Shown in pieces: positions 1-64,000 of a DNA stretch of 64,000 bases. The first letter of the stretch is position 1. The number at the start of each line of letters is the position of its first letter. The position numbers and the translations under genes were made by a program. The DNA is from Chloropicon primus (Eukaryota; Chlorophyta; Chloropicophyceae; Chloropicales; Chloropicaceae), in NCBI GenBank assembly GCA_023205875.1, contig CP060761.1, positions 682,001 through 746,000 on the forward strand. The letters run 5' to 3'. The notes beneath the pieces were generated by a model. It had not been told where the DNA came from and did not search any database. It was given only the letters and a program-made list of their open reading frames with translations.

Positions 1-393
1 CAATGCGTTACCTGTTCCTGCATAAGGACTCACATCAGTCAGGTAATGCGACATGACCTTACTGTAGTCCATGCTCGAAATTCCAACAAAAACACCCACT
101 AAGGACGACCTTGTAGGCATTGGTGTCAAAGCTTCCCAAGCACTTTGCAGGAGAAGTCTCTGTTGAGGGTCCATAAGCATTGCTTCGCCTTGAGACATGC
201 GTAGACATTCTGAGTCAAACATCTCAACTTGGCATATCAATGCACCGAAGTATGCCCCCATAGGACCAGCACGCCATGCAATAGATTCTGCATCTGCACG
301 CTCATACACTGCACTGCAATCCAAACCACACGTCTCCTCAAGGGTACGCATCTTTCCTGGAGCACGACTAGACACCGATGACACATATATCAA
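1..393 (-). other. PKS module M14 (partial): start of KS
   Basis: This is the N-terminal third of a KS, cut by the window edge before its Cys. It reads LIYVSSVSSRAPGKM at its start, MSQGEAMLMDPQQ near 160-200 and SKVMSHYLTDVSPYAG near 15-60, all identical in type to KS12 and KS13. It shows that the gene continues with at least one more module. Confidence 0.85.
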
Positions 394-3300
394 CATGTCC
401 TCGGAGATCTTGCCACCGGGAATGCCTTGCGCAACGGTCTGCTCTTCCATTTCATACACAGCGTCTTCAGGAGCCAGTGTCTCGCTGATGAACCCTGCGA
501 CTGCATTGATGTTTGGATAATCAAACACCAAAGTAGTGGGCAATTCCACACCCATGCTCTGTTGAACCGTGTTATGAAGCTCCACAGCTCCTAAGGAGTC
601 CAAACCTGCATCCAAGAGCGGCTCATCCCCACCAACTTCACGGCCGAGAACGTCTCCAACAACACCTGTGAGGTAAGTTTCAATCTGGGACGTGCGCTCG
701 TTTTCTGAAAGCTTTGCAAGCTGTGCAGCAAAGCCAGTCTGACCTGAAACAGATTTACTACCATCAGTTTCAAGCGCATCTCTTTCTACTTCACTGAAGA
801 AAGCAGGAACAGAAGGCATCAATTTCAGGAAGCGGCCCCATGAGATTGGTGCTGCCGCTACCAAAGGCAAAGACATGCCAGCACTGACACTATCATTGGC
901 GGATCGCAAGATACTTCCCAAAACACACAAACCTTCAACTGACGTCAAAGATTGCATGCCAACACGTTCCAGTCTCGAGGACGTAGAGGAAGACTGCAGA
1001 GCCATTCCTCCACCAGACCATGCTCCCCACTGAATGCTGGTGGCACAGCCTCCCTGAGACTCCATGGCGCTGGACCACGTGTCCAAGTAGGCATTGGCTG
1101 CACTGTAGTTGGATTGACCCGCTGAGCCTAGCAACGACGCTATGGAAGAGAACAACAGTTGAGAGGAAACACTGTGACCCCAAGAGCGCGCATGCAAATG
1201 ATGCAAGGCATCCACCTTGGGTGCAAAGACAGTGCGTACACTCTGCATGCTCTGAGATCCCAAAAGCATATCAGACAGCAAGCCTCCAGCATGCATCACT
1301 TGAGCCAAAGGCATGTCAAGGCCTGGCCACGACAAAGCACTGCTGCACTCCTCCTGGGAGCCTGCATCGCATCTAATGGCACAGAACACTGCACTGCTCG
1401 ATGGATCTTGCAAACTCAACAAGGCAGACTTGGATTTGTCCATGTCAACAGGCAACCTGTAATGACCAGAACGTCCGGCAAGCCTGAGATCAGGGGTCAT
1501 GTGTTGGGCAGCCCACTGACCCATAAGGGATCCAAGGGCACCCAAACCACCTGTCACAAAAGAGCAACCAGACTCCTGCATACTCAACAGACTTGTGGTG
1601 CCAAGACCCTGGCTCACAACAACCTTGCCAACATGCTTAGCACCAGCCAGCCAACGGAGGGCAGCTTGAACGCCGTTCAGTGTATGAGAAGTACTTCTCA
1701 GCCCTGACACGGCACCCTCTGCAATACCACCAGCAAGACGGCACAGTGCCTGGTGTGTCCTGGCAGGAGGCAAGAAGTCCACCGCCAAAAGACTGTAAAC
1801 CACATCAGGACGCTCCCGGTGTACACCAGATGGACTCCAAATGTCGCGCTTACCAATCTCCACCAACTGACCACCAAGGTGCAAGCAAGATAAACTTGCT
1901 CCGACCATACCTGATGATGTCAGCGAGTTGAGAATCAAGCCCATGCCTTCCACCTGTCCATTGTAAGCCGTTTGTCCCAAATCAGCATACCTGGTCGATC
2001 GCGAACTCACAACATGTTGTACGCCCATAGATCTCAGCAAGTGCCTCTTCAAACTGCTACCTGCTGTGGCCCACATCTCGCCACCAAGGGCATGAACCAC
2101 TTGACAAGCAGCCAGGCCTATGCCTCCCGCAGCGGCATGCACCAGTACAGCCTGACCTGCATTGCTTGGAAGAGATGCTGCATGGCACATGGCAACATCT
2201 ACGGTCATGAACACAGTGACCATGGTGCATGCCTCCACAAAACTAGCGGCCTTGGGAATAGGCACAACAAGCTGATGCAGAGTGTATGCGTGCGATCCCA
2301 GACAACCAGGTGCCAAACCTGCCACCCGGATGCCAACCTGCAATGCATCTGGAGCATCATGCAGATGACGGGTGTCCCACACATCACTCACGATACCAGA
2401 CATGTCACTTCCTGGAGGACCAGGATCTCCTGGATAAGCTCCAAGAACATTCAAGACGTCCCTGAAATTTAGACCAACAGCCATTACCTGAAGGAATACC
2501 ATGCCCTCCCCTCCCGCGTCAGAATCCAGCTTGTGTGCAGCCAAACTACTCAAAGAGCCCCTTGGGCTGGGTACAAGCTGAGAATAAGACAAAGAGGAAG
2601 ACACTCTACCATGCAGCAAACGAGACTGGAGCCAAGTGTTTTGCCTGATAGCAGCTTCCAGGTCGTGCAATGACGTTGTCAGGCTCTGTGCAGACACATC
2701 ACTTGGAGCATACATATCAAGATCCACATCATGCATTGCTTGACGTGGGCGCTCCTGAGCCAATGTACGCATCAAACCCAGCATACTTCCGAATGACCAG
2801 TTGCTGAGGGACGAGGAGCTGCTTGACCAAGCCGCAGGCAAGCATCCCAAAACAAGAGCAACAAGCTTGCTCGCGCCTGTTACACTTTCAGGAAGCTGTT
2901 GCAGTAAAGCCATTACTGCTTGAGTCACCAGCATACTGGCATTCACGCCAAGGCCAGGATGTACTTCAAAAGCAATCTCACTCTGGTCCTGCTCCAACAA
3001 AATGGTGAAGCGAGAAAGATCATGTCCTTGCAACGAAGAAGAAGATGGCAAAACAACACTATCACATTGCCAAGAAACCTCGTACAGGAGGTCCTTCTTT
3101 TCTGTGACAGCCTGGGCCCTACCCACTGGACGGGCACCCATCTGCCTTGCCTCCAACTCACTCAGAACGGCAACAGGGGCACCGCTCTTCCTCTGGAGCA
3201 CGTGATTTGTGATCACAGACTGTGAACCAGAAGGTGGTGCCACGGACTCTGCCAAAGCATACATATGCAAGTCATGCGTCTTCTGTGGCACACTGAAAGC

Positions 3301-6300
3301 TCCAAAGCCGGCAGGCACATAAGCTCCTCCAGACATACCGGATGACTCCGCAGAGTCACTTCCAACGTGCATCACGGCAGCCAGCTGCAAGCAGCCATCT
3401 AAGGCAGCAGGGTGAACCATCATACCTGACTCATCGTGATCACCTGGAAGGTGCTCAGGGATACTCTTCATGCATCCTTGAGCAGCCCTACCTGTCTTCA
3501 CACGCACATTCCATGCACCACTGAACTGGGGACCGTACTGAAGGCCTGCCAAAGCCAAACCTTGGCGCACTTGTGACCAATCCAGTGGTCCTTGGCAGAG
3601 ACTGCGGGTACAATCTATAGAAACGTTTGTGTCCGTAACAGCATCTGCGCTGACGATCTCACTGACAAGCCGAGAAGCTAGAGAACGCATGTGTACGCTG
3701 CCTCCGCTCGGGCCTGACATGCTGGATGAAGAGCCTATCTGAAGCTCGCCTGTCAAACACCAAATCTTGCTTTCCAAGTACAGAGGAGCACTTGTTGAGT
3801 CATCTGTTGGCGAGGCTGGCAGCATCAGAGGTGCAGCGATGGATGCCTGCACTGCAGCTCCAGGCAGCGACCCTTGATGAGCCACCGCAACCAACGCACA
3901 GGCTGTCTCCATGAAGCCAGCTCCAGGGAAGAGCACACGGCCCATCACCCTGTGATCCCAAATCCATTGCAGACTTGGACGCATCAGTTGGCTGTATGTG
4001 CACACATGAATGTCGTCGTGCAGAACGGGAACAGCGGCCAGAACCAAAGGATGGGAAACAGGTCCCACCCAGAAGCGCTGATTCTGCCAGTGCTGGCCCA
4101 CCCAACTTGAGAGCACTCCTACATTCATCATGGTGTGTCGCACCAAAGCATGAGCATTGGTTCCTTGGAACGCAAATGCACTCACACCAGAGGCATGTGT
4201 AGACTCACTCCAAGTCAAACCATTTTGCTCACGGCACAAATGACCCATGCGAGCTCCTTGCGCAGATTGAGATCCTCCCAAAATACGCGTCAGATGAGGG
4301 TTAATGTGACGCAAATGAAGCACAGGAGATGTTGTTCTATGGCATGTGCCATGAATAGCATGGATCAGGCCAACAGCTCCAGCAGCAGGCTCAGTGTGAC
4401 CCACGTAGGTCTTGCCCGCCTGAACACTGAGAGGCGCAGTTCCCTCCAAATCAGCACTTCTGGATTGCAAAAGCACCGCGTGGGCTGCACCAATCTCAAT
4501 AGGGTCTCCGAGCGGAGTACCCGTACCATGCATGTTAAGGATAGCCACAGAGGAGCTTGCCAAAGAAGCCCTCTGCATTGCACTGGATATAACCTTTTGT
4601 TGTGCTGGGCCGTTTGGTGCAGTCAAGGCAGATGAGCGACCATCTTGGTTCACAGCAGATCCTGCAAAGCACACCACATGGCCTCCTGTCTCAGCAGACT
4701 TGCCTTCTGCGTCAAGCAACAAAACACCACAAGCTTCTCCACGCACATATCCATCGGCATCTGCATCGAGGGTCTTGCACCTGCCATCAATGGCCAACAT
4801 ACCAGCCTGCTTGAACACAACACCAGTATCAGGAGCCAAGGTCAGGTTCACACCACATGCAAGTGCCATAATGCACTCCCCAAGCAACAGACTGTCACAT
4901 GCCACATGAGATCCTACTAAAGAAGAGGAGCAGGCAGTATCTGTGCTGATTGCAGGACCTTGTAAACCGTATGCATACGAAACACGACCTGCAGCAACAC
5001 TCAATGCGTTACCTGTTCCTGCATAAGGACTCACATCAGTCAGGTAATGCGACATGACCTTACTGTAGTCCATGCTCGAAATTCCAACAAAAACACCCAC
5101 TAAGGACGACCTTGTAGGCATTGGTGTCAAAGCTTCCCAAGCACTTTGCAGGAGAAGTCTCTGTTGAGGGTCCATAAGCATTGCTTCGCCTTGAGACATG
5201 CGTAGACATTCTGAGTCAAACATCTCAACTTGGCATATCAATGCACCGAAGTATGCCCCCATAGGACCAGCACGCCATGCAATAGATTCTGCATCTGCAC
5301 GCTCATACGCTGTACTGCAATCCAAACCACACGTCTCCTCAAGGGTACGCATCTTTCCTGGAGCACGACTAGACACCGATGACACATATATCAACATGTC
5401 CTCGGAGATCTTGCCACCGGGAATGCCTTGCGCAACGGTCTGCTCTTCCATTTCATACACAGCGTCTTCAGGAGCCAGTGTCTCGCTGATGAACCCTGCG
5501 ACTGCATTGATGTTTGGATAATCAAACACCAAAGTAGTGGGCAATTCCACACCCATGCTCTGTTGAACCGTGTTATGAAGCTCCACAGCTCCTAAGGAGT
5601 CCAAACCTGCATCCAAGAGCGGCTCATCCCCACCAACTTCACGGCCGAGAACGTCTCCAACAACACCTGTGAGGTAAGTTTCAATCTGGGACGTGCGCTC
5701 GTTTTCTGAAAGCTTTGCAAGCTGTGCAGCAAAGCCAGTCTGACCTGAAACAGATTTGCTACCATCAGCTTCAAGCGCATCTCTTTCTACTTCACTGAAG
5801 AAAGCAGGAACAGAAGGCATCAATTTCAGGAAGCGGCCCCATGAGATTGGTGCTGCCGCTACCAAAGGCAAAGACATGCCAACACTGACACTATCATTGG
5901 CGGATCGCAAGATACTTCCCAAAACACACAAACCTTCAACTGACGTCAAAGATTGCATGCCAACACGTTCCAGTCTCGAGGACGTAGAGGAAGACTGCAG
6001 AGCCATTCCTCCACCAGACCATGCTCCCCACTGAATGCTGGTGGCACAGCCTCCCTGAGACTCCATGGCGCTGGACCACGTGTCCAAGTAGGCATTGGCT
6101 GCACTGTAGTTGGATTGACCCGCTGAGCCTAGCAACGACGCTATGGAAGAGAACAACAGTTGAGAGGAAACACTGTGACCCCAAGAGCGCGCATGCAAAT
6201 GATGCAAGGCATCCACCTTGGGTGCAAAGACAGTGCGTACACTCTGCATGCTCTGAGATCCCAAAAGCATATCAGACAGCAAGCCTCCAGCATGCATCAC

Positions 6301-9300
6301 TTGAGCCAAAGGCATGTCAAGGCCTGGCCACGACAAAGCACTGCTGCACTCCTCCTGGGAGCCTGCATCGCATCTAATGGCACAGAACACTGCACTGCTC
6401 GATGGATCTTGCAAACTCAACAAGGCAGACTTGGATTTGTCCATGTCAACAGGCAACCTGTAATGACCAGAACGTCCGGCAAGCCTGAGATCAGGGGTCA
6501 TGTGTTGGGCAGCCCACTGACCCATAAGGGATCCAAGGGCACCCAAACCACCTGTCACAAAAGAGCAACCAGACTCCTGCATACTCAACAGGCTTGTGGT
6601 GCCAAGACCCTGGCTCACAACAACCTTGCCAACATGCTTAGCACCAGCCAGCCAACGGAGGGCAGCTTGAACGCCGTTCAGTGTATGAGAAGTACTTCTC
6701 AGCCCTGACACGGCACCCTCTGCAATACCACCAGCAAGACGGCACAGTGCCTGGTGTGTCCTGGCAGGAGGCAAGAAGTCCACCGCCAAAAGACTGTAAA
6801 CCACATCAGGACGCTCCCGGTGTACACCAGATGGACTCCAAATGTCGCGCTTACCAATCTCCACCAACTGACCACCAAGGTGCAAGCAAGATAAACTTGC
6901 TCCGACCATACCTGATGATGTCAGCGAGTTGAGAATCAAGCCCATGCCTTCCACCTGTCCATTGTAAGCCGTTTGTCCCAAATCAGCATACCTGGTCGAT
7001 CGCGAACTCACAACATGTTGTACGCCCATAGATCTCAGCAAGTGCCTCTTCAAACTGCTACCTGCTGTGGCCCACATCTCGCCACCAAGGGCATGAACCA
7101 CTTGACAAGCAGCCAGGCCTATGCCTCCCGCAGCGGCATGCACCAGTACAGCCTGACCTGCATTGCTTGGAAGAGATGCTGCATGGCACATGGCAACATC
7201 TACGGTCATGAACACAGTGACCATGGTGCATGCCTCCACAAAACTAGCGGCCTTGGGAATAGGCACAACAAGCTGATGCAGAGTGTATGCGTGCGATCCC
7301 AGACAACCAGGTGCCAAACCTGCCACCCGGATGCCAACCTGCAATGCATCTGGAGCATCATGCAGATGACGGGTGTCCCACACATCACTCACGATACCAG
7401 ACATGTCACTTCCTGGAGGACCAGGATCTCCTGGATAAGCTCCAAGAACATTCAAGACGTCCCTGAAATTTAGACCAACAGCCATTACCTGAAGGAATAC
7501 CATGCCCTCCCCTCCCGCGTCAGAATCCAGCTTGTGTGCAGCCAAACTACTCAAAGAGCCCCTTGGGCTGGGTACAAGCTGAGAATAAGACAAAGAGGAA
7601 GACACTCTACCATGCAGCAAACGAGACTGGAGCCAAGTGTTTTGCCTGATAGCAGCTTCCAGGTCGTGCAATGACGTTGTCAGGCTCTGTGCAGACACAT
7701 CACTTGGAGCATACATATCAAGATCCACATCATGCATTGCTTGACGTGGGCGCTCCTGAGCCAATGTACGCATCAAACCCAGCATACTTCCGAATGACCA
7801 GTTGCTGAGGGACGAGGAGCTGCTTGACCAAGCCGCAGGCAAGCATCCCAAAACAAGAGCAACAAGCTTGCTCGCGCCTGTTACACTTTCAGGAAGCTGT
7901 TGCAGTAAAGCCATTACTGCTTGAGTCACCAGCATACTGGCATTCACGCCAAGGCCAGGATGTACTTCAAAAGCAATCTCACTCTGGTCCTGCTCCAACA
8001 AAATGGTGAAGCGAGAAAGATCATGTCCTTGCAACGAAGAAGAAGATGGCAAAACAACACTATCACATTGCCAAGAAACCTCGTACAGGAGGTCCTTCTT
8101 TTCTGTGACAGCCTGGGCCCTACCCACTGGACGGGCACCCATCTGCCTTGCCTCCAACTCACTCAGAACGGCAACAGGGGCACCGCTCTTCCTCTGGAGC
8201 ACGTGATTTGTGATCACAGACTGTGAACCAGAAGGTGGTGCCACGGACTCTGCCAAAGCATACATATGCAAGTCATGCGTCTTCTGTGGCACACTGAAAG
8301 CTCCAAAGCCGGCAGGCACATAAGCTCCTCCAGACATACCGGATGACTCCGCAGAGTCACTTCCAACGTGCATCACGGCAGCCAGCTGCAAGCAGCCATC
8401 TAAGGCAGCAGGGTGAACCATCATACCTGACTCATCGTGATCACCTGGAAGGTGCTCAGGGATACTCTTCATGCATCCTTGAGCAGCCCTACCTGTCTTC
8501 ACACGCACATTCCATGCACCACTGAACTGGGGACCGTACTGAAGGCCCGCCAAAGCCAAACCTTGGCGCACTTGTGACCAATCCAGTGGTCCTTGGCAGA
8601 GACTGCGGGTACAATCTATAGAAACGTTTGTGTCCGTAACAGCATCTGCGCTGACGATCTCACTGACAAGCCGAGAAGCTAGAGAACGCATGTGTACGCT
8701 GCCTCCGCTCGGGCCTGACATGCTGGATGAAGAGCCTATCTGAAGCTCGCCTGTCAAACACCAAATCTTGCTTTCCAAGTACAGAGGAGCACTTGTTGAG
8801 TCATCTGTTGGCGAGGCTGGCAGCATCAGAGGTGCAGCGATGGATGCCTGCACTGCAGCTCCAGGCAGCGACCCTTGATGAGCCACCGCAACCAACGCAC
8901 AGGCTGTCTCCATGAAGCCAGCTCCAGGGAAGAGCACACGGCCCATCACCCTGTGATCCCAAATCCATTGCAGACTTGGACGCATCAGTTGGCTGTATGT
9001 GCACACATGAATGTCGTCGTGCAGAACGGGAACAGCGGCCAGAACCAAAGGATGGGAAACAGGTCCCACCCAGAAGCGCTGATTCTGCCAGTGCTGGCCC
9101 ACCCAACTTGAGAGCACTCCTACATTCATCATGGTGTGTCGCACCAAAGCATGAGCATTGGTTCCTTGGAACGCAAATGCACTCACACCAGAGGCATGTG
9201 TAGACTCACTCCAAGTCAAACCATTTTGCTCACGGCACAAATGACCCATGCGAGCTCCTTGCGCAGATTGAGATCCTCCCAAAATACGCGTCAGATGAGG

Positions 9301-12300
9301 GTTAATGTGACGCAAATGAAGCACAGGAGATGTTGTTCTATGGCATGTGCCATGAATAGCATGGATCAGGCCAACAGCTCCAGCAGCAGGCTCAGTGTGA
9401 CCCACGTAGGTCTTGCCCGCCTGAACACTGAGAGGCGCAGTTCCCTCCAAATCAGCACTTCTGGATTGCAAAAGCACCGCGTGGGCTGCACCAATCTCAA
9501 TAGGGTCTCCGAGCGGAGTACCCGTACCATGCATGTTAAGGATAGCCACAGAGGAGCTTGCCAAAGAAGCCCTCTGCATTGCACTGGATATAACCTTTTG
9601 TTGTGCAGGGCCGTTTGGTGCAGTCAAGGCAGATGAGCGACCATCTTGGTTCACAGCAGATCCTGCAAAGCACACCACATGGCCTCCTGTCTCAGCAGAC
9701 TTGCCTTCTGCGTCAAGCAACAAAACACCACAAGCTTCTCCACGCACATATCCATCGGCATCTGCATCGAGGGTCTTGCACCTGCCATCAATGGCCAACA
9801 TACCAGCCTGCTTGAACACAACACCAGTATCAGGAGCCAAGGTCAGGTTCACACCACATGCAAGTGCCATAATGCACTCCCCAAGCAACAGACTGTCACA
9901 TGCCACATGAGATCCTACTAAAGAAGAGGAGCAGGCAGTATCTGTGCTGATTGCAGGACCTTGTAAACCGTATGCATACGAAACACGACCTGCAGCAACA
10001 CTCAATGCGTTACCTGTTCCTGCATAAGGACTCACATCAGTCAGGTAATGCGACATGACCTTACTGTAGTCCATGCTCGAAATTCCAACAAAAACACCCA
10101 CTAAGGACGACCTTGTAGGCATTGGTGTCAAAGCTTCCCAAGCACTTTGCAGGAGAAGTCTCTGTTGAGGGTCCATAAGCATTGCTTCGCCTTGAGACAT
10201 GCGTAGACATTCTGAGTCAAACATCTCAACTTGGCATATCAATGCACCGAAGTATGCCCCCATAGGACCAGCACGCCATGCAATAGATTCTGCATCTGCA
10301 CGCTCATACGCTGTACTGCAATCCAAACCACACGTCTCCTCAAGGGTACGCATCTTTCCTGGAGCACGACTAGACACCGATGACACATATATCAACATGT
10401 CCTCGGAGATCTTGCCACCGGGAATGCCTTGCGCAACGGTCTGCTCTTCCATTTCATACACAGCGTCTTCAGGAGCCAGTGTCTCGCTGATGAACCCTGC
10501 GACTGCATTGATGTTTGGATAATCAAACACCAAAGTAGTGGGCAATTCCACACCCATGCTCTGTTGAACCGTGTTATGAAGCTCCACAGCTCCTAAGGAG
10601 TCCAAACCTGCATCCAAGAGCGGCTCATCCCCACCAACTTCACGGCCGAGAACGTCTCCAACAACACCTGTGAGGTAAGTTTCAATCTGGGACGTGCGCT
10701 CGTTTTCTGAAAGCTTTGCAAGCTGTGCAGCAAAGCCAGTCTGACCTGAAACAGATTTGCTACCATCAGCTTCAAGCGCATCTCTTTCTACTTCACTGAA
10801 GAAAGCAGGAACAGAAGGCATCAATTTCAGGAAGCGGCCCCATGAGATTGGTGCTGCCGCTACCAAAGGCAAAGACATGCCAGCACTGACACTATCATTG
10901 GCGGATCGCAAGATACTTCCCAAAACACACAAACCTTCAACTGACGTCAAAGATTGCATGCCAACACGTTCCAGTCTCGAGGACGTAGAGGAAGACTGCA
11001 GAGCCATTCCTCCACCAGACCATGCTCCCCACTGAATGCTGGTGGCACAGCCTCCCTGAGACTCCATGGCGCTGGACCACGTGTCCAAGTAGGCATTGGC
11101 TGCACTGTAGTTGGATTGACCCGCTGAGCCTAGCAACGACGCTATGGAAGAGAACAACAGTTGAGAGGAAACACTGTGACCCCAAGAGCGCGCATGCAAA
11201 TGATGCAAGGCATCCACCTTGGGTGCAAAGACAGTGCGTACACTCTGCATGCTCTGAGATCCCAAAAGCATATCAGACAGCAAGCCTCCAGCATGCATCA
11301 CTTGAGCCAAAGGCATGTCAAGGCCTGGCCACGACAAAGCACTGCTGCACTCCTCCTGGGAGCCTGCATCGCATCTAATGGCACAGAACACTGCACTGCT
11401 CGATGGATCTTGCAAACTCAACAAGGCAGACTTGGATTTGTCCATGTCAACAGGCAACCTGTAATGACCAGAACGTCCGGCAAGCCTGAGATCAGGGGTC
11501 ATGTGTTGGGCAGCCCACTGACCCATAAGGGATCCAAGGGCACCCAAACCACCTGTCACAAAAGAGCAACCAGACTCCTGCATACTCAACAGACTTGTGG
11601 TGCCAAGACCCTGGCTCACAACAACCTTGCCAACATGCTTAGCACCAGCCAGCCAACGGAGGGCAGCTTGAATGCCGTTCAGTGTATGAGAAGTACTTCT
11701 CAGCCCTGACACGGCACCCTCTGAAATACCACCAGCAAGACGGCACAGTGCCTGGTGTGTCCTGGCAGGAGGCAAGAAGTCCACCGCCAAAAGACTGTAA
11801 ACCACATCAGGACGCTCCCGGTGTACACCAGATGGACTCCAAATGTCGCGCTTACCAATCTCCACCAACTGACCACCAAGGTGCAAGCAAGATAAACTTG
11901 CTCCGACCATACCTGATGATGTCAGCGAGTTGAGAATCAAGCCCATGCCTTCCACCTGTCCATTGTAAGCCGTTTGTCCCAAATCAGCATACCTGGTCGA
12001 TCGCGAACTCACAACATGTTGTACGCCCATAGATCTCAGCAAGTGCCTCTTCAAACTGCTACCTGCTGTGGCCCACATCTCGCCACCAAGGGCATGAACC
12101 ACTTGACAAGCAGCCAGGCCTATGCCTCCCGCAGCGGCATGCACCAGTACAGCCTGACCTGCATTGCTTGGAAGAGATGCTGCATGGCACATGGCAACAT
12201 CTACGGTCATGAACACAGTGACCATGGTGCATGCCTCCACAAAACTAGCGGCCTTGGGAATAGGCACAACAAGCTGATGCAGAGTGTATGCGTGCGATCC

Positions 12301-15300
12301 CAGACAACCAGGTGCCAAACCTGCCACCCGGATGCCAACCTGCAATGCATCTGGAGCATCATGCAGATGACGGGTGTCCCACACATCACTCACGATACCA
12401 GACATGTCACTTCCTGGAGGACCAGGATCTCCTGGATAAGCTCCAAGAACATTCAAGACGTCCCTGAAATTTAGACCAACAGCCATTACCTGAAGGAATA
12501 CCATGCCCTCCCCTCCCGCGTCAGAATCCAGCTTGTGTGCAGCCAAACTACTCAAAGAGCCCCTTGGGCTGGGTACAAGCTGAGAATAAGACAAAGAGGA
12601 AGACACTCTACCATGCAGCAAACGAGACTGGAGCCAAGTGTTTTGCCTGATAGCCGCTTCCAGGTCGTGCAATGACGTTGTCAGGCTCTGTGCAGACACA
12701 TCACTTGGAGCATACATATCAAGATCCACATCATGCATTGCTTGACGTGGGCGCTCCTGAGCCAATGTACGCATCAAACCCAGCATACTTCCAAATGACC
12801 AGTTGCTGAGGGACGAGGAGCTGCTTGACCAAGCCGCAGGCAAGCATCCCAAAACAAGAGCAACAAGCTTGCTCGCGCCTGTTACACTTTCAGGAAGCTG
12901 TTGCAGTAAAGCCATTACTGCTTGAGTCACCAGCATACTGGCATTCACGCCAAGTCCAGGATGTACTTCAAAAGCAATCTCACTCTGGTCCTGCTCCAAC
13001 AAAATGGTGAAGCGAGAAAGATCATGTCCTTGCAACGAAGAAGGAGATGGCGAAACAACACTATCACATTGCCAAGAAACCTCGTACAGGAGGTCCTTCT
13101 TTTCTGTGACAGCCTGGGCCCTACCCACTGGACGGGCACCCATCTGCCTTGCCTCCAACTCACTCAGAACGGCAACAGGGGCACCGCTCTTCCTCTGGAG
13201 CACGTGATTTGTGATCACAGACTGTGAACCAGAAGGTGGTGCCACGGACTCTGCCAAAGCATACATATGCAAGTCATGCGTCTTCTGTGGCACACTGAAA
13301 GCTCCAAAGCCGGCAGGCACATAAGCTCCTCCAGACATACCGGATGACTCCGCAGAGTCACTTCCAACGTGCATCACGGCAGCCAGCTGCAAGCAGCCAT
13401 CTAAGGCAGCAGGGTGAACCATCATACCTGACTCATCGTGATCACCTGGAAGGTGCTCAGGGATACTCTTCATGCATCCTTGAGCAGCCCTACCTGTCTT
13501 CACACGCACATTCCATGCACCACTGAACTGGGGACCGTACTGAAGGCCTGCCAAAGCCAAACCTTGGCGCACTTGTGACCAATCCAGTGGTCCTTGGCAG
13601 AGACTGCGGGTACAATCTATAGAAACGTTTGTGTCCGCAACAGCATCTGCGCTGACGATCTCACTGACAAGCCGAGAAGCTAGAGAACGCATGTGTACGC
13701 TGCCTCCGCTCGGGCCTGACATGCTGGATGAAGAGCCTATCTGAAGCTTGCCCGTCAAACACCAAATCTTGCTTTCCAAGTACAGAGGAGCACTTGTTGA
13801 GTCATCTGTTGGCGAGGCTGGCAGCATCAGAGGTGCAGCGATGGATGCCTGCACTGCAGCTCCAGGCAGCGACCCTTGATGAGCCACCGCAACCAACGCA
13901 CAGGCTGTCTCCATGAAGCCAGCTCCAGGGAAGAGCACACGGCCCATCACCCTGTGATCCCAAATCCATTGCAGACTTGGACGCATCAGTTGGCTGTATG
14001 TGCACACATGAATGTCGTCGTGCAGAACGGGAACAGCGGCCAGAACCAAAGGATGGGAAACAGGTCCCACCCAGAAGCGCTGATTCTGCCAGTGCTGGCC
14101 CACCCAACTTGAGAGCACTCCTACATTCATCATGGTGTGTCGCACCAAAGCATGAGCATTGGTTCCTTGGAACGCAAATGCACTCACACCAGAGGCATGT
14201 GTAGACTCACTCCAAGTCAAACCATTTTGCTCACGGCACAAATGACCCATGCGAGCTCCTTGCGCAGATTGAGATCCTCCCAAAATACGCGTCAGATGAG
14301 GGTTAATGTGACGCAAATGAAGCACAGGAGATGTTGTTCTATGGCATGTGCCATGAATAGCATGGATCAGGCCAACAGCTCCAGCAGCAGGCTCAGTGTG
14401 ACCCACGTAGGTCTTGCCCGCCTGAACACTGAGAGGCGCAGTTCCCTCCAAATCAGCACTTCTGGATTGCAAAAGCACCGCGTGGGCTGCACCAATCTCA
14501 ATAGGGTCTCCGAGCGGAGTACCCGTACCATGCATGTTAAGGATAGCCACAGAGGAGCTTGCCAAAGAAGCCCTCTGCATTGCACTGGATATAACCTTTT
14601 GTTGTGCAGGGCCGTTTGGTGCAGTCAAGGCAGATGAGCGACCATCTTGGTTCACAGCAGATCCTGCAAAGCACACCACATGGCCTCCTGTCTCAGCAGA
14701 CTTGCCTTCTGCGTCAAGCAACAAAACACCACAAGCTTCTCCACGCACATATCCATCGGCATCTGCATCGAGGGTCTTGCACCTGCCATCAATGGCCAAC
14801 ATACCAGCCTGCTTGAACACAACACCAGTATCAGGAGCCAAGGTCAGGTTCACACCACATGCAAGTGCCATAATGCACTCCCCAAGCAACAGACTGTCAC
14901 ATGCCACATGAGATCCTACTAAAGAAGAGGAGCAGGCAGTATCTGTGCTGATTGCAGGACCTTGTAAACCATATACATACGAAACACGACCTGCAGCAAC
15001 ACTCAATGCGTTACCTGTTCCTGCATAAGGACTCACATCAGTCAGGTATTGCGATGTAACCTTACTGTAGTCCATGCTCGAAATTCCAACATAAACACCC
15101 ACTGGGGACGACCTTGTAGACAGTCCTGACAAAGCTTCCCAAGATCCCTCCAACAATAATCTCTGTTGAGGATCCACAAAGGTTGTTTCACTTGGAGACA
15201 AGCCCACAGATTCTGAGTCAAACATCTCAACTTGGCATATCAATGCACCGAAGTATGCCCCCATAGGACCAGCACGCCATGCAATAGATTCTGCATCTGC

Positions 15301-18300
15301 ACGCTCATACACTGCACTGCAATCCAAACCACACGTCTCCTCAAGGGTACGCATCTTTCCTGGAGCACGACTAGACACTGATGACACATATATCAACATG
15401 TCCTCGGAGATCTTGCCACCGGGAATGCCTTGCGCAACGGTCTGCTCTTCCATTTCATACACAGCGTCTTCAGGAGCCATTGTCTCGCTGATGAACCCTG
15501 CGACTGCATTGATGTTTGGATAATCAAACACCAAAGTAGAAGGCAATTCCACACCCATGCTCTGTTGAACTGTATTGAAGAGCTCCACAGCTCCTAAGGA
15601 GTCCAAACCTGCATCCATCAAGGGCTCGTCCAAACCCACTTCACGGCCTACAACATCATTCACCATGATCTTCAACTGGCTCACTATTTGAGATGTGCGC
15701 TCCTGTGAAGATAGTGATGACATTGCAAAACGTTTTGCTGTGTCCTTGTCCTTGTCCTTTGAAACATTCTCAGATGTGCTCACTGAAACTTCACTGAAGA
15801 AAGCAGGAACAGAAGGCATCAATTTCAGGAAGCGGCCCCATGAGATTGGTGCTGCCGCTACCAAAGGCAAAGACATGCCAGCACTGACACTATCATTGGC
15901 GGATCGCAAGATACTTCCCAAAACACACAAACCTTCAACTGACGTCAAAGATTGCATGCCAACACGTTCCAGTCTCGAGGACGTAGAGGAAGACTGCAGA
16001 GCCATTCCTCCACCAGACCATGCTCCCCACTGAATGCTGGTGGCACAGCCTCCCTGAGACTCCATGGCGCTGGACCACGTGTCCAAGTAGGCATTGGCTG
16101 CACTGTAGTTGGATTGACCCGCTGAGCCTAGCAACGACGCTATGGAAGAGAACAACAGTTGAGAGGAAACACTGTGACCCCAAGAGCGCGCATGCAAATG
16201 ATGCAAGGCATCCACCTTGGGTGCAAAGACAGTGCGTACACTCTGCATGCTCTGAGATCCCAAAAGCATATCAGACAGCAAGCCTCCAGCATGCATCACT
16301 TGAGCCAAAGGCATGTCAAGGCCTGGCCACGACAAAGCACTGCTGCACTCCTCCTGGGAGCCTGCATCGCATCTAATGGCACAGAACACTGCACTGCTCG
16401 ATGGATCTTGCAAACTCAACAAGGCAGACTTGGATTTGTCCATGTCAACAGGCAACCTGTAATGACCAGAACGTCCGGCAAGCCTGAGATCAGGGGTCAT
16501 GTGTTGGGCAGCCCACTGACCCATAAGGGATCCAAGGGCACCCAAACCACCTGTCACAAAAGAGCAACCAGACTCCTGCATACTCAACAGACTTGTGGTG
16601 CCAAGACCCTGGCTCACAACAACCTTGCCAACATGCTTAGCACCAGCCAGCCAACGGAGGGCAGCTTGAATGCCGTTCAGTGTATGAGAAGTACTTCTCA
16701 GCCCTGACACGGCACCCTCTGCAATACCACCAGCAAGACGGCACAGTGCCTGGTGTGTCCTGGCAGGAGGCAAGAAGTCCACCGCCAAAAGACTGTAAAC
16801 CACATCAGGACGCTCCCGGTGTACACCAGATGCACTCCAAATGTCGCGCTTACCAATCTCCACCAACTGACCACCAAGGTGCAAGCAAGATAAACTTGCT
16901 CCGACCATACCTGATGATGTCAGCGAGTTGAGAATCAAGCCCATGCCTTCCACCTGTCCATTGTAAGCCGTTTGTCCCAAATCAGCATACCTGGTCGATC
17001 GCGAACTCACAACATGTTGTACGCCCATAGATCTCAGCAAGTGCCTCTTCAAACTGCTACCTGCTGTGGCCCACATCTCGCCACCAAGGGCATGAACCAC
17101 TTGACAAGCAGCCAGGCCTATGCCTCCCGCAGCGGCATGCACCAGTACAGCCTGACCTGCATTGCTTGGAAGAGATGCTGCATGGCACATGGCAACATCT
17201 ACGGTCATGAACACAGTGACCATGGTGCATGCCTCCACAAAACTAGCGGCCTTGGGAATAGGCACAACAAGCTGATGCAGAGTGTATGCGTGCGATCCCA
17301 GACAACCAGGTGCCAAACCTGCCACCCGGATGCCAACCTGCAATGCATCTGGAGCATCATGCAGATGACGGGTGTCCCACACATCACTCACGATACCAGA
17401 CATGTCACTTCCTGGAGGACCAGGATCTCCTGGATAAGCTCCAAGAACATTCAAGACGTCCCTGAAATTTAGACCAACAGCCATTACCTGAAGGAATACC
17501 ATGCCCTCCCCTCCCGCGTCAGAATCCAGCTTGTGTGCAGCCAAACTACTCAAAGAGCCCCTTGGGCTGGGTACAAGCTGAGAATAAGACAAAGAGGAAG
17601 ACACTCTACCATGCAGCAAACGAGACTGGAGCCAAGTGTTTTGCCTGATAGCCGCTTCCAGGTCGTGCAATGACGTTGTCAGGCTCTGTGCAGACACATC
17701 ACTTGGAGCATACATATCAAGATCCACATCATGCATTGCTTGACGTGGGCGCTCCTGAGCCAATGTACGCATCAAACCCAGCATACTTCCAAATGACCAG
17801 TTGCTGAGGGACGAGGAGCTGCTTGACCAAGCCGCAGGCAAGCATCCCAAAACAAGAGCAACAAGCTTGCTTGCGCCTGTTACACTTTCAGGAAGCTGTT
17901 GCAGTAAAGCCATTACTGCTTGAGTCACCAGCATACTGGCATTCACGCCAAGTCCAGGATGTACTTCAAAAGCAATCTCACTCTGGTCCTGCTCCAACAA
18001 AATGGTGAAGCGAGAAAGATCATGTCCTTGCAACGAAGAAGGAGATGGCAAAACAACACTATCACATTGCCAAGAAACCTCGTACAGGAGGTCCTTCTTT
18101 TCTGTGACAGCCTGGGCCCTACCCACTGGACGGGCACCCATCTGCCTTGCCTCCAACTCACTCAGAACGGCAACAGGGGCACCGCTCTTCCTCTGGAGCA
18201 CGTGATTTGTGATCACAGACTGTGAACCAGAAGGTGGTGCCACGGACTCTGCCAAAGCATACATATGCAAGTCATGCGTCTTCTGTGGCACACTGAAAGC

Positions 18301-21300
18301 TCCAAAGCCGGCAGGCACATAAGCTCCTCCAGACATACCGGATGACTCCGCAGAGTCACTTCCAACGTGCATCACGGCAGCCAGCTGCAAGCAGCCATCT
18401 AAGGCAGCAGGGTGAACCATCATACCTGACTCATCGTGATCACCTGGAAGGTGCTCAGGGATACTCTTCATGCATCCTTGAGCAGCCCTACCTGTCTTCA
18501 CACGCACATTCCATGCACCACTGAACTGGGGACCGTACTGAAGGCCTGCCAAAGCCAAACCTTGGCGCACTTGTGACCAATCCAGTGGTCCTTGGCAGAG
18601 ACTGCGGGTACAATCTATAGAAACGTTTGTGTCCGTAACAGCATCTGCGCTGACGATCTCACTGACAAGCCGAGAAGCTAGAGAACGCATGTGTACGCTG
18701 CCTCCGCTCGGGCCTGACATGCTGGATGAAGAGCCTATCTGAAGCTTGCCCGTCAAACACCAAATCTTGCTTTCCAAGTACAGAGGAGCACTTGTTGAGT
18801 CATCTGTTGGCGAGGCTGGCAGCATCAGAGGTGCAGCGATGGATGCCTGCACTGCAGCTCCAGGCAGCGACCCTTGATGAGCCACCGCAACCAACGCACA
18901 GGCTGTCTCCATGAAGCCAGCTCCAGGGAAGAGCACACGGCCCATCACCCTGTGATCCCAAATCCATTGCAGACTTGGACGCATCAGTTGGCTGTATGTG
19001 CACACATGAATGTCGTCGTGCAGAACGGGAACAGCGGCCAGAACCAAAGGATGGGAAACAGGTCCCACCCAGAAGCGCTGATTCTGCCAGTGCTGGCCCA
19101 CCCAACTTGAGAGCACTCCTACATTCATCATGGTGTGTCGCACCAAAGCATGAGCATTGGTTCCTTGGAACGCAAATGCACTCACACCAGAGGCATGTGT
19201 AGACTCACTCCAAGTCAAACCATTTTGCTCACGGCACAAATGACCCATGCGAGCTCCTTGCGCAGATTGAGATCCTCCCAAAATACGCGTCAGATGAGGG
19301 TTAATGTGACGCAAATGAAGCACAGGAGATGTTGTTCTATGGCATGTGCCATGAATAGCATGGATCAGGCCAACAGCTCCAGCAGCAGGCTCAGTGTGAC
19401 CCACGTAGGTCTTGCCCGCCTGAACACTGAGAGGCGCAGTTCCCTCCAAATCAGCACTTCTGGATTGCAAAAGCACCGCGTGGGCTGCACCAATCTCAAT
19501 AGGGTCTCCGAGCGGAGTACCCGTACCATGCATGTTAAGGATAGCCACAGAGGAGCTTGCCAAAGAAGCCCTCTGCATTGCACTGGATATAACCTTTTGT
19601 TGTGCAGGGCCGTTTGGTGCAGTCAAGGCAGATGAGCGACCATCTTGGTTCACAGCAGATCCTGCAAAGCACACCACATGGCCTCCTGTCTCAGCAGACT
19701 TGCCTTCTGCGTCAAGCAACAAAACACCACAAGCTTCTCCACGCACATATCCATCGGCATCTGCATCGAGGGTCTTGCACCTGCCTTCAATGCCCAACAT
19801 ACCAGCCTGCTTGAACACAACACCAGTATCAGGAGCCAAGGTCAGGTTCACACCACATGCAAGTGCCATAATGCACTCCCCAAGCAACAGACTGTCACAT
19901 GCTATGTGGGATCCTACTAAAGAAGAGGAGCAGGCAGTATCTGTGCTGATTGCAGGACCTTGTAAACCATATACATACGAAACACGACCTGCAGCAACAC
20001 TCAATGCGTTACCTGTTCCTGCATAAGGACTCACATCAGTCAGGTATTGCGATGTAACCTTACTGTAGTCCATGCTCGAAATTCCAACATAAACACCCAC
20101 TGGGGACGACCTTGTAGACAGTCCTGACAAAGCTTCCCAAGATCCCTCCAACAATAATCTCTGTTGAGGATCCACAAAGGTTGTTTCACTTGGAGACAAG
20201 CCCACAGATTCTGAGTCAAACATCTCAACTTGGCATATCAATGCACCGAAGTATGCCCCCATAGGACCAGCACGCCATGCAATAGATTCTGCATCTGCAC
20301 GCTCATACGCTGTACTGCAATCCAAACCACACGTCTCCTCAAGGGTACGCATCTTTCCTGGAGCACGACTAGACACCGATGACACATATATCAACATGTC
20401 CTCGGAGATCTTGCCACCGGGAATGCCTTGCGCAACGGTCTGCTCTTCCATTTCATACACAGCGTCTTCAGGAGCCATTGTCTCGCTGATGAACCCTGCG
20501 ACTGCATTGATGTTTGGATAATCAAACACCAAAGTAGAAGGCAATTCCACACCCATGCTCTGTTGAACTGTATTGAAGAGCTCCACAGCTCCTAAGGAGT
20601 CCAAACCTGCATCCATCAAGGGCTCGTCCAAACCCACTTCACGGCCTACAACATCATTCACCATGATCTTCAACTGGCTCACTATTTGAGATGTGCGCTC
20701 CTGTGAAGATAGTGATGACATTGCAAAACGTTTTGCTGTGTCCTTGTCCTTGTCCTTTGAAACATTCTCAGATGTGCTCACTGAAACTTCACTGAAGAAA
20801 GCAGGAACAGAAGGCATCAATTTCAGGAAGCGGCCCCATGAGATTGGTGCTGCCGCTACCAAAGGCAAAGACATGCCAGCACTGACACTATCATTGGCGG
20901 ATCGCAAGATACTTCCCAAAACACACAAACCTTCAACTGACGTCAAAGATTGCATGCCAACACGTTCCAGTCTCGAGGACGTAGAGGAAGACTGCAGAGC
21001 CATTCCTCCACCAGACCATGCTCCCCACTGAATGCTGGTGGCACAGCCTCCCTGAGACTCCATGGCGCTGGACCACGTGTCCAAGTAGGCATTGGCTGCA
21101 CTGTAGTTGGATTGACCCGCTGAGCCTAGCAACGACGCTATGGAAGAGAACAACAGTTGAGAGGAAACACTGTGACCCCAAGAGCGCGCATGCAAATGAT
21201 GCAAGGCATCCACCTTGGGTGCAAAGACAGTGCGTACACTCTGCATGCTCTGAGATCCCAAAAGCATATCAGACAGCAAGCCTCCAGCATGCATCACTTG

Positions 21301-24300
21301 AGCCAAAGGCATGTCAAGGCCTGGCCACGACAAAGCACTGCTGCACTCCTCCTGGGAGCCTGCATCGCATCTAATGGCACAGAACACTGCACTGCTCGAT
21401 GGATCTTGCAAACTCAACAAGGCAGACTTGGATTTGTCCATGTCAACAGGCAACCTGTAATGACCAGAACGTCCGGCAAGCCTGAGATCAGGGGTCATGT
21501 GTTGGGCAGCCCACTGACCCATAAGGGATCCAAGGGCACCCAAACCACCTGTCACAAAAGAGCAACCAGACTCCTGCATACTCAACAGACTTGTGGTGCC
21601 AAGACCCTGGCTCACAACAACCTTGCCAACATGCTTAGCACCAGCCAGCCAACGGAGGGCAGCTTGAATGCCGTTCAGTGTATGAGAAGTACTTCTCAGT
21701 CCTGACACGGCACCCTCTGCAATACCACCAGCAAGACGGCACAATGCCTGGTGTGTCCTGGCAGGAGGCAAGAAGTCCACCGCCAAAAGACTGTAAACCA
21801 CATCAGGACGCTCCCGGTGTACACCAGATGCACTCCAAATGTCGCGCTTACCAATCTCCACCAACTGACCACCAAGGTGCAAGCAAGATAAACTTGCTCC
21901 GACCATACCTGATGATGTCAGCGAGTTGAGAATCAAGCCCATGCCTTCCACCTGTCCATTGTAAGCCGTTTGTCCCAAATCAGCATACCTGGTCGATCGC
22001 GAACTCACAACATGTTGTACGCCCATAGATCTCAGCAAGTGCCTCTTCAAACTGCTACCTGCTGTGGCCCACATCTCGCCACCAAGGGCATGAACCACTT
22101 GACAAGCAGCCAGGCCTATGCCTCCCGCAGCGGCATGCACCAGTACAGCCTGACCTGCATTGCTTGGAAGAGATGCTGCATGGCACATGGCAACATCTAC
22201 GGTCATGAACACAGTGACCATGGTGCATGCCTCCACAAAAGTAGCGGCCTTGGGAATAGGCACAACAAGCTGATGATGCGTGTATGCGTGCGATCCCAGA
22301 CAACCAGGTGCCAAACCTGCCACCCGGATGCCAACCTGCAATGCATCTGGAGCATCATGCAGATGACGGGTGTCCCACACATCACTCACGATACCAGACA
22401 TGTCACTTCCTGGAGGACCAGGATCTCCTGGATAAGCTCCAAGAACATTCAAGACGTCCCTGAAATTTAGACCAACAGCCATTACCTGAAGGAATACCAT
22501 GCCCTCCCCTCCCGCGTCAGAATCCAGCTTGTGTGCAGCCAAACTACTCAAAGAGCCCCTTGGGCTGGGTACAAGCTGAGAATAAGACAAAGAGGAAGAC
22601 ACTCTACCATGCAGCAAACGAGACTGGAGCCAAGTGTTTTGCCTGATAGCCGCTTCCAGGTCGTGCAATGACGTTGTCAGGCTCTGTGCAGACACATCAC
22701 TTGGAGCATACATATCAAGATCCACATCATGCATTGCTTGACGTGGGCGCTCCTGAGCCAATGTACGCATCAAACCCAGCATACTTCCGAATGACCAGTT
22801 GCTGAGGGACGAGGAGCTGCTTGACCAAGCCGCAGGCAAGCATCCCAAAACAAGAGCAACAAGCTTGCTCGCGCCTGTTACACTTTCAGGAAGCTGTTGC
22901 AGTAAAGCCATTACTGCTTGAGTCACCAGCATACTGGCATTCACGCCAAGTCCAGGATGTACTTCAAAAGCAATCTCACTCTGGTCCTGCTCCAACAAAA
23001 TGGTGAAGCGAGAAAGATCATGTCCTTGCAACGAAGAAGGAGATGGCAAAACAACACTATCACATTGCCAAGAAACCTCGTACAGGAGGTCCTTCTTTTC
23101 TGTGACAGCCTGGGCCCTACCCACTGGACGGGCACCCATCTGCCTTGCCTCCAACTCACTCAGAACGGCAACAGGGGCACCGCTCTTCCTCTGGAGCACG
23201 TGATTTGTGATCACAGACTGTGAACCAGAAGGTGGTGCCACGGACTCTGCCAAAGCATACATATGCAAGTCATGCGTCTTCTGTGGCACACTGAAAGCTC
23301 CAAAGCCGGCAGGCACATAAGCTCCTCCAGACATACCGGATGACTCCGCAGAGTCACTTCCAACGTGCATCACGGCAGCCAGCTGCAAGCAGCCATCTAA
23401 GGCAGCAGGGTGAACCATCATACCTGACTCATCGTGATCACCTGGAAGGTGCTCAGGGATACTCTTCATGCATCCTTGAGCAGCCCTACCTGTCTTCACA
23501 CGCACATTCCATGCACCACTGAACTGGGGACCGTACTGAAGGCCTGCCAAAGCCAAACCTTGGCGCACTTGTGACCAATCTAGTGGTCCTTGGCAGAGAC
23601 TGCGGGTACAATCTATAGAAACGTTTGTGTCCGTAACAGCATCTGCGCTGACGATCTCACTGACAAGCCGAGAAGCTAGAGAACGCATGTGTACGCTGCC
23701 TCCGCTCGGGCCTGACATGCTGGATGAAGAGCCTATCTGAAGCTTGCCCGTCAAACACCAAATCTTGCTTTCCAAGTACAGAGGAGCACTTGTTGAGTCA
23801 TCTGTTGGCGAGACTGGCAGCATCAGAGGTGCAGCGATGGATGCCTGCACTGCAGCTCCAGGCAACGACCCTTGATGAGCCACCGCAACCAACGCACAGG
23901 CTGTCTCCATGAAGCCAGCTCCAGGGAAGAGCACACGGCCCATCACCCTGTGATCCCAAATCCATTGCAGACTTGGACGCATCAGTTGGCTGTATGTGCA
24001 CACATGAATGTCGTCGTGCAGAACGGGAACAGCGGCCAGAACCAAAGGATGGGAAACAGGTCCCACCCAGAAGCGCTGATTCTGCCAGTGCTGGCCCACC
24101 CAACTTGAGAGCACTCCTACATTCATCATGGTGTGTTGCACCAAAGCATGAGCATTGGTTCCTTGGAACGCAAATGCACTCACACCAGAGGCATGTGTAG
24201 ACTCACTCCAAGTCAAACCATTTTGCTCACGGCACAAATGACCCATGCGAGCTCCTTGCGCAGATTGAGATCCTCCCAAAATACGCGTCAGAATAGGGTT

Positions 24301-27240
24301 AATGTGACGCAAATGAAGCACAGGAGATGTTGTTCTATGGCATGTGCCATGAATAGCATGGATCAGGCCAACAGCTCCAGCAGCAGGCTCAGTGTGACCC
24401 ACGTAGGTCTTGCCCGCCTGAACACTGAGAGGCGCAGTTCCCTCCAAATCAGCACTTCTGGATTGCAAAAGCACCGCGTGGGCTGCACCAATCTCAATAG
24501 GGTCTCCGAGCGGAGTACCCGTACCATGCATGTTAAGGATAGCCACAGAGGAGCTTGCCAAAGAAGCCCTCTGCATTGCACTGGATATAACCTTTTGTTG
24601 TGCAGGGCCGTTTGGTGCAGTCAAGGCAGATGAGCGACCATCTTGGTTCACAGCAGATCCTGCAAAGCACACCACATGGCCTCCTGTCTCAGCAGACTTG
24701 CCTTCTGCGTCAAGCAACAAAACACCACAAGCTTCTCCACGCACATATCCATCGGCATCTGCATCGAGGGTCTTGCACCTGCCTTCAATGCCCAACATAC
24801 CAGCCTGCTTGAACACAGCACAAGTGTCTGGATCCATAGTTACGTTAACCCCACATGCAAGTGCCATAATGCACTCACCAAGTATTAGGCAATTATATCC
24901 AAAATGAGCTCCTACTAAAGAAGAGGAGCAGGCAGTATCTGTGCTTACTGAAGGACCTTGTAAACCGTATACATACGAAACACGACCTGCAGCAACACTC
25001 AATGCGTTACCTGTTCCTGCATAAGGACTCACATCACGTACATATGTAGTAGTGACTTGATGATAATCCATGCTCGAAATTCCAACATAAACACCCACTG
25101 GGGACGACCTTGTAGACAGTCCTGACAAAGCTTCCCAAGATCCCTCCAACAATAATCTCTGTTGAGGATCCACAAAGGTTGTTTCACTTGGAGACAAGCC
25201 CACAGATTCTGAGTCAAACATTTCAACTTGGCATATCAATGCACCGAAGTATGCCCCCATAGGACCAGCACGCCATGCAATAGATTCTGCATCTGCACGC
25301 TCATACGCTGTACTGCAATCCAAACCACACGTCTCCTCAAGGGTACGCATCTTTCCTGGAGCACGACTAGACACCGATGACACATATATCAACATGTCCT
25401 CGGAGATCTTGCCACCGGGAATGCCTTGCGCAACGGTCTGCTCTTCCATTTCATACACAGCGTCTTCAGGAGCCATTGTCTCGCTGATGAACCCTGCGAC
25501 TGCATTGATGTTTGGATAATCAAACACCAAAGTAGAAGGCAATTCCACACCGATGCTCTCTTGAACTGTATTGAAGAGCTCCACAGCTCCTAAGGAGTCC
25601 AAACCTGCATCCATCAAGGGCTCGTCCAAACCCACTTCACGGCCTACAACATCATTCACCATGATCTTCAACTGGCTCACTATTTGAGATGTGCGCTCCT
25701 GTGAAGATAGTGATGACATTGCAAAACGTTTTGCTGTGTCCTTGTCCTTGTCCTTGTCCTTTGAAACATTCTCAGATGTGCTCACTGAAACTTCACTGAA
25801 GAAAGCAGGAACAGAAGGCATCAATTTCAGGAAGCGGCCCCATGAGATTGGTGCTGCCGCTACCAAAGGCAAAGACATGCCAGCACTGACACTATCATTG
25901 GCGGATCGCAAGATACTTCCCAAAACACACAAACCTTCAACTGACGTCAAAGATTGCATGCCAACACGTTCCAGTCTCGAGGACGTAGAGGAAGACTGCA
26001 GAGCCATTCCTCCACCAGACCATGCTCCCCACTGAATGCTGGTGGCACAGCCTCCCTGAGACTCCATGGCGCTGGACCACGTGTCCAAGTAGGCATTGGC
26101 TGCACTGTAGTTGGATTGACCCGCTGAGCCTAGCAACGACGCTATGGAAGAGAACAACAGTTGAGAGGAAACACTGTGACCCCAAGAGCGCGCATGCAAA
26201 TGATGCAAGGCATCCACCTTGGGTGCAAAGACAGTGCGTACACTCTGCATGCTCTGAGATCCCAAAAGCATATCAGACAGCAAGCCTCCAGCATGCATCA
26301 CTTGAGCCAAAGGCATGTCAAGGCCTGGCCACGACAAAGCACTGCTGCACTCCTCCTGGGAGCCTGCATCACATCTAATGGCACAGAACACTGCACTGCT
26401 CGATGGATCTTGCAAACTCAACAAGGCAGACTTGGATTTGTCCATGTCAACAGGCAACCTGTAATGACCAGAACGTCCGGCAAGCCTGAGATCAGGGGTC
26501 ATGTGTTGGGCAGCCCACTGACCCATAAGGGATCCAAGGGCACCCAAACCACCTGTCACAAAAGAGCAACCAGACTCCTGCATACTCAACAGACTTGTGG
26601 TGCCAAGACCCTGGCTCACAACAACCTTGCCAACATGCTTAGCACCAGCCAGCCAACGGAGGGCAGCTTGAACGCCGTTCAGTGTATGAGAAGTACTTCT
26701 CAGCCCTGACACGGCACCCTCTGCAATACCACCAGCAAGACGGCACAGTGCTTGGTGTGTCCTGGCAGGAGGCAAGAAGTCCACCGCCAAAAGACTGTAA
26801 ACCACATCAGGACGCTCCCGGTGTACACCAGATGCACTCCAAATGTCGCGCTTACCAATCTCCACCAACTGACCACCAAGGTGCAAGCAAGATAAACTTG
26901 CTCCGACCATACCTGATGATGTCAGTGAGTTGAGAATCAAGCCCATGCCTTCCACCTGTCCATTGTAAGCCGTTTGTCCCAAATCAGCATACCTGGTCGA
27001 TCGCGAACTCACAACATGTTGTACGCCCATAGATCTCAGCAAGTGCCTCTTCAAACTGCTACCTGCTGTGGCCCACATCTCGCCACCAAGGGCATGAACC
27101 ACTTGACAAGCAGCCAGGCCTATGCCTCCCGCAGCGGCATGCACCAGTACGGCCTGACCTGCATTGCTTGGAAGAGATGCTGCATGGCACATGGCAACAT
27201 CTACGGTCATGAACACAGTGACCATGGTGCATGCCTCCAC
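1..27240 (-). CDS. PKS reading-frame segment 3 (rest of M8 to start of M14)
   Basis: This segment continues the synthase in the frame whose codons begin at positions divisible by three. It is open at base 1, so it has no stop inside the window. It holds the end of ER8, KR8 and ACP8, then complete modules M9 to M13, and the start of KS14. I translated the KS, DH, KR and ACP active-site regions of each module, the M11-M13 linkers and the divergent KS patches, and found no in-frame stop. Distances between equivalent sites are 4,998 or 5,001 bases, all multiples of three. The rest is inferred from near-identity to the open segment upstream. Confidence 0.85.
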   Translation of the reverse strand, partial: MEACTMVTVFMTVDVAMCHAASLPSNAGQAVLVHAAAGGIGLAACQVVHALGGEMWATAGSSLKRHLLRSMGVQHVVSSRSTRYADLGQTAYNGQVEGMGLILNSLTSSGMVGASLSCLHLGGQLVEIGKRDIWSASGVHRERPDVVYSLLAVDFLPPARTHQALCRLAGGIAEGAVSGLRSTSHTLNGVQAALRWLAGAKHVGKVVVSQGLGTTSLLSMQESGCSFVTGGLGALGSLMGQWAAQHMTPDLRLAGRSGHYRLPVDMDKSKSALLSLQDPSSSAVFCAIRCDAGSQEECSSALSWPGLDMPLAQVMHAGGLLSDMLLGSQSMQSVRTVFAPKVDALHHLHARSWGHSVSSQLLFSSIASLLGSAGQSNYSAANAYLDTWSSAMESQGGCATSIQWGAWSGGGMALQSSSTSSRLERVGMQSLTSVEGLCVLGSILRSANDSVSAGMSLPLVAAAPISWGRFLKLMPSVPAFFSEVSVSTSENVSKDKDKDKDTAKRFAMSSLSSQERTSQIVSQLKIMVNDVVGREVGLDEPLMDAGLDSLGAVELFNTVQESIGVELPSTLVFDYPNINAVAGFISETMAPEDAVYEMEEQTVAQGIPGGKISEDMLIYVSSVSSRAPGKMRTLEETCGLDCSTAYERADAESIAWRAGPMGAYFGALICQVEMFDSESVGLSPSETTFVDPQQRLLLEGSWEALSGLSTRSSPVGVYVGISSMDYHQVTTTYVRDVSPYAGTGNALSVAAGRVSYVYGLQGPSVSTDTACSSSLVGAHFGYNCLILGECIMALACGVNVTMDPDTCAVFKQAGMLGIEGRCKTLDADADGYVRGEACGVLLLDAEGKSAETGGHVVCFAGSAVNQDGRSSALTAPNGPAQQKVISSAMQRASLASSSVAILNMHGTGTPLGDPIEIGAAHAVLLQSRSADLEGTAPLSVQAGKTYVGHTEPAAGAVGLIHAIHGTCHRTTSPVLHLRHINPILTRILGGSQSAQGARMGHLCREQNGLTWSESTHASGVSAFAFQGTNAHALVQHTMMNVGVLSSWVGQHWQNQRFWVGPVSHPLVLAAVPVLHDDIHVCTYSQLMRPSLQWIWDHRVMGRVLFPGAGFMETACALVAVAHQGSLPGAAVQASIAAPLMLPVSPTDDSTSAPLYLESKIWCLTGKLQIGSSSSMSGPSGGSVHMRSLASRLVSEIVSADAVTDTNVSIDCTRSLCQGPLDWSQVRQGLALAGLQYGPQFSGAWNVRVKTGRAAQGCMKSIPEHLPGDHDESGMMVHPAALDGCLQLAAVMHVGSDSAESSGMSGGAYVPAGFGAFSVPQKTHDLHMYALAESVAPPSGSQSVITNHVLQRKSGAPVAVLSELEARQMGARPVGRAQAVTEKKDLLYEVSWQCDSVVLPSPSSLQGHDLSRFTILLEQDQSEIAFEVHPGLGVNASMLVTQAVMALLQQLPESVTGASKLVALVLGCLPAAWSSSSSSLSNWSFGSMLGLMRTLAQERPRQAMHDVDLDMYAPSDVSAQSLTTSLHDLEAAIRQNTWLQSRLLHGRVSSSLSYSQLVPSPRGSLSSLAAHKLDSDAGGEGMVFLQVMAVGLNFRDVLNVLGAYPGDPGPPGSDMSGIVSDVWDTRHLHDAPDALQVGIRVAGLAPGCLGSHAYTHHQLVVPIPKAATFVEACTMVTVFMTVDVAMCHAASLPSNAGQAVLVHAAAGGIGLAACQVVHALGGEMWATAGSSLKRHLLRSMGVQHVVSSRSTRYADLGQTAYNGQVEGMGLILNSLTSSGMVGASLSCLHLGGQLVEIGKRDIWSASGVHRERPDVVYSLLAVDFLPPARTHQALCRLAGGIAEGAVSGLRSTSHTLNGIQAALRWLAGAKHVGKVVVSQGLGTTSLLSMQESGCSFVTGGLGALGSLMGQWAAQHMTPDLRLAGRSGHYRLPVDMDKSKSALLSLQDPSSSAVFCAIRCDAGSQEECSSALSWPGLDMPLAQVMHAGGLLSDMLLGSQSMQSVRTVFAPKVDALHHLHARSWGHSVSSQLLFSSIASLLGSAGQSNYSAANAYLDTWSSAMESQGGCATSIQWGAWSGGGMALQSSSTSSRLERVGMQSLTSVEGLCVLGSILRSANDSVSAGMSLPLVAAAPISWGRFLKLMPSVPAFFSEVSVSTSENVSKDKDKDTAKRFAMSSLSSQERTSQIVSQLKIMVNDVVGREVGLDEPLMDAGLDSLGAVELFNTVQQSMGVELPSTLVFDYPNINAVAGFISETMAPEDAVYEMEEQTVAQGIPGGKISEDMLIYVSSVSSRAPGKMRTLEETCGLDCSTAYERADAESIAWRAGPMGAYFGALICQVEMFDSESVGLSPSETTFVDPQQRLLLEGSWEALSGLSTRSSPVGVYVGISSMDYSKVTSQYLTDVSPYAGTGNALSVAAGRVSYVYGLQGPAISTDTACSSSLVGSHIACDSLLLGECIMALACGVNLTLAPDTGVVFKQAGMLGIEGRCKTLDADADGYVRGEACGVLLLDAEGKSAETGGHVVCFAGSAVNQDGRSSALTAPNGPAQQKVISSAMQRASLASSSVAILNMHGTGTPLGDPIEIGAAHAVLLQSRSADLEGTAPLSVQAGKTYVGHTEPAAGAVGLIHAIHGTCHRTTSPVLHLRHINPHLTRILGGSQSAQGARMGHLCREQNGLTWSESTHASGVSAFAFQGTNAHALVRHTMMNVGVLSSWVGQHWQNQRFWVGPVSHPLVLAAVPVLHDDIHVCTYSQLMRPSLQWIWDHRVMGRVLFPGAGFMETACALVAVAHQGSLPGAAVQASIAAPLMLPASPTDDSTSAPLYLESKIWCLTGKLQIGSSSSMSGPSGGSVHMRSLASRLVSEIVSADAVTDTNVSIDCTRSLCQGPLDWSQVRQGLALAGLQYGPQFSGAWNVRVKTGRAAQGCMKSIPEHLPGDHDESGMMVHPAALDGCLQLAAVMHVGSDSAESSGMSGGAYVPAGFGAFSVPQKTHDLHMYALAESVAPPSGSQSVITNHVLQRKSGAPVAVLSELEARQMGARPVGRAQAVTEKKDLLYEVSWQCDSVVLPSPSSLQGHDLSRFTILLEQDQSEIAFEVHPGLGVNASMLVTQAVMALLQQLPESVTGASKLVALVLGCLPAAWSSSSSSLSNWSFGSMLGLMRTLAQERPRQAMHDVDLDMYAPSDVSAQSLTTSLHDLEAAIRQNTWLQSRLLHGRVSSSLSYSQLVPSPRGSLSSLAAHKLDSDAGGEGMVFLQVMAVGLNFRDVLNVLGAYPGDPGPPGSDMSGIVSDVWDTRHLHDAPDALQVGIRVAGLAPGCLGSHAYTLHQLVVPIPKAASFVEACTMVTVFMTVDVAMCHAASLPSNAGQAVLVHAAAGGIGLAACQVVHALGGEMWATAGSSLKRHLLRSMGVQHVVSSRSTRYADLGQTAYNGQVEGMGLILNSLTSSGMVGASLSCLHLGGQLVEIGKRDIWSASGVHRERPDVVYSLLAVDFLPPARTHQALCRLAGGIAEGAVSGLRSTSHTLNGIQAALRWLAGAKHVGKVVVSQGLGTTSLLSMQESGCSFVTGGLGALGSLMGQWAAQHMTPDLRLAGRSGHYRLPVDMDKSKSALLSLQDPSSSAVFCAIRCDAGSQEECSSALSWPGLDMPLAQVMHAGGLLSDMLLGSQSMQSVRTVFAPKVDALHHLHARSWGHSVSSQLLFSSIASLLGSAGQSNYSAANAYLDTWSSAMESQGGCATSIQWGAWSGGGMALQSSSTSSRLERVGMQSLTSVEGLCVLGSILRSANDSVSAGMSLPLVAAAPISWGRFLKLMPSVPAFFSEVSVSTSENVSKDKDKDTAKRFAMSSLSSQERTSQIVSQLKIMVNDVVGREVGLDEPLMDAGLDSLGAVELFNTVQQSMGVELPSTLVFDYPNINAVAGFISETMAPEDAVYEMEEQTVAQGIPGGKISEDMLIYVSSVSSRAPGKMRTLEETCGLDCSAVYERADAESIAWRAGPMGAYFGALICQVEMFDSESVGLSPSETTFVDPQQRLLLEGSWEALSGLSTRSSPVGVYVGISSMDYSKVTSQYLTDVSPYAGTGNALSVAAGRVSYVYGLQGPAISTDTACSSSLVGSHVACDSLLLGECIMALACGVNLTLAPDTGVVFKQAGMLAIDGRCKTLDADADGYVRGEACGVLLLDAEGKSAETGGHVVCFAGSAVNQDGRSSALTAPNGPAQQKVISSAMQRASLASSSVAILNMHGTGTPLGDPIEIGAAHAVLLQSRSADLEGTAPLSVQAGKTYVGHTEPAAGAVGLIHAIHGTCHRTTSPVLHLRHINPHLTRILGGSQSAQGARMGHLCREQNGLTWSESTHASGVSAFAFQGTNAHALVRHTMMNVGVLSSWVGQHWQNQRFWVGPVSHPLVLAAVPVLHDDIHVCTYSQLMRPSLQWIWDHRVMGRVLFPGAGFMETACALVAVAHQGSLPGAAVQASIAAPLMLPASPTDDSTSAPLYLESKIWCLTGKLQIGSSSSMSGPSGGSVHMRSLASRLVSEIVSADAVADTNVSIDCTRSLCQGPLDWSQVRQGLALAGLQYGPQFSGAWNVRVKTGRAAQGCMKSIPEHLPGDHDESGMMVHPAALDGCLQLAAVMHVGSDSAESSGMSGGAYVPAGFGAFSVPQKTHDLHMYALAESVAPPSGSQSVITNHVLQRKSGAPVAVLSELEARQMGARPVGRAQAVTEKKDLLYEVSWQCDSVVSPSPSSLQGHDLSRFTILLEQDQSEIAFEVHPGLGVNASMLVTQAVMALLQQLPESVTGASKLVALVLGCLPAAWSSSSSSLSNWSFGSMLGLMRTLAQERPRQAMHDVDLDMYAPSDVSAQSLTTSLHDLEAAIRQNTWLQSRLLHGRVSSSLSYSQLVPSPRGSLSSLAAHKLDSDAGGEGMVFLQVMAVGLNFRDVLNVLGAYPGDPGPPGSDMSGIVSDVWDTRHLHDAPDALQVGIRVAGLAPGCLGSHAYTLHQLVVPIPKAASFVEACTMVTVFMTVDVAMCHAASLPSNAGQAVLVHAAAGGIGLAACQVVHALGGEMWATAGSSLKRHLLRSMGVQHVVSSRSTRYADLGQTAYNGQVEGMGLILNSLTSSGMVGASLSCLHLGGQLVEIGKRDIWSPSGVHRERPDVVYSLLAVDFLPPARTHQALCRLAGGISEGAVSGLRSTSHTLNGIQAALRWLAGAKHVGKVVVSQGLGTTSLLSMQESGCSFVTGGLGALGSLMGQWAAQHMTPDLRLAGRSGHYRLPVDMDKSKSALLSLQDPSSSAVFCAIRCDAGSQEECSSALSWPGLDMPLAQVMHAGGLLSDMLLGSQSMQSVRTVFAPKVDALHHLHARSWGHSVSSQLLFSSIASLLGSAGQSNYSAANAYLDTWSSAMESQGGCATSIQWGAWSGGGMALQSSSTSSRLERVGMQSLTSVEGLCVLGSILRSANDSVSAGMSLPLVAAAPISWGRFLKLMPSVPAFFSEVERDALEADGSKSVSGQTGFAAQLAKLSENERTSQIETYLTGVVGDVLGREVGGDEPLLDAGLDSLGAVELHNTVQQSMGVELPTTLVFDYPNINAVAGFISETLAPEDAVYEMEEQTVAQGIPGGKISEDMLIYVSSVSSRAPGKMRTLEETCGLDCSTAYERADAESIAWRAGPMGAYFGALICQVEMFDSECLRMSQGEAMLMDPQQRLLLQSAWEALTPMPTRSSLVGVFVGISSMDYSKVMSHYLTDVSPYAGTGNALSVAAGRVSYAYGLQGPAISTDTACSSSLVGSHVACDSLLLGECIMALACGVNLTLAPDTGVVFKQAGMLAIDGRCKTLDADADGYVRGEACGVLLLDAEGKSAETGGHVVCFAGSAVNQDGRSSALTAPNGPAQQKVISSAMQRASLASSSVAILNMHGTGTPLGDPIEIGAAHAVLLQSRSADLEGTAPLSVQAGKTYVGHTEPAAGAVGLIHAIHGTCHRTTSPVLHLRHINPHLTRILGGSQSAQGARMGHLCREQNGLTWSESTHASGVSAFAFQGTNAHALVRHTMMNVGVLSSWVGQHWQNQRFWVGPVSHPLVLAAVPVLHDDIHVCTYSQLMRPSLQWIWDHRVMGRVLFPGAGFMETACALVAVAHQGSLPGAAVQASIAAPLMLPASPTDDSTSAPLYLESKIWCLTGELQIGSSSSMSGPSGGSVHMRSLASRLVSEIVSADAVTDTNVSIDCTRSLCQGPLDWSQVRQGLALAGLQYGPQFSGAWNVRVKTGRAAQGCMKSIPEHLPGDHDESGMMVHPAALDGCLQLAAVMHVGSDSAESSGMSGGAYVPAGFGAFSVPQKTHDLHMYALAESVAPPSGSQSVITNHVLQRKSGAPVAVLSELEARQMGARPVGRAQAVTEKKDLLYEVSWQCDSVVLPSSSSLQGHDLSRFTILLEQDQSEIAFEVHPGLGVNASMLVTQAVMALLQQLPESVTGASKLVALVLGCLPAAWSSSSSSLSNWSFGSMLGLMRTLAQERPRQAMHDVDLDMYAPSDVSAQSLTTSLHDLEAAIRQNTWLQSRLLHGRVSSSLSYSQLVPSPRGSLSSLAAHKLDSDAGGEGMVFLQVMAVGLNFRDVLNVLGAYPGDPGPPGSDMSGIVSDVWDTRHLHDAPDALQVGIRVAGLAPGCLGSHAYTLHQLVVPIPKAASFVEACTMVTVFMTVDVAMCHAASLPSNAGQAVLVHAAAGGIGLAACQVVHALGGEMWATAGSSLKRHLLRSMGVQHVVSSRSTRYADLGQTAYNGQVEGMGLILNSLTSSGMVGASLSCLHLGGQLVEIGKRDIWSPSGVHRERPDVVYSLLAVDFLPPARTHQALCRLAGGIAEGAVSGLRSTSHTLNGVQAALRWLAGAKHVGKVVVSQGLGTTSLLSMQESGCSFVTGGLGALGSLMGQWAAQHMTPDLRLAGRSGHYRLPVDMDKSKSALLSLQDPSSSAVFCAIRCDAGSQEECSSALSWPGLDMPLAQVMHAGGLLSDMLLGSQSMQSVRTVFAPKVDALHHLHARSWGHSVSSQLLFSSIASLLGSAGQSNYSAANAYLDTWSSAMESQGGCATSIQWGAWSGGGMALQSSSTSSRLERVGMQSLTSVEGLCVLGSILRSANDSVSVGMSLPLVAAAPISWGRFLKLMPSVPAFFSEVERDALEADGSKSVSGQTGFAAQLAKLSENERTSQIETYLTGVVGDVLGREVGGDEPLLDAGLDSLGAVELHNTVQQSMGVELPTTLVFDYPNINAVAGFISETLAPEDAVYEMEEQTVAQGIPGGKISEDMLIYVSSVSSRAPGKMRTLEETCGLDCSTAYERADAESIAWRAGPMGAYFGALICQVEMFDSECLRMSQGEAMLMDPQQRLLLQSAWEALTPMPTRSSLVGVFVGISSMDYSKVMSHYLTDVSPYAGTGNALSVAAGRVSYAYGLQGPAISTDTACSSSLVGSHVACDSLLLGECIMALACGVNLTLAPDTGVVFKQAGMLAIDGRCKTLDADADGYVRGEACGVLLLDAEGKSAETGGHVVCFAGSAVNQDGRSSALTAPNGPAQQKVISSAMQRASLASSSVAILNMHGTGTPLGDPIEIGAAHAVLLQSRSADLEGTAPLSVQAGKTYVGHTEPAAGAVGLIHAIHGTCHRTTSPVLHLRHINPHLTRILGGSQSAQGARMGHLCREQNGLTWSESTHASGVSAFAFQGTNAHALVRHTMMNVGVLSSWVGQHWQNQRFWVGPVSHPLVLAAVPVLHDDIHVCTYSQLMRPSLQWIWDHRVMGRVLFPGAGFMETACALVAVAHQGSLPGAAVQASIAAPLMLPASPTDDSTSAPLYLESKIWCLTGELQIGSSSSMSGPSGGSVHMRSLASRLVSEIVSADAVTDTNVSIDCTRSLCQGPLDWSQVRQGLALAGLQYGPQFSGAWNVRVKTGRAAQGCMKSIPEHLPGDHDESGMMVHPAALDGCLQLAAVMHVGSDSAESSGMSGGAYVPAGFGAFSVPQKTHDLHMYALAESVAPPSGSQSVITNHVLQRKSGAPVAVLSELEARQMGARPVGRAQAVTEKKDLLYEVSWQCDSVVLPSSSSLQGHDLSRFTILLEQDQSEIAFEVHPGLGVNASMLVTQAVMALLQQLPESVTGASKLVALVLGCLPAAWSSSSSSLSNWSFGSMLGLMRTLAQERPRQAMHDVDLDMYAPSDVSAQSLTTSLHDLEAAIRQNTWLQSRLLHGRVSSSLSYSQLVPSPRGSLSSLAAHKLDSDAGGEGMVFLQVMAVGLNFRDVLNVLGAYPGDPGPPGSDMSGIVSDVWDTRHLHDAPDALQVGIRVAGLAPGCLGSHAYTLHQLVVPIPKAASFVEACTMVTVFMTVDVAMCHAASLPSNAGQAVLVHAAAGGIGLAACQVVHALGGEMWATAGSSLKRHLLRSMGVQHVVSSRSTRYADLGQTAYNGQVEGMGLILNSLTSSGMVGASLSCLHLGGQLVEIGKRDIWSPSGVHRERPDVVYSLLAVDFLPPARTHQALCRLAGGIAEGAVSGLRSTSHTLNGVQAALRWLAGAKHVGKVVVSQGLGTTSLLSMQESGCSFVTGGLGALGSLMGQWAAQHMTPDLRLAGRSGHYRLPVDMDKSKSALLSLQDPSSSAVFCAIRCDAGSQEECSSALSWPGLDMPLAQVMHAGGLLSDMLLGSQSMQSVRTVFAPKVDALHHLHARSWGHSVSSQLLFSSIASLLGSAGQSNYSAANAYLDTWSSAMESQGGCATSIQWGAWSGGGMALQSSSTSSRLERVGMQSLTSVEGLCVLGSILRSANDSVSAGMSLPLVAAAPISWGRFLKLMPSVPAFFSEVERDALETDGSKSVSGQTGFAAQLAKLSENERTSQIETYLTGVVGDVLGREVGGDEPLLDAGLDSLGAVELHNTVQQSMGVELPTTLVFDYPNINAVAGFISETLAPEDAVYEMEEQTVAQGIPGGKISEDMLIYVSSVSSRAPGKMRTLEETCGLDCSAVYERADAESIAWRAGPMGAYFGALICQVEMFDSECLRMSQGEAMLMDPQQRLLLQSAWEALTPMPTRSSLVGVFVGISSMDYSKVMSHYLTDVSPYAGTGNAL

Positions 27241-30200
27241 CAAAAGTAGCGGCCTTGGGAATAGGCACAACAAGCTGATGATGCGCGTATGCGTGTGATC
27301 CCAGACAACCAGGTGCCAAACCTGCCACCCGGATGCCAACCTGCAATGCATCTGGAGCATCATGCAGATGACGGGTGTCCCACACATCACTCACGATACC
27401 AGACATGTCACTTCCTGGAGGACCAGGATCTCCTGGATAAGCTCCAAGAACATTCAAGACGTCCCTGAAATTTAGACCAACAGCCATTACCTGAAGGAAT
27501 ACCATGCCCTCCCCTCCCGCGTCAGAATCCAGCTTGTGTGCAGCCAAACTACTCAAAGAGCCCCTTGGGCTGGGTACAAGCTGAGAATAAGACAAAGAGG
27601 AAGACACTCTACCATGCAGCAAACGAGACTGGAGCCAAGTGTTTTGCCTGATAGCCGCTTCCAGGTCGTGCAATGACGTTGTCAGGCTCTGTGCAGACAC
27701 ATCACTTGGAGCATACATATCAAGATCCACATCATGCATTGCTTGACGTGGGCGCTCCTGAGCCAATGTACGCATCAAACCCAGCATACTTCCGAATGAC
27801 CAGTTGCTGAGGGACGAGGAGCTGCTTGACCAAGCCGCAGGCAAGCATCCCAAAACAAGAGCAACAAGCTTGCTTGCGCCTGTTACACTTTCAGGAAGCT
27901 GTTGCAGTAAAGCCATTACTGCTTGAGTCACCAGCATACTGGCATTCACGCCAAGTCCAGGATGTACTTCAAAAGCAATCTCACTCTGGTCCTGCTCCAA
28001 CAAAATGGTGAAGCGAGAAAGATCATGTCCTTGCAACGAAGAAGGAGATGGCAAAACAACACTATCACATTGCCAAGAAACCTCGTACAGGAGGTCCTTC
28101 TTTTCTGTGACAGCCTGGGCCCTACCCACTGGACGGGCACCCATCTGCCTTGCCTCCAACTCACTCAGAACGGCAACAGGGGCACCGCTCTTCCTCTGGA
28201 GCACGTGATTTGTGATCACAGACTGTGAACCAGAAGGTGGTGCCACGGACTCTGCCAAAGCATACATATGCAAGTCATGCGTCTTCTGTGGCACACTGAA
28301 AGCTCCAAAGCCGGCAGGCACATAAGCTCCTCCAGACATACCGGATGACTCCGCAGAGTCACTTCCAACGTGCATCACGGCAGCCAGCTGCAAGCAGCCA
28401 TCTAAGGCAGCAGGGTGAACCATCATACCTGACTCATCGTGATCACCTGGAAGGTGCTCAGGGATACTCTTCATGCATCCTTGAGCAGCCCTACCTGTCT
28501 TCACACGCACATTCCATGCACCACTGAACTGGGGACCGTACTGAAGGCCTGCCAAAGCCAAACCTTGGCGCACTTGTGACCAATCCAGTGGTCCTTGGCA
28601 GAGACTGCGGGTACAATCTATAGAAACGTTTGTGTCCGTAACAGCATCTGCGCTGACGATCTCACTGACAAGCCGAGAAGCTAGAGAACGCATGTGTACG
28701 CTGCCTCCGCTCGGGCCTGACATGCTGGATGAAGAGCCTATCTGAAGCTTGCCCGTCAAACACCAAATCTTGCTTTCCAAGTACAGAGAAGCACTTGTTG
28801 AGTCATCTGTTGGCGAGGCTGGCAGCATCAGAGGTGCAGCGATGGATGCCTGCACTGCAGCTCCAGGCAACGACCCTTGATGAGCCACCGCAACCAACGC
28901 ACAGGCTGTCTCCATGAAGCCAGCTCCAGGGAAGAGCACACGGCCCATCACCCTGTGATCCCAAATCCATTGCAGACTTGGACGCATCAGTTGGCTGTAT
29001 GTGCACACATGAATGTCGTCGTGCAGAACGGGAACAGCGGCCAGAACCAAAGGATGGGAAACAGGTCCCACCCAGAAGCGCTGATTCTGCCAGTGCTGGC
29101 CCACCCAACTTGAGAGCACTCCTACATTCATCATGGTGTGTTGGACCAAAGCATGAGCATTGGTTCCTTGGAACGCAAATGCACTCACACCAGAGGCATG
29201 TGTAGACTCACTCCAAGTCAAACCATTTTGCTCACGGCACAAATGACCCATGCGAGCTCCTTGCGCAGATTGAGATCCTCCCAAAATACGCGTCAGATGA
29301 GGGTTAATGTGACGCAAATGAAGCACAGGAGATGTTGTTCTATGGCATGTGCCATGAATAGCATGGATCAGGCCAACAGCTCCAGCAGCAGGCTCAGTGT
29401 GACCCACGTAGGTCTTGCCCGCCTGAACACTGAGAGGCGCAGTTCCCTCCAAATCAGCACTTCTGGATTGCAAAAGCACCGCGTGGGCTGCACCAATCTC
29501 AATAGGGTCTCCGAGCGGAGTACCCGTACCATGCATGTTAAGGATAGCCACAGAGGAGCTTGCCAAAGAAGCCCTCTGCATTGCACTGGATATAACCTTT
29601 TGTTGTGCAGGGCCGTTTGGTGCAGTCAAGGCAGATGAGCGACCATCTTGGTTCACAGCAGATCCTGCAAAGCACACCACATGGCCTCCTGTCTCAGCAG
29701 ACTTGCCTTCTGCGTCAAGCAACAAAACACCACAAGCTTCTCCACGCACATATCCATCTGCATCTGCATCGAGGGTCTTGCACCTGCCTTCAATGCCCAA
29801 CATACCAGCCTGCTTGAACACAGCACCAGTATCAGGAGCCAAGGTCAGATTCACACCACATGCAAGTGCCATAATGCACTCACCAAGCAACAGATTGTCA
29901 CATGCCACATGAGATCCTACTAAAGAAGAGGAGCAGGCAGTATCTGTGCTGATTGCAGGACCTTGTAAACCATATACATACGAAACACGACCTGCAGCAA
30001 CACTCAATGCGTTACCTGTTCCTGCATAAGGACTCACATCAGTCAGGTATTGCGATGTAACCTTACTGTAGTCCATTGTTGATATTCCAACATAAACACC
30101 CACTGGGGACGACCTTGTAGACAGTCCTGACAAAGCTTCCCAAGATCCCTCCAACAATAATCTCTGTTGAGGATCCACAAAGGTTGTTTCACTTGGAGAC

Positions 30201-33200
30201 AAGCCCACAGATTCTGAGTCAAACATCTCAACTTGGCATATCAATGCACCGAAGTATGCCCCCATAGGACCAGCACGCCATGCAATAGATTCTGCATCTG
30301 CACGCTCATACGCTGTACTGCAATCCAAACCACACGTCTCCTCAAGCGTACGCATCTTTCCTGGAGCACGACTAGACACCGATGACACATATATCAACAT
30401 GTCCTCGGAGATCTTGCCACCGGGAATGCCTTGCGCAACGGTCTGCTCTTCCATTTCATACACAGCGTCTTCAGGAGCCATTGTCTCGCTGATGAACCCT
30501 GCGACTGCATTGATGTTTGGATAATCAAACACCAAAGTAGAAGGCAATTCCACACCCATGCTCTGTTGAACTGTATTGAAGAGCTCCACAGCTCCTAAGG
30601 AGTCCAAACCTGCATCCATCAAGGGCTCGTCCAAACCCACTTCACGGCCTACAACATCATTCACCATGATCTTCAACTGGCTCACTATTTGAGATGTGCG
30701 CTCCTGTGAAGATAGTGATGACATTGCAAAACGTTTTGCTGTGTCCTTGTCCTTGTCCTTGTCCTTTGAAACATTCTCAGATGTGCTCACTGAAACTTCA
30801 CTGAAGAAAGCAGGAACAGAAGGCATCAATTTCAGGAAGCGGCCCCATGAGATTGGTGCTGCCGCTACCAAAGGCAAAGACATGCCAGCACTGACACTAT
30901 CATTGGCGGATCGCAAGATACTTCCCAAAACACACAAACCTTCAACTGACGTCAAAGATTGCATGCCAACACGTTCCAGTCTCGAAGACGTAGAGGAAGA
31001 CTGCAGAGCCATTCCTCCACCAGACCATGCTCCCCACTGAATGCTGGTGGCACAGCCTCCCTGAGACTCCATGGCGCTGGACCACGTGTCCAAGTAGGCA
31101 TTGGCTGCACTGTAGTTGGATTGACCCGCTGAGCCTAGCAACGACGCTATGGAAGAGAACAACAGTTGAGAGGAAACACTGTGACCCCAAGAGCGCGCAT
31201 GCAAATGATGCAAGGCATCCACCTTGGGTGCAAAGACAGTGCGTACACTCTGCATGCTCTGAGATCCCAAAAGCATATCAGACAGCAAGCCTCCAGCATG
31301 CATCACTTGAGCCAAAGGCATGTCAAGGCCTGGCCACGACAAAGCACTGCTGCACTCCTCCTGGGAGCCTGCATCGCATCTAATGGCACAGAACACTGCA
31401 CTGCTCGATGGATCTTGCAAACTCAACAAGGCAGACTTGGATTTGTCCATGTCAACAGGCAACCTGTAATGACCAGAACGTCCGGCAAGCCTGAGATCAG
31501 GGGTCATGTGTTGGGCAGCCCACTGACCCATAAGGGATCCAAGGGCACCCAAACCACCTGTCACAAAAGAGCAACCAGACTCCTGCATACTCAACAGGCT
31601 TGTGGTGCCAAGACCCTGGCTCACAACAACCTTGCCAACATGCTTAGCACCAGCCAGCCAACGGAGGGCAGCTTGAACGCCGTTCAGTGTATGAGAAGTA
31701 CTTCTCAGCCCTGACACGGCACCCTCTGCAATACCACCAGCAAGACGGCACAGTGCCTGGTGTGTCCTGGCAGGAGGCAAGAAGTCCACCGCCAAAAGAC
31801 TGTAAACCACATCAGGACGCTCCCGGTGTACACCAGATGGACTCCAAATGTCGCGCTTACCAATCTCCACCAACTGACCACCAAGGTGCAAGCAAGATAA
31901 ACTTGCTCCGACCATACCTGATGATGTCAGTGAGTTGAGAATCAAGCCCATGCCTTCCACCTGTCCATTGTAAGCCGTTTGTCCCAAATCAGCATACCTG
32001 GTCGATCGCGAACTCACAACATGTTGTACGCCCATAGATCTCAGCAAGTGCCTCTTCAAACTGCTACCTGCTGTGGCCCACATCTCGCCACCAAGGGCAT
32101 GAACCACTTGACAAGCAGCCAGGCCTATGCCTCCCGCAGCGGCATGCACCAGTACAGCCTGACCTGCATTGCTTGGAAGAGATGCTGCATGGCACATGGC
32201 AACATCTACGGTCATGAACACAGTGACCATGGTGCATGCCTCCACAAAACTAGCGGCCTTGGGAATAGGCACAACAAGCTGATGCAGAGTGTATGCGTGC
32301 GATCCCAGACAACCAGGTGCCAAACCTGCCACCCGGATGCCAACCTGCAATGCATCTGGAGCATCATGCAGATGACGGGTGTCCCACACATCACTCACGA
32401 TACCAGACATGTCACTTCCTGGAGGACCAGGATCTCCTGGATAAGCTCCAAGAACATTCAAGACGTCCCTGAAATTTAGACCAACAGCCATTACCTGAAG
32501 GAATACCATGCCCTCCCCTCCCGCGTCAGAATCCAGCTTGTGTGCAGCCAAACTACTCAAAGAGCCCCTTGGGCTGGGTACAAGCTGAGAATAAGACAAA
32601 GAGGAAGACACTCTACCATGCAGCAAACGAGACTGGAGCCAAGTGTTTTGCCTGATAGCCGCTTCCAGGTCGTGCAATGACGTTGTCAGGCTCTGTGCAG
32701 ACACATCACTTGGAGCATACATATCAAGATCCACATCATGCATTGCTTGACGTGGGCGCTCCTGAGCCAATGTACGCATCAAACCCAGCATACTTCCGAA
32801 TGACCAGTTGCTGAGGGACGAGGAGCTGCTTGACCAAGCCGCAGGCAAGCATCCCAAAACAAGAGCAACAAGCTTGCTTGCGCCTGTTACACTTTCAGGA
32901 AGCTGTTGCAGTAAAGCCATTACTGCTTGAGTCACCAGCATACTGGCATTCACGCCAAGGCCAGGATGTACTTCAAAAGCAATCTCACTCTGGTCCTGCT
33001 CCAACAAAATGGTGAAGCGAGAAAGATCATGTCCTTGCAACGAAGAAGAAGATGGCAAAACAACACTATCACATTGCCAAGAAACCTCGTACAGGAGGTC
33101 CTTCTTTTCTGTGACAGCCTGGGCCCTACCCACTGGACGGGCACCCATCTGCCTTGCCTCCAACTCACTCAGAACGGCAACAGGGGCACCGCTCTTCCTC

Positions 33201-36200
33201 TGGAGCACGTGATTTGTGATCACAGACTGTGAACCAGAAGGTGGTGCCACGGACTCTGCCAAAGCATACATATGCAAGTCATGCGTCTTCTGTGGCACAC
33301 TGAAAGCTCCAAAGCCGGCAGGCACATAAGCTCCTCCAGACATACCGGATGACTCCGCAGAGTCACTTCCAACGTGCATCACGGCAGCCAGCTGCAAGCA
33401 GCCATCTAAGGCAGCAGGGTGAACCATCATACCTGACTCATCGTGATCACCTGGAAGGTGCTCAGGGATACTCTTCATGCATCCTTGAGCAGCCCTACCT
33501 GTCTTCACACGCACATTCCATGCACCACTGAACTGGGGACCGTACTGAAGGCCCGCCAAAGCCAAACCTTGGCGCACTTGTGACCAATCCAGTGGTCCTT
33601 GGCAGAGACTGCGGGTACAATCTATAGAAACGTTTGTGTCCGTAACAGCATCTGCGCTGACGATCTCACTGACAAGCCGAGAAGCTAGAGAACGCATGTG
33701 TACGCTGCCTCCGCTCGGGCCTGACATGCTGGATGAAGAGCCTATCTGAAGCTTGCCCGTCAAACACCAAATCTTGCTTTCCAAGTACAGAGGAGCACTT
33801 GTTGAGTCATCTGTTGGCGAGACTGGCAGCATCAGAGGTGCAGCGATGGATGCCTGCACTGCAGCTCCAGGCAACGACCCTTGATGAGCCACCGCAACCA
33901 ACGCACAGGCTGTCTCCATGAAGCCAGCTCCAGGGAAGAGCACACGGCCCATCACCCTGTGATCCCAAATCCATTGCAGACTTGGACGCATCAGTTGGCT
34001 GTATGTGCACACATGAATGTCGTCGTGCAGAACGGGAACAGCGGCCAGAACCAAAGGATGGGAAACAGGTCCCACCCAGAAGCGCTGATTCTGCCAGTGC
34101 TGGCCCACCCAACTTGAGAGCACTCCTACATTCATCATGGTGTGTTGGACCAAAGCATGAGCATTGGTTCCTTGGAACGCAAATGCACTCACACCAGAGG
34201 CATGTGTAGACTCACTCCAAGTCAAACCATTTTGCTCACGGCACAAATGACCCATGCGAGCTCCTTGCGCAGATTGAGATCCTCCCAAAATACGCGTCAG
34301 ATGAGGGTTAATGTGACGCAAATGAAGCACAGGAGATGTTGTTCTATGGCATGTGCCATGAATAGCATGGATCAGGCCAACAGCTCCAGCAGCAGGCTCA
34401 GTGTGACCCACGTAGGTCTTGCCCGCCTGAACACTGAGAGGCGCAGTTCCCTCCAAATCAGCACTTCTGGATTGCAAAAGCACCGCGTGGGCTGCACCAA
34501 TCTCAATAGGGTCTCCGAGCGGAGTACCCGTACCATGCATGTTAAGGATAGCCACAGAGGAGCTTGCCAAAGAAGCCCTCTGCATTGCACTGGATATAAC
34601 CTTTTGTTGTGCAGGGCCGTTTGGTGCAGTCAAGGCAGATGAGCGACCATCTTGGTTCACAGCAGATCCTGCAAAGCACACCACATGGCCTCCTGTCTCA
34701 GCAGACTTGCCTTCTGCGTCAAGCAACAAAACACCACAAGCTTCTCCACGCACATATCCATCTGCATCTGCATCGAGGGTCTTGCACCTGCCATCAATGG
34801 CCAACATACCAGCCTGCTTGAACACAACACCAGTATCAGGAGCCAAGGTCAGGTTCACACCACATGCAAGTGCCATAATGCACTCCCCAAGTAACAGACT
34901 GTCACATGCTATGTGGGATCCTACTAAAGAAGAGGAGCAGGCAGTATCTGTGCTGATTGCAGGACCTTGTAAACCGTAAACATACGAAACACGACCTGCA
35001 GCAACACTCAACGCAGTTCCGGTAGATGAATACGAACTACCCTTCGTCCTATAGTAGCTTCCCATCTTTCCGTACTCCATTGCAGATATGCCAACAAATA
35101 CACCCATGTTGTCTTGTTTGGAGAACTTGAAGCATACTTGCAAAATGAATCTCTGCTGTGGATCCATCACAAGAGACTCGCTGGATGAAAGCTTGAAGGC
35201 ATGTGCATCAAAGTTCTCTACTTGTGGGATGAAGCTGCCAAAGTATGATCCAGCTGAACCAGCCATCCACCCAGATGATTCACAGTCACCTCGGGAATAT
35301 GGTTCCACAGTATCAATTCCACAAGTGGATGCAAGTGAATCCATACCAAGGGAACAATGGCTTCCAATGGATGTAATGGCAATCGTAATACCATCCTTGA
35401 GTCCTCGTGCATCTGGCACGGCAGATTCAGGCTTTGAGGAAAGTACATCGCCACCTTGGGCATCCTCCGGAGCAAGGATGTCACTCAAATGATTGCCAAT
35501 CATGGATATGGAAGGATAATCAAATATCAAGGTAGCAGGCAAATCGATTCCAAACCTCTGTTGTAAAGCATTGTTGAACTCCACTGTTCCAAGAGAGTCA
35601 AGTCCTGCTTCCATCAAAGGCTCTTCTGCTGATATCTCTCGGCCCACGACACTAGCTGCAAGAGCTCCTACAGATGATATGATGGCTTCCTTCTGGAACC
35701 TCACTTTACCGGAACGCTGTACAGGTACTTGCGAGGAACTGCTTTCGATGGATACAGAAGTAGCCTTCCTGAAATTGTCAAAGACTTTGCTTTCTCCGAC
35801 ACCAGCAAGGAACTTGTCCCATACAAATGGAACTGCACTTACAACTGCATTCGATACACAAGGACTTCCAAAACGATGACTGGAGTTCTCATACAATACG
35901 CTTTTGAGCACAGATAGACCTTCTTCTCCTGACAAAGCTGGCATGCCAACACGTTCCAGTCTCGAAGACGTAGAGGAAGACTGCAGAGCCATTCCTCCAC
36001 CAGACCATGCTCCCCACTGAATGCTGGTGGCACAGCCTCCCTGAGACTCCATGGCGCTGGACCACGTGTCCAAGTAGGCATTGGCTGCACTGTAGTTGGA
36101 TTGACCCGCTGAGCCTAGCAACGACGCTATGGAAGAGAACAACAGTTGAGAGGAAACACTGTGACCCCAAGAGCGCGCATGCAAATGATGCAAGGCATCC

Positions 36201-39200
36201 ACCTTGGGTGCAAAGACAGTGCGTACACTCTGCATGCTCTGAGATCCCAAAAGCATATCAGACAGCAAGCCTCCAGCATGCATCACTTGAGCCAAAGGCA
36301 TGTCAAGGCCTGGCCACGACAAAGCACTGCTGCACTCCTCCTGGGAGCCTGCATCGCATCTAATGGCACAGAACACTGCACTGCTCGATGGATCTTGCAA
36401 ACTCAACAAGGCAGACTTGGATTTGTCCATGTCAACAGGCAACCTGTAATGACCAGAACGTCCGGCAAGCCTGAGATCAGGGGTCATGTGTTGGGCAGCC
36501 CACTGACCCACGAGGGATCCAAGGGCACCCAAACCACCTGTCACAAAAGAGCAACCAGACTCCTGCATACTCAACAGACTTGTGGTGCCAAGACCCTGGC
36601 TCACAACAACCTTGCCAACATGCTTAGCACCAGCCAGCCAACGGAGGGCAGCTTGAATGCCGTTCAGTGTATGAGAAGTACTTCTCAGTCCTGACACGGC
36701 ACCCTCTGCAATACCACCAGCAAGACGGCACAGTGCTTGGTGTGTCCTGGCAGGAGGCAAGAAGTCCACCGCCAAAAGACTGTAAACCACATCAGGACGC
36801 TCCCGGTGTACACCAGATGCACTCCAAATGTCGCGCTTACCAATCTCCACCAACTGACCACCAAGGTGCAAGCAAGATAAACTTGCTCCGACCATACCTG
36901 ATGATGTCAGCGAGTTGAGAATCAAGCCCATGCCTTCCACCTGTCCATTGTAAGCCGTTTGTCCCAAATCAGCATACCTGGTCGATCGCGAACTCACAAC
37001 ATGTTGTACGCCCATAGATCTCAGCAAGTGCCTCTTCAAACTGCTACCTGCTGTGGCCCACATCTCGCCACCAAGGGCATGAACCACTTGACAAGCAGCC
37101 AGGCCTATGCCTCCCGCAGCGGCATGCACCAGTACGGCCTGACCTGCATTGCTTGGAAGAGATGCTGCATGGCACATGGCAACATCTACGGTCGTAAATA
37201 CTGTAATCATGGTGCATGCCTCCACAAAAGTAGCGGCCTTGGGAATAGGCACAACAAGCTGATGATGTGTGTATGCGTGTGATCCCAGACAACCAGGTGC
37301 CAAACCTGCTGCGGGTTCTCCGATGTGCAAGAGTGAAGAGCCCGAAGTGGTAATGATTCCACTTGCATCTCCTCCTGGAGGACCAGGATCTCCTGGATAA
37401 GCCCCCAGAATGTTCAGGACATCCCTGAAATTTAGACCAACGGCCATGACTGCAATTTCGACGATATCATCTGGCAAGTCATGCACTGTTAATCTCTGAC
37501 TTGTTAGATTCTGGATAGATCCTCTTGGGTTTGGATGTATATATGTAGGTTGAATGGCAAACCTGGAAGTTTTCAGTAGTTTTGGCACAAGCAAAAGCAT
37601 ATCCACTACAGCACTTTCACCCCCGACGTTGTCACTCAGGCTGGGAGCTTGCAAGCTGTCAATATAATGCAGATGGTTGCTTTGTTGCGGTCTTTCCTGT
37701 GAAAGTGTGCGCAACAAACCAGTCATGACAGAAGTTGAAATATTTTTCAAGCTCCCAGGAAGACGTACTTGGCATTGAACTGTTCCGGAGTTGCATATTG
37801 CGGCTGTACCAGCACTTGCTGGCGCTTGTTGGAAGTAGGATACGAATATTGAATGCATCCTTGACCCGCAATAGCTTTCCTGTGAAACAGAAAACATTTT
37901 CCATTTGTTGGAACCCGTTTCTTCTCCATCTGCTTTCAAAAAGAGATCACCATCGTGAATGACCAATCTTTCTTGACGCACAGCCATTGCTTCTTTGAAT
38001 GGTGAAGAACCTTGCCAACAAAGAGCATACATCAGGTCTTTTTGCAACTCACTGGTGATCGTTTGGTTTTGGATTGACTCCTGTACCTTGGAAGATTTCG
38101 CAGGCTTTGCTATCAATCCGCAGACTGAACACAAAGAGTTCATATCCATAGACTGCAAACTGTGATGTGTAGATATGTGCCCTCCATGTGTGTAATCCAA
38201 TTTTGCTTCGCCAATCAAAGGACCAGAAGCCTTACCTGGAATACAAACAAAGCCAATGCTTGCAGGCATAAAAGTACCCTCCTTCTTATTGGAGGAGTAA
38301 AATTCTGAAGCTAGCACAAAACAGGCATCCAAAGAAGCAGGATTTACCTCAAAATCACTTTTCCGTGAATCACCATGAATGCGACTTCTCATTGCAGATG
38401 TCTCCCACTTGTCCTTTGATGATTCCAAGACTTTCTTGCAGGCTACAGAAGAATCTTCTGAACTGTTCACGTTAATTTTGGACCTAGGCAGATTTGTTGC
38501 AGTGGCTTGCACATGAACATAAGTCCTTTCCTGTCCTTTGATGTCATCTTCCAGCCGCGATGAGATCAAAATTTTACCAGTATCCATGGAAAGTTTTGTT
38601 TGAAGAATGTGATCATTATCACCAACATCGAAGACATAAGGCATGACAAAGGAAGTACCCGACACCCCACCTTCATGAGCATAGAGTGAGTCACATGTCA
38701 TACGAAGACTTACTGTGTTGATATCAACAAAACCAGCACCTGGCATCAAAATCTTGTTCATGATGATGTGGTCCTTCAGCTTGGAAAATGTTGGATGCGA
38801 TATCCAGCACTCATATTCTACATGCCTTCCTGTTCGTGCTGGATGCTGAATACCAGGATGTCGCATCAAGGTAGGCAAGCAGGACATATCAGCCCAGCAC
38901 AGCTTTTTGTCGCCGCAAATTCTGCCTTCCAATAGTGCACCCTCTGAATTTTTCTTGTTGAGCGCAGATACCATGTGAGCATTTATTCCGCTCATACCAA
39001 AGGAACTAGAACCTGCTACTTGAGCCAGTTCAGGTAGAGTTTGCATTGCGATACTCCCATGTACCCAATCAGAGAGGCAGTCGCCAACATAAGGATTTAT
39101 GTTCCGCACCTTCATTGGAGGATTCATGCTAGAGCTTAAGACCAAAGTACTCAAAAGAAGTCCAGCAAGACCGGCTGTGGACTCTGTGTGCCCGAACAGC

Positions 39201-42200
39201 GTCTTAATTGCACCCGCTCCAGTCATATCAGAGTTAAGCTGCATCTTTTTCAGCACCTGACCTATAGCACTCATTTCAATTGGATCGCCCAGGCTGGTTC
39301 CTGTACCATGGGTTGAGATATAATCAAGAGATGAAAGCCCTGATTCTTGCAGGGCATCCCCAATCAACGCCTGTTGTGCAGGTCCATATGGCACAGTCAG
39401 CGCACTAGACCTACCATCATGATTGACACCAGAACCAACAATGATCCCATCCATATCCTTGATCTCTTTGACGGAGCCGTGGAATACCATGACAGCAAAA
39501 CCTTCACCTCGGCCATATCCATCAGCTTGCTGATCAAATGTTTTACACCTCCCGTCTAATGAAAGTGCACCTAAGCCATGAAGCAACAAGGTATTCTCAA
39601 AGAGTACAATTGCATTGGCACCTCCAACAACTGACATGTTGCTCTCGCCTGATATAATGCTGGACCTCGCTAAGTGCCCGGCAACAAGTGATGATGAGCA
39701 TGCCGTGTCTAGGCAAATACTTGGACCAACAAGTGCAAAAATGTAGGAGACTCTTCCTGACATGAAAGACATTCCATTTCCTGTGGATGCATATGTTCCA
39801 AAAAGACCTAATTTGGATACCAGATTTGCGTACTCATTTGGATTCATAGACCCGATGTATACTCCACAGACATCTGTAGACTGTAAAGAAACATCTGCTA
39901 GACTTTCTTTTGTCAGCTGCAGAAGCTTCCTGTGTTGAGGATCCGTTCCAACTGCTTCCGAAGGCGACATTCCGAAAGGCAGTGGCTCAAACATGTACAT
40001 ATTATCTACGAATGTAGCAAATCTAGGAATCTTTGCTGTGTTGACACCCTCAACATTACCAAGTCTATCCATGTCCCACCGTTCAATGGGGATAGAAATT
40101 TGTAAGGACGAGTCAGACATGATCGATTCCTTGAATGTGCAAATACCATTGACACCGGAAAATTCCATTGATCTTGCAGGTATCACAACAATTGTATCTG
40201 AGCTCTGCACAACACCTGACACAAGTCTCGCTTCATCCTTTTGGGTACCTATGTCAAGTTGCATTGTTTCTGCAATATATGCGGATATAGCTGATATGCT
40301 AGGATAATCAAACACAACTGTTGGGCCAATTTCAATTCCAAACGAGTCGTTCAATTGCTCCCTCAGCTCTACAGTATTTAAAGAATCCATTCCCGATTCC
40401 ATGAACGAAGCGTCATCAGAGAGCTCTACACCTAAAATGCCAGTAACGAGCGTCTGGACACGCGCTTTCACATTTTGAACAGGTGCATGCCTTGTTGGGC
40501 TATCACGGATCTTTGATCTGTCCTCTTCCCTCTGTTTGTATTGATATTGCACCGCATCATCAGCTTCTGCTCCACTGTCAATGGCAGAAATATCAAACTG
40601 CAAGTTTGTGCCCACTATCACAGATTGAGCCCGCGATTCTTCGCTAGGTGATTTGTTCTGGCCAGCAATCGCAAACTTCAAAAATCCCACTCTACTCAGA
40701 AGGGATCTCCAACCATTTGGACTAAGCAAGGGTGATCCCCTTATTCTATTTTGAGGATCATCGAAAGCCCACCAACCATCTAGCAAGCCAAAGGTCATAG
40801 TACTGAAGATAGTGAAAGATGTCAGCTCATTGATCACCACGATGCCATCACTGTTTATGAGACTTGCAACATTTTCCATGGTCACATCCATGGTTTGTGT
40901 TGCATGCAGCACATTTGCTGCAATCACAATGTCATAAGAGTGCACACGGAAACCTTGAGCAGACACGCCCTTGCCTACATCAAGCAATGCAAACTCCATG
41001 AACGGATAGTGGACTCCAAATGTTTTCCTGCCATAAGCTAGAAAGTGGGATGACACATCTGTGTAGACATATGTGACATCAGCTCCACTATCTGATATTG
41101 CCTTTAACACGTTTGCTGAAGTGCCTCCAGTTCCTGCACCTATTTCCAATATTCTCACTTTCCTCTTTTTTGACATTTTCTTCAAGTACTCTAGAGTTAC
41201 GCTAGTTACTTGCTCATTGAAGATGTCGGACAGAGGATTGTTCTTGTACATAGGCTCAACAAGATCATTTGAGCCACCAGGGAAAATGATTTCTGTTGCT
41301 GCAATTTTACCTGTAAGAATAGGCCAGTAGTTCTCTGCACATATAGTCACAAGGTGAACATGGCCACCTAGGAAAGAGTATTGTTGTTCAAGTGAGTCTC
41401 TCATTCCAACAAGGTCATCTTCTGTAACCTGAGGAATCTCAAGAACGTCATATGAATCATTCACTTCTTTGCTCTTTAGCCATGAATTCTTCTCCAATAC
41501 TTCAAAGAAGGTTCCAAATAATCGTTGATATTTGTCTATGATACCAACTTCCTCTGCAAACACAGTCACATCTATGTGAGTTGATGCCTCGCGACAAACA
41601 TCTTGCATTTGTATTTGATGCAACAAAAGATAAGTACAGTATTTTGAGAGCTCGACAAAGCCTTCAATAGTATTTCCAACGTTTTCTTCAGATGCCACGG
41701 AAATGCTCTTGACAATCTCAACGAATTCGTCAAACTTTTCCTCACCGCTTCCTTGAATGCTGAGAGCTGGGATTGACCTTCGAAGAACAGGGGTAAAGAA
41801 GGTCCAGTCCAATCGTGCCGCAAGCACGTGGGACACATGCTCATCATTTCTGAAGGCACACATAAGCTGGTGGAGGGCAATCAATCCCTCACTCGGTTGT
41901 AAAGGCGATATTCCAGCCCTTGCAAGTCTCTTCAGAGTTCCCTTCTGCTGAGCCATTCCAGCTAAACCTGCTTGATCAGCCCATGCACCCCATGATACAA
42001 CAAATGTTGGTTTGCCATATATTTTCAAAGATTCGAGATAGCCATCAATGCATGCATTGGATAGGCTATAGGTTCCTTGTCCTGGAGATCCAATGACCGA
42101 TACAGCTGAGCCGAATCCCACTTGTAAGTTCAAAAAGAAGCCTGAGAACCAATGATTGAAGAGCTGAATAGCATCTAATTTCGTACTCATGATCCGTCGA

Positions 42201-45200
42201 ACGTGCTCCGCAGCTATATTCCCAAAAAGAGCATCTTGCATTTGACCCGTACAGTGGCAAAAGATATGCTGCAAGCTTTTTGAACTTATCATGTGCCTAC
42301 TCAAAGCAGAAACAGATTCTGTGGACGCAACATCAACGGCCACGTACTGTGCTGTCGAATGGTAGTGACCTCCAGAATGCACCAGAGAGGAGAGTATAGA
42401 GGAGGACCTTGATCCACTTCTTCCGGTGCGACCAAGTAAGACCAGGCCACCGTGGAGGAAATGAGAGCACCATTGTGCAACAAGGCTGCCCAAAATACCC
42501 AAACCTCCAGCAATTGCCATAGTGGACGAGCCATACAATTTAAGCCATTCACAGTTGGAGTTCTGTTGCACAATACTTGGGGATACCCTGCATGAGTAGA
42601 CTATATTCGCACGCAGAAGAGGGTCATTCTGATCAGGCAGAGCATTTGTGAAATTCTCTGAGCTGAGAATGTCACCATCTACCATCGACAGATTTCCTGA
42701 TCCACCTTCATTCCTCATAATCCGTATCAAGGTTTGCAAAGCATTGTGGCAGAAGCTTAGGGATTTCTTCGCCGGCACAGAGCAATGACCCAATGCGCTA
42801 GCTTCAGAGAAGAATGCGAGCGCCAAGCTTCTTTTGGAAGCAAGCATGCATTGACCAAGACTTATGAACGATAGCAGTCTTGATGACATGCCCATTTCCA
42901 AGTCTGCAGTCTCTCGCTGCTTTCCGAAGTCAAAGTTTTCACCATTGTTGAAAACTGGGAACATTGTAGGACTTGCATAAAGTGTGTAGATATCTTCTGA
43001 ATGGCTGCGTCCTCTAACAGATGTATCTGCTGCTTGCCACTGGAATCTATAAATATCCCTACTTGACAGTGTCATTGAAGCCTTCTTCAAATCTGCGCTG
43101 CGCAACAAAGGTTTTGCTTGCAAATCCTGAAGTTTGCTCGCAATAGAACCATCCACATCAAGTATATAGTGAGAGCTCAAGGTTGTGTTACTCTGATCAG
43201 GTGAGGCGGCCTTACCACGCACAGCAACTCCAAATATGTTCTGGCCAGACAAATCAGATGCAATGGAATACACAGAGAAACCCGCAGGAACCTTGGCATC
43301 CTTTGAGGACTCACTACTCGATTCATCGTCCCGTAAGCCCACTCCAAGTTGCATGCATCCATCCAACACAGCAGGGGGCACGGACATGCCAGATTCGTCT
43401 GTACCGCTTGTACCAGACAAGCAACCAAACACATGCTTCCCATTAGAAGCAACGTTGAGTCTCGACACGACTTGGAAGTGTGGACCATATTGCAGACCAA
43501 CAGAGTACAAAGATGCATACATTGCTGTACTATCCACAGATTGGCTGCACTGTCCACGCACAATCTCTGGCGATGCAGACACAGATTTATCATACGCAGA
43601 ACCAACTGAAGATGATACATGCACATGCTCATCCAGCTTCAACCCAATACATGCACGGAGGTGCAATCCAGAACCCCCTTGCAAGGAATTGCTTGATCTG
43701 ATCTCTATGTCACCTTGCTCCATATCAACAAGAACGGATAACTCACAATCTTCCACCAGACCATTCTGGGTCTCGTGTGGCTTTGCCAGAGTCAAGGGCA
43801 TTGGAATACTTGCATGAAGAACAAGAGACTTGAGTTGAGTGCCCATAGTCCCATTGCATATCTCAGACACACATCCACCCATTTCCATGTAGGCAGCACC
43901 TGGGCATACAATACGCCCCATGACTTGATGGTCGCATATCCATTCAAGAATAGGTCGTTGAAGCTTGGACGACAAGGCAATGATATCAGATCCTGTGTTC
44001 TTTCTCACCTCAACAGCTGACATCAGTGGGTGAGTCAATGGGGCGACCCAATATCGCAGAGATCTGCCGAATGTAACATTTAGCTCAGGCAAGCAATGCA
44101 TCTTATCATTCCATGAGTACTGCAAGACTGCATGAGCATTGGTTCCTTGGAACGCAAATGCACTCACACCAGAGGCATGTGTAGACTCACTCCAAGTCAA
44201 ACCATTTTGCTCACGGCACAAATGACCCATGCGAGCTCCTTGCGCAGATTGAGATCCTCCCAAAATACGCGTCAGATGAGGGTTAATGTGACGCAAATGA
44301 AGCACAGGAGATGTTGTTCTATGGCATGTGCCATGAATAGCATGGATCAGGCCAACAGCTCCAGCAGCAGGCTCAGTGTGACCCACGTAGGTCTTGCCCG
44401 CCTGAACACTGAGAGGCGCAGTTCCCTCCAAATCAGCACTTCTGGATTGCAAAAGCACCGCGTGGGCTGCACCAATCTCAATAGGGTCTCCGAGCGGAGT
44501 ACCCGTACCATGCATGTTAAGGATAGCCACAGAGGAGCTTGTCAAAGAAGCCCTCTGCATTGCACTGGATATAACCTTTTGTTGTGCAGGGCCGTTTGGT
44601 GCAGTCAAGGCAGATGAGCGACCATCTTGGTTCACAGCAGATCCTGCAAAGCACACCACATGGCCTCCTGTCTCAGCAGACTTGCCTTCTGCGTCAAGCA
44701 ACAAAACACCACAAGCTTCTCCACGCACATATCCATCTGCATCTGCATCGAGGGTCTTGCACCTGCCATCAATGGCCAACATACCAGCCTGCTTGAACAC
44801 AGCACCAGTATCAGGAGCCAAGGTCAGGTTCACACCACATGCAAGTGCCATAATGCACTCCCCAAGTAACAGACTGTCACATGCTATGTGGGATCCTACT
44901 AAAGAAGAGGAGCAGGCAGTATCTGTGCTGATTGCAGGACCTTGTAAACCGTAAACATACGAAACACGACCTGCAGCAACACTCAACGCAGTTCCGGTAG
45001 ATGAATACGAACTACCCTTCGTCCTATAGTAGCTTCCCATCTTTCCGTACTCCATTGCAGATATGCCAACAAATACACCCATGTTGTCTTGTTTGGAGAA
45101 CTTGAAGCATACTTGCAAAATGAATCTCTGCTGTGGATCCATCACAAGAGACTCGCTGGATGAAAGCTTGAAGGCATGTGCATCAAAGTTCTCTACTTGT

Positions 45201-48200
45201 GGGATGAAGCTGCCAAAGTATGATCCAGCTGAACCAGCCATCCACCCAGATGATTCACAGTCACCTCGGGAATATGGTTCCACAGTATCAATTCCACAAG
45301 TGGATGCAAGTGAATCCATACCAAGGGAACAATGGCTTCCAATGGATGTAATGGCAATCGTAATACCATCCTTGAGTCCTCGTGCATCTGGCACGGCAGA
45401 TTCAGGCTTTGAGGAAAGTACATCGCCACCTTGGGCATCCTCCGGAGCAAGGATGTCACTCAAATGATTGCCAATCATGGATATGGAAGGATAATCAAAT
45501 ATCAAGGTAGCAGGCAAATCGATTCCAAACCTCTGTTGTAAAGCATTGTTGAACTCCACTGTTCCAAGAGAGTCAAGTCCTGCTTCCATCAAAGGCTCTT
45601 CTGCTGATATCTCTCGGCCCACGACACTAGCTGCAAGAGCTCCTACAGATGATATGATGGCTTCCTTCTGGAACCTCACTTTACCGGAACGCTGTACAGG
45701 TACTTGCGAGGAACTGCTTTCGATGGATACAGAAGTAGCCTTCCTGAAATTGTCAAAGACTTTGCTTTCTCCGACACCAGCAAGGAACTTGTCCCATACA
45801 AATGGAACTGCGCTTACAACTGCATTCGATACACAAGGACTTCCAAAACGATGACTGGAGTTCTCATACAATACGCTTTTGAGCACAGATAGACCTTCTT
45901 CTCCTGACAAAGCTGGCATGCCAACACGTTCCAGTCTCGAAGACGTAGAGGAAGACTGCAGAGCCATTCCTCCACCAGACCATGCTCCCCACTGAATGCT
46001 GGTGGCACAGCCTCCCTGAGACTCCATGGCGCTGGACCACGTGTCCAAGTAGGCATTGGCTGCACTGTAGTTGGATTGACCCGCTGAGCCTAGCAACGAC
46101 GCTATGGAAGAGAACAACAGTTGAGAGGAAACACTGTGACCCCAAGAGCGCGCATGCAAATGATGCAAGGCATCCACCTTGGGTGCAAAGACAGTGCGTA
46201 CACTCTGCATGCTCTGAGATCCCAAAAGCATATCAGACAGCAAGCCTCCAGCATGCATCACTTGAGCCAAAGGCATGTCAAGGCCTGGCCACGACAAAGC
46301 ACTGCTGCACTCCTCCTGGGAGCCTGCATCGCATCTAATGGCACAGAACACTGCACTGCTCGATGGATCTTGCAAACTCAACAAGGCAGACTTGGATTTG
46401 TCCATGTCAACAGGCAACCTGTAATGACCAGAACGTCCGGCAAGCCTGAGATCAGGGGTCATGTGTTGGGCAGCCCACTGACCCACGAGGGATCCAAGGG
46501 CACCCAAACCACCTGTCACAAAAGAGCAACCAGACTCCTGCATACTCAACAGACTTGTGGTGCCAAGACCCTGGCTCACAACAACCTTGCCAACATGCTT
46601 AGCACCAGCCAGCCAACGGAGGGCAGCTTGAATGCCGTTCAGTGTATGAGAAGTACTTCTCAGTCCTGACACGGCACCCTCTGCAATACCACCAGCAAGA
46701 CGGCACAGTGCTTGGTGTGTCCTGGCAGGAGGCAAGAAGTCCACCGCCAAAAGACTGTAAACCACATCAGGACGCTCCCGGTGTACACCAGATGCACTCC
46801 AAATGTCGCGCTTACCAATCTCCACCAACTGACCACCAAGGTGCAAGCAAGATAAACTTGCTCCGACCATACCTGATGATGTCAGCGAGTTGAGAACCAA
46901 GCCCATGCCTTCCACCTGTCCATTGTAAGCCGTTTGTCCCAAATCAGCATACCTGGTCGATCGCGAACTCACAACATGTTGTACGCCCATAGATCTCAGC
47001 AAGTGCCTCTTCAAACTGCTACCTGCTGTGGCCCACATCTCGCCACCAAGGGCATGAACCACTTGACAAGCAGCCAGGCCTATGCCTCCCGCAGCGGCAT
47101 GCACCAGTACGGCCTGACCTGCATTGCTTGGAAGAGATGCTGCATGGCACATGGCAACATCTACGGTCGTAAATACTGTAATCATGGTGCATGCCTCCAC
47201 AAAAGTAGCGGCCTTGGGAATAGGCACAACAAGCTGATGATGTGTGTATGCGTGTGATCCCAGACAACCAGGTGCCAAACCTGCTGCGGGTTCTCCGATG
47301 TGCAAGAGTGAAGAGCCCGAAGTGGTAATGATTCCACTTGCATCTCCTCCTGGAGGACCAGGATCTCCTGGATAAGCCCCCAGAATGTTCAGGACATCCC
47401 TGAAATTTAGACCAACGGCCATGACTGCAATTTCGACGATATCATCTGGCAAGTCATGCACTGTTAATCTCTGACTTGTTAGATTCTGGATAGATCCTCT
47501 TGGGTTTGGATGTATATATGTAGGTTGAATGGCAAACCTGGAAGTTTTCAGTAGTTTTGGCACAAGCAAAAGCATATCCACTACAGCACTTTCACCCCCG
47601 ACGTTGTCACTCAGGCTGGGAGCTTGCAAGCTGTCAATATAATGCAGATGGTTGCTTTGTTGCGGTCTTTCCTGTGAAAGTGTGCGCAACAAACCAGTCA
47701 TGACAGAAGTTGAAATATTTTTCAAGCTCCCAGGAAGACGTACTTGGCATTGAACTGTTCCGGAGTTGCATATTGCGGCTGTACCAGCACTTGCTGGCGC
47801 TTGTTGGAAGTAGGATACGAATATTGAATGCATCCTTGACCCGCAATAGCTTTCCTGTGAAACAGAAAACATTTTCCATTTGTTGGAACCCGTTTCTTCT
47901 CCATCTGCTTTCAAAAAGAGATCACCATCGTGAATGACCAATCTTTCTTGACGCACAGCCATTGCTTCTTTGAATGGTGAAGAACCTTGCCAACAAAGAG
48001 CATACATCAGGTCTTTTTGCAACTCACTGGTGATCGTTTGGTTTTGGATTGACTCCTGTACCTTGGAAGATTTCGCAGGCTTTGCTATCAATCCGCAGAC
48101 TGAACACAAAGAGTTCATATCCATAGACTGCAAACTGTGATGTGTAGATATGTGCCCTCCATGTGTGTAATCCAATTTTGCTTCGCCAATCAAAGGACCA

Positions 48201-51200
48201 GAAGCCTTACCTGGAATACAAACAAAGCCAATGCTTGCAGGCATAAAAGTACCCTCCTTCTTATTGGAGGAGTAAAATTCTGAAGCTAGCACAAAACAGG
48301 CATCCAAAGAAGCAGGATTTACCTCAAAATCACTTTTCCGTGAATCACCATGAATGCGACTTCTCATTGCAGATGTCTCCCACTTGTCCTTTGATGATTC
48401 CAAGACTTTCTTGCAGGCTACAGAAGAATCTTCTGAACTGTTCACGTTAATTTTGGACCTAGGCAGATTTGTTGCAGTGGCTTGCACATGAACATAAGTC
48501 CTTTCCTGTCCTTTGATGTCATCTTCCAGCCGCGATGAGATCAAAATTTTACCAGTATCCATGGAAAGTTTTGTTTGAAGAATGTGATCATTATCACCAA
48601 CATCGAAGACATAAGGCATGACAAAGGAAGTACCCGACACCCCACCTTCATGAGCATAGAGTGAGTCACATGTCATACGAAGACTTACTGTGTTGATATC
48701 AACAAAACCAGCACCTGGCATCAAAATCTTGTTCATGATGATGTGGTCCTTCAGCTTGGAAAATGTTGGATGCGATATCCAGCACTCATATTCTACATGC
48801 CTTCCTGTTCGTGCTGGATGCTGAATACCAGGATGTCGCATCAAGGTAGGCAAGCAGGACATATCAGCCCAGCACAGCTTTTTGTCGCCGCAAATTCTGC
48901 CTTCCAATAGTGCACCCTCTGAATTTTTCTTGTTGAGCGCAGATACCATGTGAGCATTTATTCCGCTCATACCAAAGGAACTAGAACCTGCTACTTGAGC
49001 CAGTTCAGGTAGAGTTTGCATTGCGATACTCCCATGTACCCAATCAGAGAGGCAGTCGCCAACATAAGGATTTATGTTCCGCACCTTCATTGGAGGATTC
49101 ATGCTAGAGCTTAAGACCAAAGTACTCAAAAGAAGTCCAGCAAGACCGGCTGTGGACTCTGTGTGCCCGAACAGCGTCTTAATTGCACCCGCTCCAGTCA
49201 TATCAGAGTTAAGCTGCATCTTTTTCAGCACCTGACCTATAGCACTCATTTCAATTGGATCGCCCAGGCTGGTTCCTGTACCATGGGTTGAGATATAATC
49301 AAGAGATGAAAGCCCTGATTCTTGCAGGGCATCCCCAATCAACGCCTGTTGTGCAGGTCCATATGGCACAGTCAGCGCACTAGACCTACCATCATGATTG
49401 ACACCAGAACCAACAATGATCCCATCCATATCCTTGATCTCTTTGACGGAGCCGTGGAATACCATGACAGCAAAACCTTCACCTCGGCCATATCCATCAG
49501 CTTGCTGATCAAATGTTTTACACCTCCCGTCTAATGAAAGTGCACCTAAGCCATGAAGCAACAAGGTATTCTCAAAGAGTACAATTGCATTGGCACCTCC
49601 AACAACTGACATGTTGCTCTCGCCTGATATAATGCTGGACCTCGCTAAGTGCCCGGCAACAAGTGATGATGAGCATGCCGTGTCTAGGCAAATACTTGGA
49701 CCAACAAGTGCAAAAATGTAGGAGACTCTTCCTGACATGAAAGACATTCCATTTCCTGTGGATGCATATGTTCCAAAAAGACCTAATTTGGATACCAGAT
49801 TTGCGTACTCATTTGGATTCATAGACCCGATGTATACTCCACAGACATCTGTAGACTGTAAAGAAACATCTGCTAGACTTTCTTTTGTCAGCTGCAGAAG
49901 CTTCCTGTGTTGAGGATCCGTTCCAACTGCTTCCGAAGGCGACATTCCGAAAGGCAGTGGCTCAAACATGTACATATTATCTACGAATGTAGCAAATCTA
50001 GGAATCTTTGCTGTGTTGACACCCTCAACATTACCAAGTCTATCCATGTCCCACCGTTCAATGGGGATAGAAATTTGTAAGGACGAGTCAGACATGATCG
50101 ATTCCTTGAATGTGCAAATACCATTGACACCGGAAAATTCCATTGATCTTGCAGGTATCACAACAATTGTATCTGAGCTCTGCACAACACCTGACACAAG
50201 TCTCGCTTCATCCTTTTGGGTACCTATGTCAAGTTGCATTGTTTCTGCAATATATGCGGATATAGCTGATATGCTAGGATAATCAAACACAACTGTTGGG
50301 CCAATTTCAATTCCAAACGAGTCGTTCAATTGCTCCCTCAGCTCTACAGTATTTAAAGAATCCATTCCCGATTCCATGAACGAAGCGTCATCAGAGAGCT
50401 CTACACCTAAAATGCCAGTAACGAGCGTCTGGACACGCGCTTTCACATTTTGAACAGGTGCATGCCTTGTTGGGCTATCACGGATCTTTGATCTGTCCTC
50501 TTCCCTCTGTTTGTATTGATATTGCACCGCATCATCAGCTTCTGCTCCACTGTCAATGGCAGAAATATCAAACTGCAAGTTTGTGCCCACTATCACAGAT
50601 TGAGCCCGCGATTCTTCGCTAGGTGATTTGTTCTGGCCAGCAATCGCAAACTTCAAAAATCCCACTCTACTCAGAAGGGATCTCCAACCATTTGGACTAA
50701 GCAAGGGTGATCCCCTTATTCTATTTTGAGGATCAGCAAATGCCCACCAACCATCTAGCAAGCCAAAAATCATAGTACTGAAGATACTGAAAGATGTCAG
50801 CTCATTGATCACCACGATGCCATCACTGTTTATGAGACTTGCAACATTTTCCATGGTCACATCCATGGTTTGTGTTGCATGCAGCACATTTGCTCCAATC
50901 ACAATGTCATAAGAGTGCACACGGAAACCTTGAGCAGACACGCCCTTGCCTACATCAAGCAATGCAAACTCCATGAACGGATAGTGGACTCCAAATGTTT
51001 TCCTGCCATAAGCTAGAAAGTGGGATGACACATCTGTGTAGACATATGTGACATCAGCTCCACTATCTGATATTGCCTTTAACACGTTTGCTGAAGTGCC
51101 TCCAGTTCCTGCACCTATTTCCAATATTCTCACTTTCCTCTGTTTTGACATTTTCTTCAAGTACTCTAGAGTTACGCTAGTTACTTGCTCATTGAAGATG

Positions 51201-54200
51201 TCGGACAGAGGATTGTTCTTGTACATAGGCTCAACAAGATCATTTGAGCCACCAGGGAAAATGATTTCTGTTGCTGCAATTTTACCTGTAAGAATAGGCC
51301 AGTAGTTCTCTGCACATATAGTCACAAGGTGAACATGGCCACCTAGGAAAGAGTATTGTTGTTCAAGTGAGTCTCTCATTCCAACAAGGTCATCTTCTGT
51401 AACCTGAGGAATCTCAAGAACGTCATATGAATCATTCACTTCTTTGCTCTTTAGCCATGAATTCTTCTCCAATACTTCAAAGAAGGTTCCAAATAATCGT
51501 TGATATTTGTCTATGATACCAACTTCCTCTGCAAACACAGTCACATCTATGTGAGTTGATGCCTCGCGACAAACATCTTGCATTTGTATTTGATGCAACA
51601 AAAGATAAGTACAGTATTTTGAGAGCTCGACAAAGCCTTCAATAGTATTTCCAACGTTTTCTTCAGATGCCACGGAAATGCTCTTGACAATCTCAACGAA
51701 TTCGTCAAACTTTTCCTCACCGCTTCCTTGAATGCTGAGAGCTGGGATTGACCTTCGAAGAACAGGGGTAAAGAAGGTCCAGTCCAATCGTGCCGCAAGC
51801 ACGTGGGACACATGCTCATCATTTCTGAAGGCACACATAAGCTGGTGGAGGGCAATCAATCCCTCACTCGGTTGTAAAGGCGATATTCCAGCCCTTGCAA
51901 GTCTCTTCAGAGTTCCCTTCTGCTGAGCCATTCCAGCTAAACCTGCTTGATCAGCCCATGCACCCCATGATACAACAAATGTTGGTTTGCCATATATTTT
52001 CAAAGATTCGAGATAGCCATCAATGCATGCATTGGATAGGCTATAGGTTCCTTGTCCTGGAGATCCAATGACCGATACAGCTGAGCCGAATCCCACTTGT
52101 AAGTTCAAAAAGAAGCCTGAGAACCAATGATTGAAGAGCTGAATAGCATCTAATTTCGTACTCATGATCCGTCGAACGTGCTCCGCAGCTATATTCCCAA
52201 AAAGAGCATCTTGCATTTGACCCGTACAGTGGCAAAAGATATGCTGCAAGCTTTTTGAACTTATCATGTGCCTACTCAAAGCAGAAACAGATTCTGTGGA
52301 CGCAACATCAACGGCCACGTACTGTGCTGTCGAATGGTAGTGACCTCCAGAATGCACCAGAGAGGAGAGTATAGAGGAGGACCTTGATCCACTTCTTCCG
52401 GTGCGACCAAGTAAGACCAGGCCACCGTGGAGGAAATGAGAGCACCATTGTGCAACAAGGCTGCCCAAAATACCCAAACCTCCAGCAATTGCCATAGTGG
52501 ACGAGCCATACAATTTAAGCCATTCACAGTTGGAGTTCTGTTGCACAATACTTGGGGATACCCTGCATGAGTAGACTATATTCGCACGCAGAAGAGGGTC
52601 ATTCTGATCAGGCAGAGCATTTGTGAAATTCTCTGAGCTGAGAATGTCACCATCTACCATCGACAGATTTCCTGATCCACCTTCATTCCTCATAATCCGT
52701 ATCAAGGTTTGCAAAGCATTGTGGCAGAAGCTTAGGGATTTCTTCGCCGGCACAGAGCAATGACCCAATGCGCTAGCTTCAGAGAAGAATGCGAGCGCCA
52801 AGCTTCTTTTGGAAGCAAGCATGCATTGACCAAGACTTATGAACGATAGCAGTCTTGATGACATGCCCATTTCCAAGTCTGCAGTCTCTCGCTGCTTTCC
52901 GAAGTCAAAGTTTTCACCATTGTTGAAAACTGGGAACATTGTAGGACTTGCATAAAGTGTGTAGATATCTTCTGAATGGCTGCGTCCTCTAACAGATGTA
53001 TCTGCTGCTTGCCACTGGAATCTATAAATATCCCTACTTGACAGTGTCATTGAAGCCTTCTTCAAATCTGCGCTGCGCAACAAAGGTTTTGCTTGCAAAT
53101 CCTGAAGTTTGCTCGCAATAGAACCATCCACATCAAGTATATAGTGAGAGCTCAAGGTTGTGTTACTCTGATCAGGTGAGGCGGCCTTACCACGCACAGC
53201 AACTCCAAATATGTTCTGGCCAGACAAATCAGATGCAATGGAATACACAGAGAAACCCGCAGGAACCTTGGCATCCTTTGAGGACTCACTACTCGATTCA
53301 TCGTCCCGTAAGCCCACTCCAAGTTGCATGCATCCATCCAACACAGCAGGGGGCACGGACATGCCAGATTCGTCTGTACCGCTTGTACCAGACAAGCAAC
53401 CAAACACATGCTTCCCATTAGAAGCAACGTTGAGTCTCGACACGACTTGGAAGTGTGGACCATATTGCAGACCAACAGAGTACAAAGATGCATACATTGC
53501 TGTACTATCCACAGATTGGCTGCACTGCCCACGCACAATCTCTGGCGATGCAGACACAGATTTATCATACGCAGAACCAACTGAAGATGATACATGCACA
53601 TGCTCATCCAGCTTCAACCCAATACATGCACGGAGGTGCAATCCAGAACCCCCTTGCAAGGAATTGCTTGATCTGATCTCTATGTCACCTTGCTCCATAT
53701 CAACAAGAACGGATAACTCACAATCTTCCACCAGACCATTCTGGGTCTCGTGTGGCTTTGCCAGAGTCAAGGGCATTGGAATACTTGCATGAAGAACAAG
53801 AGACTTGAGTTGAGTGCCCATAGTCCCATTGCATATCTCAGACACACATCCACCCATTTCCATGTAGGCAGCACCTGGGCATACAATACGCCCCATGACT
53901 TGATGGTCGCATATCCATTCAAGAATAGGTCGTTGAAGCTTGGACGACAAGGCAATGATATCAGATCCTGTGTTCTTTCTCACCTCAACAGCTGACATCA
54001 GTGGGTGAGTCAATGGGGCGACCCAATATCGCAGAGATCTGCCGAATGTAACATTTAGCTCAGGCAAGCAATGCATCTTATCATTCCATGAGTACTGCAA
54101 GACTGCATGAGCATTGGTTCCTTGGAACGCAAATGCACTCACACCAGAGGCATGTGTAGACTCACTCCAAGTCAAACCATTTTGCTCACGGCACAAATGA

Positions 54201-57200
54201 CCCATGCGAGCTCCTTGCGCAGATTGAGATCCTCCCAAAATACGCGTCAGATGAGGGTTAATGTGACGCAAATGAAGCACAGGAGATGTTGTTCTATGGC
54301 ATGTGCCATGAATAGCATGGATCAGGCCAACAGCTCCAGCAGCAGGCTCAGTGTGACCCACGTAGGTCTTGCCCGCCTGAACACTGAGAGGCGCAGTTCC
54401 CTCCAAATCAGCACTTCTGGATTGCAAAAGCACCGCGTGGGCTGCACCAATCTCAATAGGGTCTCCGAGCGGAGTACCCGTACCATGCATGTTAAGGATA
54501 GCCACAGAGGAGCTTGCCAAAGAAGCCCTCTGCATTGCACTGGATATAACCTTTTGTTGTGCAGGGCCGTTTGGTGCAGTCAAGGCAGATGAGCGACCAT
54601 CTTGGTTCACAGCAGATCCTGCAAAGCACACCACATGGCCTCCTGTCTCAGCAGACTTGCCTTCTACGTCAAGCAACAAAACACCACAAGCTTCTCCACG
54701 CACATATCCATCTGCATCTGCATCGAGGGTCTTGCACCTGCCATCAATGGCCAACATACCAGCCTGCTTGAACACAGCACCAGTATCAGGAGCCAAGGTC
54801 AGGTTCACACCACATGCAAGTGCCATAATGCACTCCCCTAGTAACAGACTGTCACATGCTATGTGGGATCCTACTAAAGAAGAGGAGCAGGCAGTATCTG
54901 TGCTGATTGCAGGACCTTGTAAACCGTAAACATACGAAACACGACCTGCAGCAACACTCAACGCAGTTCCGGTAGATGAATACGAACTACCCTTCGTCCT
55001 ATAGTAGCTTCCCATCTTTCCGTACTCCATTGCAGATATGCCAACAAATACACCCATGTTGTCTTGTTTGGAGAACTTGAAGCATACTTGCAAAATGAAT
55101 CTCTGCTGTGGATCCATCACAAGAGACTCGCTGGATGAAAGCTTGAAGGCATGTGCATCAAAGTTCTCTACTTGTGGGATGAAGCTGCCAAAGTATGATC
55201 CAGCTGAACCAGCCATCCACCCAGATGATTCACAGTCACCTCGGGAATATGGTTCCACAGTATCAATTCCACAAGTGGATGCAAGTGAATCCATACCAAG
55301 GGAACAATGGCTTCCAATGGATGTAACGGCAATCGTAATACCATCCTTGAGTCCTCGTGCATCTGGCACGGCAGATTCAGGCTTTGAGGAAAGTACATCG
55401 CCACCTTGGGCATCCTCCGGAGCAAGGATGTCACTCAAATGATTGCCAATCATGGATATGGAAGGATAATCAAATATCAAGGTAGCAGGCAAATCGATTC
55501 CAAACCTCTGTTGTAAAGCATTGTTGAACTCCACTGTTCCAAGAGAGTCAAGTCCTGCTTCCATCAAAGGCTCTTCTGCTGATATCTCTCGGCCCACGAC
55601 ACTAGCTGCAAGAGCTCCTACAGATGATATGATGGCTTCCTTCTGGAACCTCACTTTACCGGAACGCTGTACAGGTACTTGCGAGGAACTGCTTTCGATG
55701 GATACAGAAGTAGCCTTCCTGAAATTGTCAAAGACTTTGCTTTCTCCGACACCAGCAAGGAACTTGTCCCATACAAATGGAACTGCACTTACAACTGCAT
55801 TCGATACACAAGGACTTCCAAAACGATGACTGGAGTTCTCATACAATACGCTTTTGAGCACAGATAGACCTTCTTCTCCTGACAAAGCTGGCATGCCAAC
55901 ACGTTCCAATCGGGCAGTTGTGGATGGGTCCCGTAAAGCCATTCCTCCACCAGACCATCCTCCCCACTGAATGCTGGTGGCACAGCCTCCCTGAGACTCC
56001 ATGGCGCTGGACCACGTGTCCAAGTAGGCATTGGCTGCACTGTAGTTGGATTGACCCGCTGAGCCTAGCAACGACGCTACAGAAGAGAACAACAGTTGAG
56101 AGGAAACACTGTGACCCCGAGAGCGCGCATGCAAATGATGCAAGGCATCCACCTTGGGTGCAAAGACAGTGCGTACACTCTGCATGCTCTGAGATCCCAA
56201 AAGCATATCAGACAGCAAGCCTCCAGCATGCATCACTTGAGCCAAAGGCATGTCAAGGCCTGGCCACGACAAAGCACTGCTGCACTCCTCCTGGGAGCCT
56301 GCATCGCATCTAATAGCACAGAATACTGCACTGCTCGATGGATCTTGCAAACTCAACAAGGCAGACTTGGATTTGTCCATGTCAACAGGCAACCTGTAAT
56401 GACCAGAACGTCCGGCAAGCCTGAGATCAGGGGTCATGTGTTGGGCAGCCCACTGACCCACGAGGGATCCAAGGGCACCCAAACCACCTGTCACAAAAGA
56501 GCAACCAGACTCCTGCATACTCAACAGACTTGTGGTGCCAAGACCCTGGCTCACAACAACCTTGCCAACATGCTTAGCACCAGCCAGCCAACGGAGGGCA
56601 GCTTGAATGCCGTTCAGTGTATGAGAAGTACTTCTCAGTCCTGACACGGCACCCTCTGCAATACCACCAGCAAGACGGCACAGTGCTTGGTGTGTCCTGG
56701 CAGGAGGCAAGAAGTCCACCGCCAAAAGACTGTAAACCACATCAGGACGCTCCCGGTGTACACCAGATGCACTCCAAATGTCGCGCTTACCAATCTCCAC
56801 CAACTGACCACCAAGATGCAAGCAAGATAAACTTGCTCCGACCATACCTGATGATGTCAGTGAGTTGAGAATCAAGCCCATGCCTTCCACCTGTCCATTG
56901 TAAGCCGTTTGTCCCAAATCGGCATACCTGGTCGATCGCGAACTCACAACATGTTGTACGCCCATAGATCTCAGCAAGTGCCTCTTCAAACTGCTACCTG
57001 CTGTGGCCCACATCTCGCCACCAAGGGCATGAACCACTTGACAAGCAGCCAGGCCTATGCCTCCCGCGGCGGAATGCACCAGTACAGCCTGACCTGCATT
57101 GCTTGGGAGAGATGCTGCATGGCACATGGCAACATCTACGGTCGTAAATACTGTAATCATGGTGCATGCCTCCACAAAAGTAGCGGCCTTGGGAATGGGC

Positions 57201-60200
57201 ACAACTACTTGATGATGTGTGTAGGTATGTGATCCCAGACAACCAGAAGCCAAACCTGCAACAGCAGAGCCAACTGTCAATGGTTGTGGTTGCAAAGATT
57301 TTCCTCCTAGGTGAACTTGAACAACAATACCAGAGACGTCACTTCCTGGAGGACCAGGATCTCCTGGATAAGCTCCAAGAACATTCAAGACATCCCTGAA
57401 ATTCAGTCCGACTGAAATAACCTCTACAAGTAGAATACCCAATGGAGGACTTTCAAGCTTCACTTGGTCTGTGACCAGATTACTCAAGGCACCCCGGGGG
57501 CGGGGCACTATTTGCACAAGGCCTGATGGTGGTACATATGATTCGTTTAACAAACGGGCAACATTGACAAATTGACTTCTGACAACAATTTCATGGCCTT
57601 CATTTTCATTCCACCATGTTGATAGGCTTTCGTCAGATTCTCCTTTGCCAAGATCTACACAAGGCCAAGAAACATTTCTCTGCTCTGATCTTACTGATCG
57701 TAACAGTCCTCTTAGACTTGCAGATAGAGCACAACCCTTGTACACGTTTGCGCATCCCATGCCCATCTGAGATTCCAGCACAGATCCAAATGTCTTCAAA
57801 AGCATTTCCTTACCACTGCCCTTCAAAAGAGGAACAGACTGGGCTATGGACAAAAAGGCACCCACAGCATTCAAATAAGTGTGCTCGTGACTCTCGCCTC
57901 CTTCAACGCATATTGAAGCATTGGACAAATGAACACGGAATAAATGTGATTTGGATATGAGCGTTGTTGCCGGGACAGCTTGAGGCTTCACCATGGAGCT
58001 CTGCCAGCTCATCACATAGATGTTACCCATGGCCTTGCCAACAACTGGTGATGTTCTCATAGATGGTTTGATAGACTTGGTTTGCAAATCCTGAAGTTTG
58101 CTCGCAATAGAACCATCCACATCAAGTATATAGTGAGAGCTCAAGGTTGTGTTACTCTGATCAGGTGAGGCGGCCTTACCACGCACAGCAACTCCAAATA
58201 TGTTCTGGCCAGACAAATCAGATGCAATGGAATACACAGAGAAACCCGCAGGAACCTTGGCATCCTTTGAGGACTCACTACTCGATTCATCGTCCCGTAA
58301 GCCCACTCCGAGATGCATGCATCCATCCAACACAGCAGGGGGCACGGACATGCCAGATTCGTCTGTACCGCTTGTACCAGACAAGCAACCAAACACATGC
58401 TTCCCATTAGAAGCAACGTTGAGTCTCGACACGACTTGGAAGTGTGGACCATATTGCAGACCAACAGAGTACAAAGATGCATACATTGCTGTACTATCCA
58501 CAGATTGGCTGCACTGCCCACGCACAATCTCTGGCGATGCAGACACAGATTTATCATACGCAGAACCAACTGAAGATGATACATGCACATGCTCATCCAG
58601 CTTCAACCCAATACATGCACGGAGGTGCAATCCAGAACCCCCTTGCAAGGAATTGCTTGATCTGATCTCTATGTCACCTTGCTCCATATCAACAAGAACG
58701 GATAACTCACAATCTTCCACCAGACCATTCTGGGTCTCGTGTGGCTTTGCCAGAGTCAAGGGCATTGGAATACTTGCATGAAGAACAAGAGACTTGAGTT
58801 GAGTGCCCATAGTCCCATTGCATATCTCAGACACACATCCACCCATTTCCATGTAGGCAGCACCTGGGCATACAATACGCCCCATGACTTGATGGTCGCA
58901 TATCCATTCAAGAATAGGTCGTTGAAGCTTGGACGACAAGGCAATGATATCAGATCCTGTGTTCTTTCTCACCTCAACAGCTGACATCAGTGGGTGAGTC
59001 AATGGAAGAATCCAGTACCTGTTGGATTCCCAAGCCACAGACTGGAAAGAAAGAGAGCAATTAATGTTGTTGCAGCCAATGGGCAATGACATCAGAACGT
59101 GAGCGTTGGTTCCTTGGAATGCAAAGGAACTTATACCAGTTGGGCACCCGCTTTGAGAGAGCGGAGATGATCTGCTTGTAGACTGCCTTGGCAGAGCATA
59201 GCACGGTCTGGATGCCTTGGCATCGTTTGTGTTTGCACTCATCATCTTCTCCAAGTGAACGTTGATGCTTCTCAAATGCAATATGGAATGGGAAACGTGT
59301 TGTTCAATTGTACTCAATGTCACGATGAGACTTGCAATACCAGCAGCAGATTCTGTATGCCCCACAGATGTCTTGCAGGCCATAAGTAAAGCAGGGGTTC
59401 CATTCTCTGAACGCCCAGAATCACTGATATCTTTCCTTCTCAAGGAAAGAACTCTATCCAAAGCACCAATCTCAATGGGATCACCGAGTGGAGTTCCAGT
59501 ACCATGCAATTGGAAGCCTTCAAGATTGCCGAGATCAAGTGCAGCGTTATTAACAGCGCTTGTGATCACCTTTTGTTGTGCTGGACCATTAGGTGCAGTC
59601 AATGCAGACGATCTACCGTCTTGATTCACAGCAGATCCTTTGAGCTCTACAAAAGCTACGCCTTCGTCCTTGCCGAATCTCTTAATGCAAAGTGCACCAC
59701 ATGCTTCACCCCGGACATAGCCATCAGCTGAAGCATCCAAGGTCTTGCATCGTCCATCAAGAGCGAGCATTCCAGCTTGCTTAAATATTTGGCCCGTGTC
59801 AGGTGCTAGTGTCAAGTTCACACCTATGGACAAAGCCGCATGACATTCTGTTGCAAACAAGCTCTGCATTGCAAGATGTGTTCCTACAAGAGATGATGAG
59901 CAAGCAGTGTCTACAGAAAGAGATGGGCCTGTCAGACCATACATGTACGAGATACGTCCTGCTGCTACGCTTGTCGAACTTGCAGTGGCTGTATACGGAT
60001 TTGGATCCACAGGCACAAAGTACATCAGCTTGCTATAATCAGATGCAGATATGCCAACAAATACACCCATGTTGTCTTGTTTGGAGAACTTGAAGCATAC
60101 TTGCAAAATGAATCTCTGCTGTGGATCCATCACAAGAGACTCGCTGGATGAAAGCTTGAAGGCATGTGCATCAAAGTTCTCTACTTGTGGGATGAAGCTG

Positions 60201-63200
60201 CCAAAGTATGATCCAGCTGAACCAGCCATCCACCCAGATGATTCACAGTCACCTCGGGAATATGGTTCCACAGTATCAATTCCACAAGTGGATGCAAGTG
60301 AATCCATACCAAGGGAACAATGGCTTCCAATGGATGTAATGGCAATCGTAATACCATCCTTGAGTCCTCGTGCATCTGGCACGGCAGATTCAGGCTTTGA
60401 GGAAAGTACATCGCCACCTTGGGCATCCTCCGGAGCAAGGATGTCACTCAAATGATTGCCAATCATGGATATGGAAGGATAATCAAATATCAAGGTAGCA
60501 GGCAAATCGATTCCAAACCTCTGTTGTAAAGCATTGTTGAACTCCACTGTTCCAAGAGAGTCAAGTCCTGCTTCCATCAAAGGCTCTTCTGCTGATATCT
60601 CTCGGCCCACGACACTAGCTGCAAGAGCTCCTACAGATGATATGATGGCTTCCTTCTGGAACCTCACTTTACCAGGAACGCTGTACAGGTACTTGCGAGG
60701 AACTGCTTTCGATGGATACAGAAGTAGCCTTCCTGAAATTGTCAAAGACTTTGCTTTCTCCGACACCAGCAAGGAACTTGTCCCATACAAATGGAACTGC
60801 ACTTACAACTGCATTCGATACACAAGGACTTCCAAAACGATGACTGGAGTTCTCATACAATACGCTTTTGAGCACAGATAGACCTTCTTCTCCTGACAAA
60901 GCTGGCATGCCAACACGTTCCAATCGGGCAGTTGTGGATGGGTCCCGTAAAGCCATTCCTCCACCAGACCATCCTCCCCACTGAATGCTGGTGGCACAGC
61001 CTCCCTGAGACTCCATGGCGCTGGACCACGTGTCCAAGTAGGCATTGGCTGCACTGTAGTTGGATTGACCCGCTGAGCCTAGCAACGACGCTACAGAAGA
61101 GAACAACAGTTGAGAGGAAACACTGTGACCCCGAGAGCGCGCATGCAAATGATGCAAGGCATCCACCTTGGGTGCAAAGACAGTGCGTACACTCTGCATG
61201 CTCTGAGATCCCAAAAGCATATCAGACAGCAAGCCTCCAGCATGCATCACTTGAGCCAAAGGCATGTCAAGGCCTGGCCACGACAAAGCACTGCTGCACT
61301 CCTCCTGGGAGCCTGCATCGCATCTAATAGCACAGAATACTGCACTGCTTGATGGATCTTGCAAACTCAACAAGGCAGACTTGGATTTGTCCATGTCAAC
61401 AGGCAACCTGTAATGACCAGAACGTCCGGCAAGCCTGAGATCAGGGGTCATGTGTTGGGCAGCCCACTGACCCACGAGGGATCCAAGGGCACCCAAACCA
61501 CCTGTCACAAAAGAGCAACCAGACTCCTGCATACTCAACAGACTTGTGGTGCCAAGACCCTGGCTCACAACAACCTTGCCAACATGCTTAGCACCAGCCA
61601 GCCAACGGAGGGCAGCTTGAACGCCGTTCAGTGTATGAGAAGTACTTCTCAGCCCTGACACGGCACCCTCTGCAATACCACCAGCAAGACGGCACAATGC
61701 TTGGTGTGTCCTGGCAGGAGGCAAGAAGTCCACCGCCAAAAGACTGTAAACCACATCAGGACGCTCCCGGTGTACACCAGATGCACTCCAAATGTCGCGC
61801 TTACCAATCTCCACCAACTGACCACCAAGGTGCAAGCAAGATAAACTTGCTCCGACCATACCTGATGATGTCAGCGAGTTGAGAATCAAGCCCATGCCTT
61901 CCACCTGTCCATTGTAAGCCGTTTGTCCCAAATCGGCATACCTGGTCGATCGCGAACTCACAACATGTTGTACGCCCATAGATCTCAGCAAGTGCCTCTT
62001 CAAACTGCTACCTGCTGTGGCCCACATCTCGCCACCAAGGGCATGAACCACTTGACAAGCAGCCAGGCCTATGCCTCCCGCGGCGGAATGCACCAGTACA
62101 GCCTGACCTGCATTGCTTGGCAGAGATGCTGCATGGCACATGGCAACATCTACGGTCGTAAATACTGTAATCATGGTGCATGCCTCCACAAAAGTAGCGG
62201 CCTTGGGAATGGGCACAACTACTTGATGATGTGTGTAGGTATGTGATCCCAGACAACCAGAAGCCAAACCTGCAACAGCAGAGCCAACTGTCAATGGTTG
62301 TGGTTGCAAAGATTTTCCTCCTAGGTGAACTTGAACAACAATACCAGAGACGTCACTTCCTGGAGGACCAGGATCTCCTGGATAAGCTCCAAGAACATTC
62401 AAGACATCCCTGAAATTCAGTCCGACTGAAATAACCTCTACAAGTAGAATACCCAATGGAGGACTTTCAAGCTTCACTTGGTCTGTGACCAGATTACTCA
62501 AGGCACCCCGGGGGCGGGGCACTATTTGCACAAGGCCTGATGGTGGTACATATGATTCGTTTAACAAACGGGCAACATTGACAAATTGACTTCTGACAAC
62601 AATTTCATGGCCTTCATTTTCATTCCACCATGTTGATAGGCTTTCGTCAGATTCTCCTTTGCCAAGATCTACACAAGGCCAAGAAACATTTCTCTGCTCT
62701 GATCTTACTGATCGTAACAGTCCTCTTAGACTTGCAGATAGAGCACAACCCTTGTACACGTTTGCGCATCCCATGCCCATCTGAGATTCCAGCACAGATC
62801 CAAATGTCTTCAAAAGCATTTCCTTACCACTGCCCTTCAAAAGAGGAACAGACTGGGCTATGGACAAAAAGGCACCCACAGCATTCAAATAGGTGTGCTC
62901 GTGACTCTCGCCTCCTTCAACGCATATTGAAGCATTGGACAAATGAACACGGAATAAATGTGATTTGGATATGAGCGTTGTTGCCGGGACAGCTTGAGGC
63001 TTCACCATGGAGCTCTGCCAGCTCATCACATAGATGTTACCCATGGCCTTGCCAACAACTGGTGATGTTCTCATAGATGGTTTGATAGACTTGGTTTGCA
63101 AATCCTGAAGTTTGCTCGCAATAGAACCATCCACATCAAGTATATAGTGAGAGCTCAAGGTTGTGTTACTCTGATCAGGTGAGGCGGCCTTACCACGCAC

Positions 63201-64000
63201 AGCAACTCCAAATATGTTCTGGCCAGACAAATCAGATGCAATGGAATACACAGAGAAACCCGCAGGAACCTTGGCATCCTTTGAGGACTCACTACTCGAT
63301 TCATCGTCCCGTAAGCCCACTCCGAGATGCATGCATCCATCCAACACAGCAGGGGGCACGGACATGCCAGATTCGTCTGTACCGCTTGTACCAGACAAGC
63401 AACCAAACACATGCTTCCCATTAGAAGCAACGTTGAGTCTCGACACGACTTGGAAGTGTGGACCATATTGCAGACCAACAGAGTACAAAGATGCATACAT
63501 TGCTGTACTATCCACAGATTGGCTGCACTGTCCACGCACAATCTCTGGCGATGCAGACACAGATTTATCATACGCAGAACCAACTGAAGATGATACATGC
63601 ACATGCTCATCCAGCTTCAACCCAATACATGCACGGAGGTGCAATCCAGAACCCCCTTGCAAGGAATTGCTTGATCTGATCTCTATGTCACCTTGCTCCA
63701 TATCAACAAGAACGGATAACTCACAATCTTCCACCAGACCATTCTGGGTCTCGTGTGGCTTTGCCAGAGTCAAGGGCATTGGAATACTTGCATGAAGAAC
63801 AAGAGACTTGAGTTGAGTGCCCATAGTCCCATTGCATATCTCAGACACACATCCACCCATTTCCATGTAGGCAGCACCTGGGCATACAATACGCCCCATG
63901 ACTTGATGGTCGCATATCCATTCAAGAATAGGTCGTTGAAGCTTGGACGACAAGGCAATGATATCAGATCCTGTGTTCTTTCTCACCTCAACAGCTGACA
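1..64000 (-). CDS. Giant AT-less modular type I polyketide synthase, partial at both ends
   Basis: The whole window reads as one multimodular PKS on the minus strand, open at both window edges. Each module has a ketosynthase (KS; DTACSSS, HGTGTPLGDP and GHTE motifs), a hot-dog dehydratase (DH; HxxxGxxxxP, YGPxF, DGCxQ), usually an enoylreductase (ER; GLNFRDVLN and AAAGGIGLAA), a ketoreductase (KR; TGGLGALG and YSAAN) and an acyl carrier protein (ACP; GLDSLG). Two modules carry a C-methyltransferase instead of an ER. No AT, thioesterase, loading or release domain is seen. About 21,300 codons lie here, so the full protein would exceed 2 MDa. Module spacing is a multiple of three everywhere except at two single extra bases, which supports one continuous protein. 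The synthase would elongate an acyl chain on ACP-bound phosphopantetheine; the product is unknown. Two or more adjacent genes instead of one cannot be fully excluded. Confidence 0.85.
394..5394 (-). other. PKS module M13: KS-DH-ER-KR-ACP
   Basis: KS is at 5394-4140 with Cys codon 4930-4932. DH has His codon 3952-3954 and Asp codon 3397-3399. The structural KR half and ER lie at about 3110-1680, with ER loop AAAGGIGLAA near 2100-2150. KR has TGGLGALG near 1525-1555 and Tyr codon 1105-1107. ACP is at about 700-480 with Ser codon 595-597. There is one Ala-to-Thr change in the KR-ACP linker near 768 (LETDGSKS against LEADGSKS). The module is fully reducing and is the last complete module in the window. 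Confidence 0.9.
5395..10395 (-). other. PKS module M12: KS-DH-ER-KR-ACP
   Basis: KS is at 10395-9140 with Cys codon 9931-9933. Its N-terminal part at about 10215-10046 is the second type (MSQGEAMLMDPQQ and SKVMSHYLTD), shared only with M13 and M14. DH has His codon 8953-8955 and Asp codon 8398-8400. KR has Tyr codon 6106-6108 and ACP Ser codon 5596-5598. It is close to base-for-base identical with M13 over 5,001 bases in the stretches I compared, so the duplication or homogenisation is very recent. The module is fully reducing. Confidence 0.9.
10396..15396 (-). other. PKS module M11: KS-DH-ER-KR-ACP, linker type change
   Basis: KS is at 15396-14140 with Cys codon 14932-14934. DH has His codon 13954-13956 and Asp codon 13399-13401. 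KR has Tyr codon 11107-11109 and ACP Ser codon 10597-10599. The KS still has the M8-M11 N-terminus, but the KR-ACP linker and ACP switch to the M11-M13 type: a different linker without the Lys-Asp run (GQTGFAAQLAKLSENERTS) and an ACP reading GGDEPLLDAGLDSLGAVELH. The next KS switches type too. The ER has one Ala-to-Ser change near 11723. The module is fully reducing. Confidence 0.9.
15397..20394 (-). other. PKS module M10: KS-DH-ER-KR-ACP
   Basis: KS is at 20394-19140 with Cys codon 19930-19932. DH has His codon 18952-18954 and Asp codon 18397-18399. The structural KR half and ER lie at about 18100-16670, with YTLHQL in the ER. KR has Tyr codon 16105-16107 and ACP Ser codon 15598-15600. The KS N-terminus is of the M8-M11 type (SPSETTFVDPQQ), and the KR-ACP linker has three Lys-Asp repeats. 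The KS reads LGIEGRCKTLD where M11-M13 read LAIDGRCKTLD. The module is fully reducing, with all catalytic residues present. Confidence 0.9.
15741..15758 (-). repeat. Hexanucleotide repeat in M10 linker, 3 copies
   Basis: Three tgtcct units in the KR-ACP linker of M10, matching M9. The array is absent from the different linkers of M11-M13. Confidence 0.85.
20395..25392 (-). other. PKS module M9: KS-DH-ER-KR-ACP with patched KS
   Basis: KS is at 25392-24135 with Cys codon 24928-24930. It carries short blocks of unrelated sequence around the active site: about 25033-25070 (before the Cys) and about 24823-24912 (after it), plus NPIL instead of NPHL near 24292. Flanking sequence is the normal repeat. 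DH has His codon 23950-23952 and Asp codon 23395-23397. The ER carries the YTHHQL variant near 22265. KR has Tyr codon 21103-21105 and ACP Ser codon 20596-20598. The KR-ACP linker has three Lys-Asp repeats. The module is fully reducing; the altered KS may have a different substrate channel. Confidence 0.88.
20739..20756 (-). repeat. Hexanucleotide repeat in M9 linker, 3 copies
   Basis: Three tgtcct units encode three Lys-Asp dipeptides in the KR-ACP linker of M9. The number is one lower than in M7 and M8, as expected for slippage. Confidence 0.85.
25393..30397 (-). other. PKS module M8: KS-DH-ER-KR-ACP with frame break
   Basis: KS is at 30397-29140 with Cys codon 29933-29935. DH has His codon 28955-28957 and Asp codon 28400-28402. 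ER is at about 27570-26670 and contains one extra C at about 27240, just after the LVVPIPKAATF segment; the M9 counterpart near 22235 lacks it. KR has Tyr codon 26107-26109 and ACP Ser codon 25594-25596. The ACP carries two substitutions (Glu and Ile in QESIGVELP, near 25550-25562) not seen in sister modules. If the extra base is real, the protein would end in the ER and lose everything downstream. Confidence 0.87.
25737..25760 (-). repeat. Hexanucleotide repeat in M8 linker, 4 copies
   Basis: Same linker position as in M7, with four tgtcct units. The two copies here and in M7 each carry one unit more than M9 and M10, which accounts for the 6-base difference in module spacing (5,004 against 4,998). 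Confidence 0.85.
27240..60674 (-). CDS. PKS reading-frame segment 2 (ACP of M1 to ER of M8)
   Basis: This is an uninterrupted frame of about 33.4 kb (some 11,140 codons) running ACP(M1), M2, M3, M4, M5, M6, M7 and the KS-DH-ER part of M8. The literal open frame extends from 60802 to 27059, but its first 43 and last roughly 60 codons read the wrong frame of flanking PKS sequence and show no domain. The frame is entered at the extra A near 60674 and left at an extra C near 27240, where the ER reading collapses into Cys/His/Arg-rich nonsense. There is no intron, no second start signal and no gap between modules. This single frame holds 6 complete modules and is the strongest direct evidence for one giant polypeptide. 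Confidence 0.92.
30398..35389 (-). other. PKS module M7: KS-DH-ER-KR-ACP, junction module
   Basis: M7 joins two repeat families. The N-terminal third of its KS (35389 to about 35010) is the M3/M5 type, while everything downstream matches M8-M13. The KS Cys codon is 34937-34939. DH is at about 34080-33130 and is the second DH type of the gene, with His codon 33959-33961 in HRVMGRVLFPG and Asp codon 33404-33406 in DGCLQ; the motifs look fully active. The structural KR half is at about 33110-32590, ER at about 32580-31680, KR at about 31660-30810 with Tyr codon 31112-31114, and ACP at about 30700-30480 with Ser codon 30599-30601. The KR-ACP linker holds four Lys-Asp repeats. The module is fully reducing. 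Confidence 0.9.
30742..30765 (-). repeat. Hexanucleotide repeat in M7 linker, 4 copies
   Basis: Four plus-strand copies of tgtcct encode Lys-Asp dipeptides in the charged linker between KR and ACP of M7. The hydrophilic run probably acts as a flexible spacer. Confidence 0.85.
35390..40195 (-). other. PKS module M6: divergent KS, atypical DH, ER-KR-ACP
   Basis: This is a near-identical copy of M4. KS is at 40195-38975 with Cys codon 39698-39700. DH is at about 38930-38070 with His codon 38768-38770 (HxxxN) and Asp codon 38327-38329 (Val at plus four). The structural KR half is at about 38040-37530, ER at about 37515-36620, KR at about 36610-35745 with Tyr codon 36092-36094, and ACP at about 35720-35460 with Ser codon 35594-35596. 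Its KS follows a methyltransferase module, as KS4 does, so this KS type goes with an alpha-methylated incoming chain. The same uncertainty about DH activity applies. Confidence 0.85.
40196..45364 (-). other. PKS module M5: KS-DH-KR-MT-ACP
   Basis: This is a near-identical copy of M3, 9,975 bases downstream in the gene. KS is at 45364-44115 with Cys codon 44912-44914. DH is at about 44070-43125, with His codon 43928-43930 and Asp codon 43361-43363 (DGCMQ). KR is at about 43065-41805 with Tyr codon 42068-42070. The methyltransferase is at about 41745-40605. ACP is at about 40480-40260 with Ser codon 40382-40384. The predicted unit is an alpha-methyl enoyl thioester, as for M3. Substitutions relative to M3 are scarce except in the methyltransferase. 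Confidence 0.9.
40605..41745 (-). other. C-methyltransferase domain of M5
   Basis: This is the sister of the M3 methyltransferase. SAM motif I (LEIGAGTGG) lies at about 41105-41155. The presumed catalytic His lies in NVLHAT at about 40895-40930, here preceded by Ala-Ala where M3 has Gly-Ala. The loop near 40761-40795 reads LDGWWAFDDPQ, where M3 has Ala in place of the first Asp after Phe. All signature motifs are intact, so activity is expected. Confidence 0.88.
45365..50170 (-). other. PKS module M4: divergent KS, atypical DH, ER-KR-ACP
   Basis: KS is at 50170-48950 and is clearly diverged from the other KS domains, though Cys codon 49673-49675, the HGTGT His near 49284 and the GHTES motif are kept. 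DH is at about 48900-48040. Its His codon is at 48743-48745, but the motif reads HxxxN instead of HxxxG. The Asp codon at 48302-48304 is followed by Val at plus four, and no YGPxF motif is seen. The structural KR half is at about 48010-47510, ER at about 47490-46600, KR at about 46590-45720 with Tyr codon 46067-46069, and ACP at about 45700-45440 with Ser codon 45569-45571. If the DH is dead, the ER has no substrate and a beta-hydroxyl would remain; if active, the unit is fully reduced. Confidence 0.85.
50171..55339 (-). other. PKS module M3: KS-DH-KR-MT-ACP
   Basis: KS is at 55339-54090 with Cys codon 54887-54889. DH is at about 54045-53100, with His codon 53903-53905 and Asp codon 53336-53338 (DGCMQ). 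A two-part KR spans about 53040-51780, with nucleotide motif GGLGILG near 52480-52500 and Tyr codon 52043-52045 (YSLSN). A SAM-dependent C-methyltransferase follows at about 51720-50580. ACP is at about 50455-50235 with Ser codon 50357-50359. There is no ER and no AT. The expected product unit is an alpha-methyl, alpha-beta unsaturated thioester. The KR-MT-ACP order is the one common in trans-AT synthases of bacteria. M5 is a near copy. Confidence 0.9.
50580..51720 (-). other. C-methyltransferase domain of M3
   Basis: This is a class I SAM methyltransferase fold inside the PKS. SAM motif I reads LEIGAGTGG at about 51080-51130. NVLHAT lies at about 50870-50905 and INELTS follows, matching the His and Glu pair proposed as catalytic in PKS C-methyltransferases. 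LDGWW lies near 50745-50765. It would methylate the alpha carbon of the ACP-bound beta-keto intermediate. It differs from its M5 copy at five residues, all non-synonymous (Q/K near 51142, G/A near 50895, S/T, I/T and A/D between about 50788 and 50736), although the surrounding 10 kb is almost unchanged. Confidence 0.88.
55340..60352 (-). other. PKS module M2: KS-DH-ER-KR-ACP
   Basis: KS is at 60352-59090, with Cys codon 59900-59902, the HGTGT His near 59504 and the GHTES His near 59357. DH is at about 59025-58075, with His codon 58892-58894 and Asp codon 58325-58327, followed by DGCMH as in M1. The structural KR half is at about 58050-57530, ER at about 57520-56610, KR at about 56600-55710 with Tyr codon 56042-56044, and ACP at about 55700-55440 with Ser codon 55544-55546. 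The module is fully reducing. The KS core (about 60045-59010) is unlike any other KS here, while the KS N-terminus and the DH on either side are nearly identical to sister modules, so the KS looks like a swapped-in core. Confidence 0.9.
60353..64000 (-). other. PKS module M1 (partial): DH-ER-KR-ACP
   Basis: The KS lies beyond the window. DH runs from 64000 to about 63100, with catalytic His codon at 63906-63908 in an HxxxGxxxxP motif and catalytic Asp codon at 63339-63341. The residue four after the Asp is His (DGCMH), not the Gln of most sister modules. The structural KR half is at about 63050-62530. ER is at about 62520-61610, with its nucleotide-binding Gly-rich loop near 62050-62098. KR is at about 61600-60730, with Tyr codon 61056-61058. 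ACP is at about 60665-60455, with the phosphopantetheine Ser codon 60557-60559. The predicted outcome is full reduction to a methylene. One extra base at about 60674 breaks the frame between KR and ACP. Confidence 0.85.
60669..64000 (-). CDS. PKS reading-frame segment 1 (M1: DH-ER-KR)
   Basis: This is the upstream part of the window. The frame is open at base 64000, where the sequence is already inside a DH, so the real start lies outside; the GTG at 63986 is an internal Val codon, not a start. The segment reads DH, structural KR half, ER and catalytic KR, about 1,110 codons. It ends at a TAA at 60671-60669, reached only because of one extra A at about 60674 that the parallel KR-ACP linkers near 55,675, 45,700 and 35,715 lack. 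Without that base the frame runs straight into the ACP of the same module. A protein ending here would leave the KR without its ACP, so a true gene end is unlikely. Confidence 0.8.
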   Translation of the reverse strand, partial: SAVEVRKNTGSDIIALSSKLQRPILEWICDHQVMGRIVCPGAAYMEMGGCVSEICNGTMGTQLKSLVLHASIPMPLTLAKPHETQNGLVEDCELSVLVDMEQGDIEIRSSNSLQGGSGLHLRACIGLKLDEHVHVSSSVGSAYDKSVSASPEIVRGQCSQSVDSTAMYASLYSVGLQYGPHFQVVSRLNVASNGKHVFGCLSGTSGTDESGMSVPPAVLDGCMHLGVGLRDDESSSESSKDAKVPAGFSVYSIASDLSGQNIFGVAVRGKAASPDQSNTTLSSHYILDVDGSIASKLQDLQTKSIKPSMRTSPVVGKAMGNIYVMSWQSSMVKPQAVPATTLISKSHLFRVHLSNASICVEGGESHEHTYLNAVGAFLSIAQSVPLLKGSGKEMLLKTFGSVLESQMGMGCANVYKGCALSASLRGLLRSVRSEQRNVSWPCVDLGKGESDESLSTWWNENEGHEIVVRSQFVNVARLLNESYVPPSGLVQIVPRPRGALSNLVTDQVKLESPPLGILLVEVISVGLNFRDVLNVLGAYPGDPGPPGSDVSGIVVQVHLGGKSLQPQPLTVGSAVAGLASGCLGSHTYTHHQVVVPIPKAATFVEACTMITVFTTVDVAMCHAASLPSNAGQAVLVHSAAGGIGLAACQVVHALGGEMWATAGSSLKRHLLRSMGVQHVVSSRSTRYADLGQTAYNGQVEGMGLILNSLTSSGMVGASLSCLHLGGQLVEIGKRDIWSASGVHRERPDVVYSLLAVDFLPPARTHQALCRLAGGIAEGAVSGLRSTSHTLNGVQAALRWLAGAKHVGKVVVSQGLGTTSLLSMQESGCSFVTGGLGALGSLVGQWAAQHMTPDLRLAGRSGHYRLPVDMDKSKSALLSLQDPSSSAVFCAIRCDAGSQEECSSALSWPGLDMPLAQVMHAGGLLSDMLLGSQSMQSVRTVFAPKVDALHHLHARSRGHSVSSQLLFSSVASLLGSAGQSNYSAANAYLDTWSSAMESQGGCATSIQWGGWSGGGMALRDPSTTARLERVGMPALSGEEGLSVLKSVLYENSSHRFGSPCVSNAVVSAVPFVWDKFLAGVGESKVFDNFRKATSVSIESSSSQVPVQRSW

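What the first reader, a model, noticed from the sequence alone, without database searches (positions are those of the whole stretch)
1..64000. A single PKS gene larger than the window, at least 12 complete modules and about 65 domains
The sequence shows one coding strand, one domain series and no gene boundary over 64 kb, with one stop-free frame of about 33.4 kb. At about 21,300 codons the visible part alone is among the largest proteins known; the giant PKZILLA synthases of the haptophyte Prymnesium parvum are the nearest precedent I know. No loading, release or terminal domain is visible, so the real protein is larger.
Basis: partly seen in the sequence, partly recalled or inferred. Interest (0 to 1): 0.92.

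Follow-up and report, generated by a model that had tools for sequence, protein, structure and literature searches.

The report
Giant AT-less polyketide assembly line
The window is the middle of one enormous gene, most likely from an alga or other protist, for an assembly-line enzyme that builds a long fatty chain, and its repeated parts show where such enzymes have recently exchanged pieces.

Summary
The minus strand of the whole window encodes one type I polyketide synthase (PKS) series: 12 complete modules, a 13th without its KS, the head of a 14th, 64 domains. No acyltransferase, loading or release domain was found. The longest stop-free frame is 11,247 codons (100 random sequences: at most 387). 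The frame changes twice, both times inside a module, so these look like indels or sequence errors, not gene ends. CpG depletion (0.46; 80 prokaryotic PKS loci 0.51-1.43) and listed prokaryote KS identities of 37-45% point to a eukaryote; the host is unidentified. The kind is known: algal multimodular trans-AT PKSs and the PKZILLA giants. The internal structure is unusual. Seven consecutive reducing modules, 93-99.9% identical, follow a duplicated bimodule with a C-methyltransferase. The modules are a mosaic of blocks (96-100% identical) with abrupt edges: at the KS NAH motif, just after RYW before DH, inside KS, inside ER, at the KR end. Differences between the four closest pairs are mainly synonymous (18 of 30, p = 2e-5), so the copies as a set look real. 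The KS-DH linker is 27-29 residues in 10 of 12 KS. Product, transcript and total size are unproven.

The parts
60669..63998 (-). Open frame 1 (5' open, 1109 aa + stop): M1 DH, ER, KR; its ACP is read in frame 2
27059..60802 (-). Open frame 2 (11,247 aa + stop): ACP of M1, modules M2-M7, KS, DH and start of ER of M8
1..27390 (-). Open frame 3 (9130 aa, 3' open): rest of M8, M9-M13, head of M14
60532..64000 (-). M1 (partial): DH-ER-KR-ACP
55519..60531 (-). M2: KS-DH-ER-KR-ACP
50305..55518 (-). M3: KS-DH-KR-cMT-ACP (C-methylating, no ER)
45544..50304 (-). M4: KS-(degenerate DH)-ER-KR-ACP
40330..45543 (-). M5: KS-DH-KR-cMT-ACP; 99.75% identical to M3 (13 mismatches in 5214)
35569..40329 (-). M6: KS-(degenerate DH)-ER-KR-ACP; 2 mismatches to M4 in 4761
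30565..35568 (-). M7: fully reducing KS-DH-ER-KR-ACP; first ~0.5 kb as in M2/M3, rest as in M8-M13
25560..30564 (-). M8: fully reducing module, frame changes inside its ER
20562..25559 (-). M9: fully reducing module
15564..20561 (-). M10: fully reducing module
10563..15563 (-). M11: fully reducing module
5562..10562 (-). M12: fully reducing module
561..5561 (-). M13: fully reducing module, 6 mismatches to M12
1..560 (-). Head of M14 (start of its KS), 99.6% identical to the heads of M12 and M13: the array goes on beyond the window
   Evidence: second PF00109 stretch
34155..57259 (-). Largest internal repeat: 57259-44130 against 47284-34155, 13,130 bp at 99.6%, offset 9,975 bp (two-module unit, edges in ER and after the KS NAH motif)

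Best explanation
The window is an inner stretch of one giant, non-iterative modular type I PKS of a eukaryote, most likely a microalga or other protist, with no AT in the visible part. Shown: domain order, catalytic motifs, absence of AT in the window, one continuous domain series, mosaic identity. Inferred: it is one polypeptide of at least 21,300 residues; a free-standing AT, or a single AT near the unseen N-terminus, loads malonyl on every ACP; the chain is handed from module to module, high to low window coordinate. M1 and M2 each add a saturated C2 unit. M3 and M5 (B-type-like KR, DH, cMT, no ER) each leave an alpha-methyl trans double bond. M4 and M6 add either a saturated unit or, if their degenerate DH is dead, a beta-hydroxyl. 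M7-M13 add seven saturated C2 units in a row. Thirteen cycles give 26 backbone carbons and two methyl branches, a long greasy chain of fixed length set by module count. The gene grows and is homogenised by recombination between its own modules, with exchange points at conserved motifs: after KS NAH, just after RYW before DH, two points inside KS, inside ER, at the KR end. The upstream ACP and the N-terminal part of the next KS travel together.
For: Frames and null. PKS domains in 17 of 17 pieces, no AT family hit at E<=1e-3, no GHSxG motif. KS Cys/His/His motifs in 12 of 12, KR motifs 13 of 13, ER cofactor motif 11 of 11, cMT 2 of 2, ACP Ser 13 of 13. Constant in-frame spacing at 12 of 12 junctions measured. 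Mosaic blocks and edges. Differences between the four closest module pairs mainly synonymous, 18 S: 12 N, p = 2.3e-5.
Against: Two frame changes, so as sequenced the long protein is not made. No transcript, peptide, start codon, loading or release domain, host name or trans-AT gene is in hand; PMC7073580 (passage) reports a single N-terminal AT in haptophyte PKSs, which the window could not show. DH of M4/M6 is degenerate. M3/M5 differences taken alone (5 S: 8 N) show no purifying selection (p = 0.16), nor does M4/M6 (1:1); dN/dS between more distant reducing modules is 0.28-0.63, not strongly constrained. Block identity could in part be produced by consensus polishing of repeats. Edges inside KS and ER are less abrupt than those at NAH and RYW (40-70% and 82-92% next to the edge). 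The KS tree was a quick one with a warning that long branches meet, and it does not unite M4/M6 with the other window KS. No eukaryotic sequence collection was available.
Confidence: 0.77

Rival explanations
1. Several adjacent PKS genes (three polypeptides), meeting at the two frame changes, that work together non-covalently as in bacterial assembly lines.
For: As sequenced there are three open frames, the second and third each with a GTG that could be read as a start.
Against: Both frame changes lie inside a module (KR-ACP linker, ER), not after an ACP, with no spacer and overlapping frames; the sister modules run straight through the same stretch.
Confidence: 0.08
2. A real genomic copy that is a decaying or recently disabled PKS pseudogene, its two frame changes being true mutations.
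For: Two frame changes within 64 kb; degenerate DH in M4 and M6.
Against: No other interruption in 21,333 codons; KS, KR, ER, cMT and ACP motifs intact in all modules; differences between the four closest pairs biased to synonymous sites.
Confidence: 0.1
3. Assembly artefact: a shorter PKS with fewer modules, expanded or polished into near-identical copies.
For: M4 and M6 differ by 2 bases in 4761, M12 and M13 by 6, M3 and M5 by 13 of 5214; the selection test is silent for M3/M5 and M4/M6.
Against: Near-copy differences are mostly synonymous overall (p = 2.3e-5; M1/M2 alone 8 S: 1 N, p = 8e-5); neighbouring modules M7-M11 differ by 63-278 bases and M10 and M13 have different KR-ACP linkers, so only a few copies could be artefacts.
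Confidence: 0.08
4. A bacterial giant trans-AT PKS.
For: KS-DH-KR-MT-ACP order is also that of bacterial trans-AT modules (recalled); prokaryotes with KS at up to 45% identity exist.
Against: CpG o/e below all 80 prokaryote PKS loci, and below the 21 of similar GC (minimum 0.71); KS-DH linker 27-29 aa against 110 or more in the 8 of 15 AT-less prokaryote KS that could be measured; KS outside the prokaryote rows in a quick tree.
Confidence: 0.05

Closest known systems
Algal noniterative trans-AT type I PKSs, e.g. the 10-11-module PKS of Chlamydomonas and relatives (Shelest 2015, PMC4661987: abstract, Results parts 1-2 of 3 and Discussion read; PMC7073580: passages seen)
   Same: Multimodular, no integrated AT, mostly reducing modules, near-identical neighbouring modules from duplication.
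   Different: At least 13 modules and 21,333 codons visible; cMT in two modules, while Shelest et al. call MT absent from most algal trans-AT PKSs; seven consecutive near-identical fully reducing modules. No algal sequence was compared.
PKZILLA-1 and -2 of Prymnesium parvum (seen only through passages of PMC12300183 and PMC12190008; original paper not held)
   Same: Giant multimodular eukaryotic PKS (56 modules over the two, per PMC12300183).
   Different: Sequence not compared. Prymnesins are ladder-frame polyethers; the visible modules here would make a mainly saturated chain.
PKS/FAS-I of Cryptosporidium and chromerids (PMC7464705, PMC4501334: passages seen)
   Same: Giant eukaryotic multimodular enzymes; some chromerid ones have modules without AT and some have MT domains.
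   Different: 13,411 aa with seven modules and over 11,000 aa with five modules, per those papers.
Bacterial trans-AT PKSs (PMC11260071: passages seen)
   Same: AT-less modules that evolve by recombination; the reported similarity drop behind the NAHVILEE motif and the inferred LPTYPFx5W boundary match edges seen here; KS goes with what lies upstream.
   Different: NAH to RYW/RFW is 27-29 aa in 10 of 12 KS here, so most of the flanking region between KS and the next domain is missing; KS falls outside the prokaryote sample, which held few AT-less KS.
Mycolactone PKS and other concertedly evolving PKSs (PMC4256081: passages seen)
   Same: Extreme internal repetition by module duplication and concerted evolution.
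   Different: Bacterial; the case here has no AT in the visible modules.

Membership tests
Type I modular PKS | KS, ACP and tailoring domains fused in repeated modules | tested here: met
   12 complete modules by Pfam
Type I modular PKS | Catalytic motifs of KS, KR, ER, cMT and ACP present | tested here: met
   Motif scan, all modules
Type I modular PKS | DH catalytic residues in each DH | tested here: inconclusive
   N-terminal His motif in 13 of 13 (Gly replaced by Asn in M4, M6); my regex for the Asp motif matched none of 13 because it was badly written; Asp invariant in the three window DHs aligned
trans-AT PKS | No AT domain in the modules | tested here: met
   No AT family in 17 of 17 pieces; no GHSxG; ends of the protein not seen
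trans-AT PKS | Free-standing AT elsewhere in the genome | not testable with these tools
   No genome held
Bacterial trans-AT PKS | KS groups with bacterial trans-AT KS clades | tested here: inconclusive
   8 of 12 window KS were put in and lie outside 60 prokaryote KS rows (SH-aLRT 93, quick tree, long-branch warning), but of 107 NAH-bearing KS in the 80 loci 92 are followed by an AT motif, so trans-AT clades are hardly sampled
Bacterial trans-AT PKS | Flanking subdomain between NAH and the LPTYPFx5W motif (region of ca. 100 aa in PMC11260071) | tested here: not met
   27-29 aa from NAH to RYW/RFW in 10 of 12 KS; no W motif found for M4 and M6
Eukaryotic (algal) giant trans-AT PKS | Eukaryotic genome | tested here: inconclusive
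   CpG o/e lower than in 80 of 80 prokaryote loci; no taxon could be assigned
Eukaryotic (algal) giant trans-AT PKS | KS within the protist/algal KS clade | not testable with these tools
   No eukaryotic sequence collection on hand
PKZILLA-type giant PKS | Single transcript and protein of tens of thousands of residues | not testable with these tools
   No RNA or peptides; both ends outside the window

The most novel reading that the evidence does not exclude
This gene is a eukaryotic assembly line caught in the act of rewriting itself. Recombination between its own modules at fixed motif ends (KS NAH, RYW before DH, mid-KS, ER, KR end) adds, swaps and homogenises units of the form ER-KR-ACP-half KS, so that module number and product length would differ between strains. 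Its visible program includes an alternating C-methyl-ene / reducing bimodule that, if the M4/M6 DH works, would build an isoprene-like -CH=C(CH3)-CH2-CH2- repeat by polyketide logic.
Probability: 0.25. Interest if true: 0.82.

Novelty: new member of a known kind. Interest (0 to 1): 0.62.

Why it matters
If whole, it is among the largest known proteins and extends the giant-PKS idea from polyether toxins to a mostly saturated chain. More useful, its recent exchanges give base-level module breakpoints. A 2024 study of bacterial trans-AT PKSs (PMC11260071, passages seen) could not place the natural site within a region of ca. 100 residues and inferred one statistically. Here edges are visible: identity falls from 100% to 20-38% directly after NAH, and rises from 10-38% to 100% just after RYW. 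That makes the rules of natural module exchange, and chain-length control by module count, directly testable.

Tried and rejected
Host identification failed: no genome held; viral contigs with P0001 gave no relative; viral contigs with the KS alignment gave three distant loci (27-32% identity); plasmid tblastn gave only KS hits below 60% identity in 1074 records (the ten rows listed 37-43%). No metagenome scan was allowed.

tRNA search: none. Tandem repeats: only two 25-base TGTCCT arrays.

Introns at the frame changes: rejected, because sister modules show no longer stretch missing there. NCBIfam on 3 of the module pieces gave broad PKS and KS matches, all those shown below cut-off. The AlphaFold model of the M4 DH is poor (pLDDT 61.7); Foldseek finds DH domains (best 3kg8, E 1e-11, TM 0.54 by query), so the fold is DH-like but activity is undecided. 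A PDB search of that region by sequence gave nothing significant (best E 0.11).

Papers: searches. None of the listings showed a paper about this gene; several of these searches do not target it, the lists were capped, and the PKZILLA original is not held.

Full report
1. What is in the sequence. All ORFs of 300 aa or more lie on the minus strand in three overlapping frames, 63998-60672, 60802-27062 and 27390-1. The middle one runs 11,247 codons without a stop; the longest open run in 100 first-order Markov sequences was 387 codons. Scanning 17 translated pieces, which together cover the window, with Pfam gives one series of PKS domains from one end to the other. Read from high to low coordinate: M1 DH-ER-KR-ACP (KS outside the window); M2 KS-DH-ER-KR-ACP; M3 KS-DH-KR-MT-ACP; M4 KS-DH-ER-KR-ACP; M5 like M3; M6 like M4; M7 to M13 seven KS-DH-ER-KR-ACP modules; then the head of M14. 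That is 12 KS, 13 DH, 11 ER, 13 KR, 2 MT and 13 ACP, 64 domains. Of these, 62 are found at E<=1e-3. The DH of M4 and M6 are found only at E 0.014-0.015.

2. One gene or several. The spacing from ACP serine to the next KS cysteine is 657, 666 or 684 nt at the 12 junctions measured, all in frame, which leaves no room for a gene boundary. The frame changes twice, in the KR-ACP linker of M1 and in the ER of M8, both mid-module; at these two places the module spacing is not a multiple of three. Sister modules run through, so intact copies of the same stretch exist in the window. I read these as indels, either sequence errors or real mutations.

3. Activity. KS Cys and both His motifs are present in 12 of 12, KR motifs in 13 of 13, ER cofactor motif in 11 of 11, MT motif in 2 of 2, ACP serine motif in 13 of 13, DH His motif in 13 of 13 with a Gly to Asn change in M4 and M6. 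My pattern for the DH Asp matched none of 13 and was wrongly written; in the alignment of three window DHs with 12 prokaryote DHs the Asp is invariant, but the M4 DH lacks about 30 residues just after the position of the YGP motif. Its model is of low confidence (pLDDT 61.7) yet DH-like by Foldseek. I count it as degenerate, activity open.

4. No AT in view. No AT family hit in any of 17 pieces and no GHSxG motif in the three frames. An AT beyond the window, such as the single N-terminal AT reported for haptophyte PKSs (PMC7073580, passage), is not excluded. The stretch from the KS NAH motif to the RYW/RFW motif before DH is 27-29 residues in 10 of 12 KS (the W motif was not found in M4 and M6). 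Of 107 prokaryote KS scanned, 92 carry an AT motif within 300 aa; of the 15 others, 8 had a W motif, at 110-387 residues, some of which may be chance matches. So the AT and most of the flanking region are gone here.

5. Where it comes from. CpG observed/expected is 0.46 in both parts of the window tested and 0.41-0.49 at the three codon positions of the long frame; CA/TG is 1.55. In 80 prokaryote PKS loci CpG ranges 0.51-1.43 and CA/TG 0.53-1.29; in the 21 of similar GC the CpG minimum is 0.71. The 80 prokaryote KS relatives kept reach 37-45% identity. In a quick tree of 8 window KS and 60 prokaryote KS the prokaryote rows form one side (SH-aLRT 93, not starred); the program warns of long branches meeting, and M4/M6 are not joined to the other six. 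This fits a eukaryote with CpG methylation and, as the 64 kb is coding apart from the two frame changes, no intron here. No taxon can be named; no eukaryotic collection was available.

6. Mosaic structure. M3 and M5 differ at 13 of 5214 positions, M4 and M6 at 2 of 4761, M12 and M13 at 6; M7-M13 are 92.8-99.9% identical to each other. The longest internal repeat is 13,130 bp at 99.6%, offset by 9,975 bp. Blocks of 96-100% identity end abruptly. In 15 edge comparisons: M3 against M7 and M10, and M5 against M12, are 100% over 150 nt up to NAH, then 20-38%. M2 against M3 is 10-38% up to RYW plus two residues, then 100%, the block ending at LQDLQ after the DH. Further edges lie 133 and 63 nt before the KS cysteine motif (24-70% on the far side), inside ER before AGL (82-92% next to the edge, 20-38% beyond it), at the KR end, and in the KR-ACP linker of M10 against M13. 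A block of ER-KR-ACP plus the N-terminal part of the next KS is shared by M1/M2, M2/M3, M4/M5 and M6/M7 (98.1-99.7%). By my reading the KS N-terminal type follows the upstream ACP type at all 13 junctions, counting M14, which is what joint copying would give.

7. Are the copies real? Between the four closest pairs there are 18 synonymous and 12 non-synonymous differences, where about 24% synonymous is expected without selection (p = 2.3e-5). By pair: M1/M2 8:1 (p = 8e-5), M3/M5 5:8 (p = 0.16), M4/M6 1:1 (p = 0.42), M12/M13 4:2 (p = 0.03). More distant pairs among M9-M12 have dN/dS 0.28-0.63. Random sequence errors would not show the bias, so the copies as a set look real and selected. For M3-M6 alone the test is silent.

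8. Mechanism. By the ordinary logic of modular PKSs (recalled), an AT loads malonyl on each ACP, KS condenses, and the tailoring domains set the beta-carbon. The third residue of the LDD-like motif is Asp in both KR types (sequence; B-type reading recalled), which with DH suggests trans double bonds. M3 and M5 would leave R-CH=C(CH3)-; M4 and M6 add either CH2-CH2 or CH(OH)-CH2; M7-M13 add 14 saturated carbons. Thirteen cycles give 26 backbone carbons and two methyls. A structural lipid or wall polymer is a plausible role: disrupting the PKS of like design in Chlamydomonas prevented correct zygote development, and its product is proposed to be a zygote wall component (PMC7073580, passage). A toxin is not excluded.

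9. Comparison with what is known. Shelest et al. 2015 (PMC4661987) describe algal multimodular PKSs without AT, with duplicated modules (89-98% overall in one Ostreococcus PKS), and call MT absent from most algal trans-AT PKSs. Chrysophaeum taylorii has modular trans-AT PKSs with methylation functions (PMC10366177, passages). Cryptosporidium and chromerid enzymes reach 13,411 and over 11,000 residues (PMC7464705, PMC4501334, passages). PKZILLA is seen only through passages of two citing papers. So this is a new, very large member of a known kind. PMC11260071 (passages) reports that natural bacterial trans-AT hybrids lose similarity behind NAHVILEE, that the site could not be placed within a ca. 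100-residue region, and infers LPTYPFx5W. Edges at both places are visible here at base level, in a system where the stretch between them has shrunk to under 30 residues. That the RYW motif here corresponds to the end of LPTYPFx5W is my reading of the sequence.

10. Verdict. Observation confirmed; giant single PKS well supported as a design, not shown as a transcript; host, ends and product open.

Noticed in passing
window 25737-25761 and 30742-30766: Two TGTCCT arrays encode Lys-Asp repeats in the KR-ACP linker of M8 and M7; the repeat number differs between modules and may account for part of the small length differences between them.
   Followed up: partly
window 50182-48803 and 40207-38828: The KS of M4 and M6 is only about 35% identical to the M7 KS and matches the Pfam KS profile from position 4, the others from about 53; it may have a separate origin.
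   Followed up: partly
window 60044-60531, 55031-55518, 45056-45543, 35081-35568: The KS of M2, M3 and M7 (and M5, same block) is 5-6 residues shorter than that of M13 and M4 between DPQQR and GVF; effect on fold not tested.
   Followed up: no
L081 (IMG/VR contig, 12.3 kb), 3212-4465: A contig filed as viral encodes a KS 32% identical to the window's; possibly a misfiled bacterial contig.
   Followed up: no
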